DNA of 37,491 nt. It comes from an uncultured Prevotellaceae bacterium. GTDB lineage: Bacteria; Bacteroidota; Bacteroidia; Bacteroidales; Bacteroidaceae. The DNA is taken from positions 1 to 37,491 of the forward strand of contig CAMWQU010000024.1 in assembly GCA_947176535.1 (NCBI GenBank). Reading direction: 5' to 3'. Of the stretch, positions 1 to 37,491 are shown piece by piece. Under the pieces are notes generated by a model. That model did not search any database and had not been told where the DNA came from. It saw nothing but the letters and a program-made list of their open reading frames with translations. The position numbers and the translations under genes were made by a program. Each line of letters opens with the position of its first letter. The first letter of the stretch is position 1.

Positions 1-44
1 TTATTCAAAGGTGAGCGAATAATTAACCGGTCGCCTCTGAATAA
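1..44. repeat. Imperfect inverted repeat (hairpin) at window edge
   Basis: Two 17-base arms, 1-17 and 28-44, are reverse complements except for three positions; as RNA they give 14 Watson-Crick pairs, one G-U pair and two mismatches around a 10-base AT-rich loop. No T-run follows on the + strand, and the arms begin and end in TTATTCA/TGAATAA. It could be a terminator of a gene lying left of the window or an intergenic repeat. Bases 45-150 show no gene; a short CGTCGG/CCGACG inverted pair lies around 73-103. Confidence 0.5.
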
Positions 45-151
45 TGTAGTCCTGCTACGCATGGAACACGACCGTCGGCCCGCTTCGCCCTTATGCTCCC
101 GACGAAATGAATGCGCAATTTCGGTACAAGGCGCAAATCCTGCCGAATTTA

Positions 152-183
152 TTTGCATTTTCGCCATTTATGGGTTACTTTTG
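152..183 (+). promoter_or_regulatory. Bacteroidota-type promoter for the small secreted protein
   Basis: TTTG at 152-155 and TACTTTTG at 176-183 fit the -33 and -7 (TAnnTTTG) elements with a 20-bp spacer. Transcription would start near 188, about 20 bases before the chosen ATG at 210, which argues against the longer reading frame that opens upstream of this promoter. Confidence 0.7.
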
Positions 184-209
184 CACATAAAGCAAAGAAG
201 CCTTCCGCT

Positions 210-572
210 ATGAATGTATTCCGACATCCGTCCCGCTTCGTCCTGTTGGCCCTCCTCGGACTGACAAGCACCCGGGCTGTGGCCGACCGTCAGGTCAATC
301 CTCGGCTGCAGAAGGACTCGTTGGCCGTGGCGGAAGTCCCCCTGTGGACGGGCACTCCGGCAGGACGTCTGGCGCAGAGTGCCCATCCCGTGAAGATGGC
401 GGTGAAAGGCAGGAGCCTGCGCGTCACCTCGAAGCATGAACAGATTCTGCCTATCTACACGCAGGGCGGAGCTTTGTACCTCGTCATGCAACTGACACCC
501 GGCGTGAACTGGCTCAACGGACTGCCCCGGGGCCGGTACCGCATCAATAACCGCACTGTAAGTATTCGTTAA
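210..572 (+). CDS. Small secreted protein of unknown function
   Basis: This 120-residue protein is not recognised as a named family. An ATG at 210 gives a clean signal peptide (hydrophobic stretch LLALLGLT, then a likely cleavage after AVA). A reading frame upstream is open to 111, but it runs through the promoter and gives no sensible leader. The C-terminal half (VKGRSLRVTS, later GLPRGRYRIN, ending in NNRTVSIR) has the alternating beta-strand look of the small Ig-like or sorting-domain tails common in Bacteroidota, so an exported beta-sandwich is plausible but not proven. It ends 7 bases before the acyltransferase gene and may be co-transcribed with the glycine-lipid pair. Confidence 0.6.
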   Translation: MNVFRHPSRFVLLALLGLTSTRAVADRQVNPRLQKDSLAVAEVPLWTGTPAGRLAQSAHPVKMAVKGRSLRVTSKHEQILPIYTQGGALYLVMQLTPGVNWLNGLPRGRYRINNRTVSIR

Positions 573-579
573 AAGAGCC

Positions 580-1386
580 ATGTCACCTGTTGAGATAGAC
601 ATCGAGGCGATTGTCCGGAAGCGGGCAGGAGCGCGTGCGAAATACATTCCCCGTTTCGTCTTTTCGGCGTTGCGACGCCTTATCCACGAGGACTTCCTCA
701 ACGTCTACCTGCGTCAGGGACGCGAGGGCGTCGATTTCTGCCAGGGCGGACTGGACTACCTCGGTGTGACGGTCACGGTGGAGGGATTGGAGAATCTGCC
801 CGCCAAGGGCAGCCCCTACTGCACCTTCGTCTGCAACCATCCGCTGGGTGCCATCGACGGAGTGACGCTGGGTGCCGTGCTCGGTAAGCATTACGACGGG
901 GAAATCCGCTACCTTGTGAATGACTTTCTGATGAACCTCCGCGGCCTCGCCCCGCTGTGCGTGCCCGTGAACAAGATAGGAGCGCAGTCCCGCAACCTGC
1001 CGGAAATGGTGGAAGCCATCTTCTCCGGCCGGAACCACGTCATCATGTTCCCCGCCGGGCTGTGCAGCCGCCGCACGAATGGGGTAGTGAGAGACCTGCC
1101 GTGGCGCAAGACGTTTGTCATCAAGAGCCGGAAGTATCAGCGGGACGTGGTGCCCATCCACTTTGTGGGGCAGAACTCCGACCGCTTTTATTCGGTGGCG
1201 AACTTCTGCAAGCGGTTCCACCTGCCCAACCTTGCCATGGCACTGCTGCCGGACGAGATGTATCGCTCCGTCGGGGGGCACTACACGCTGCGCATCGGGA
1301 AACCGATTCCGTGGCAGACGTTCGGGCCGGAGAAAACGCCGATGGAATGGGCGGATTTTGTGAGAGAGGAAGTTTATAAGATATAA
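580..1386 (+). CDS. glsA: PlsC-like O-acyltransferase, probable glycine-lipid GlsA
   Basis: A 268-residue member of the lysophospholipid acyltransferase superfamily. The acceptor motif reads NHPLGAIDG (residues 86-94), so His87 and Asp93 are separated by five residues rather than the four of canonical PlsC, a spacing I associate with the Bacteroidota GlsA/hemolysin-linked subgroup. FPAG at 157-160 takes the place of the FPEG phosphate-binding motif. In Bacteroides thetaiotaomicron, a two-gene unit (glsB, glsA) makes glycine lipids; GlsA adds the second, ester-linked acyl chain to N-acyl-3-hydroxyacyl glycine at the membrane. The GNAT partner follows after 17 bases, which supports this function over simple phosphatidate synthesis. 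Substrate is inferred. Confidence 0.8.
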   Translation: MSPVEIDIEAIVRKRAGARAKYIPRFVFSALRRLIHEDFLNVYLRQGREGVDFCQGGLDYLGVTVTVEGLENLPAKGSPYCTFVCNHPLGAIDGVTLGAVLGKHYDGEIRYLVNDFLMNLRGLAPLCVPVNKIGAQSRNLPEMVEAIFSGRNHVIMFPAGLCSRRTNGVVRDLPWRKTFVIKSRKYQRDVVPIHFVGQNSDRFYSVANFCKRFHLPNLAMALLPDEMYRSVGGHYTLRIGKPIPWQTFGPEKTPMEWADFVREEVYKI

Positions 1387-1403
1387 GGGAGGAGAGAAAC
1401 GTT

Positions 1404-2390
1404 ATGGAGAAAATCATTGAGCGCGTGCCGCGTGAGTTGCTGAAGAAAGAACTGACGGAGGAGAAGCGTCTGCGTTTCACCAATAAGAGTGACAACGAGG
1501 TGTATATCGTCACGTGGCAGGACTCGCCCAACGTTGTGCGCGAAATCGGCCGCCTGCGCGAAATCGCTTTCCGCGATGCCGGCGGCGGTACGGGAAAGGC
1601 ACTCGACCTCGACGAATTTGATACCGGGGAACATCCTTACAGCCAACTCCTCGTGTGGGACCCGGAACATGAGGAAATTCTCGGAGGCTACCGCTACCTG
1701 CTGGGCAAAAACTGGCCCGTGGATGCCGAGACCGGACAGCCCCGTCTGGCCACGAGCCATCTGTTCCGCTTCAGCGAGAAGTTCATGCGCGAATATGCTC
1801 CCTACACCATCGAACTGGGACGCTCTTTCGTCACTCTCGAATACCAAAGTACCCGCATGGGGCGAAAGGGGCTTTATGCACTGGATAACCTGTGGGACGG
1901 TCTGGGGGCGTTGGTTGTCATTGAACCCTCGGTGCGCTACCTGTTTGGGAAATTCACCATGTATCCTTCCTACGACCGCATGGCGCGTGATATGATTCTC
2001 TACTTCCTGAACAAACATTTCCCCGACCCCGACAACCTGATTGTGCCGATGGAACCGCTGGTTTTGGAGCATGACCCCAAGATGTTTGAGGAGTTGTTCG
2101 TGGAGGCCGACTTCCGCAAGGACTACCGCATACTGAACCGCGCGGTGCGCGACCTCGGGTACAACATTCCGCCGTTGGTGAACGCGTACATGGGACTGAG
2201 CCCGACGATGAAGCTCTTCGGGACGGCCATCAACGACGGATTCGGCGACGTGGAGGAAACGGGAATTTTGATTGCCGTGGACGAGATATTGCAGGAGAAG
2301 CGTATGCGCCACATCGACACATTTGCCGCCGAACATCCCGAACAGATATTCAGCGGTGCACATCGTATTTTTTACAAAATTAAACCGTAG
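1404..2390 (+). CDS. glsB: GNAT-type N-acyltransferase, probable glycine-lipid GlsB
   Basis: A 328-residue acyltransferase of the hemolysin-like GNAT group (Acetyltransf_5 type), with the expected acyl-transfer core around EILGGYRYLLG and ELGRSFV. In Bacteroides the homologous protein N-acylates glycine with a 3-hydroxyacyl chain, giving commendamide-type N-acyl glycine, the first step to glycine lipids. It lies directly after the O-acyltransferase gene with GGAGAG upstream of the ATG. Its last 11 bases overlap the end of the convergent dgt gene (2380-2390). An ornithine-lipid role (OlsB-like) is the main alternative; the pair cannot be told apart from sequence alone. Confidence 0.8.
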   Translation: MEKIIERVPRELLKKELTEEKRLRFTNKSDNEVYIVTWQDSPNVVREIGRLREIAFRDAGGGTGKALDLDEFDTGEHPYSQLLVWDPEHEEILGGYRYLLGKNWPVDAETGQPRLATSHLFRFSEKFMREYAPYTIELGRSFVTLEYQSTRMGRKGLYALDNLWDGLGALVVIEPSVRYLFGKFTMYPSYDRMARDMILYFLNKHFPDPDNLIVPMEPLVLEHDPKMFEELFVEADFRKDYRILNRAVRDLGYNIPPLVNAYMGLSPTMKLFGTAINDGFGDVEETGILIAVDEILQEKRMRHIDTFAAEHPEQIFSGAHRIFYKIKP

Positions 2391-3732
2391 CGAGGCTCAT
2401 GCCGGTGACTTTTCGGTAGAGGTCGAGGGCGAACACGTCTGTCATGCCCGAAATGTAGTCGAGCACGGCCAGCATGCGTTCGTAGAGTGTGGGAGCCAGA
2501 ATCTCGTACTGCGGACTGACGCGGCTGATGAGAATCCGGGAATAGGTGCGGTCGCTGTGGGTGACGGCCTCCAGCATGAGGTCGAGCAAGCGAGTGATGA
2601 CCTTGTGACCGGCAATCTCGATGTCCACCACCATTCGGGCATGGTAGATTTTGGCCACGGACGTCTCCACACACTGCCGGTAGGCCCGGTCGGGTGTGGG
2701 ACTGATGTGGTCGATGAGGCTGCCCTCGAACGTGCCGTCGAGTATGCGCTCCTCGTTCTCGGTGAAGACACGGACGCATTCGCTTTCCAACAGACTGATG
2801 ACCACTGAGCGCAGGTAGACAATCTGTTCGTTGGCGTCGTCAAGCGTGCTCAGCCGTGCTTTTATCTCCTGTTGTTTCGCTTCGTCGAAGAACGAGATGA
2901 GCAGGTGCGTCGTCTCCTCCGTTGTCAGTATCTTGAGTTTGTGGGCGTCCTCGATGTCCATGATTTGGTAGCAGATGTCGTCGGCGGCCTCCACGAGGTA
3001 CACTAATGGGTAGCGGGCATATTGCTCACCTCCTTGCGCATTGCGCACTTTCTTGATGCCCAATTCCTGCGCGATTTTGCGGTAGTCGGGCAGTTCGCTT
3101 TGGAAGAATCCGAACTTGCCTTTCTTCGAGGCCTGACTGCTGGGGTAGGGGTACTTGACGATGCTCGCCAACGTGGAGTAGGTCATGACGAAGCCCCCCT
3201 CGCGGCGGCCCTTGAAGTGGTGGGTGAGCAGACGGAAAGCGTTGGCGTTTCCTTCGAAGTGAACCAAATCCTGCCACTGCTCGGGAGTGAGGGAATCGCC
3301 CGTTTCATCGCAGAAATAGGATTCGTACTTGCGGCCGTTCTCTTCACTGAAGTAGGCACCGATGGCGCGCTCTCCGCTGTGCCCGAAAGGCGGATTGCCC
3401 AAATCGTGGGCGAGGCAGGCCGCACTTACGATGCTGCCCATTTCCGTGAGGTGGGTCTTTTGCAGGTGGGGGTGGCGTTCGAGGAGCAGACGGCTGACAT
3501 CGTTGCCTAAACTGCGTCCTACGCTGCTGACCTCCAGGGAGTGCGTCAGACGGTTGTGGACAAAGATGCTTCCCGGCAGGGGGAAAACCTGCGTCTTGTT
3601 CTGCAGGCGGCGGAAAGGTGCGGAAAAAATAAGGCGGTCGAAGTCACGTTGAAATTCCGACCGGTCGTCTTCGCGGTGCGGTGCCTTTTCCTGCCCCAAA
3701 CGCTTGTTGGAGAGTAACTGTTCCCATTTCAT
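2380..3732 (-). CDS. dgt: Deoxyguanosinetriphosphate triphosphohydrolase (dGTPase)
   Basis: A 450-residue HD-domain hydrolase that converts dGTP to deoxyguanosine and triphosphate. The metal-binding signature is complete: RLTHSLEVS (His64), CLAHDLGNPPFGHSGE with His109-Asp110 and His118, and a later Asp in VEAADDICYQIMD. Length and the opening FQRDFDRLIFSAPFRRLQNKT block match the family. It is divergent from dut across 117 bp, pairing two nucleotide-pool enzymes. Its promoter lies directly against the ATG, so the mRNA may be leaderless. It converges on and overlaps glsB by 11 bp. Confidence 0.95.
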   Translation of the reverse strand: MKWEQLLSNKRLGQEKAPHREDDRSEFQRDFDRLIFSAPFRRLQNKTQVFPLPGSIFVHNRLTHSLEVSSVGRSLGNDVSRLLLERHPHLQKTHLTEMGSIVSAACLAHDLGNPPFGHSGERAIGAYFSEENGRKYESYFCDETGDSLTPEQWQDLVHFEGNANAFRLLTHHFKGRREGGFVMTYSTLASIVKYPYPSSQASKKGKFGFFQSELPDYRKIAQELGIKKVRNAQGGEQYARYPLVYLVEAADDICYQIMDIEDAHKLKILTTEETTHLLISFFDEAKQQEIKARLSTLDDANEQIVYLRSVVISLLESECVRVFTENEERILDGTFEGSLIDHISPTPDRAYRQCVETSVAKIYHARMVVDIEIAGHKVITRLLDLMLEAVTHSDRTYSRILISRVSPQYEILAPTLYERMLAVLDYISGMTDVFALDLYRKVTGMSLATV

Positions 3733-3736
3733 AATG

Positions 3737-3768
3737 CAAAAGTAACGTAAAATCTTATCTTTTTCAAA
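3737..3768 (-). promoter_or_regulatory. dgt promoter, nearly abutting the start codon
   Basis: On the minus strand TTTG (3768-3765), a 20-bp spacer and TACTTTTG (3744-3737) form a full-consensus promoter. Only four bases separate the final G from the dgt ATG at 3732, so transcription should begin at or next to the A of the ATG. Confidence 0.7.
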
Positions 3769-3798
3769 GAAAAGAGCGGGAATATGTCATAAAATCAT

Positions 3799-3806
3799 TA
3801 TTTTTG
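3799..3806 (+). promoter_or_regulatory. -7 element for dut operon
   Basis: TATTTTTG matches TAnnTTTG and lies 43 bases before the dut ATG. No clear TTG is found 19-22 bp upstream, so the -33 element is weak or absent. Confidence 0.55.
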
Positions 3807-3849
3807 CACGCTAAAAGATTCCTAAACTCCTAAATAAGCATTTGAAATC

Positions 3850-4284
3850 ATGACGGAAGTACGCATCATCAACGGTTCACACCATGCTTTGCCGCGCTAC
3901 GCCACCCCGCAGTCTGCGGGCATGGACTTGTGCGCGAATCTCGACGAACCGGTTACGCTCAACCCTTTGCAGCGCTGTCTTATCCCCACCGGGCTGCGTA
4001 TGGCACTGCCGGCCGGTTATGAGGCACAGGTGCGTCCCCGCAGCGGACTGGCCCTGAAGCACGGCGTCACGGTGCTGAACACGCCGGGAACCATAGATGC
4101 CGACTATCGGGGCGAGATATGTATCATTCTGGTGAACCTCGGACAGGAACCTTTTGTCATCAACGATGGTGACCGCATCGCCCAAATGGTGATAGCGCGC
4201 CACGAACAGCCGGAACTGGTGGCTGTGGAGGTGCTGGACGAGACGGAGCGTGGAGAAGGCGGATTCGGGCATACCGGATGGTGA
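3850..4284 (+). CDS. dut: dUTP diphosphatase (dUTPase)
   Basis: A 144-residue trimeric-type dUTPase that hydrolyses dUTP to dUMP and pyrophosphate, keeping uracil out of DNA and feeding thymidylate synthesis. All five family motifs are visible: AGMDLCA (23-29), [11 protein letters not shown] (62-72), [11 protein letters not shown] (80-90, with catalytic Asp84 and Tyr86), GDRIAQMVI (107-115) and the C-terminal lid [10 protein letters not shown] (134-143). It is the first gene of an apparent operon with a TPR protein, a DUF4292 lipoprotein and an EnvC-like protein. Confidence 0.96.
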
Positions 4285-4321
4285 GCGGAACGAAACAAGA
4301 ATAAACCGGAGGAGTGAGAGC

Positions 4322-6088
4322 GTGAAGAAACTGTTGCTTGTCATCATAGCGTTGTTGCTGGCGGTGGGGCCGGCCGGGGCGAAGCGGCGGAAAGTCCGTT
4401 CCGCAGGTGCGGTGCCTCGTCTGACGGCGTCCGATGCCCGTCGCCTGTCCTATTGCTATCAGGAAGGCATCAAACAGAAACTGGCGGGACGCCTGACCGA
4501 AGCGCACGACCTCTTTCAACATTGCCTGAACATCAATCCCGATGACCCGGATGTACTTTATGAACTGGCCTACCTCAAGTTCTACACGGGGCAGGATAGT
4601 CTGGGAACGGAACTCTTCCGCCGGGTGGTGGAGCTCGACGGGAGCAATCCGCGTTACGTGCAGATGTTGGCTGCCGCCTATCTGGCGCGGAACGAGAACG
4701 ATAAGGCCATCCCTTACGTGGAGCGGCTATCGCAGTTGCAGTCCCGGCGCTCCGATGTGCTCTATCAGTTGGTGGAGCTTTACAAGGCCAACGGACAGAC
4801 GGACGATGCCATTTCTGCTCTCGACCGGATAGAACTCCTCGAAGGCCGCAACATGCACACCGGACTTCAGAAGTATTCGCTTTACTTGGATAAAGGCGAG
4901 AAAGAGAGTGCTTATGGCGTGCTGGTGGATTTACAGAAAGAAAATCCTTACGACCTGCGCGTCTCGCTCATCTGCGGCCGCTGCTACTTGGAGAACAACG
5001 ACCCGAAGAAGGCTCTGGAATGTTTTGAGGCCGTCCGGGAAACCGACCCGGAAAACGACGACCTGCGGCTGGCCATGATGGAGTATTACGAACACATCGG
5101 GCAACCGGAGCGCAGCATACACCTGCGGGATTCGCTGCTCTATGCGCCGCGCACGTCGCCCGAACTGCGGCGGTCACTGGCCAACATGGTGATACAGGAA
5201 CTGAACGCAACGCCCGAAACGCGCGAACGCATACGACCCATGCTCGACAGTTTGGTGCGCTTGTCTCCCACGGTGGAGATGTACACCGTCCGTACGGCCT
5301 ACCTGATGAAGATACAGGCCTCGCCCGACACCATCGCGTTGTCCCTGCGCGACTTGTTGCGGGTAGACCCGCTGAACGACATGGCGCTCTCCCGCCTGCT
5401 GGTTTATTACCTGAGCGAACGGGATATGGAGAACGTGATGGAAATCTGCCGCATGGGCATCAATGCGCATCCGGAGTCCCTGATGTTCTATCTGTATTTG
5501 GGCATTGCCCAATCCCAGTTGAAGCAGACGGAACAGGCACTGGAAACACTGCACAACGGATTGAGGCAGGTGAATGAGAATGCCAATCCGGAGCATGTCT
5601 CGGAAATGTACGAGATATTGGGCGAGCTTTACAACGAACAGGGACGCTGGCAGGAGTCGTTTGCCGCTTACGACAGTTGCCTGGTCTATAACAGCGAGAA
5701 TGTGGCGGCCCTCAATAATTACGCCTACTACCTGAGCCTGCGCAACGAGCGGCTCGGCGAGGCGGAAAAGATGGCCTACCGTGCCATCAAACTAGCACCG
5801 CTGAACAAAACGTATTTAGATACGTATGCGTGGGTGCTCTTCATGCAGGAAAACCACGTTATGGCCAAGTTCTACATCGACCGCGTGGTACCGCCCTCCG
5901 CGCCCGACAGCGTGCTGCTTGCCGACGAGGAACTCCATGCCGACCTGCTGGAGCATGCCGGAGACATCTATATACAGAATGGTCTGGAGGAGCAGGCTCT
6001 GCGCTACTGGTCGCTGGCCTTGCAGAAAGGTTCGGAGAGTGCCTTGCTTGAGGAAAAACTGAAACAGAAGAAATATTTACGAGAATGA
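4322..6088 (+). CDS. Exported TPR-repeat protein
   Basis: A 588-residue protein with repeated TPR units (e.g. HDLFQHCLNINPDDPDVLYE, NYAYYLSLRNERLGEAEKMA). I choose the GTG at 4322: GGAGG at 4308-4312 is correctly spaced, and the protein then begins with a signal peptide (VKKLLLVIIALLLAVGPAGA). The ATG at 4250 would lie within dut and place a charged stretch before the signal. The likely location is periplasm, as a protein-protein scaffold. It follows dut by 37 bases and overlaps the next gene by four (ATGA), so translation is probably coupled. The specific partner is unknown; neighbours suggest an envelope role. Confidence 0.85.
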   Translation: MKKLLLVIIALLLAVGPAGAKRRKVRSAGAVPRLTASDARRLSYCYQEGIKQKLAGRLTEAHDLFQHCLNINPDDPDVLYELAYLKFYTGQDSLGTELFRRVVELDGSNPRYVQMLAAAYLARNENDKAIPYVERLSQLQSRRSDVLYQLVELYKANGQTDDAISALDRIELLEGRNMHTGLQKYSLYLDKGEKESAYGVLVDLQKENPYDLRVSLICGRCYLENNDPKKALECFEAVRETDPENDDLRLAMMEYYEHIGQPERSIHLRDSLLYAPRTSPELRRSLANMVIQELNATPETRERIRPMLDSLVRLSPTVEMYTVRTAYLMKIQASPDTIALSLRDLLRVDPLNDMALSRLLVYYLSERDMENVMEICRMGINAHPESLMFYLYLGIAQSQLKQTEQALETLHNGLRQVNENANPEHVSEMYEILGELYNEQGRWQESFAAYDSCLVYNSENVAALNNYAYYLSLRNERLGEAEKMAYRAIKLAPLNKTYLDTYAWVLFMQENHVMAKFYIDRVVPPSAPDSVLLADEELHADLLEHAGDIYIQNGLEEQALRYWSLALQKGSESALLEEKLKQKKYLRE

Positions 6089-6855
6089 GAATAGTACGAT
6101 TGATGATTATGCTCGTGACGGCGGCAGTCCTGACCGTGTCGTGCCGCTCGTCGCGCCATGCCAACCGGGAAAGCGATGCCGTAACGGGGGCTTCCGCGGT
6201 TCATACGCCCGATATAAGTACCGCAGAGCCGGAGCAGCCGGAAGCGGAACCCAAAGGGCACAGCGGGAACAAAGTAAGCAAAAAGGACAAGAAAGGGCGT
6301 GTGGAGAACGTGAAAAAGCGGAAGACCGACGTGGAGACCCTGACTGCCAAACTGAACCTGACGTTGCAATCGGGTTCGAAAAACGTGAAGTTGGGCGGCA
6401 ACTATCGGCTGAAGTACAACGATGTCGTTCAGATAAACCTCGTGTTCACGCTCCTCGTCAGCGTAAATGTGGGAACGATGGAACTGACGCGTGACTACAT
6501 CCTTATTCTCGACCGCATGAACAAACGCTATTGCAAGGCGGCTTACAGTGACATTCCCGCGCTGAGTGAGGCCGGAATAGATTTCGACACTTTGCAGGCC
6601 ATCTTCTGGGGCGATGCAGCCGAGTCGAAGACAAAGGCACTGACGTGGACGTATGACAACTGGCAGCCGCTGGGCAACGGAACGTTCCCCGGCCGGATTG
6701 CTTTCGCGACGGGCGCGTCGGCCCATCAGGCCATTTTCAGCTTCTCCCGGCTGCAGGCCGCTGACGGTTGGCCCACCCGCACGGAGATTTCCGCCAGTTA
6801 CACGCCGGTGTCTTACGACAGTGTCATGTCGGCCCTGATGAATGTTGTCAAGTAA
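6085..6855 (+). CDS. DUF4292 lipoprotein, possible LolB-like
   Basis: A 256-residue protein with a lipoprotein signal ending LTVSC (Cys20). The body from about residue 75 (VETLTAKLNLTLQSGSKNVKLGGNYRLKYNDVVQINL) matches DUF4292, which as I recall is grouped with LolA/LolB-fold proteins; the half-barrel strand pattern fits. If so, it may receive or insert lipoproteins at the outer membrane, a step for which most Bacteroidota lack an obvious LolB. Residues 35-75 form a charged, low-complexity linker. The start overlaps the TPR gene stop and EnvC follows after 25 bases. Family is likely; the Lol role is inference. Confidence 0.75.
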   Translation: MRIVRLMIMLVTAAVLTVSCRSSRHANRESDAVTGASAVHTPDISTAEPEQPEAEPKGHSGNKVSKKDKKGRVENVKKRKTDVETLTAKLNLTLQSGSKNVKLGGNYRLKYNDVVQINLVFTLLVSVNVGTMELTRDYILILDRMNKRYCKAAYSDIPALSEAGIDFDTLQAIFWGDAAESKTKALTWTYDNWQPLGNGTFPGRIAFATGASAHQAIFSFSRLQAADGWPTRTEISASYTPVSYDSVMSALMNVVK

Positions 6856-6880
6856 AGAAGATATGTAAAAAGAAAAAGCC

Positions 6881-8206
6881 ATGCCGAATAAGAAATTCAT
6901 CCTGTTATTGTTTGCTATGCTGACCGGTGTAGTCAATATTCAGCATTCGGCATTTGTATTTCCTACCCTCAGTGCGCAGAACAGCAAGAAGGTGAAGGAA
7001 CTGAACAACCAGAAGGCCAAGTTGCAGCAGGAACTGAAGCGCTCGCAGAATGCGCTGACCAAGACGCGCCGCGATGTGAAGAAGGGACAGCAGACCATCG
7101 AGTATCTCGACCGCGAGATAGAGGTGCGTGTGCAGTACATCCATGAGACGGAACACGAATTGGACAGTCTGGAACATCTGGTGGACAGTGTGCAGCACGA
7201 GATTCACGTGCTCGACTCCGTGTTGGCGGTGAAGAAGGAAAAGTTCACCCACGCCCTGCGTCAGGCGCAGGGGTACCGGAAGGTGAACAGTACGTTACTT
7301 TTCGCCCTGTCGGCTAAGGATGTGACACAGATGTACCGACGCCTGCGCTATACCCGCCAGTATGCTCTCTATGAGCGGGCGCTGGGTGAGGCCGTGCAGG
7401 CGAAACAGATAGAGATGCTGGAACTGCAAAACCGCTTGCTGGCCCTGAAGAGCGAGATGAACCGCAAGATGGCCATTCTGGTGGAGGAACGCGCCAAACT
7501 GAGCCGTCAGCAGGTGGAGCAGCAGACTCAGGTGAAAGTCCTGCAGAAGAAAGCCGGTGCCTTGCAGAAAGAGGTGGCCGCCCGGCAGGCTCAGATAGCC
7601 GCCTTGCAGAAGAAGATAGACGAGGTGGTGGCCTTTGAGATAGAGCAGGCGCGCAAGAAAGCCGAGGAGGAACGCCGGCGCAAGCAGGCGCAGAACAAGG
7701 GCAAGAACGTTGCGCCGACGAAGCCGACCGCCCCGACAACAACGGGAGGCACTAAGGGGCAAGGCTCGAAATGGCTTACGCCCGAGGAGCAGAAACTCAA
7801 CGGAAGTTTCGGACAGAACAAGGGCCGCCTGCCCGTCCCCATCACCGGCGACTACATGATAGGGGCGCACTACGGGGCCAACACCTCGGGCCACTCCCAC
7901 GTGGTGCTTTGCAACAAGGGCACCAATTACGTCGGCCGTCAGGGTGCCCGTGCCCGCACGGTCTTCGACGGTGAAGTTTCGGCCGTGTTTGCTTTCGGCG
8001 GTCTGAAGAACGTGCTTGTGCGCCACGGCAGTTACATTTCGGTCTATTGCAACCTCTCGTCCGTCATTGTGCGAAAGGGGCAGCGTGTGAAAGCCCGCGA
8101 CCTGCTGGGTACCGTGGCCGATGACGGTAACGGACGCTACGTGCTGCACTTCCAGCTTCGTCAGGAAACCAAATTGCTGAATCCCGAGGTCTGGATAGGG
8201 AAATAA
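6881..8206 (+). CDS. EnvC-like murein hydrolase activator (degenerate LytM)
   Basis: A 441-residue protein: signal peptide to about residue 32, long coiled coils (about 35-120 and 170-270, rich in K/E/Q heptads), a low-complexity P/T linker near 280-300, then a C-terminal LytM/M23 domain from about 320. The metal ligands of active M23 peptidases are missing: the first motif reads SHVVLCNKG where active enzymes have H..D, and the second reads VLHFQLR instead of HxH. This matches EnvC, which activates amidases for septal peptidoglycan splitting rather than cutting itself. It ends the dut operon, linking it to cell division. Confidence 0.85.
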   Translation: MPNKKFILLLFAMLTGVVNIQHSAFVFPTLSAQNSKKVKELNNQKAKLQQELKRSQNALTKTRRDVKKGQQTIEYLDREIEVRVQYIHETEHELDSLEHLVDSVQHEIHVLDSVLAVKKEKFTHALRQAQGYRKVNSTLLFALSAKDVTQMYRRLRYTRQYALYERALGEAVQAKQIEMLELQNRLLALKSEMNRKMAILVEERAKLSRQQVEQQTQVKVLQKKAGALQKEVAARQAQIAALQKKIDEVVAFEIEQARKKAEEERRRKQAQNKGKNVAPTKPTAPTTTGGTKGQGSKWLTPEEQKLNGSFGQNKGRLPVPITGDYMIGAHYGANTSGHSHVVLCNKGTNYVGRQGARARTVFDGEVSAVFAFGGLKNVLVRHGSYISVYCNLSSVIVRKGQRVKARDLLGTVADDGNGRYVLHFQLRQETKLLNPEVWIGK

Positions 8207-8246
8207 TCTACCGTTTTACGAAAGTCTCCCCGACGACCGGTTTCGG

Positions 8247-8320
8247 TCGCCCTATGGACTCGTCCTCGTCCATACTATTGTCGAGGCTCCGTCCATATAT
8301 GGACGAACCATGGTCGTCGG
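8247..8320. repeat. Degenerate family II 22-bp repeat array
   Basis: Between two convergent genes. Core-like 12-mers (consensus TCCATAGCGGGA or its complement) start at 8247 (inverted, TCGCCCTATGGA), 8269 (TCCATACTATTG) and 8292 (TCCATATATGGA, within a perfect 14-bp palindrome 8291-8304); steps are 22 and 23 bp. The spacer GTCGAGGCTC matches those at 21.7 and 34.4 kb. The region is flanked by a perfect 9-bp inverted repeat, CCGACGACC (8230-8238) and GGTCGTCGG (8312-8320), and could serve as a bidirectional terminator. Confidence 0.6.
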
Positions 8321-8349
8321 TAGGTCTCCGGAAAACCTCCGGAACAGAT

Positions 8350-9411
8350 TTATAGCGAGAGGCCCACGAGCAGGCGCAGATACAGTTCGATGCCCTCCCG
8401 GATTTCAGGGATTCGGATAAATTCGTCCGCCGTGTGGCTGCGCCGGCTGTCGCCCGGGCCCATTTTCAGACTGGGGCACGAGAGCAGAGCCTGGTCGCTG
8501 AGCGTCGGACTGCCGAACGGAGTGCGGCCCAATTCCACGGCCCGCCGCACCAACGGATGCTCCCGGTCGATGCGGCTCGATGACAGCCGTGTGCTGCGCG
8601 GCGTCACCTCGCCCCTCACGTGCGCGCGTATCCTATTATATATGTCCTCGTTCGTGTGTAGCTCGTTGGTGCGCACGTCCACCACGAAATGGCACTTGTC
8701 GGGCACGACGTTGTGTTGCGTGCCGGCCTCAATGACGGTGACGGTCATTTTTGTGGGGCCCAGCAGCGGACTGACTTCCGGGAACTTGGTGGTGCGAATC
8801 CACTCGATGTCCTCCAAGGCATGGTAAATGGCGTTGTCCCCTTCGTTGCGGGCCGCGTGTCCGGCACGTCCGTGCTCCGTCACGTCGAGCACCATCAGCC
8901 CCTTTTCGGCAATGGCCGGTTGCATGCACGTGGGTTCACCCACCAAAGCTACGTCGATGGGCGGAAGCAGGGGTAGGGCACGCTCGATGCCGTTGCGGCC
9001 GCTCACCTCCTCTTCGGCCGAGGCCAGAAACACCAGATTGTAGTTCCGGGGCACCGAACGCAACTCGCAGAACACGGTCAGCAGGGCCACTAATGAGGCC
9101 CCGTCGTCGTTCGCCCCCAGTCCGTAGAGCGTGTCGCCCTCCAGGGTCGCCTTGTGTGGCTCGTGCTGCCATCCGCTGACGGGGCGCACCGTGTCGATGT
9201 GGGCGCAGAGCAGCAGTGTTTTCCTTTCCCCGTCGTAGTCCGGAGCCACGCACCACAGATTGTTGGCCTCGCGCTGCGGGCAGAGTCCCCGCTCCCTCAT
9301 GTATTGTTCCAGCAGGTCGGTCGCCTCCTGCTCCTCGCGGCTTATGCGCGGCGTTTCTATCAGTTGTTTCAGCAGTTCCACTGCCTCTTGGGTAAGTCGG
9401 TCGATGGGCAT
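8350..9411 (-). CDS. M20-family metallopeptidase, ArgE/DapE-like deacylase
   Basis: A 353-residue amidohydrolase using two zinc ions. Visible motifs are LLLCAHIDTVRPV (metal His and catalytic Asp), GLGANDDGASLVAL (bridging Asp), SAEEEVSGRNG (Glu base and ligand), GEPT and the late His in SRRSHTADEFI. I start at the ATG at 9411 because upstream frame extends only through a heptamer repeat and the promoter. Homologues in Bacteroides include the N-acetyl/succinyl-ornithine deacetylase of arginine synthesis and DapE; no arginine or lysine genes lie here, so the substrate stays open. Confidence 0.85.
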   Translation of the reverse strand: MPIDRLTQEAVELLKQLIETPRISREEQEATDLLEQYMRERGLCPQREANNLWCVAPDYDGERKTLLLCAHIDTVRPVSGWQHEPHKATLEGDTLYGLGANDDGASLVALLTVFCELRSVPRNYNLVFLASAEEEVSGRNGIERALPLLPPIDVALVGEPTCMQPAIAEKGLMVLDVTEHGRAGHAARNEGDNAIYHALEDIEWIRTTKFPEVSPLLGPTKMTVTVIEAGTQHNVVPDKCHFVVDVRTNELHTNEDIYNRIRAHVRGEVTPRSTRLSSSRIDREHPLVRRAVELGRTPFGSPTLSDQALLSCPSLKMGPGDSRRSHTADEFIRIPEIREGIELYLRLLVGLSL

Positions 9412-9417
9412 TCTTTT

Positions 9418-9452
9418 GGGATTAGGGATTAGAGAATAGGGATTAGGGGTTA
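9418..9452. repeat. Five tandem heptamers (GGGATTA) forming the M20 gene leader
   Basis: Bases 9418-9452 are exactly five 7-bp units, GGGATTA, GGGATTA, GAGAATA, GGGATTA, GGGGTTA. The + strand has four G-runs of three or more, enough for a G-quadruplex; the minus-strand transcript is correspondingly C-rich. With the promoter -7 element at 9459-9466, this array makes up nearly the whole 5' leader of the M20 gene. Confidence 0.75.
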
Positions 9453-9458
9453 TGCCTG

Positions 9459-9466
9459 CAAAGATA
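9459..9466 (-). promoter_or_regulatory. -7 element for the M20 peptidase gene
   Basis: The minus strand reads TATCTTTG, matching TAnnTTTG. The start would fall near 9452-9455, giving a leader of about 42 bases. No good -33 TTG is seen. Confidence 0.5.
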
Positions 9467-9496
9467 AATAAAATAGGTAAATATTGCATCTTTTTC

Positions 9497-9527
9497 TTGG
9501 TTCTTTTGCGCTTATGTGTTATATTTG
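9497..9527 (+). promoter_or_regulatory. Promoter of the acyl-CoA synthetase gene
   Basis: TTG at 9497-9499 and TATATTTG at 9520-9527, separated by 20 bp, lie 25 bases before the ATG at 9553. Confidence 0.65.
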
Positions 9528-9552
9528 CATACACAATTAAATTAGGGATATT

Positions 9553-11361
9553 ATGCTTAACGAAACTCCCCTCAGTCGCCTGATTCATTCTCAGGCAAAG
9601 CGATATGGCAAACGTACGGCCTTGATGTATCGTGACTATGATCTCGGCCGTTGGTGCGAATACTCGTGGGACGAATTTTCGCATCGTGTGCGTCTCGTCA
9701 GCAATGCGTTGCTCAGTCTGGGGGTAGACGTTCAGGAAAACATAGCCACGTTCTCGCAGAACATGCCCGAATGTCTGTTCGTGGATTTCGGCGCCTACGG
9801 CATACGGGCCGTGACGATTCCTTTCTATGCCACGAGTAGCGAGGCGCAGGTGAAGTACATCGTTTCCGATGCCAACATCCGCTACATCTTCGTGGGAGAG
9901 CAGTACCAGTATGATATCGCCGTGCGTGTGATGCAAATCGGGCCGCAGGTGAAGAAACTGATTATCTTCGACCCGAAAGTGAAGAAGAACCCGCAGGACC
10001 GGACGAGCATCTACTTCGATGAGTTCCTGGCTTTGGGCGAGGGCTTCCCCTATGACGCGGAGGTGGAGCTACGCTCCTCGGAACTACAACCCGATGAGCT
10101 TGCCAATATCCTGTACACCAGTGGAACGACCGGTTTGTCGAAGGGCGTGATGCAGACCCACCGTCAGTATTCCGCAGCCTTCCGTGCCCATGTTCCGGCA
10201 CTGCCGCTGTCCGACAAAGATGTCATTCTCGACTTCCTGCCTTTCACCCATATCTTCGAACGGGCGTGGAGTTATCTCTGCATCAGCTACGGATGTACGT
10301 TGGCCGTGAATCAGCGGCCGCAGGATATTTTGCAGTCCATGCTGGAGGTGCATCCCACGTGTATGTCGGCCGTTCCCCGCTTCTGGGAGAAAGTGTATGC
10401 CGGCGTGCTGGAGAAGATAAATTCGAGCAACGCCGTGCAGCGCACCCTCATGCTCGACGCCCTTCGCGTGGGCAAGGAGTATAACGTTAAGTACCGCATG
10501 CGCGGACTGGTGCCGCCCATCGGACTGAAGATGAAATACAAGTTCTACGAGAAGACCATCATTGCTCTGTTGCTGAAAAACCTCGGTCTGGAGCGTCAGA
10601 ACTTCTTCCCCACGGCCGGTGCCACGGTTCCGGTGGAGGTGGAAGAATTTGTACACGCCTGCGGCATAGGTATGTTGGTGGGCTACGGACTGACGGAATC
10701 GACAGCGACTGTGTCGTGCGACCGTTGGAACCGGCCCATCACACTGGGCTCGGTGGGGCGTGTGCTCGACTGCGTGGAAGTGAAGATTGGCGAAAACAAT
10801 GAAATTCTGCTCAAGGGCGACACCATCACCCGCGGATATTACCGCAAGGCCGAGGTGACAGCCAATGCCATTGATGCCGAGGGATGGTTCCATACGGGCG
10901 ATGCCGGTTATATGAAGGATGGCGAACTCTTCCTGACCGACCGCATCAAAGACCTCTTCAAGACGAGCAACGGCAAGTACATCGCTCCGCAGATGATAGA
11001 GACCAAACTTGTCGTAGACCGTTATATCGACCAAATTGTCATCATTGCCGATCAGCACAAGTTCGTCTCGGCGCTTGTCATTCCCAATTATGACTTGCTT
11101 GAGGACTGGGCCAAGAAGAATCATGTGGCCTTCGGAAGTCGTGCTGAACTCTGTTGCAATCCTGAGGTAGTGCAACTGGTGATGGAGCGTATTGAGACGC
11201 TGCAACAGGAGTTTGCTCACTACGAACAAGTGAAGCGCATCACGCTGCTGCCCGAACCGTTCAGCATGGAGCATGGCGAACTGACCAATACGCTGAAAGT
11301 GAAGCGCCCCGTAGTTTATCAGAACTATAAGGCGGAAATTGATAAAATGTATGAGGAATAG
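9553..11361 (+). CDS. fadD: Long-chain acyl-CoA synthetase (AMP-binding)
   Basis: A 602-residue adenylate-forming enzyme that activates fatty acids to acyl-CoA through an acyl-AMP intermediate. The ATP-binding loop YTSGTTGLSKG lies at about residues 188-198; GYGLTES, GWFHTGDAGY and DRIKDLFKTSNGKYIAPQ complete the A-domain signatures, and the C-terminal region follows. Length is normal for the Bacteroidota long-chain group. It is probably peripheral at the membrane and serves uptake or recycling of fatty acids for lipids. prfB follows after 39 bases. The gene symbol is assigned by family; the exact chain-length preference is unknown. Confidence 0.9.
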   Translation: MLNETPLSRLIHSQAKRYGKRTALMYRDYDLGRWCEYSWDEFSHRVRLVSNALLSLGVDVQENIATFSQNMPECLFVDFGAYGIRAVTIPFYATSSEAQVKYIVSDANIRYIFVGEQYQYDIAVRVMQIGPQVKKLIIFDPKVKKNPQDRTSIYFDEFLALGEGFPYDAEVELRSSELQPDELANILYTSGTTGLSKGVMQTHRQYSAAFRAHVPALPLSDKDVILDFLPFTHIFERAWSYLCISYGCTLAVNQRPQDILQSMLEVHPTCMSAVPRFWEKVYAGVLEKINSSNAVQRTLMLDALRVGKEYNVKYRMRGLVPPIGLKMKYKFYEKTIIALLLKNLGLERQNFFPTAGATVPVEVEEFVHACGIGMLVGYGLTESTATVSCDRWNRPITLGSVGRVLDCVEVKIGENNEILLKGDTITRGYYRKAEVTANAIDAEGWFHTGDAGYMKDGELFLTDRIKDLFKTSNGKYIAPQMIETKLVVDRYIDQIVIIADQHKFVSALVIPNYDLLEDWAKKNHVAFGSRAELCCNPEVVQLVMERIETLQQEFAHYEQVKRITLLPEPFSMEHGELTNTLKVKRPVVYQNYKAEIDKMYEE

Positions 11362-11400
11362 GGAGTTCGGACTTCCCTGTTTCCTTAAAGAGCTTAGAGA

Positions 11401-12516
11401 ATGATCACAATAGAACAACTGAAAGAGGTGAAGGAGCGCGTGGAGCAACTTCACCACTACCTGAACATAGAGGCCAAGCAAGTTCAGTACGAGGAGGAAC
11501 AGTTGCGCACGCAGGCACCCGGATTTTGGGACGACCAGAAGCGGGCCGAGGCGCAGATGAAACTCGTGAAGGGTCTGGAGAAGTGGATTAAGAGCTATGC
11601 CGCCGTGAAATCGTCCTGCGACGAACTGGATTTGGCTTTCGAATACTACAAGGAAGAACTGGTGACCGAAGCGGAAGTGGACGAACTGTATCACCGCACC
11701 GCAGCGGCCATAGAAGACCTGGAACTGAAGAATATGCTCCGCCGTGAGGAGGACGTGATGGATGCCGTGCTCAAGATTAACGCCGGAGCCGGCGGTACCG
11801 AGGCGCAGGACTGGGCGCAGATGCTCATGCGTATGTATATGCGCTGGGCCGAGTCGAACGGTTACAAATGTGTGGTCAGCAATATGCTTGACGGTGATGA
11901 TGCCGGCATCAAGACGTGTACGCTGGAAATTACGGGTGAGTTTGCCTATGGCTATCTGAAGAGCGAGAACGGCGTGCACCGTTTGGTGCGTGTATCGCCC
12001 TATAATGCCCAGGGCAAGCGCATGACGTCGTTTGCCTCCGTCTTCGTCACTCCGTTGGTGGATGATAGTATCGAGGTGAACATCGAGCAGGCGCGCATTT
12101 CGTGGGATACGTTCCGCTCCAGTGGTGCCGGCGGTCAGAATGTGAATAAGGTGGAATCGGGTGTGCGTCTTCGCTACCAGTACAAAGACCCTTATACCGG
12201 TGAGGAGGAGGAAATCCTGATTGAAAACACCGAGACCCGCGACCAGCCCAAGAACAAAGAGAATGCCTTACGCCTGCTGCGCTCCATGCTTTATGACAAG
12301 GAACTGCAACACCGTATGCAGGAACAGGCCAAGGTGGAGGCCGGAAAAAAGAAGATAGAGTGGGGCAGTCAGATAAGGAGCTATGTATTTGATGACCGCC
12401 GTGTGAAAGACCATCGCACAAACTATCAGACCAGTGACGTGACGGGAGTGATGGATGGCAAGATAGACGCTTTCATCAAGGCCTATCTGATGGAATTTGG
12501 TGCGGAAGAGAACTGA
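11401..12516 (+). CDS. prfB: Peptide chain release factor 2, no programmed frameshift
   Basis: A 371-residue RF2 that reads UGA/UAA and triggers peptide release. The catalytic GGQ is at 244-246 (SSGAGGQNVNK). The stop-codon recognition tripeptide, SPF in E. coli RF2, reads SPY at 199-201, which I think is usual in Bacteroidota. The E. coli gene carries a +1 frameshift site (CTT TGA C) at the end of the YLD block. Here the same place (HHYLN, 11461-11466) reads CTG AAC and the frame is open from ATG to stop, so the classic autoregulation is absent. The acceptor residues GTEAQDWAQMLMRMYMRWAE confirm RF2 rather than RF1. Confidence 0.95.
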   Translation: MITIEQLKEVKERVEQLHHYLNIEAKQVQYEEEQLRTQAPGFWDDQKRAEAQMKLVKGLEKWIKSYAAVKSSCDELDLAFEYYKEELVTEAEVDELYHRTAAAIEDLELKNMLRREEDVMDAVLKINAGAGGTEAQDWAQMLMRMYMRWAESNGYKCVVSNMLDGDDAGIKTCTLEITGEFAYGYLKSENGVHRLVRVSPYNAQGKRMTSFASVFVTPLVDDSIEVNIEQARISWDTFRSSGAGGQNVNKVESGVRLRYQYKDPYTGEEEEILIENTETRDQPKNKENALRLLRSMLYDKELQHRMQEQAKVEAGKKKIEWGSQIRSYVFDDRRVKDHRTNYQTSDVTGVMDGKIDAFIKAYLMEFGAEEN

Positions 12517-12565
12517 AGATGAAGTGAGCCTCGTCTGTGACGCAGGTTGTTAGCTTTTTATGTAG

Positions 12566-13057
12566 ATGGCACAGGAGATAGAACGGAAATTCCTTGTCGT
12601 GAGCGAGGACTACAAGTCGCAGGCTTACGCTTGCAGTCACATCCGGCAGGGCTACATCGCCACTCGTCCCGGACGTACCGTGCGGATTCGGATGCGTGAC
12701 GAAAAGGCTTATCTGACTATCAAAGGGCCGGCCGGTAAGGACGGTCTTTCGCGGTATGAGTTTGAGACGGAGATTCCGACCGACGATGCGCGTGAATTGC
12801 TGTTATTGTGCGAACCCGGCATCATCGACAAGCATCGTTATTTAGTGAAAAGTCCCGATGGACTGCATACGTGGGAAGTGGATGACTTTCATGGCGACAA
12901 CGAGGGCTTGGTTGTGGCCGAAATCGAACTCCGGACAGAGACGGAGGCATTCGGGAAGCCCGCTTTCGTGGGGAAAGAAGTCACCGGCGACCGTCGTTAT
13001 TACAACGGTCACCTGAGGGCTAACCCTTATAAAATCTGGAAAGAACAGCAACAATAG
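12566..13057 (+). CDS. CYTH-domain protein (triphosphate tunnel family)
   Basis: A 163-residue protein with the CYTH hallmark ExExK (EIERK, residues 4-8) followed by beta strands rich in paired basic and acidic residues (RTVRIRMRDEKAYLTIKGP, GLSRYEFETEIP, VAEIELRTE) that line the metal-dependent triphosphate tunnel. Bacterial relatives hydrolyse inorganic tripolyphosphate or thiamine triphosphate; adenylate cyclase activity is rarer. It follows prfB after 49 bases. Its last 38 bases overlap the convergent VanZ-like gene. Confidence 0.88.
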   Translation: MAQEIERKFLVVSEDYKSQAYACSHIRQGYIATRPGRTVRIRMRDEKAYLTIKGPAGKDGLSRYEFETEIPTDDARELLLLCEPGIIDKHRYLVKSPDGLHTWEVDDFHGDNEGLVVAEIELRTETEAFGKPAFVGKEVTGDRRYYNGHLRANPYKIWKEQQQ

Positions 13058-13403
13058 CGGCTGCCGTCAGCGCGCCTATGCAGTTGGCGACAAAGTCGAG
13101 CCACTCGCCGCTTCGGCACGTGGTAAGATACTTTTGTGCCAGTTCCAACAAGCCGCCCAATATCGCAGGCAGCAGTACAACGCCTATTGCCAGTCGCTTG
13201 CGTGAGACCGTGTGGTGCTGGCGCAGATACTCCCATCCGATAACAGAACCTACCCCGCCGTACATGACAAAGTGTACCCATTTGTCCAGTAGACTGATGT
13301 TGGGAAGGTGGGGGACTTCGGGTATCGGAGCCAGAGAGAGAATGATGACGATGGCTATAACGGCATGACTCAGAGGGTATCTTTTGAGGTAGCTTGCTTT
13401 CAT
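13020..13403 (-). CDS. VanZ-like membrane protein
   Basis: A 127-residue protein with four predicted membrane helices (about 12-30, 45-62, 70-88 and 103-122) and the VanZ-family features DKWVHFVMYG in helix 2 and GGLLELAQKYLT... GEWLDFVANCIGALTAA in the later helices. VanZ itself gives low-level teicoplanin tolerance; most homologues, including those in Bacteroidota, have no known function. It overlaps the end of the CYTH gene by 38 bp in convergent orientation and shares its promoter region with the divergent symporter gene. Confidence 0.8.
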   Translation of the reverse strand: MKASYLKRYPLSHAVIAIVIILSLAPIPEVPHLPNISLLDKWVHFVMYGGVGSVIGWEYLRQHHTVSRKRLAIGVVLLPAILGGLLELAQKYLTTCRSGEWLDFVANCIGALTAAAIVAVLSRFYKG

Positions 13404-13418
13404 AATCTATAGTTTATG

Positions 13419-13449
13419 TTGCAAAAATACGAAAGTTTTTGTATTTTTG
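13419..13449 (+). promoter_or_regulatory. Symporter promoter, overlapped by the VanZ-gene promoter
   Basis: On the + strand TTG (13419-13421), 20 bp, TATTTTTG (13442-13449) drives the first symporter. On the minus strand TATTTTTG (13429-13422) drives the VanZ-like gene and lies inside the spacer of the first. Polymerase cannot occupy both at once. Confidence 0.6.
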
Positions 13450-13480
13450 CGACGTTTTTTGTAAGAATTGTAAGCAAACT

Positions 13481-14842
13481 ATGGAAAAAGTAACCGGCAG
13501 AGGCCGTTTTGCCACTCACTTGGGAGTGGTTCTTGCATCGGCGGGTTCTGCCGTGGGGTTGGGCAATATCTGGCGTTTCCCCACAGTGGTCGGCGACAAT
13601 GGCGGCGCGGCCTTTATTCTTGTCTATTTAGGTTTCGTGCTTTTCTTGGCCCTGCCTGTAATGGTATGTGAGTTCCTGATGGGACGCAGTTCGCGCTCCA
13701 ATACGGTGGGGGCATGGAAGAAACTCGCTCCGGGCTCTCCTCTTGTTGCCGTGGGGTATCTGGGCGTCCTGGCCGGTGTGCTGATATTGTCATTCTATTC
13801 GGTTATAGCCGGTTGGACACTGGACTATACCTATCTTTCGCTGACCTGTCGCCTGTCGGGCGAACAGAATTTCTCCGAGGTCTTCTCCTCTTTCGTTTCG
13901 AATCCCTGGAAACCTTTGGTCTTCCTCTCCCTTTTTCTTTTGCTCACCCACTGGATCGTGGTGCGCGGCGTGGAACGAGGCATAGAGAAGTATTCCAAAC
14001 TGATGATGCCCCTGTTGCTGCTGATTATTGTAGTCTTGGTTGTCTGCTCCGCGAATATGCCCGGAGCAGAGGAGGGACTGACTTTCTTGCTTCGACCGGA
14101 TTTCTCGAAAGTCACCCGGAGCGTGGTGCTGAACGCAATGGGGCAGGCTTTTTTCTCACTTAGTGTGGGTATCGGTTGCCTCACCACCTATTCTTCGTAT
14201 TTCAATCGAAGTACCCGGTTAGTTTCATCGGCTTTGAGCGTTTGTATGATAGATACCGTGGTGGCCGTGATGAGCGGTTTCATCATCTTTCCCGCCGTAT
14301 TCTCCGTGCAGGGTGTGAGTGTGGATGCCGGACCGGGTCTGGTGTTCATCACCCTGCCCTATGTCTTTAATATGACTTTCAGTGCAGTGCCTGTTTTGGG
14401 CTATATCTTCTCCGGTCTGTTCTACCTGTTGCTTGTTTTGGCGGCCCTGACGAGCAGTATCTCGATGCACGAGATTTCCACGGCTTTCCTTGCAGATACC
14501 TATCACATGAAACGTCGGCACGCTGCCTGCATCGTGACAGCCGTCTGTCTGGTGCTGGGCATTGCCTGTTCGCTGTCATTTGGGCCTTGGAAGGCATACA
14601 CGTTGTGCGGGATGGGCGTATTCGACTGGTTCGACTACTTATCGGCAAAACTGTGTATGCCTATTGGCGCACTGTTCATCAGCATCTTTGTGGGCTGGAT
14701 AATGCCTCAGCAGGAAGTCCGCGACCAACTTACCAACTGGGGAGCCCTGCCGGTACGGCTTTACAGCCTCTTCCGCTTTTTGGCCCGTTGGGTGGCACCG
14801 TTAGGAGTGGCGATAGTTTTCATCAACGAATTATTCGGCTAA
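13481..14842 (+). CDS. Neurotransmitter:sodium symporter (LeuT fold), copy 1
   Basis: A 453-residue sodium-coupled transporter of the NSS/SNF family. The diagnostic unwound-helix motif GSAVGLGNIWRFP lies at residues 22-34, and about 11-12 hydrophobic helices follow. The ATG at 13481 is chosen because the longer frame from 13439 would begin within the promoter. Bacterial relatives import amino acids such as leucine, tryptophan or tyrosine with sodium. A closely similar gene follows after one base (stop at 14842, ATG at 14844), so both are surely co-transcribed. Substrate cannot be read from the sequence. Confidence 0.93.
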   Translation: MEKVTGRGRFATHLGVVLASAGSAVGLGNIWRFPTVVGDNGGAAFILVYLGFVLFLALPVMVCEFLMGRSSRSNTVGAWKKLAPGSPLVAVGYLGVLAGVLILSFYSVIAGWTLDYTYLSLTCRLSGEQNFSEVFSSFVSNPWKPLVFLSLFLLLTHWIVVRGVERGIEKYSKLMMPLLLLIIVVLVVCSANMPGAEEGLTFLLRPDFSKVTRSVVLNAMGQAFFSLSVGIGCLTTYSSYFNRSTRLVSSALSVCMIDTVVAVMSGFIIFPAVFSVQGVSVDAGPGLVFITLPYVFNMTFSAVPVLGYIFSGLFYLLLVLAALTSSISMHEISTAFLADTYHMKRRHAACIVTAVCLVLGIACSLSFGPWKAYTLCGMGVFDWFDYLSAKLCMPIGALFISIFVGWIMPQQEVRDQLTNWGALPVRLYSLFRFLARWVAPLGVAIVFINELFG

Positions 14843-14843
14843 C

Positions 14844-16199
14844 ATGGAGCAGAGAGGAAATTTCACAAGTAAGATAGGCGTGGTGCTGGCGACGGTCGGT
14901 TCTGCTGTCGGTCTGGGCAACGTCTGGCGTTTCCCTACGGAGGTCGGGAACAACGGCGGAGCCGCATTTATTTTGATTTATTTAGCTTGTGTTCTGTTTA
15001 TCGGCGTGCCGGTGATGGTCAGTGAATTTGTCATCGGCCGTAGCACGCATGCCAACACGATTACCGCCTATCGTCGTCTAGCCCCCGGTACGTGGTGGCG
15101 CGTGGGCGGCATTCAGGGCGTGTTTGTTTCGTTCCTGATTTTCTGTTACTACATCGTGGTGGCGGGATGGACGCTCCACTATACGGTGGCTTCTTTCCTC
15201 AATCAACTCTCGGCAGATAAAGATTATACCGCCTATTTCCAAAACTTTGTCCGCAGCCCTTGGGAACCCGTTGTTTATGCCATATTGTTCATACTCATGG
15301 TGCATGTCATCATTGTGCGCGGCGTGGAACACGGTATCGAGAAATTCTCCAAACTGATGATGCCCCTGTTACTGCTCATCATCGGGGTGCTGATGGTCTG
15401 TTCGTTTTCGATGAGCGGTTTCTCCGAGGGTATTGCTTTTCTGCTTAATCCGGATTTCTCTAAGGTGACTGCTTCTGTCGTATTGAGTGCGGTGGGGCAG
15501 GCTTTCTACTCGCTGAGTCTGGCAATGGGATGCCTGTGCACCTATGCCTCCTATTTCAGTTCCGACACCAATCTGGTAAAGACGGCCTTGAGCGTCAGTC
15601 TTATAGATACCTGCGTGGCTGTGCTCTGCGGCTTCATCATCTTCCCTGCCGTCTTTTCGGTGCCCGGAGTGGAGGCAGATGCCGGGCCGGGTTTGGTATT
15701 CATTACGCTGCCCCACGTTTTCAACACTGCTTTTCATAATGTCCCCCTCATCGGCTACCTGTTCTCCCTGTTGTTTTATGTCCTACTGATGTTGGCGGCC
15801 CTGACGAGTGCCATCTCGCTGCACGAACCCATTACGGCCTACCTCCACGAGGAGTGGCACCTCTCCCGGAAACGTGCGGCGTGGATAGTCACGTCCGGCT
15901 GCATGCTGTTGGGCGTGGTCTGCTCGCTGTCCATGGGCGTATGGAATGACTTCCGCATCGGCGGCCTCTGCATGTTCGACCTATTCGACTTCGTGTCCGC
16001 TAAAATCATTCTCCCCTTGGGCGGCATACTTATCTGTTCCTTCGTAGGTTGGAAACTTAACCGTCAGTTGGTGTACGACGAGGTCACCAATCGCGGGTCG
16101 CTGCGTGTCCGCCTCTTTGGTGTCTATATCTTTCTGGTGCGCTGGGTGGCCCCTTTGGCCATCGCCGTCATTTTCTACAATGAATTGTTCCGCAAGTAA
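14844..16199 (+). CDS. Neurotransmitter:sodium symporter (LeuT fold), copy 2
   Basis: A 451-residue paralogue of the preceding symporter. It keeps GSAVGLGNVWRFP (residues 19-31) and long blocks such as GVEHGIEKFSKLMMPLLLLI that are almost the same in copy 1, implying a tandem duplication. The two differ most in the loop after the third helix and in the last helices. They could form two transporters with different substrates or act together. It is followed after 14 bases by the helix-hairpin-helix gene. Confidence 0.93.
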   Translation: MEQRGNFTSKIGVVLATVGSAVGLGNVWRFPTEVGNNGGAAFILIYLACVLFIGVPVMVSEFVIGRSTHANTITAYRRLAPGTWWRVGGIQGVFVSFLIFCYYIVVAGWTLHYTVASFLNQLSADKDYTAYFQNFVRSPWEPVVYAILFILMVHVIIVRGVEHGIEKFSKLMMPLLLLIIGVLMVCSFSMSGFSEGIAFLLNPDFSKVTASVVLSAVGQAFYSLSLAMGCLCTYASYFSSDTNLVKTALSVSLIDTCVAVLCGFIIFPAVFSVPGVEADAGPGLVFITLPHVFNTAFHNVPLIGYLFSLLFYVLLMLAALTSAISLHEPITAYLHEEWHLSRKRAAWIVTSGCMLLGVVCSLSMGVWNDFRIGGLCMFDLFDFVSAKIILPLGGILICSFVGWKLNRQLVYDEVTNRGSLRVRLFGVYIFLVRWVAPLAIAVIFYNELFRK

Positions 16200-16213
16200 A
16201 TCCGATAGTCAGG

Positions 16214-17131
16214 ATGGCCTATTTTGAGCCTACATCCGGCGAGCGCAGGGGCGTGGTCGTGTTGGGCGTGGCCCTATTGTTGGGATTCGCCATCCTTCTG
16301 TTTGTGCAGTTGAGTGCCCCGCAGGCTTCCGGAGATGCCGAAAAGCCCGGAGAAGCGGGGACGTCCCTTCGGAGTAAACGCTCCTCTCAGTTGTATTACG
16401 CCTGTCCCGAACGGAAGGTGGAAACTTTTGACTTCGACCCCAACGAAGCCGACTCCACGACGCTGTTCCGTTTGGGCTTTGCCCCTTTTCAGGTTCGCGG
16501 CATCTATCGCTACCGAAGCATGGGAGGCCGTTACCATGAGCCCGCAGATGTGCAGCGCATTCCCGGCATGACCAACGAACTTTGGGAGCGTCTGGCCGGC
16601 CACATCCGCATCCATCGCCGCTATCAGTATGTGACACCACCTCCGCGTTCCCGCGACCGCCTTGTGAGGAGCGATTCTCCGGTTGAGGCTGTCTCCCGGG
16701 CGAACCGCGATACGCTCCGTTTTCCGGAAAAGTTGAGGCCGGGGCAGACTGTGTCTCTGAACGAGGCCGACACCACGGCTCTAAAGAAAATTCCGGGCGT
16801 CGGTTCCTACTATGCCGCCCGTATCGTGCGCTACCGGGAGGCACTGGGTGGTTATGCCTCGGCCGAGCAACTGCTGGAAATCGAGGGCATCCCCGATGAC
16901 ATCGGACAATGGGTTAGCGTGGACACCGCGCACCTGCGGCGCATCGACGTCAATCACGCCACGAAGTCGCAGCTCGTCCGCCATCCCTATCTTCGTGTCT
17001 ATCGCGCCGGCGACATCTGGCAGTGGCGCCACAACTATGGCCCTCTCCGCTCGGCCGACGATTTGCGCCGGCTCCCCAACTTCACGGACGACGATGTTCA
17101 GCGCCTGCTGCCCTATCTTTTGTTTCGGTAA
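16214..17131 (+). CDS. Membrane-anchored helix-hairpin-helix protein (ComEA-like)
   Basis: A 305-residue protein with a short cytoplasmic tail, one membrane helix (about 12-32, GVVVLGVALLLGFAILLFVQL) and at least three HhH-type repeats: FDPNEADSTTLFRLGF (about 74-125), LNEADTTALKKIPGVGSYYAARIVRYRE (about 185-235) and IDVNHATKSQLVRHPYLR (to the end). This layout is typical of Bacteroidota ComEA-like proteins, which may bind DNA outside the inner membrane during uptake. No other competence genes are nearby. It ends 17 bases before a strong hairpin terminator. Confidence 0.85.
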   Translation: MAYFEPTSGERRGVVVLGVALLLGFAILLFVQLSAPQASGDAEKPGEAGTSLRSKRSSQLYYACPERKVETFDFDPNEADSTTLFRLGFAPFQVRGIYRYRSMGGRYHEPADVQRIPGMTNELWERLAGHIRIHRRYQYVTPPPRSRDRLVRSDSPVEAVSRANRDTLRFPEKLRPGQTVSLNEADTTALKKIPGVGSYYAARIVRYREALGGYASAEQLLEIEGIPDDIGQWVSVDTAHLRRIDVNHATKSQLVRHPYLRVYRAGDIWQWRHNYGPLRSADDLRRLPNFTDDDVQRLLPYLLFR

Positions 17132-17148
17132 TAAATAGCTTGTTTTTG

Positions 17149-17190
17149 TAAGACGGGCGTCTTTCATGTGAAAGACGCCCGTCTTATTTT
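17149..17190 (+). terminator. Intrinsic terminator built from a family I repeat pair
   Basis: A perfect 18-bp inverted repeat (17149-17166 and 17169-17186) with a 2-base centre, followed by TTTT, lies 17 bases after the HhH gene. It contains two 14-bp palindromic cores, AAGACGGGCGTCTT at 17150 and the inverted AAGACGCCCGTCTT at 17172, exactly 22 bp apart. The same pair ends the array at 26.5 kb. It probably ends the symporter operon. The remaining bases to 17315 show only a GCCTCC/GGAGGC inverted pair near 17195. Confidence 0.8.
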
Positions 17191-17315
17191 TATGCCTCCG
17201 CGTTGCCGGTCGGCGGGAGGCGTGTTCCACCCTTTCCAAGTCGCCTCGGAGGACGAAGAAACCGCCAAGTGCAGACTTTTTGCCTGCCGGGCGTAAGAAT
17301 CTCGGAAAAAAGTTG

Positions 17316-17323
17316 TATTTTTG
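17316..17323 (+). promoter_or_regulatory. -7 element for rlmN, very close to the start codon
   Basis: TATTTTTG ends nine bases before the ATG at 17333, so transcription would start only about 3-6 bases ahead of it. No clear -33 TTG is present. Confidence 0.5.
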
Positions 17324-17332
17324 CAGACACGT

Positions 17333-18352
17333 ATGGAATACCTTTTTGGGAAAAGCCTGCAGGAATTGCGTGAGGTAGCCGCCCGTGTGGGGCTTCCCGC
17401 GTTTGCCGCCCGACAGATGGCCGAATGGCTGTACAGTCGTGGCGCGACCTCCGTGGACGAGATGACGAACCTTTCGAAGAAGGGCCGAGAGTGTCTGACG
17501 GCGTTCTGCGAGGTGGGGCGAAGCGGCCCTGCCCTGTGCCAGACATCGGTGGACGGGACGCGCAAGTATCTGTTCCCGACGAGGAACGGACACTTCGTGG
17601 AGACGGTTTACATTCCGGACGGCGACCGGGCCACGCTCTGCGTCTCCTCTCAGGTAGGTTGCAAGATGGGCTGCCGCTTCTGTATGACGGGCCGTCAGGG
17701 CTTTGAGGGCAGTCTCACCGCCGGCGAAATCCTGAATCAGATATATTCCCTGCCCGAGCGTGAGCAACTGACGAACGTGGTGTTCATGGGGCAGGGAGAA
17801 CCTTTCGACAATCTCGACGAAGTGTTGCGCGCGACGGAGATTCTGACGGCCGATTACGCCCTTGGATGGAGTCCCCACCGCATCACGGTGAGCACCGTGG
17901 GACTGCGAAAAGGCATGGACCGTTTTCTGACGGAGAGCCGTTGCCATCTGGCCGTCTCGCTACACAACCCGTTTCCCGACCAGCGTCGCCAGATGATGCC
18001 CGCCGAACAGGCTTATTCCCTTACCGACATGATAGAGCGATTGTCCCGCGAGGACTGGACGCATCAGCGCCGGCTCTCGTTTGAATACATCGTCTTCGCG
18101 GGGCTGAACGACTCAAAGGCCCATCTTCGCGAACTGGTGCGCCTGCTCGCTCCGCTGCACTGCCGCGTCAATCTCATCCGTTTCCACACCATCCCCGACA
18201 CGCCTTTCCACGGAGCCGTGGAGGAAACGATGATTCAGATGCGCGATTACCTCAGCCGCCACGGTCTCACCTGCACCATCCGGGCCAGCCGGGGCGAGGA
18301 CATCATGGCCGCCTGTGGCCTATTATCAACCGCCAAAAAAGAAACGAAATGA
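17333..18352 (+). CDS. rlmN: 23S rRNA (A2503-C2) / tRNA (A37-C2) methyltransferase
   Basis: A 339-residue radical-SAM methylase. The iron-sulfur motif CKMGCRFC (Cys110, 114, 117) and the C-terminal methyl-carrying cysteine in AACGLL (Cys328) are present, with GQGEPFDN and STVGL in between. It methylates A2503 in the peptidyl-transferase centre and A37 of some tRNAs. I start at ATG 17333 because the TTG at 17321 is part of the promoter. Its stop overlaps the start of the DUF4837 gene (ATGA). The Cfr resistance enzyme is related, but the sequence here looks like standard RlmN. Confidence 0.93.
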   Translation: MEYLFGKSLQELREVAARVGLPAFAARQMAEWLYSRGATSVDEMTNLSKKGRECLTAFCEVGRSGPALCQTSVDGTRKYLFPTRNGHFVETVYIPDGDRATLCVSSQVGCKMGCRFCMTGRQGFEGSLTAGEILNQIYSLPEREQLTNVVFMGQGEPFDNLDEVLRATEILTADYALGWSPHRITVSTVGLRKGMDRFLTESRCHLAVSLHNPFPDQRRQMMPAEQAYSLTDMIERLSREDWTHQRRLSFEYIVFAGLNDSKAHLRELVRLLAPLHCRVNLIRFHTIPDTPFHGAVEETMIQMRDYLSRHGLTCTIRASRGEDIMAACGLLSTAKKETK

Positions 18353-19395
18353 GAAGCAACCTTTTGTTTATTGCGCTAAGCCTCACCCTTTTCTTCTTCG
18401 CGTCCTGCAAAAACGGTCAGTTTGCCGGCCCTCAGGCCAGTGGCCGGCCCTATGAAGTGCTGGTCGTCATGGACAAGGCGGAGTGGGAGGCTCCCGAGGG
18501 ACGTGCCCTCTTCGATGTGCTCGACACCGACATTCCCGGACTGCCTCAGCCTGAACGTTCGTTCCACATCTCGCAGGTGTCGCCCAAGGATATGAATCGC
18601 ACGCTCTCCATCTTCCGCAACATCATAGAGGTGGACATCAATCCGGCCATCTACACACGGACACGCATGAAGTTTGTGCGGAACCCGTATGCCGAGGGGC
18701 AGGTAATCCTGCGCATCCGCAGCAACTCGAAGGAGGACTTCGCGCGGTACGTCACCGAACACGGGCAGGACATCATAGACTTCTTTACCAAGATGGAAAT
18801 GAACCGTCTGTGTAAAGACCTCGATAAGAAGTATTCCAAGCTGACAAACGATTTGGCAAAGGAGATTTTCGATTGCGAACTGCGTGCTCCCGAGGAGCTG
18901 AAGAACTACAAGCGGGGCAAGGACTTCTTCTGGACGACCAACAACACGGCCACGGGGATGGTCAGCATCATGATGTACAGCTATCCCTATGAGGGCCCCG
19001 AGACGTTCAACAAACGTTACATTCTGCATAAGCGCGACTCCGTGCTGCGCGTCAATATGCCGGGTAGCGACCCCGATATGTTCATGCAGACCGACACGGC
19101 TTTCACCGACGTGCGCCCCATTGTCGTACACCATAAGTATGCCATGGAGGCCCGCGGACTGTGGTTTATGCGTAACGACGCCATGGGAGGCCCCTTTGTG
19201 GCCCACTACCGTGTGGACACGGAGAACAACCGCGTCGTGGTGGTGGAAGGCTTCGTGTTCGCTCCGGAGAAGATGAAGCGCGGCCTGATGCGTCGCATGG
19301 AGGGTTCGCTCTACATGCTGCTGTTGCCCGAGGAGCAGCAGAGCGAGATAGAAACGTCGCTTGAAGAAGAGACGGAAACGGCCGAGGAGAGTTGA
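18349..19395 (+). CDS. DUF4837 lipoprotein
   Basis: A 348-residue lipoprotein: signal peptide to residue 19 with lipobox FASC (Cys20), then the DUF4837 body beginning PYEVLVVMDKAEWE and ending in a Glu-rich tail. DUF4837 is common in Bacteroidota and has no assigned function. The body has a mixed alpha/beta look (VSPKDMNRTLSIFRNIIEVDI). It overlaps rlmN by four bases and pdxA follows after 64. It does not carry an acidic surface-export signal after the cysteine, so the periplasmic face is more likely. Confidence 0.85.
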   Translation: MRSNLLFIALSLTLFFFASCKNGQFAGPQASGRPYEVLVVMDKAEWEAPEGRALFDVLDTDIPGLPQPERSFHISQVSPKDMNRTLSIFRNIIEVDINPAIYTRTRMKFVRNPYAEGQVILRIRSNSKEDFARYVTEHGQDIIDFFTKMEMNRLCKDLDKKYSKLTNDLAKEIFDCELRAPEELKNYKRGKDFFWTTNNTATGMVSIMMYSYPYEGPETFNKRYILHKRDSVLRVNMPGSDPDMFMQTDTAFTDVRPIVVHHKYAMEARGLWFMRNDAMGGPFVAHYRVDTENNRVVVVEGFVFAPEKMKRGLMRRMEGSLYMLLLPEEQQSEIETSLEEETETAEES

Positions 19396-19459
19396 GGCGG
19401 ACGACGCCGCAACGCATGGCCGGTAGTTAGGACAGAATAAAAACAAGTATTACAAAGAT

Positions 19460-20614
19460 ATGGAAGATAGGAAAATACGTGTTGGCATCACCCAGGGTGA
19501 CACCAATGGCATAGGTTACGAAATTATATTGAAAACGTTTGCGGAGCCCGCTCTGCTGGAACTTTGCACCCCCATCATTTACGGCAATCCTCGCATTGCC
19601 ACCTACCACCGCAAGAGCATGGAGCTGACGACCAATTTCGCATCGGTGCAGCAGGCTGACGAGATTCTGCCCGACCGTCTGAACATGGTTGTGGTGGACG
19701 ATGCCGAGGTGAAAATCGACCTGGGGCAGTCTTCCCCGGAGGCCGGACAGCAGGCGTTGAAAGCCTTGCAGCGCGCCTTGGCCGACTATAAGGAGGGAAA
19801 GATTGACGTGCTGGTGACGGCTCCCATCAACAAATACGGCATTCAGAGCGACGAATTCCGTTTCCCCGGCCATACCGAGTACATACAGGCCGAGGTGGGG
19901 GAGGGCAATGAGGCCCTGATGATACTGATGAACGAGCGCCTTCGCGTGGCTCTCGTCACCGCCCATCTGCCGCTGAGCGAGGTGCCCGCCGCCATTACCG
20001 TGGAGCGCATCATGGCCCGTTTGCGCACGCTCCATCTTGCGCTTTGTCGCGATTTTGCCATCTCCGGCCCTCGCATTGCCGTTCTCTCCCTGAATCCCCA
20101 TGCCGGTGAGAACGGGCTGTTGGGTAAGGAAGAGACGGAAGTCATTGCGCCCGCTATTGCTCAGGCAGCGGAGGAGGGCATATCCGTATTCGGCCCTTAC
20201 GCCGCCGACGGATTCTTTGGTTCGCGGATGTATGAGCACTACGATGCGGTGCTGGCCATGTATCACGACCAGGGACTGACCGTTTTCAAGACATTGGCGA
20301 TGGAGGATGGCGTGAACTATACGGCCGGTCTGCCTCTTGTGCGCACCAGTCCCGACCACGGCACGGCCTACGACATCGCAGGCAAGGGCGTGGCCGATGA
20401 GAACTCGTTCCGGCAGGCCATATACACGGCCATCGACGTATGGCGCAACCGCATCCGTTACGATGAGGCGCGAGAGAATCCGTTGCCCAAACTTTACAGC
20501 GAGCGTCGGGAGGACACCTTTGGTTCACGTCCGCGTCGGGATTCCGAATCGGGAAATGCTCCGCGCTATCGCAGAGAGGGCGACCGGCACGACCGTCCGA
20601 AACGCAATGAGTAA
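19460..20614 (+). CDS. pdxA: 4-hydroxythreonine-4-phosphate dehydrogenase
   Basis: A 384-residue PdxA that oxidises 4-hydroxythreonine phosphate in the DXP-dependent route to pyridoxal phosphate. Metal-binding histidines appear in FPGHTEY, LNPHAGENG and MYHDQGLT, and GITQGDTNGIGYEI and TSPDHGTAYDIAGKG are family blocks. The usual protein ends around IRYDEARENPLPKLY; here about 35 extra residues follow, rich in Arg, Asp and Ser (SERREDTFGSRPRRD onward). This basic tail is probably disordered. Some PdxA paralogues act on other phosphorylated diols, but the motifs fit PdxA. Confidence 0.93.
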   Translation: MEDRKIRVGITQGDTNGIGYEIILKTFAEPALLELCTPIIYGNPRIATYHRKSMELTTNFASVQQADEILPDRLNMVVVDDAEVKIDLGQSSPEAGQQALKALQRALADYKEGKIDVLVTAPINKYGIQSDEFRFPGHTEYIQAEVGEGNEALMILMNERLRVALVTAHLPLSEVPAAITVERIMARLRTLHLALCRDFAISGPRIAVLSLNPHAGENGLLGKEETEVIAPAIAQAAEEGISVFGPYAADGFFGSRMYEHYDAVLAMYHDQGLTVFKTLAMEDGVNYTAGLPLVRTSPDHGTAYDIAGKGVADENSFRQAIYTAIDVWRNRIRYDEARENPLPKLYSERREDTFGSRPRRDSESGNAPRYRREGDRHDRPKRNE

Positions 20615-20648
20615 GCGCGCCGCACGCTGACGAACAATCCGGAAGAGG

Positions 20649-21662
20649 ATGCCTGCACGAACCCGCAATCTGTTTTTCTTCATCGGCGTGACGGCCATCG
20701 TCGTCATGCTCTGTACGTTCGATATGTCGTGGGCCGACATCCTCCGGCACGTTCGTCGTGCGGGCATAGTGTTGCCGGCCGTCATCCTGCTGTGGCTACC
20801 CATCTACGTGATGAATGCCTGTTCGTGGCGTGCCATCCTCAATGACGGCAAGACCGCCGGGGTGGGCTTCCTGCGCATCCTGAAGTACACCATTTCGGGC
20901 TATGCCCTCAACTATGTTACCCCCGTCGGCCTGTTGGGCGGCGAGCCTTACCGCATCATGGAACTCACCCCCTACGTCGGTAAGGCCAAGGCGGCGAGCA
21001 GCGTCATACTCTATGCCATGATGCACATCTTCTCGCACTTTTGTTTTTGGCTATTCAGTCTGGGCGTCTTCTTCGTTCGCTACGGCTGCACGTTGTCGGG
21101 GCCGTTGGGGCTCCTGCTGGCGGCCATCACGGCCTTCTGCCTGCTGGGTGTCTATTTCTTTCTGGAAGGCTACCGCAACGGATTGGCCATGAGGGTGCTG
21201 CACTTCTTTTCCCGTTGGCCCTTTTTGGGGCGGCGGGTACGGGCATTCGCGACCTCCCATGCCGAGGGCATACGTAAGGTGGATGCCCAGATAGCGGAAC
21301 TTCACGCCCGCCGTCGTTCTACGTTCCACCTGAGTCTGTCGCTGGAGTTCCTTGCCCGCCTTGTCGGATGCTTCGAGCTGCAACTCATTCTGTTCGTCTT
21401 CACGCGTGACATCTCCTACTGGGATTGTCTGCTCATGCAGGCCTTCATGTCGCTGTTTGCCAACCTGCTGTTCTTCATTCCCATGCAGATGGGCACTCGT
21501 GAGGGCGGTCTGGCCATCGTCACCGGTGGTCTGCACATGAGCGGGGCTTACGGCGTACTGACGGGACTGATAACCCGCCTGCGCGAACTCTTCTGGATAG
21601 CCGTCGGTCTGCTGCTGATTCGTGTGGGCAATGCCGGCCCGTCGGCCCCGTCCCGAGAGTAA
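20649..21662 (+). CDS. YbhN/UPF0104 flippase-like membrane protein
   Basis: A 337-residue integral membrane protein of the lysylphosphatidylglycerol-synthase membrane-domain family (AglD/YbhN type). It has about eight hydrophobic helices and the family landmarks NACSWRAIL, YTISGYALNYVTPVGLLGGEPYRI and QMGTREGGLAI. Related domains flip or bind lipid-linked substrates; there is no cytosolic synthase domain here. It follows pdxA after 34 bases and is followed by the family II repeat element. Transport substrate is unknown. Confidence 0.85.
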   Translation: MPARTRNLFFFIGVTAIVVMLCTFDMSWADILRHVRRAGIVLPAVILLWLPIYVMNACSWRAILNDGKTAGVGFLRILKYTISGYALNYVTPVGLLGGEPYRIMELTPYVGKAKAASSVILYAMMHIFSHFCFWLFSLGVFFVRYGCTLSGPLGLLLAAITAFCLLGVYFFLEGYRNGLAMRVLHFFSRWPFLGRRVRAFATSHAEGIRKVDAQIAELHARRRSTFHLSLSLEFLARLVGCFELQLILFVFTRDISYWDCLLMQAFMSLFANLLFFIPMQMGTREGGLAIVTGGLHMSGAYGVLTGLITRLRELFWIAVGLLLIRVGNAGPSAPSRE

Positions 21663-21693
21663 GACTGCCGCTGTTCCCCGTGTGGCCTCGCTT

Positions 21694-21756
21694 CCGTCCA
21701 TAGCGGGACGAGCCTCGATCCCGCTATGGATTCGCCCTCGTCCCGCTATGGACGGA
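21694..21756. repeat. Family II 22-bp repeat array with 20-bp inverted ends
   Basis: Three 12-bp cores start at 21697 (TCCATAGCGGGA), 21719 and 21741 (both TCCCGCTATGGA, inverted), each exactly 22 bp from the next although orientation changes. The outer units form an inverted repeat, 21693-21712 with 21737-21756 (20 bp, perfect). It lies between the flippase-like gene and the carbonic anhydrase gene. Confidence 0.85.
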
Positions 21757-21801
21757 GCCGCATCCTCCTATACACGTGTGTGCGTACACGCGGGCGCGTT
21801 T
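21757..21801 (-). repeat. GC-rich head of the family II element (inverted copy)
   Basis: Read on the minus strand, this segment (AACGCGCCCGC, then CACACGTGTATAGG and a GGATGCGGCTC stretch leading into the array) matches the segment at 34308-34354 on the + strand. The two element copies therefore lie in opposite orientation. Confidence 0.7.
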
Positions 21802-21826
21802 CCTTTGAATAATGAGGGCAATCTTC

Positions 21827-21856
21827 TTGGAACCCGGCAAAAAATGTGTAACTTTG
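21827..21856 (+). promoter_or_regulatory. Carbonic anhydrase promoter
   Basis: TTG at 21827-21829 and TAACTTTG at 21849-21856 with a 19-bp spacer; the ATG is at 21885. Confidence 0.6.
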
Positions 21857-21884
21857 CATTCGGTAGGTTACTAAATACTGCAAT

Positions 21885-22430
21885 ATGATAGACCAGATTA
21901 TCGAATACAACAAGACATTCGTGGCCAGCAAGGGCTATGAACAGTACGTCACGGACAAATATCCCGACAAGAAACTGGCGGTGCTTTCCTGCATGGACAC
22001 CCGCCTGACTGAACTGCTCCCGGCGGCACTCGGCCTGAAGAACGGCGACGCAAAGATCATCAAGAATGCCGGCGGACTGGTGATTTCGGCTTTCGACTCG
22101 GCGATGCGTAGTCTCGTTGTGGCCATCTACGAACTTGGTGTGGAGGAGATTATGGTGGTGGCGCACTCTCACTGCGGAGCCTGTCACATGAGCTACAATC
22201 ACTTCCACGAGCAGATGATTGCCCGCGGCGTGACGGATGAGACGCTCGATACGATTCGCAAATGCGGCATCGACCTCGATACGTGGCTGGAGGGTTTCAA
22301 GGACACTCCGACGTCTGTCGTCAAGACCGTGAACACGATTAAGACCCATCCGCTTGTCCCGAAAGACATTGTGGTTCGCGGGTTTATCATTGACTCGGAA
22401 ACCGGTCTGCTTGAGGAGATAAAGGACTGA
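21885..22430 (+). CDS. Beta-class carbonic anhydrase
   Basis: A 181-residue zinc enzyme that interconverts carbon dioxide and bicarbonate. The zinc and catalytic residues are in SCMDTR (Cys36, Asp38, Arg40) and AHSHCGAC (His94, Cys97). It is of the short, cytosolic class seen in many anaerobes. Bicarbonate is needed for fatty-acid carboxylation and, in succinate-producing Bacteroidota, for phosphoenolpyruvate carboxykinase. It has its own promoter and is followed after 27 bases by a GrpB-like gene. Confidence 0.93.
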   Translation: MIDQIIEYNKTFVASKGYEQYVTDKYPDKKLAVLSCMDTRLTELLPAALGLKNGDAKIIKNAGGLVISAFDSAMRSLVVAIYELGVEEIMVVAHSHCGACHMSYNHFHEQMIARGVTDETLDTIRKCGIDLDTWLEGFKDTPTSVVKTVNTIKTHPLVPKDIVVRGFIIDSETGLLEEIKD

Positions 22431-22457
22431 ATCCCGGATTTTAATTCAGCCGACGGA

Positions 22458-23030
22458 ATGGGATTGCCCGAAAGCGGAGCTCGGAAAGCCCTCAAAGACC
22501 TTACACTGGAGGAACTGTGGGCCTTGTTCCCGATAGTTCTGACGCCGCATCGGCCGGAGTGGAAGGGATGGGCCGAGGAAGAAACTGCGGCCCTTGCGGA
22601 ACTGCTGTCGGATTTCTCGCCGGTTATCACTCACATCGGCAGTACGGCCATACCCGGCATTCAGGCCAAGCCCATCATTGACATCCTTGTGGAAATCGCT
22701 CCACCGGTGGAATGGGCGCGGATAAAGGACTTGATGGAACGCGCCGACTACCTCTGTATGTCGTCTTCCGAGGGGCGTATGAGCTTCAACAAAGGGTACA
22801 CGCCGGCGGGCTTTGCGGAAAGAGTGTTTCATGTTCATTTTCGTGTTGCCGGAGATAATGATGAAATCTGTTTTCGTGACTATCTGAATCACCATCCGGC
22901 CGTTGCCCGCGAATATGAGGCCCTGAAACTGAGCCTGCTGCCGAGGTATCGGAACGACAGGGACGGTTACACCGAGGCCAAATCGGAGTTTGTCCGTCGG
23001 ATAAGGGAGCAAATTGAAAGCGATAAGTAA
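22458..23030 (+). CDS. GrpB-family (UPF0157) nucleotidyltransferase-fold protein
   Basis: A 190-residue protein with the GrpB landmarks: HRPEWKGWAEEE near the start, then THIGSTAIPGIQAKPIIDILVEI (the HIGST.IPG.AKP.ID motif) at about 57-79, and a C-terminal region FRDYLNHHPAVAREYEALK. The fold belongs to the nucleotidyltransferase group, but no activity has been firmly assigned to GrpB. It is probably co-transcribed with the carbonic anhydrase gene. It ends at the bidirectional terminator near 23048. Confidence 0.88.
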   Translation: MGLPESGARKALKDLTLEELWALFPIVLTPHRPEWKGWAEEETAALAELLSDFSPVITHIGSTAIPGIQAKPIIDILVEIAPPVEWARIKDLMERADYLCMSSSEGRMSFNKGYTPAGFAERVFHVHFRVAGDNDEICFRDYLNHHPAVAREYEALKLSLLPRYRNDRDGYTEAKSEFVRRIREQIESDK

Positions 23031-23047
23031 CGGAAGAACACGTAGAA

Positions 23048-23086
23048 AAACGAAAACGTCTACCCGCGGGTGGACGTTTTTCGTTT
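23048..23086. terminator. Bidirectional terminator between convergent genes
   Basis: AAACGAAAACGTC (23048-23060) pairs with GACGTTTTTCGTTT (23073-23086) with a single bulge, and the inner ACC-CGCG-GGT extends the stem. A-rich and T-rich flanks serve both strands. It overlaps the last codons of the DUF4405 gene. Confidence 0.75.
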
Positions 23087-23488
23087 GAAGAACTTGATTC
23101 GCTTTACGGTATGGCCGATGGCGATAAGCAGAAACAGGAAGCCAATCTTGCCGTGAACTGCCCCGGGGACGGAATGAAGCCGGGTGCCGACGTAGTGAAA
23201 AAGAGCCACAACTGTGCTGATGAAGGCCAGCAACGCCAAGATGGCCAGGCCGTGTGTCACCCGTGACTTCTGTTTTCGCAGGCGTTGAACCCAGGAGTTC
23301 CATCCGAAATGCAGATACAAATGCCAAGCGATGTTGGCGAAAAACAGCGTGCCAATGCCGGCATGGAGCCACACCCACAAGGCTGTGCGGCCGCCCGTCA
23401 CTTCAAGTTGTATGCCTGAAAGGAGTATCGCCACCGCCGAAACGGCGAGCAGCGTGTCGCATAGTCTGAGTTTATCCGCTTTGGTCAT
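23060..23488 (-). CDS. DUF4405 membrane protein (cytochrome b561-like)
   Basis: A 142-residue protein with four membrane helices; histidines WLHAGIG, WHLYLHFGW, THGLAILA and VHGKIGFLFLLIAIGHT sit within or at the ends of the helices, as in b-type haem proteins of the DUF4405/ferric-reductase-like group. A membrane redox role is plausible. I start at the ATG at 23488 (MTKADKLRL) because it lies one base after the stop of the preceding DJ-1 gene; the longer frame would run back into that gene. It ends the glyS operon. Confidence 0.78.
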   Translation of the reverse strand: MTKADKLRLCDTLLAVSAVAILLSGIQLEVTGGRTALWVWLHAGIGTLFFANIAWHLYLHFGWNSWVQRLRKQKSRVTHGLAILALLAFISTVVALFHYVGTRLHSVPGAVHGKIGFLFLLIAIGHTVKRIKFFKRKTSTRG

Positions 23489-23489
23489 T

Positions 23490-24095
23490 TTATTGTGAGA
23501 GGGCACAGAATCCCTGTTTGTTGAACTGATAATACATTTCGATGCGTTCCGGAGTGTCGTTTTCAAGCAGCAGAAGCAGCTCCTTGGCGAACTCCAGGGT
23601 TGCGGAACCGTTGGCTGTCACGATATGCTTGTCGCTGACGGCCTGAGCATGGACGTAACCGTCGGGGTTGGTGTAGTTGTTGCCACCCCAAAGTCTCAAC
23701 TGCTCCAGGCCGTTGCCGGTGTGCCGGATGTTGTTGAGAAATCCCAGTCGGGCCATGAAAGAAGCGGCGTTGCAGATGGCACCGACAATCTTGCCCCGTT
23801 CGACGGCATTTCTGATTATCGGTGCAGCTTTCTCTGCGATGGGCGTAGACCATCCGAAGCCCCCGATAAGCACCAGTGCGGCATAGTCGTCGGGCAGCGT
23901 CCCGAACGAATAGTCCGGTAACGTCCGGAAACCGCCGATTGACTTTACCGGCTCCAAGGTGGGCGCAACGGTTTTGTTGATATACCGCGGTTGCTGCTTC
24001 AGCGCACACTCATCCGAGGCAATGGCCTGTGAGAGAAACACGGCTTCATGCGCGGCGTAGTCCGGCAGAAGAAGATAAAGAACCTCGTTGCTCAT
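23490..24095 (-). CDS. DJ-1/PfpI-family protein
   Basis: A 201-residue class I glutamine amidotransferase-like protein. The nucleophile elbow GAICNAAS has Cys108, and Glu17 (AAHEAVF) is placed to partner it as in the DJ-1/PfpI group. The family includes glyoxalases, chaperones and proteases; no specific activity can be read off. It lies between the FKBP lipoprotein (27 bases) and the DUF4405 protein (one base), so it is part of the glyS transcription unit. Confidence 0.85.
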   Translation of the reverse strand: MSNEVLYLLLPDYAAHEAVFLSQAIASDECALKQQPRYINKTVAPTLEPVKSIGGFRTLPDYSFGTLPDDYAALVLIGGFGWSTPIAEKAAPIIRNAVERGKIVGAICNAASFMARLGFLNNIRHTGNGLEQLRLWGGNNYTNPDGYVHAQAVSDKHIVTANGSATLEFAKELLLLLENDTPERIEMYYQFNKQGFCALSQ

Positions 24096-24122
24096 CGCTT
24101 GTCTTCGTATCGTATGGATTGA

Positions 24123-24818
24123 TTACAGCCCCTCATTCTTTCCGGGGACTTTCCAGCTCGGTACGCCGGAGTTGGCCGGGTAGACGGCGGCAAGATGGAT
24201 GTGCCACGCCAGTGTGCTGTAAGCGGGAATGCTGCCGGTGACACTGCCGCCGTAAGCCAGACGGTGAGGGACGTAGACGAGCCAGTCGTCGTCCTGCACC
24301 ATGTACTGAATGGCCGTGCTGAAGCCGACAACGAAGGGAGAGACGGCGGAAAGCTGAGGAGCGGCCGTCGCCTTGTCGAACTCTCCGTAATAGGTCTGCG
24401 TGAAGACCTCCTGCATGAGGCTGTCCACCAAAACATTGTCCGGATTATAGAGCTTATAGACCGTGGGCATCATCCACCCCCGGAAGCTGATGCGCACGGA
24501 GTCGCTCCACTTCGGGGCGTAGTCGCCTGTTCCGCGTCCGATGATGCGCACGCAGATGCTGTCTGTGTAGTCCCCGGTGTTGTATTCCTGGGACTGGTCG
24601 AGACGCTTCAACTGTCGCCATTCGCAATGTTCCTCCCACGCATCTCCCCATTGCGCCTTGGCCTCGCGGATGGCGGTTCGGGCAGAGTCGGTGACGGAAA
24701 GATACCATGCTGCGTTGCGTGCCGCCCAGTCGTAGTAGGGCGTGTAGACCTCTTCGTCTTCCGAGCAACTTGCACATGCCAGTACGACGACGGCGAGGAG
24801 GGAAAGGAATTTCTTCAT
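24123..24818 (-). CDS. FKBP-type peptidyl-prolyl isomerase lipoprotein, likely surface-exposed
   Basis: A 231-residue lipoprotein: signal peptide ending CASC (Cys18) followed by SEDEE. A run of acidic residues right after the cysteine resembles the lipoprotein export signal that sends Bacteroidota lipoproteins to the cell surface. The C-terminal third (VYVPHRLAYGG... IPAYSTLAWHIHLAAV) is the FKBP fold end; the front part is atypical and the active-site aromatic set is not clearly complete. It follows glyS after 13 bases. Confidence 0.8.
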   Translation of the reverse strand: MKKFLSLLAVVVLACASCSEDEEVYTPYYDWAARNAAWYLSVTDSARTAIREAKAQWGDAWEEHCEWRQLKRLDQSQEYNTGDYTDSICVRIIGRGTGDYAPKWSDSVRISFRGWMMPTVYKLYNPDNVLVDSLMQEVFTQTYYGEFDKATAAPQLSAVSPFVVGFSTAIQYMVQDDDWLVYVPHRLAYGGSVTGSIPAYSTLAWHIHLAAVYPANSGVPSWKVPGKNEGL

Positions 24819-24831
24819 AGGTAATCTTCTG

Positions 24832-26379
24832 TTAGTTGTCGATTCTCTTCAGGAGAGACGTGATGGAAACTTTGTCCTCGATGATGGAGCGCAGGTCGGC
24901 GATGTTCACACGATGCTGTTCCATGGTATCGCGGTCGCGCAGCGTGACCGTGTTGTCCTGCAGGGTCTGCTGGTCTACGGTGACGCAGTAGGGGCAGCCG
25001 ATGGCGTCCATGCGGCGATAGCGTTTGCCGATTTGGTCTTTCTCCTCGTACTTGCAGTTGAAGTGGAAACGCAGGTCGCGGATGATTTCCTGTGCTTTCT
25101 CCGGCATGCCGTCCTTCTTGGTGAGGGGGAACACGGCCAGTTTCACGGGAGCCAGTGCGGCGGGCAGTTTCAGCACCACGCGGCTTTCGCCGTTCGGCAA
25201 CTGCTCCTCGGTGTAGGCGTGACACATGACGCTGAGGAACATACGGTCTACACCGATGGAGGTCTCGATGACGTAGGGCGTGTAGCTCTCGTTGCTTTCG
25301 GGGTCGAAATACTCAATCTTCTTGCCGCTGTACGCTGCATGCTGACTGAGGTCGAAGTTGGTGCGCGAGTGGATGCCTTCCACTTCCTTGAAGCCAAAGG
25401 GCATGTGGAACTCGATATCTGTGGCGGCGTTGGCGTAGTGGGCCAGTTTGTCGTGGTCGTGGAACCGATAGTTTTCGGTGCCGAATCCCAGAGCCTGATG
25501 CCAGGCCATGCGAGTCTGCTTCCAGCGGCCGAACCAATCCAGCTCGGTGCCGGGCTTCACGAAGAACTGCATTTCCATCTGTTCGAACTCACGCATACGG
25601 AAGATGAACTGGCGGGCCACGATTTCGTTACGGAAGGCTTTTCCAATCTGAGCAATACCGAAAGGCAGTTTCATGCGCCCGGTCTTCTGCACGTTCAGGT
25701 AGTTTACGAAGATGCCCTGTGCCGTTTCGGGACGCAGGTAGATGGTGGATGCGCCGTCGGCCGTGCTGCCGACCTCGGTCTTGAACATGAGGTTGAACTG
25801 GCGCACTTCAGTCCAGTTGCGGGTGCCGCTGATGGGGCACACGATTTCCTCGTCGAGGATAATCTGGCGGAGTTCCTCCAGATTGTTGTCATTCAGTGCG
25901 GTTGCGAATCGCTCGTGCAGGGCGTCGCGTTTCTGCTGATATTCGGCAACGCGAGCGTTCGTGGAACGGAACTGCGCTTCGTCAAAAGCGTCGCCGAAGC
26001 GTTTCGCAGCCTTGTCCACCTCTTTCTGAATCTTCTCGTCGTACTTGGCCAACTGGTCTTCGATGAGCACGTCGGCGCGATAGCGTTTCTTGGAATCCCG
26101 GTTGTCGATGAGGGGGTCGTTGAACGCATCCACGTGTCCCGAAGCCTTCCACGTCGTGGGGTGCATGAAGATGGCAGCGTCGATGCCCACGATATTCTCA
26201 TGCAGGAGCACCATCGACTGCCACCAGTACTGTTTGATGTTGTTTTTCAGCTCCACGCCGTTCTGGCCGTAATCGTACACTGCGCCCATTCCGTCGTAGA
26301 TGTCGCTGGAGGGGAACACGAAGCCGTATTCCTTACAATGTGAAACTATTTTCTTGAAAACATCCTCTTGTTGTGCCAT
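24832..26379 (-). CDS. glyS: Glycyl-tRNA synthetase, single-chain alpha2 type
   Basis: A 515-residue class II aminoacyl-tRNA synthetase of the homodimeric, archaeal/eukaryotic-like form rather than the bacterial alpha2beta2 type. Motif 2 is seen in GKAFRNEIVARQFIFRMREFEQMEMQFF, motif 3 in ETSIGVDRMFLSVM, and the C-terminal anticodon-binding domain begins at LAPVKLAVFPLTKKD. It charges tRNA-Gly in the cytosol. It heads a minus-strand operon with an FKBP lipoprotein, DJ-1 and DUF4405 proteins. Confidence 0.96.
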   Translation of the reverse strand: MAQQEDVFKKIVSHCKEYGFVFPSSDIYDGMGAVYDYGQNGVELKNNIKQYWWQSMVLLHENIVGIDAAIFMHPTTWKASGHVDAFNDPLIDNRDSKKRYRADVLIEDQLAKYDEKIQKEVDKAAKRFGDAFDEAQFRSTNARVAEYQQKRDALHERFATALNDNNLEELRQIILDEEIVCPISGTRNWTEVRQFNLMFKTEVGSTADGASTIYLRPETAQGIFVNYLNVQKTGRMKLPFGIAQIGKAFRNEIVARQFIFRMREFEQMEMQFFVKPGTELDWFGRWKQTRMAWHQALGFGTENYRFHDHDKLAHYANAATDIEFHMPFGFKEVEGIHSRTNFDLSQHAAYSGKKIEYFDPESNESYTPYVIETSIGVDRMFLSVMCHAYTEEQLPNGESRVVLKLPAALAPVKLAVFPLTKKDGMPEKAQEIIRDLRFHFNCKYEEKDQIGKRYRRMDAIGCPYCVTVDQQTLQDNTVTLRDRDTMEQHRVNIADLRSIIEDKVSITSLLKRIDN

Positions 26380-26410
26380 AGCTATTAAGTCTTAAATTAT
26401 TATTCCGTGG

Positions 26411-26418
26411 CAAAAGTA
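26411..26418 (-). promoter_or_regulatory. -7 element for the glyS operon
   Basis: The minus strand reads TACTTTTG; transcription would begin near 26405, about 26 bases before the ATG. The -33 region has no good TTG. Confidence 0.55.
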
Positions 26419-26511
26419 CAAAAAAATAGCGGACTTTCCGCATACGGCCCTCTTTTTTTCACTCCTTGCGCCTGCGCGACCGCTGCGCCGCTCTGCAGAC
26501 GGCCAAAATGA

Positions 26512-26597
26512 AAGACGGGCGTCTTACAGCAACAAGACGGGCATCTTATCAGTGTAAGACGGGCGTCTTTCGGCCGGAAGACGCCCGTCTTATTTTT
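26512..26597. repeat. Family I 22-bp repeat array, four units, ending in hairpin and T-run
   Basis: Four 14-bp cores start at 26512, 26534, 26556 and 26578, exactly 22 bp apart: AAGACGGGCGTCTT, the variant AAGACGGGCATCTT, AAGACGGGCGTCTT, then the inverted AAGACGCCCGTCTT. The 8-bp spacers differ (ACAGCAAC, ATCAGTGT, TCGGCCGG). Units three and four fold into a 17-bp stem (26555-26571 with 26576-26592) followed by TTTTT, like the pair at 17149. It lies in a divergent intergenic region, so it is not placed to end either neighbouring gene. Bases 26419-26510 show nothing clear. Confidence 0.9.
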
Positions 26598-26637
26598 CCG
26601 TGAATGTAGCACCCGTGGCAAATAATCAGGTTGCATT

Positions 26638-26669
26638 TTTGCGAAGAACGCAAAAAATGAGTATCTTTG
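26638..26669 (+). promoter_or_regulatory. M16 peptidase promoter
   Basis: TTTG at 26638-26641, a 20-bp spacer and TATCTTTG at 26662-26669 give a full-consensus promoter; the leader to the ATG at 26772 is about 96 bases with no evident hairpin terminator. Confidence 0.7.
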
Positions 26670-26771
26670 CAACTGAAAATGACGCGTGAGCGTAAAGCCT
26701 TCTCCCGGCCGGTGCCTTGCGGACGCCGGAAAGGCTGTGTAATCGTAATTTGTTGAAATAATATATACATC

Positions 26772-29678
26772 ATGAAACGTATCTTTCTTTTCGCCCTGGC
26801 TTTGATGCTGACTGTCGGAGCCATGCAGGCCAAACGCTATGCGTACAAGAGCGTGGAGGGCGACCCCATGCAGACGAGAATCTACACCCTGCCCAACGGA
26901 CTGCGGGTATATTTGTCCGTGAACAAGGAGAAACCGCGCATACAGACTTTCATCGCCGTTCGCACGGGTTCGAAGAATGACCCGGCCGAGACGACGGGAC
27001 TGGCGCACTATCTGGAGCATCTGATGTTTAAGGGCACGCGGCAGTTCGGAACGGACAATGCCGAGGCCGAGCAGCCGTTGCTGGACGAGATAGAACGCCG
27101 CTACGAGGAGTATCGACTGATTACCGACGAGGCCGTGAGACGGCAGAAGTATCACGAGATAGACAGCGTGAGCCAGTTGGCTGCGCAATACTTCATTCCC
27201 AACGAATACGACAAACTGATGGCTGCCATCGGCGCGCAGGGCACCAATGCTTTCACTTCCAACGACGTGACCTGCTACGTGGAGGACATTCCCTCCAACG
27301 AGATAGAGAACTGGGCGCGCATTCAGGCCGACCGTTTCCAGAATATGGTCATCCGTGGTTTCCATACCGAATTGGAGGCCGTGTATGAGGAATACAACAT
27401 CGGCCTCGGCAGCGACATGAATAAGTTGTATGAGGCCCTGTTGAACAAGCTCTTCCCGACCCATCCCTACGGAACGCAGACAACCATCGGGACGCAGCAG
27501 CACCTGAAAAACCCCTCTATCACGAACATTAAGAACTACTTCGCGAAGTGGTACGTCCCCAACAACGTGGCCATCTGCATGGCCGGCGATTTCGAGCCGG
27601 ATGAAGTGATGGCCGTCTTGGAAAAGCACTTCGGACAGTGGCGGCCCGGCTCCGATGTCGCTCAGCCTCAGTTCCCGAAGCTGGAGCCCCTCACCGCTCC
27701 CGTGGACAGCACGGTTGTGGGTCTGGAGGCCGAAAGTGTGTGTGTCGGTTGGCGCAGCGACCGCGCCCAGTCGTTGCAGAACGATACGCTGGAACTTATT
27801 GATGCGGTGCTCTCCAACGGCAAGGCCGGCTTGCTCGACCTCGACCTGAACCAGGAAATGAAAGTCATGGTAGCCCAGTCGGGCGTGGAAGCTCTGCTCG
27901 ACCACGGCATCTTTATTCTGCTGGGCATGCCGAAGGAGGGACAGACCCTTGAAGAGGTGCGTGCCTTGCTACTGGGTGAGATAGAGAAGCTGAAGCGTGG
28001 CGAATTTGACGAAGACCTGCTTGCTGCATCGCTGAACAATAAGAAGCTCCACGAACTGATGGAACTGGAACACAACGGTACCCGTGTGAGAAAGATGATG
28101 GAAGCCTTCATCAACGGCGTATCGTGGGAACAGCAGGTGGGACAGATGGAACGTCTGGCTAAAATCTCGAAAGCCGACCTTGTGGAGTTCGCTAACCGCT
28201 TCTTCACGGACGGTTATGTCACCGTCTACAAGCGTCAGGGCGAGGATACCACGCAGAAGAAGATAGAGAAACCGGCTATTACCCCGATTCCTACCAACCG
28301 CGACCGGATGAGCGCATTCGTGCAGGAAATTCAGCAGAGTCACGTGGAACCGATTCATCCGCAGTTCCTCGACTTCAAGCGCGACCTGTCGTTCTTCGAC
28401 ACCAAGAAGGGTTTGCCCGTCATCTACAAGCAGAACAAGGAGAACGACCTCTTCCATCTCAACTTCCGTTACCGCTTCGGAAAGGAGGACGACCGTCGTT
28501 ACGACATGGCCGCCTCGTACATGGACTATCTCGGCACAAAGAAGAAAACGGCCGCCGAGGTGAAACAGGAATTTTACAAACTGGCCTGCAACTACTCCGT
28601 GAGTGTAGGCACAGACGAGATACAGATCGGCCTCAGCGGACTGAGCGAGAACATGCCCCAGGCCCTTGCTCTGCTGGAGGATTTGCTGCGGAACGCTCAG
28701 GTGGACAAGGAAGCCTATGACGAGATGGTGGGGCTGGTGCTGAAAGAGCGTCAGGACAATAAAGCCGACCAGCAGGTGTGCTTCTCCGCCTTGAGCCAGT
28801 ATGCCCAGTACGGCCCTCACAATCCCCTGCGTGACAACATGACCGAGCAGGAGTTGCGCGAGACAAATCCTCAGGTTCTGCTCGACCTGCTGAAGAATAT
28901 TTCGCAGTACGACCATCAGGTACTTTATTACGGCCCCATGAGCGAGGCCGACCTCAATAAGTGTGTGACGAAGTTGCACGCCACCAAGAAGCAACTGCTT
29001 GCCGTGCCCGAGGGCGAACCTTACTGTCAGCAACTGACCACGCTTCCCGAAGTCTTCATTGCTCCCTACGATGCCAAGAACATCTATATGCGCATGAACT
29101 ACAACGAGGGACGCAACGCGAATCTCGACCAGTACGCCACCATATCACTGTTCAACGAATACTTCGGCGGCGGCATGAACGGCATCGTCTTTCAGGAACT
29201 GCGCGAGGCCCGCGGTCTGGCTTACAGTGCAGCGGCCTACTATCTCACGCCTTCCAAGAAGGGAAATCCCGAAAGTTTCTTCACGTACATCATCACACAG
29301 AACGACAAAATGATGGATTGTGTACAGCAGTTCCGTGAAATCATCGACCGTATGCCGCAGTCCGAGGCTGCCTTCCAGATTGCCAAAGACGCTCTGTTGA
29401 AGCAGATGGCCAGCCGGCGTACTACGAAATACGGAGTTATCTCGGCTTATCTTGCCGCCCAGAAGCAAGGCTACGACTTCGACATCAATGAAAAGATTTA
29501 CAGCGATCTGCAGGGCCTTACCCTGAAAAATATTGTCGATTTCGAGCAGTCGCACATTGCCGGCAAGACGGGCCGTTACATCATTCTCGGCGATGAAAAG
29601 GAACTGGATATGAAATCCCTTGAGGAAATCGCTCCTGCCGTTCACCGGCTGTCCCTTGAGGAAGTATTCGGCTACTGA
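26772..29678 (+). CDS. M16-family zinc metallopeptidase (pitrilysin-like)
   Basis: A 968-residue exported protease. A signal peptide (to AMQA, residue 20) precedes the inverted zinc motif HYLEH (79-83); the third ligand is probably in AVYEEYN (Glu206 or Glu207). The second half is the usual inactive M16 partner domain, with the substrate-recognition block GMNGIVFQELREARGLAYSAAAYY near 810-835. The two halves form a closing chamber that degrades short peptides in the periplasm. It has its own promoter and stands ahead of parC. Confidence 0.92.
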   Translation: MKRIFLFALALMLTVGAMQAKRYAYKSVEGDPMQTRIYTLPNGLRVYLSVNKEKPRIQTFIAVRTGSKNDPAETTGLAHYLEHLMFKGTRQFGTDNAEAEQPLLDEIERRYEEYRLITDEAVRRQKYHEIDSVSQLAAQYFIPNEYDKLMAAIGAQGTNAFTSNDVTCYVEDIPSNEIENWARIQADRFQNMVIRGFHTELEAVYEEYNIGLGSDMNKLYEALLNKLFPTHPYGTQTTIGTQQHLKNPSITNIKNYFAKWYVPNNVAICMAGDFEPDEVMAVLEKHFGQWRPGSDVAQPQFPKLEPLTAPVDSTVVGLEAESVCVGWRSDRAQSLQNDTLELIDAVLSNGKAGLLDLDLNQEMKVMVAQSGVEALLDHGIFILLGMPKEGQTLEEVRALLLGEIEKLKRGEFDEDLLAASLNNKKLHELMELEHNGTRVRKMMEAFINGVSWEQQVGQMERLAKISKADLVEFANRFFTDGYVTVYKRQGEDTTQKKIEKPAITPIPTNRDRMSAFVQEIQQSHVEPIHPQFLDFKRDLSFFDTKKGLPVIYKQNKENDLFHLNFRYRFGKEDDRRYDMAASYMDYLGTKKKTAAEVKQEFYKLACNYSVSVGTDEIQIGLSGLSENMPQALALLEDLLRNAQVDKEAYDEMVGLVLKERQDNKADQQVCFSALSQYAQYGPHNPLRDNMTEQELRETNPQVLLDLLKNISQYDHQVLYYGPMSEADLNKCVTKLHATKKQLLAVPEGEPYCQQLTTLPEVFIAPYDAKNIYMRMNYNEGRNANLDQYATISLFNEYFGGGMNGIVFQELREARGLAYSAAAYYLTPSKKGNPESFFTYIITQNDKMMDCVQQFREIIDRMPQSEAAFQIAKDALLKQMASRRTTKYGVISAYLAAQKQGYDFDINEKIYSDLQGLTLKNIVDFEQSHIAGKTGRYIILGDEKELDMKSLEEIAPAVHRLSLEEVFGY

Positions 29679-29738
29679 TGAACCCGCTTTCCCGTTAATC
29701 GCCTTTCTTCACGAACCATCCTACATGCTAATCAGAAT

Positions 29739-32402
29739 ATGTCCGATACTGTAAAACCCACAGAGGGAATCACGCACCATCTGAACCAGATGTATCAGAA
29801 GTGGTTCCTCGATTATGCGTCCTATGTCATTTTGGAACGTGCCGTGCCGCACATCGGCGACGGATTCAAGCCCGTGCAGCGCCGCATCATGCACTCTATG
29901 AAGCGCATGGACGACGGCCGCTTCAATAAGGTTGCCAATATTGTGGGTCACACGATGCAGTTCCATCCCCACGGAGATGCCTCCATCAAGGATGCACTGG
30001 TGCAGTTGGGACAGAAAGACCTGTTGGTCGATTGCCAGGGAAACTGGGGTAACATACTGACGGGTGACGATGCGGCCGCCGGCCGTTACATTGAGGCCCG
30101 TCTCAGCAAGTTCGCTCTCGACGTCGTCTTCAATCCGAAGACTACGGAATGGAAACTTTCGTATGACGGCCGTAACAAAGAACCCATCACGTTGCCCGTC
30201 AAGTTTCCTCTTCTGCTGGCGCAGGGAGCCGAGGGCATTGCCGTGGGGCTCAGTTGCAAGATACTGCCCCACAACCTGAACGAAATCTGCGATGCCGCCA
30301 TCAGTTACCTGCACGGCGAGGAGTTTCACCTTTATCCCGACTTTCCCACGGGCGGCAGCATCGACGTATCAAAATACAATGACGGACAGCGCGGCGGCAG
30401 TGTCCGGGTGCGTGCGAAAATCGAGAAGCGCGACAACAAGACACTGGTCATAACGGAGATTCCTTTCGGCAAGACGACCGGTACGGCCAGCAAGCCCAGC
30501 CCGTTCATCGACAGCATTCTGAAGGCTGCCGAAAAAGGAAAGATAAAGGTGCGCAAGGTGGAAGACTTGACGGCGGCCGGTGTGGAGATACTTATCCACC
30601 TGACTCCGGGTGCCTCGTCGGACAAGACCATCGACGCCCTGTATGCCTGCACGGACTGCGAAGTCAGTCTCTCTCCCAACTGCTGTGTCATAGATGACCG
30701 CAAACCCTGTTTCCTCACCGTCAGCGACGTTCTGAAGAGGAACACGGACACGACCCTGGGCCTGCTGAAGCAGGAACGCCTCATCCGCAAAGGTGAACTC
30801 TTAGAGGCCCTGCACTTCGCCACTTTGGAACAAATTTTTATCGAGGAGCGCATCTATAAAGACCGTCAGTTCGAGAACGCGAAGTCGATGGATGCAGCCT
30901 GCGAATGGATAGACGAACGTCTGACCCCGTGGTATCCCAAGATGGTGCGCGAGGTGACGAAAGACGACATCCTGCGCCTGATGGAAATCAAGATGGCCCG
31001 CATCCTGCGCTTCAACAAGGACAAGGCCGAGGAAAACATAGCCCGCATCAAGGACGAGATAGCCCAGATAGACAAGGAACTGGCCAACATGGTGGAGGTG
31101 ACCTGCGACTGGTTCCGCTTTATTAAGGAAAAGTACGGCAAAGACCATCCGCGCCTCACCGAAATCAAGAACTTCGACACGATTACCGCCGCAAAGGTGG
31201 TGGAAGCCAATCAAAAACTGTACATCAACCGCGAGGAAGGCTTCATCGGAACGGGCCTGAAAAAAGACGAATACGTCTCCAACTGTTCCGACATCGACGA
31301 CGTCATCATCTTCTACAAGGACGGCACGTACAAGGTTGTCCGCATTGCCGACAAACTGTTTGTGGGCGAAACGGAGCGTTCGAAGGCGGAGAAGCGGAAG
31401 GTGGAGATTATCCACGTGGCCGTCTTCAAGAAAAACGATTCGCGCACGGTCTACAATGCGATATACCGCGATGGCAAGTCGGGAGCCTATTACATCAAGC
31501 GTTTCAATGTGACCAGCATGACGCGCGACCGAGAGTATGACCTCACACAGGGCAAACCGGGCAGCCGCGTGGTCTATTTCACCCCGAATCCCAACGGCGA
31601 GGCCGAGATTGTGAAGGTGACGCTGAAGCCGAATCCGAAACTGAAGCGAGTCTTCTTCGACAAGGACTTCTCCGAGATAGCCATCAAGGGCCGTCAGAGC
31701 ATGGGCAATCTGGTGACGAAACTCGATGTGGCCTCCATCAAACTGAAGAGCCACGGCGGCAGTACGCTCGGTGGCCGTCAGGTGTGGTTCGACCCGGATG
31801 TGAAGCGTCTCAACTACGACGGACAGGGCACCTACCTCGGCGAGTTCAACAGCGAGGAACAGATACTTGTTATCCGCCGGAACGGCGAGTTCTACGTGAC
31901 GAACTTCGACACGAACAACCACTATGAGGATGACGTGCTGCGCATCGAAAAGTACGATGTCGGCAAGGTTTGGACGGCCTGCCTCTTCGATGCCGACCAA
32001 CAGGGCTACGCCTACATCAAGCGTTTCACCTTAGAGGCCGGCACCCGCCATCAGAGCTACCTCGGTGAGAATCCCGACAACCGGTTGATACTGCTTACCG
32101 ACACCCCTTATCCTCATCTGCTGGTGACGATGGGCGGCAACGACGACTTCCGCGAGCCGCTCGACATCGACGCCGAGACTTTCATCGGCGTGAAGAGCTT
32201 CAAGGCCAAGGGCAAGCGCATCACCACCTGCCATGTGGCAAAGATTGAGGAACTGGAGCCTACCCGTCAGCCCGACCCCGAACCCGTTACGCCGCCCTCC
32301 GTCCCCGCATCTGCCGACGGCGAGGAGGAACCGACTGACGACGAACAGAGCCAGCAGGAGGCGGCCGACGAGCTGAACGGACAACTGCGGTTGTTTGAGT
32401 AA
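29739..32402 (+). CDS. parC: DNA topoisomerase IV subunit A
   Basis: An 887-residue type IIA topoisomerase breakage-reunion subunit that, with ParE, unlinks daughter chromosomes. The catalytic Tyr117 lies in AAGRYIEARLS, and the C-terminal region forms the DNA-wrapping beta-pinwheel with no canonical GyrA box (QRRGGKG), which favours ParC over GyrA. In the quinolone-determining region the run GDASIKD (79-85) has Ala81 where E. coli has Ser80, and Asp85 where it has Glu84. The last 50 residues are acidic and P/E/Q-rich, ending QLRLFE. parE is not in the window. Confidence 0.9.
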   Translation: MSDTVKPTEGITHHLNQMYQKWFLDYASYVILERAVPHIGDGFKPVQRRIMHSMKRMDDGRFNKVANIVGHTMQFHPHGDASIKDALVQLGQKDLLVDCQGNWGNILTGDDAAAGRYIEARLSKFALDVVFNPKTTEWKLSYDGRNKEPITLPVKFPLLLAQGAEGIAVGLSCKILPHNLNEICDAAISYLHGEEFHLYPDFPTGGSIDVSKYNDGQRGGSVRVRAKIEKRDNKTLVITEIPFGKTTGTASKPSPFIDSILKAAEKGKIKVRKVEDLTAAGVEILIHLTPGASSDKTIDALYACTDCEVSLSPNCCVIDDRKPCFLTVSDVLKRNTDTTLGLLKQERLIRKGELLEALHFATLEQIFIEERIYKDRQFENAKSMDAACEWIDERLTPWYPKMVREVTKDDILRLMEIKMARILRFNKDKAEENIARIKDEIAQIDKELANMVEVTCDWFRFIKEKYGKDHPRLTEIKNFDTITAAKVVEANQKLYINREEGFIGTGLKKDEYVSNCSDIDDVIIFYKDGTYKVVRIADKLFVGETERSKAEKRKVEIIHVAVFKKNDSRTVYNAIYRDGKSGAYYIKRFNVTSMTRDREYDLTQGKPGSRVVYFTPNPNGEAEIVKVTLKPNPKLKRVFFDKDFSEIAIKGRQSMGNLVTKLDVASIKLKSHGGSTLGGRQVWFDPDVKRLNYDGQGTYLGEFNSEEQILVIRRNGEFYVTNFDTNNHYEDDVLRIEKYDVGKVWTACLFDADQQGYAYIKRFTLEAGTRHQSYLGENPDNRLILLTDTPYPHLLVTMGGNDDFREPLDIDAETFIGVKSFKAKGKRITTCHVAKIEELEPTRQPDPEPVTPPSVPASADGEEEPTDDEQSQQEAADELNGQLRLFE

Positions 32403-32441
32403 TCCGCTCTCCCCCGAAGTCTCTTTCCCCGATGCCCACGT

Positions 32442-33269
32442 ATGAAAAAAGGTTATAGTTTCATCGCAAAAGCCCTCTGTCTCGTCCTTCTCTTTTCTCC
32501 GCTGCGGGGCAGAGCCGAGGAGGGAATGCGACAGACCACCCATGCGACGCTCTTCGGCCTCGGCCGGGTGAACCATCTCGATACCTATCTTTCTCCTTTG
32601 GAATACAAAGGCCCCCAGGCGACCTTTCTTCACCGGACAGACCGCCTGCTGCGGCGCAACCCCAACATCCTCTATCAGACGTGGACGCAAGGCGAGTTTT
32701 CCTATGCTCACAATCCCGCCGGGAACGTCCACGACATCGGCGGAGCCCTCCATTACGACATGGGATGGGGCCGGATTTGGAAGAATCTGCTTTTGCCGAA
32801 CCTCGACGTTTCCGTCTCCGGACTGGCCGGCGGGACGTTCGGTTTTCTCTACAACGAGCGGAACGGCAACAATCCCGCGCAGGCCCGTGCCCAGCTCCGC
32901 CTCTCTGCGGCCCTCGGCGGAGACTATCGTTTCCGCATCCGGCGGCAGACGCTGACCCTCCGCTATCAACTGCATCTGCCCCTCCTCGGCATGGCCTTCC
33001 TTCCCCGCTACGGACAGAGCTATTACCACCTGTTCGTGCAGGGTCAGAGAGACCATAACCTTGTCTGCACCCACGTGGCCGATGCCTTCTCCCCGTGCCA
33101 GTTGCTCACGCTCGACATTCCCGTCCGCCGTTCCGTGCTCACTGTCGGCTACCTCAGCGACATCCGCCAGTTGCAGGCCAACGGCCTCAAGCAGCATCAG
33201 TATGTCCGCTCGTTCGTGGTCGGTTACACCCGCAGTCTGAGCATCGTGCGGCGGAAAAACGAAAAGTAA
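32442..33269 (+). CDS. DUF3316 protein, probable outer-membrane beta-barrel
   Basis: A 275-residue protein with a signal peptide (cleavage after GRA, about residue 25) and a body of alternating beta strands rich in aromatic ends (FLYNERNG, LRYQLHLPLLGM, YYHLFVQGQRDH), ending with a strand ...SFVVGYTRSLSI that suits outer-membrane insertion. It matches my memory of DUF3316 in Bacteroidales; function unknown. It lies 39 bases after parC and 11 before an S41 peptidase gene, and the latter pair is probably co-transcribed. Confidence 0.75.
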   Translation: MKKGYSFIAKALCLVLLFSPLRGRAEEGMRQTTHATLFGLGRVNHLDTYLSPLEYKGPQATFLHRTDRLLRRNPNILYQTWTQGEFSYAHNPAGNVHDIGGALHYDMGWGRIWKNLLLPNLDVSVSGLAGGTFGFLYNERNGNNPAQARAQLRLSAALGGDYRFRIRRQTLTLRYQLHLPLLGMAFLPRYGQSYYHLFVQGQRDHNLVCTHVADAFSPCQLLTLDIPVRRSVLTVGYLSDIRQLQANGLKQHQYVRSFVVGYTRSLSIVRRKNEK

Positions 33270-33280
33270 AGCCCAAGACC

Positions 33281-34306
33281 ATGAGACGCCCGATATTTCT
33301 CCTGCCGCTTCTTCTCCTGTTGCTCCTCCCCCTCGCTACCTCCTGTGTCCGGGAAGACACGTTCGACAACACGCCGGAGGGCAACTTCGAGGCCCTTTGG
33401 AAAATCATAGACGAGCATTACTGTTTCCTCGATTACAAGGCCGAGGCCATCGGGCTGGACTGGAACGAGGTGCACACCCGTTACCGTCAGCGCATATCGC
33501 CATCCATGAGCAACGTGCAGTTGCAGGAAGTCCTGACGGACATGCTGTCGGAGCTGCGCGACGGCCACGTGAATCTCTACACTTCGGCCGACGTCTCGCG
33601 CTACTGGCACTGGCACGAGGACTACCCGCGCAACTGGACTCAGGAACTGCGCGACCGCTATCTCGGCACGGACTATAAGATAGCCGCCGGCATCTCCTAC
33701 CGCATACTGGAGGACAACATCGGTCTCATCGTGTACGAAAGTTTCTCGTCGGGCGTCGGCGAGGGCAATTTGGATGACGTCATGTACTACCTGCGTTCGT
33801 GCGACGGCCTGATTGTGGACGTGCGCGGCAACACCGGCGGGCAGCTCACCTACGCGGAACGCCTCTCCCAACGGCTGACTAACGACCGCCTGCTGGTGGG
33901 CTATTCGCAGTACAAGACGGGGCGCGGACATGGCGACTTCTCCACTCCGAAGGCGGAATACCTGCAACCCTCCACGGGCGTGCGCTGGCAGAAGTCCGTC
34001 GTCGTGCTTCAGAATCGCGAATGCTATTCGGCCTGCAACATTTTCCTCCGCAACGCCCGCGTCTGCCCCCGTGTCACCACGCTCGGCGACCGCTCCGGCG
34101 GTGGCAGCGGCATGCCTTTCTCCTCCGAACTCCCCAACGGTTGGGCCGTGCGTTTCAGTGCCTCTCCGTCTTTCGACAAGGATATGCAGCAGATAGAGTT
34201 CGGCATCGAGCCGGACATCGTCTGCTCCCTCTCCGCCTCGGACGCACTCAAGGGTACCGACACACTCATCGAGGAAGCCCGCCGCTTGCTGAAAGACTAT
34301 AAATAA
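33281..34306 (+). CDS. S41-family peptidase lipoprotein
   Basis: A 341-residue lipoprotein (lipobox LATSC, Cys22). The front resembles Tricorn-core/TSPc proteins (FEALWKIIDEHYCFLDYK, LSDGHV-like ELRDGHVNLY). The oxyanion/strand motif DVRGNTGG is at about 185-192 and the likely nucleophile Ser250 lies in ECYSACN. The CtpA-type catalytic Lys is not evident; the later SGGGSGMPFSSELPNG loop looks like the Tricorn or IRBP branch with a Ser-Glu pairing. I start at ATG 33281 because the open frame upstream overlaps the DUF3316 gene and lacks a signal peptide. Confidence 0.85.
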   Translation: MRRPIFLLPLLLLLLLPLATSCVREDTFDNTPEGNFEALWKIIDEHYCFLDYKAEAIGLDWNEVHTRYRQRISPSMSNVQLQEVLTDMLSELRDGHVNLYTSADVSRYWHWHEDYPRNWTQELRDRYLGTDYKIAAGISYRILEDNIGLIVYESFSSGVGEGNLDDVMYYLRSCDGLIVDVRGNTGGQLTYAERLSQRLTNDRLLVGYSQYKTGRGHGDFSTPKAEYLQPSTGVRWQKSVVVLQNRECYSACNIFLRNARVCPRVTTLGDRSGGGSGMPFSSELPNGWAVRFSASPSFDKDMQQIEFGIEPDIVCSLSASDALKGTDTLIEEARRLLKDYK

Positions 34307-34307
34307 G

Positions 34308-34354
34308 GAACGCGCCCGCACGTGCACGTGCGCACGTGTAGGGCAGGACGCCTC
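34308..34354 (+). repeat. GC-rich head of the family II element, with CACGTG palindromes
   Basis: Starts two bases after the S41 stop. It contains AACGCGCCCGC, a perfect 14-bp palindrome GCACGTGCACGTGC (34318-34331) and a further CGCACGTGTAGG. The same head, in inverse orientation, borders the array at 21.7 kb, so head and array form one unit. Confidence 0.7.
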
Positions 34355-34442
34355 CTCGTCCATAGCGGGACCGAGGCTTGTCCATAGCAGGATTGAGGCT
34401 CGTCCATAGCGGGACGAAGGCCCGACCATAGTAAGGCCGCGG
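34355..34442 (+). repeat. Family II tandem array, four direct 22-bp units
   Basis: Four head-to-tail 22-bp units begin at 34355, 34377, 34399 and 34421. Each has the core TCCATAGCGGGA (the second has one change, the fourth is degraded to ACCATAGTAAGG) and a spacer close to CCGAGGCTCG. The repeats are not in any gene. There are no unique spacers of CRISPR length. Confidence 0.9.
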
Positions 34443-34510
34443 GCGAGGGGATAGGGTGGTGCTGCTGCACGGCAGGTGTCTGACTGGTGCAACCACTTAT
34501 GTTTGGTCGC

Positions 34511-34518
34511 TATTTTTG
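34511..34518 (+). promoter_or_regulatory. Upstream -7-like element before the ATPase gene
   Basis: TATTTTTG fits TAnnTTTG. A transcript from here would carry a leader of about 130 bases that includes the interleaved inverted repeats at 34543-34605. The -33 is poor. Confidence 0.4.
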
Positions 34519-34542
34519 TGTAGTGCATGGATGAACGGAAAA

Positions 34543-34605
34543 GGGTAAAAGTGCTCGATAACGGGCGAAAACTGATATTTTTACCCTGTTTCCGCCCGCT
34601 ATCGA
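34543..34605. repeat. Two interleaved inverted repeats (A-B-A'-B')
   Basis: GGGTAAAA (34543-34550) pairs with TTTTACCC (34579-34586); TCGATAACGGGCG (34555-34567) pairs with CGCCCGCTATCGA (34593-34605) with one mismatch. The order A-B-A'-B' cannot form two nested hairpins; as RNA it would be a pseudoknot or two competing folds, as DNA two overlapping dyads. Confidence 0.65.
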
Positions 34606-34626
34606 CGATTTTTCGAGAAAAAACTG

Positions 34627-34634
34627 TATATTTG
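34627..34634 (+). promoter_or_regulatory. -7 element for the ATPase gene
   Basis: TATATTTG lies 18 bases before the ATG at 34653, giving a leader of about 13 bases; no clear -33 TTG. Confidence 0.5.
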
Positions 34635-34652
34635 TGGCAAAAATAGAAGGCT

Positions 34653-36080
34653 ATGCAAAACTCAATTATCGGTCGTAAGGAAGAGATTGCCCTATTGGAG
34701 CGATATATATCCTCGGGACATTCCGAGTTCATCGCCATTTATGGGCGCAGACGTGTGGGTAAGACCTTTCTCATACGTCGGTATTTTGAGAACAGATTTG
34801 CCTTTGACATGACGGGCATTATAGAAGGCAAGAAAGCGGAGCAGATGGCCGCTTTTGGCTATGCGCTTAAGCAGTATGGCTACAAAGGGCGGAAACCTGT
34901 TACGTGGTTGGATGCGTTTTTTGCTTTGCGCGATTTGTTGGGGCAAAAGATAGAATCGGGGAAGCCATGTGTGGTATTCATTGACGAAATGCCATGCCTC
35001 GACACACCCAAGTCGGGCTTCGTCCATGCCCTGGGACACTTCTGGAACAGTTGGGCTGCATGGCAGGCGGAAATAAAACTGATAGTCTGTGGTTCTGCGA
35101 CTTCCTGGATGGTGCGGAACATCATTGACAACCACGGGGGATTACATGACCGCGTAACGCACGAAATGGCACTGAAACCTTTTACGCTCCGTGAGACTGA
35201 GGAGTATTTCAAGGCTTTTGGCTTTCCGTGGTCGCGTCTTAGCGTCTTGCACACGTTTATGGCTGTGGGTGGTGTGCCTTATTATCTCAGTCTGTTTAAT
35301 CCGAGCGAAAGTCCTGCGCAGGGTATAGACCGTCTGTTCTTCTCCGAAAGTGGAGAATTGCAAAAAGAATACAGACGGCTGTTCGCTTCCCTGTTCAGAA
35401 ATCCGGAGCCTTATCTTGCCGTAATCAGAATGTTGGCGGCAAAGCCATCGGGCATGACACGGGAAGAAATCTGTAGACGGTTAGGAAGCAGTAATAACGG
35501 GCATCTGAGCGACCTGCTGACCGACCTTGTGTATTGCAACTTCCTGCGTTCGTATAAGGTTCGAGAGAAAAAACTAAAGGACAATTCCTCCATCTATAAA
35601 TTGGTGGACTTTTATACATTGTTCTACCACTCGTTTGTTGGCAAGGCATCCATGAATACGAATTACTGGACGCGTCTGCAAGGTACGCCCACGGTGAACA
35701 CTTGGCTTGGACTGGCGTATGAGCGTGTCTGTATGGCGCATGTACCGCAGATTAAAAAAGCCTTGGGCATCGGTAGTGTGGTGACAGAAGCCTATTCGTG
35801 GCGTAGCCGGGATGTAGAGCATCCGGCTCAGGTCGATCTGCTGATAGAACGTGCCGACAAGATGATCAATCTCTGTGAGATCAAATACAGCGAGACTGAA
35901 TACAGCTTGTCGCAGGAAGAGTATCTGAACATTGGGCGCAGGGTAGAGAATTTCAGGGCTGCCATACAGACACATTACGGTATCGTGCCCACACTCATTA
36001 CGACTTTTGGCCTATCAAAAGGGATGTATGCCGAGTCCATCCACGCTTCGGTGGTATTGGACGATCTCTTTTCTGATTGA
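34653..36080 (+). CDS. ATPase with C-terminal DUF234 nuclease-like domain
   Basis: A 475-residue protein of the archaeal-type ATPase group common in Bacteroidota. Walker A is GRRRVGKT (31-38) and Walker B is CVVFIDE (Asp111-Glu112). A winged-helix segment (MTREEICRRLGSSNNGHLSDLLTDL) follows near 270, then a DUF234 domain with VDLLIERADKMINLCEIKYS, where Asp395, Glu409 and Lys411 match a PD-(D/E)xK nuclease core. Such proteins are found in multiple copies, often at variable sites; function is unknown. Codon use is visibly more AT-rich than in the genes to the left. Confidence 0.88.
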   Translation: MQNSIIGRKEEIALLERYISSGHSEFIAIYGRRRVGKTFLIRRYFENRFAFDMTGIIEGKKAEQMAAFGYALKQYGYKGRKPVTWLDAFFALRDLLGQKIESGKPCVVFIDEMPCLDTPKSGFVHALGHFWNSWAAWQAEIKLIVCGSATSWMVRNIIDNHGGLHDRVTHEMALKPFTLRETEEYFKAFGFPWSRLSVLHTFMAVGGVPYYLSLFNPSESPAQGIDRLFFSESGELQKEYRRLFASLFRNPEPYLAVIRMLAAKPSGMTREEICRRLGSSNNGHLSDLLTDLVYCNFLRSYKVREKKLKDNSSIYKLVDFYTLFYHSFVGKASMNTNYWTRLQGTPTVNTWLGLAYERVCMAHVPQIKKALGIGSVVTEAYSWRSRDVEHPAQVDLLIERADKMINLCEIKYSETEYSLSQEEYLNIGRRVENFRAAIQTHYGIVPTLITTFGLSKGMYAESIHASVVLDDLFSD

Positions 36081-36130
36081 TATCCTTTTGCCGTGTTTTT
36101 CCGATTATTTATTGATTTTCTGTTCCGTTC

Positions 36131-36163
36131 TTGTGCGTATTCCCAAATAATATTGTACCTTTG
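36131..36163 (+). promoter_or_regulatory. Promoter of the long structured leader
   Basis: TTG at 36131-36133 and TACCTTTG at 36156-36163, separated by 22 bp. A transcript would begin near 36168 and run about 438 bases before the next substantial gene at 36606. Confidence 0.55.
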
Positions 36164-36265
36164 CTGTCAGAGGTTATCCGTCAGGACGGGCTTGAAAAAG
36201 ACAAAGATAATGTATAACGCTTAAAGAAGAAAGGAACACAACACGAAGTAGACAGTAATGAAAAA

Positions 36266-36358
36266 ATGAACGGTGAATGCGGAGTCCGGAGGATTCCCGT
36301 CACTTCCGCAACGAGTATTATGTCCGGCTCTGTCACATGGCTGACTAAAGGACACTAA
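36266..36358 (+). CDS. Possible 30-codon leader peptide ORF
   Basis: ATG at 36266 to TAA at 36356-36358 encodes 30 residues beginning MNGECGVRRIPVTS and ending TWLTKGH. It lies inside the structured leader, overlaps the GCGGA hairpin, and is preceded by a run of A bases. It could be a translated leader peptide or chance; no codon-bias test was possible. Confidence 0.25.
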   Translation: MNGECGVRRIPVTSATSIMSGSVTWLTKGH

Positions 36359-36480
36359 TTTATTAACTCAGAAGGAAGCGATTCACCCGTTCGATATACC
36401 ATAAAACTTGAGTTATCGCTCTTGTTCTCTTATCCGAAAAGTACCAAATTGAGGTTGCGGAGAATGAGTTCGCGATGGGC

Positions 36481-36597
36481 TCACGTCCCGTATAGGGGCG
36501 TGACCTTTCGTCCTACTTATTTTGCAATCGGGCCTGGTACTGCCTCGGATAAGAATAAGTAATCGGACAGGGTCACGCCCCTTTCTTTTATTTATTC
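36481..36597 (+). promoter_or_regulatory. Attenuator-like pair of mutually exclusive hairpins
   Basis: Segment GGGGCGTGA (36495-36503) can pair upstream with TCACGTCCC (36481-36489, 5-base loop) or, as AGGGGCGTGACC (36494-36505), downstream with GGTCACGCCCCT (36571-36582). The second fold is extended by GTCC/GGAC (36510-36513, 36565-36568) and TACTTATT/AATAAGTA (36514-36521, 36554-36561) and ends in TTCTTTTATTT, like a terminator. The two folds exclude each other, as in attenuators and riboswitch expression platforms. The U-rich run ends just ahead of the ATG at 36606. Confidence 0.5.
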
Positions 36598-36605
36598 TAT
36601 TGAAG

Positions 36606-37307
36606 ATGAAAAGATTATTATTTTCTCTCGTGGCACTTGCCCTAACGAGCATTTGTTTTGCCCAGGACGTTCTCGTCAAGAAAGACGGAAGTACCATTCT
36701 CGCTAAAATACTGCGCATTACGGAGACCGAGGTGGAGTACAAGAATTATGACAATCCTGACGGCCCTACGCGCGTCATCAGCATCAGCAGTCTGCTGCGC
36801 ATCAACTATCAGAATGGGCAGACTGAAACGTTCGCAACCGCGTCCGATGATATTGTGACAAAGGAAACGGCCACGAGCTTTTCTAATGACCAAAAGTTGT
36901 TACAGATGTATAATAGTATGCAGAATACGGCTATGACCAAGAGAGCGAGAAAACTTAAAATAGTGGGAGGGGTAGTAGGAAGTGCACTTGTGGTAACAGG
37001 TCTAATTGTAGGCGCCACTTTTAGAACTTATGATCATTCTGGGCGTTTTTCTCATCATAAATATCGTTGTGGTCACATTGCGTCAGGATTAACTATGATT
37101 GTTGCAGGAGGTGCTATTTGGACAGGTTGTTATATTCCTGCGAAAAACCTTGAAAAGAAATCTAAATATTCAGTCGATGCCTCTCCCGTATTCCAACAGG
37201 AATTTAATGTGGGCAAGCATGAGCGTTTGATGGTAGGCGTAGATATGCTTAACGATAACACGATGAAGCACCAGACTGTCGGTATGGGCTTACGCTATAA
37301 CTTCTAA
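36606..37307 (+). CDS. Small exported membrane protein of unknown function
   Basis: A 233-residue protein with a signal peptide (MKRLLFSLVALALTSICFA). The first domain DVLVKKDGSTILAKILRITETEVEYKNY, then ISSLLRINYQNG, is a short beta module I have seen at the N-terminus of many Bacteroidota secreted proteins. Two hydrophobic segments follow (about 116-140 and 158-180), and the end MGLRYNF resembles a barrel-type C-terminus. I start at ATG 36606; a longer frame from 36522 lacks a signal and crosses the terminator-like stem. Base composition is AT-rich. Function unknown. Confidence 0.75.
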   Translation: MKRLLFSLVALALTSICFAQDVLVKKDGSTILAKILRITETEVEYKNYDNPDGPTRVISISSLLRINYQNGQTETFATASDDIVTKETATSFSNDQKLLQMYNSMQNTAMTKRARKLKIVGGVVGSALVVTGLIVGATFRTYDHSGRFSHHKYRCGHIASGLTMIVAGGAIWTGCYIPAKNLEKKSKYSVDASPVFQQEFNVGKHERLMVGVDMLNDNTMKHQTVGMGLRYNF

Positions 37308-37319
37308 TAAGATAAAATT

Positions 37320-37491
37320 ATGAAATATACATCTTTATTACTTTCTCTGTGTTCGGTTGCAGTATTGGCTTCTTGCTCTTCGATGCGCAGCGGCGGTGAC
37401 GGCATAACCGGCACGGAAGTATTCACTGTCAATGAAAGTTACAACCGTATGGATTTGGAGGTAGACCCGCAGAGCATCACCTACACCATCG
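37320..37491 (+). CDS. Lipoprotein, truncated by the window end
   Basis: The first 57 codons of a lipoprotein: signal peptide with lipobox LASC (Cys19), then SSMRSGGDGITGTEVFTVNES. It starts 12 bases after the previous stop and is probably in the same transcript. The rest lies outside the window, so its family cannot be named. Confidence 0.75.
   Translation, partial: MKYTSLLLSLCSVAVLASCSSMRSGGDGITGTEVFTVNESYNRMDLEVDPQSITYTI

Follow-up and report, generated by a model that had tools for sequence, protein, structure and literature searches.

Repeats scattered through bacterial genomes are usually classed by their sequence. The REP/BIME elements are tagged by GTAG or CGTC, and most of their dimer spacers are variable and span 20-100 bp, as far as the available text of PMC3733652 describes them. 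The BrickBuilt MITE of Porphyromonas gingivalis is presented in the accessible part of PMC4596501 as a single sequence family that has a leader, a tail, up to 22.8 units and terminal inverted repeats of the IS5 type, and the same text cites 22-, 23- and 41-nt repeats for strain W83; PINSR of Prevotella intermedia is outlined in PMC4755523 as a 188-bp intergenic repeat with 177 and 184 copies in two strains. The arrays reported here share with REP, as portrayed in the available text, short high-copy palindromes, species-specific families, intergenic sites near 3' ends, both unit orientations and some copies within genes, and differ in being tandem with a fixed 22-bp step across unrelated families (PMC3733652). 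With BrickBuilt they share the order, the intergenic position and tandem units on the 23-nt scale in variable number, and unlike that element, as described, they comprise many unrelated families with a palindrome-plus-spacer unit (PMC4596501). PINSR, compared by description only, is likewise lineage-specific, intergenic and devoid of terminal inverted repeats, and differs in its 188-bp unit (PMC4755523). Among the matches listed, no title or abstract opening in the open-licence literature described palindrome arrays phased at 22 bp, whether from Prevotella or from the Bacteroidales. In the neisserial dRS3 repeats, inverted half-sites flank a variable 8-bp centre; the present arrays differ in being tandem at 22 bp and are unrelated in sequence. 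A CRISPR array (24-48-bp repeats with unique, regular spacers) was rejected, as the repeat here is 14 bp with an 8-bp spacer, in few units at many dispersed loci.

The window, that is the whole stretch of 37,491 nt analysed here, carries five arrays of two families. All the family I and II cores named in the earlier note were found at their loci, the 14-bp cores of family II starting one base before the 12-mers it had given, and all five arrays were intergenic as it had held (one between convergent, three between co-directional and one between divergent genes). The degraded family II array at 8246..8304 (no strand assigned), between convergent genes, was resolved from sequence and genes into three cores of 14, 15 and 14 bp at 8246, 8268 and 8291, thus with steps of 22 and 23; the middle core, GTCCATACTATTGTC, measures 15 bp and has 8-bp spacers on either side. 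The two-unit family I array at 17150..17185 (no strand assigned; units AAGACGGGCGTCTT at 17150 and AAGACGCCCGTCTT at 17172) lies between co-directional genes, 18 nt past the stop codon of a gene whose last position is 17131, and forms an 18-pair hairpin followed by a T-rich tail. The other family I array, at 26512..26591 (no strand assigned), has units at 26512, 26534, 26556 and 26578, the first three in one orientation and the fourth reversed, and is intergenic, with the proS and M16 peptidase genes divergent around it; an automatic gene call had located it within an ORF running antisense to M16, and was rejected because the adjacency of proS and M16 is conserved among relatives. The remaining two family II arrays, both between co-directional genes, consist of three cores at 21696 (+), 21718 (-) and 21740 (-) within 21696..21753, and of four cores at 34358, 34380, 34402 and 34424 (the last degenerate) within 34358..34437 (+). 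Each is accompanied by a leader whose limits were set by eye: that at 21754..21806 (-) comprises a GGAGGAT-type degenerate unit, an alternating purine-pyrimidine tract and a GCGCGTTTCC end, and that at 34304..34350 (+) comprises TAAGGAACGCGC, an alternating purine-pyrimidine tract and then GGGCAGGAC. A one-sided leader was present in 42 of 65 family II arrays and is reminiscent of the leader and tail described for BrickBuilt (PMC4596501, available part); no leader was seen in family I. The tail of the family II arrays was weakly conserved. Neither terminal inverted repeats nor target-site duplications were seen by eye in the arrays read. The window gave no Rfam match at the gathering score, and a tRNA search found no tRNA in it.

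Across the window's genome (G000, 85% complete), family I amounted to 43 units in 11 arrays, with a step of 22 bp in 32 of 32 cases, and family II to 101 exact cores, compared with none for the reversed pattern. When family II cores with at most two mismatches and at most 120 bp apart were counted in the loci read, consecutive cores were separated by 22 (60 cases), 44 (12), 45 (12) or 66 bp (1), so that 85/85 steps were multiples of 22, or 45 if a 15-bp core intervenes. The middle units of the 44- and 45-bp steps, cut 8 bp from their neighbours, had ends corresponding to the family half-sites in 12/12 distinct cases each, and were 14 and 15 bp long, respectively. The unit rule is palindrome (14 or 15 bp) plus 8 bp. 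The earlier note's series of 22-bp steps with a single 23 was confirmed, and the 23, far from noise, arises because one core of the 8246 array is 15 bp long and keeps its 8-bp spacers. Both families are extragenic, high-copy palindromes as REP are; by eye, neither carries an unpaired GTAG or CGTC tag, CGTC occurring inside paired arms and GTAG not as a tag. A recombinase core site, with half-sites around an 8-bp spacer, was rejected: neighbouring spacers differ, and therefore offer no matching crossover sequence.

The exact core of neither family formed arrays in 100 relatives; the same step was found in congeners with other cores. There, 948 kb contained 70 period-22 arrays (44 in 748 kb and 26 in 200 kb) belonging to 25 sequence families, and 68 of them were outside predicted genes; the two exceptions are L184 and L183, the latter of which may be coding sequence. 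In the period spectrum from 15 to 45, the next best non-harmonic period yielded nine such arrays, and only the harmonic 44 came close. Steps were multiples of 22 in 97/97 cases in the family shared by G012 and G023 (each orthologous array entering the count once per species) and in 25/25 in the G024 family (three 20-kb stretches). Exceptions were a 21-bp array in one relative (L206) and one G024 pair 36 bp apart. The shared period thus held beyond the window, in all family I and II loci read and in congeners, with spacing neither broad nor shared at these loci only. In more distant Prevotella-type loci, intergenic arrays of period 21 (21 arrays), 16 (22) and 22 (24) were equally common, and 258 kb from other families of the order held no period-22 array. 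Amplification of the palindrome families is species-specific: the G024 family has 659 copies in G024 and 0-1 in nine other genomes, and the G012/G023 family has 256 forward copies in G012, 235 in G023, 20 in G020 and 0-1 in seven others. Palindromy is enriched and not universal, since at least six of seven palindromic pairs were found in 26% of 109 distinct 22-bp units, compared with 4% in shuffles. The observation is hence larger than first noted, in that the palindromes are mostly intergenic, reach hundreds of copies and differ by species, with the spacing conserved and the sequence replaced in each species.

Common descent of all families, with the period passively inherited from a single ancestral kind of array and the cores left to drift, seems quite improbable. 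Family I (AAG-N8-CTT) does resemble AAGTTnGnCAACTT-like 22-bp arrays upstream of the same M16 gene in several relatives, and L202 and L204, at one orthologous site, have different units in apparently the same register; however, clustering of the units by sequence gave 25 groups with no shared sequence visible, and none of the six relatives read with proS beside M16 has a family I-like array there, which indicates that the family I array is recent at this site. One of these, L211, carries a 1.7-copy 22-bp repeat of other sequence. Positional orthology of the arrays upstream of the M16 gene was rejected, as in those relatives that carry arrays there M16 does not have proS as its neighbour.

Rates of change were compared over 34 orthologous arrays of two sister species. 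Substitutions were 78/1637 (0.048 per site) in cores, 119/672 (0.177) in spacers and 1090/7191 (0.152) in flanks, and 18 and 20 of the 78 core changes clustered at the symmetric positions 3 and 12. Spacer letters therefore drift at the flank rate, and spacer length is nearly constant. Two non-22-bp indels were counted in arrays, where the per-site rate of the flanks predicts about 8.7 (a hand-calculated Poisson probability of about 0.008); a stricter yardstick, flank indels per substitution multiplied by spacer substitutions, gave 2.95 expected and one real, which is not significant alone. The real spacer indel is a 9-bp instead of an 8-bp spacer (L334), and a 2-bp event in L341 proved to be two compensating 1-bp gaps. 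As cores change more slowly than spacers and flanks and spacer length hardly changes, our conclusion is that selection acts on both the cores and their spacing, and the simplest target of such selection would be protein dimers aligned on one face of the DNA.

The period could also be set, in place of selection, by copying or recombination in 22-bp quanta. Unit copying is real, as whole units are gained and lost: unit number does differ between relatives, a point raised by the earlier note, with orthologous arrays exactly one (L204/L205 and L322/L329; 22 bp) or two units (L171/L172; 44 bp) apart, and the G000 paralogues L062 and L063 differ by one 23-bp unit. Some arrays of G002, G016 and G020 are near-identical over the full 22 bp including the spacers, and a 542-codon open frame in G040 holds a 66-bp three-unit array that is missing from its 529-codon G048 orthologue. 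Length differences between orthologues often depart from multiples of 22. On inspection, neither the 22-bp event at L334_14433 nor the 132-bp difference between L179 and L175 was clean, and both were discarded as unit changes. Such a machine would not, however, stop later indels in spacers drifting at the flank rate, and 15-bp cores yield 23-bp steps. The earlier note had proposed to look for a linked transposase; two kinds were sought, and neither RAYT Y1 transposases (PF01797) nor IS110 (PF01548) matched in the window's genome (85% complete). PF01797 was likewise without a match in the array-rich G002, G005, G012, G016, G020, G023 and G024, so that RAYT was rejected as a requirement, and exceeded the cut-off in other genomes including G026 and G021; an IS110-type recombinase, above the cut-off in only 1/10 genomes, was also dismissed. 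The arrays add a REP-like repeat that reaches high numbers in genomes in which the search for RAYT transposases gave no match. Quantal copying as the origin of the period is accordingly improbable in our estimation, although copying-based dispersal could hold the spacing for a while without selection. The earlier note had offered one-face binding and 22-bp-counting copying as forms of a shared process, and the former is favoured, because copying alone would not explain drifting spacers of nearly constant length.

Our leading explanation, held tentatively at somewhat less than an even chance, is that the arrays keep their step by selection for protein dimers on the same helix face. A putative protein dimer would bind each 14- or 15-bp palindrome, and the 8-bp gap would place neighbouring dimers on the same face, two turns apart. 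Exact spacing, replacement of the cores between species at an unchanged period, cores evolving more slowly than spacers, gain and loss of whole units and sites nearer to gene 3' ends are all observed; that a protein binds, that it does so as a dimer and that the dimers are in helical phase is what we infer. Selection probably maintains the constant step, as dimers on adjacent palindromes would need the same DNA face. It should be mentioned that a helical repeat of about 11 bp is required for 22 bp to equal two turns. With these arrays, selection on DNA geometry can be put to the test, and they provide a natural series of families for finding the cognate protein by co-variation.

Arrays also lie close to gene 3' ends, congener arrays being nearer to them (median 88 vs 254 nt) and the median distance in four families being 14-116 nt to the 3' end, compared with 153-286 nt to the 5' end. 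Within 10 bp outside the arrays, AAA on the left and TTT on the right occurred at frequencies of 0.73/0.73 in family I (11 arrays), 0.42/0.40 in G012/G023 (48) and 0.58/0.75 in G024 (12), vs 0.27/0.18, 0/0 and 0.08/0.17 for the opposite runs; in the internal 8-bp spacers the same runs were at 0.00-0.04, except for AAA at 0.11 in G024. TTT was on the read-through side in 6/8, 25/50 and 11/14 cases, respectively, and in only 1/63 in family II. These three families thus carry bidirectional-terminator signatures, a hairpin with a T-run on the transcribed side being the trait of intrinsic terminators, and family II is without them. In a 19-kb terminator scan the strongest matches were both family I loci of the window, with 18 pairs and a T-tail, and the scan overall gave 19 sites vs 18.0 in shuffles. 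Family I resembles intrinsic (Rho-independent) terminators in its GC-rich hairpin and T-rich tail just past stop codons, and differs in being tandem, phased and dispersed as copies of one sequence, also between divergent genes. Its last core pair is near reverse-complementary (distance 0.55 vs 1.58 at random; 1.64 for the first and 3.18 for the middle pair). Pairing between the two ends of the last spacer exceeded the nulls of 0.23-0.28 in families I (0.50), G012 (0.43) and G024 (0.63). Arrays folded more stably than block shuffles, with median z of -3.3 to -7.5.

The terminator signatures, the folding and the 3'-end distances of the four families would speak for arrays that act only as RNA, adjacent palindromes forming 36-nt hairpins that serve as bidirectional terminators or protect mRNA 3' ends, with no phased binding; we regard this as possible, yet rather unlikely. 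Besides the family II result, the 34358 array had no folding advantage over shuffles (z -0.9 and -0.2), T-runs were weak over the 64 congener arrays with two neighbours (0.22 vs 0.14), and five of 11 family I arrays are between divergent genes (four by automatic calls, plus 26512). Hairpins, moreover, need no exact 8 nt in every spacer, inter-hairpin linkers included, and the complementarity of adjacent cores was not above random in the G012, G024 and II families; the RNA hairpin was rejected as a general cause of the spacing, as only the last pair of family I exceeded random. Family I contexts are approximate, since they derive from a codon-usage gene caller whose two runs disagreed (five co-directional, four divergent, one convergent and one 'inside' vs four, four, two and one). 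For family I, the side on which G-U wobbles fall was considered as a pointer to which strand is transcribed; by eye it was mixed, and it was set aside.

Under selection for dimers on one face, hairpin and binding could coexist: in families I, G012/G023 and G024, the transcribed array, with A-runs to its left and T-runs to its right, would fold into bidirectional terminator hairpins, and family II, without the terminator signature, has its own leader instead. More speculatively, the arrays might form a genus-wide genome-organising system with a conserved ruler and non-conserved sequence, in which the palindromes of each species co-evolve with a fast-changing putative DNA-binding protein and two to four dimers, always two turns apart, line up at gene ends to insulate or terminate transcription units. 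Unit counts per array were mostly two to five, with six or seven in a few.

The earlier note had claimed that two unrelated repeat families share a 22-bp step, and all of its coordinates were confirmed to within one base (family I arrays at 17150 and 26512; family II arrays at 8246, 21696 and 34358). In the genome of the window (2,215,474 bp in 46 contigs, 85% complete), family I comprised 43 units in 11 arrays (four units in nine, five in one and two in one), with 32 of 32 steps being 22 bp. Exact family II cores numbered 64 in the forward and 37 in the reverse orientation, and a search of this genome with the reversed family II pattern returned no exact match. Among the 65 family II arrays examined, consecutive cores (up to two mismatches and at most 120 bp apart, in the examined loci and ten sample stretches) were separated by 22 (60 cases), 44 (12), 45 (12) or 66 bp (1), and by no other value. 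When the middle unit of the 44- and 45-bp steps was cut 8 bp from each neighbour, it was 14 or 15 bp long and carried a family half-site at both ends in 12/12 distinct cases for either step. What is conserved, then, is the spacer of 8 bp, and adding the core length to it gives the period. The 23-bp step noted in the degraded family II array (8268-8291) obeys this rule, as do 239/239 neighbouring steps at the loci of four families, namely I, II, that of the sister species G012 and G023, and that of another congener, G024. The exceptions to the spacing were one 36-bp pair listed for G024 and a 21-bp array in one relative, locus L206; the latter, located no more than 460 bp upstream of the M16 peptidase match, is a variant of the layout consisting of GAAAATNNATTTTC plus 7 bp. 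The window's genome also holds at least one third family, with the core CGGTTAATTATTCG and likewise a 22-bp step (L294:17266, L296:12057, L297:10308 and L297:19007).

As exact cores, families I and II formed no arrays in 60 congeneric species and 40 members of the order's other families, where each gave one stray match that proved on reading to be a single core. The 22-bp step is nevertheless not limited to the window loci, since congeners carry 22-bp arrays of their own. By searching for any 14-16-mer recurring at a fixed offset, we found 44 direct arrays of period 22 in 40 congener stretches (748 kb), versus 0.2 per shuffled set, and 26 in ten additional stretches (200 kb), in which other periods, the harmonic 44 excepted, gave at most 4 each. 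These 70 arrays fell into 25 sequence clusters, and 68 lay outside predicted coding sequence, i.e., within about 12% of the sequence; the best non-harmonic rival period had 9 non-coding arrays. No period-22 array was detected in 18 stretches (258 kb) from other families of the order. We also retrieved 80 named loci surrounding one peptidase gene. The 22 closest, mostly from ruminant-gut metagenome genomes, contained 26 arrays in 386 kb, and the 58 more distant Prevotella-type loci contained 24 period-22 arrays in 1.1 Mb, with other periods equally common; the sharp 22-bp rule is thus a property of part of the group. As a separate observation, in the Prevotella-type loci L212-L270 (without L222), periods 16 (22 arrays, 6 families) and 21 (21 arrays, 17 families) were each as common as period 22 among intergenic tandem repeats.

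The typical unit combines a palindrome roughly 14 bp long with an 8-bp spacer, with cores such as CGCACC-GT-GGTGCG in G024, AATGGTTAACCATT in G012/G023, GAGTTGACCAACTT in the congener G005, AACTCCGCGGAGTT at locus L250 and AATACTCGAGTATT at locus L219. Palindromic structure is over-represented without being universal: 26% of 109 distinct 22-bp units, versus 4% of shuffled units, had 6 or 7 of the 7 pairs. Neighbouring palindromic units differed at 0.119 of core versus 0.337 of spacer positions. The whole G024 genome carries 659 copies of the core CGCASCRYGSTGCG, about one per 3.8 kb, versus 9 for a control, and nine other genomes have 0 or 1; forward copies of the G012/G023 core numbered 256 in G012, 235 in G023, 20 in the congener G020 and 0 or 1 in seven others.

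In genomic place, copy number and palindromy, the arrays resemble REP/BIME elements (PMC3733652), of which the tag and the RAYT transposase are defining features. The 22-bp arrays differ in having no unpaired tag, as read by eye in families I and II, and a RAYT profile (PF01797) found no match in the 85%-complete genome of the window. The nearest repeat within the same order, BrickBuilt of P. gingivalis, has 23-nt units; it is one sequence family and bears terminal inverted repeats (PMC4596501). On these grounds we place the arrays among the dispersed palindromes but in neither of these two groups.

Whole units distinguish several orthologous arrays, with differences of 22 bp between L204 and L205, 44 bp in one array of G023 versus G012, and 22 bp between L322 and L329; the paralogues L062 and L063 in the window's genome differ by 23 bp, one unit with a 15-bp core. 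L202 and L204 have arrays at one orthologous site that share what seems to be a common register but differ in unit sequence. In the congener G040, a three-unit, 66-bp array (L184:3613-3679) lies inside a 542-codon open frame, to which it adds 66 bp in frame, and the orthologues of G048 and G042 (529 and 511 codons; L182 and L176) are without it and 66 and 60 bp shorter there. Other orthologous arrays differed by non-unit lengths (86, 60, 34, 27, 49, 130 and 190 bp), several by more than 200 bp and many by 1-3 bp, and one 132-bp difference, though a multiple of 22, involved no clean unit change. In one collinear array, the first units at L334:190 (G012) and L344:742 (G023), AATGGTTAACCTTT and AAAGGTTAACCATT, are exact reverse complements; either inversion of the unit or a pair of symmetric substitutions would explain this.

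The G012 family had usable flanks at 47 arrays, for 34 of which orthologous flanks were available in the G023 sample, and 25 of these 34 were unchanged in length. Substitutions affected 78/1637 core, 119/672 spacer and 1090/7191 flank sites; spacers thus evolve at a flank-like rate, whereas the core rate is roughly a third of this. The trend was already evident in an initial sample of 18 arrays (core 0.045, spacer 0.146, flank 0.139). Positions 3 and 12, which are symmetric, took a disproportionate share of the core substitutions. Of the four indels counted within the 34 arrays, one was a clean change by a whole unit, a second, of 22 bp, proved unclean when inspected, a third was a genuine 1-bp change in a spacer, and the last consisted of two gaps that compensate each other. 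The per-site rate in the flanks predicts about 8.7 array indels other than 22 bp; scaled by substitutions, only 2.95 spacer indels were expected versus one real one. As processes that might underlie the common period, the earlier note had suggested a protein binding on one face of the helix or a copying mechanism that counts 22 bp. Because spacer letters drift while spacer length is fixed and the adjoining palindromes are conserved, we prefer selection for phased binding by a putative protein over mere copying.

Between co-directional genes, family I arrays lie 4-24 nt past the stop codon in 5/5 cases; four others are divergent and one convergent, the array at 26512 being a fifth divergent one. 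Both window arrays of family I were the strongest terminator-like matches of a 19-kb scan. Polar A/T runs (AAA on the left, TTT on the right) accompany family I and the G012/G023 and G024 families and are rare within spacers. Judging from these runs and matches, the three families probably also serve as bidirectional terminators. Such runs are almost absent at family II arrays, and this family does not share the proposed terminator role. Cores of adjacent units were more complementary than random in one case only, the final pair of family I; base pairing between the two ends of the last spacer exceeded its null in three families, and T-runs over all congener arrays were only weakly enriched. 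Of the 65 family II arrays, 42 are flanked on a single side by a run of 12 or more alternating purines and pyrimidines (shuffled, 4%); tracts of this kind are able to form Z-DNA. The run belongs to a family II leader of about 50 bp, with 12 of the 42 matching GGAANCGCG, and in the window this leader (34304-34350 and 21754-21806) reads outward into a T-rich tail.
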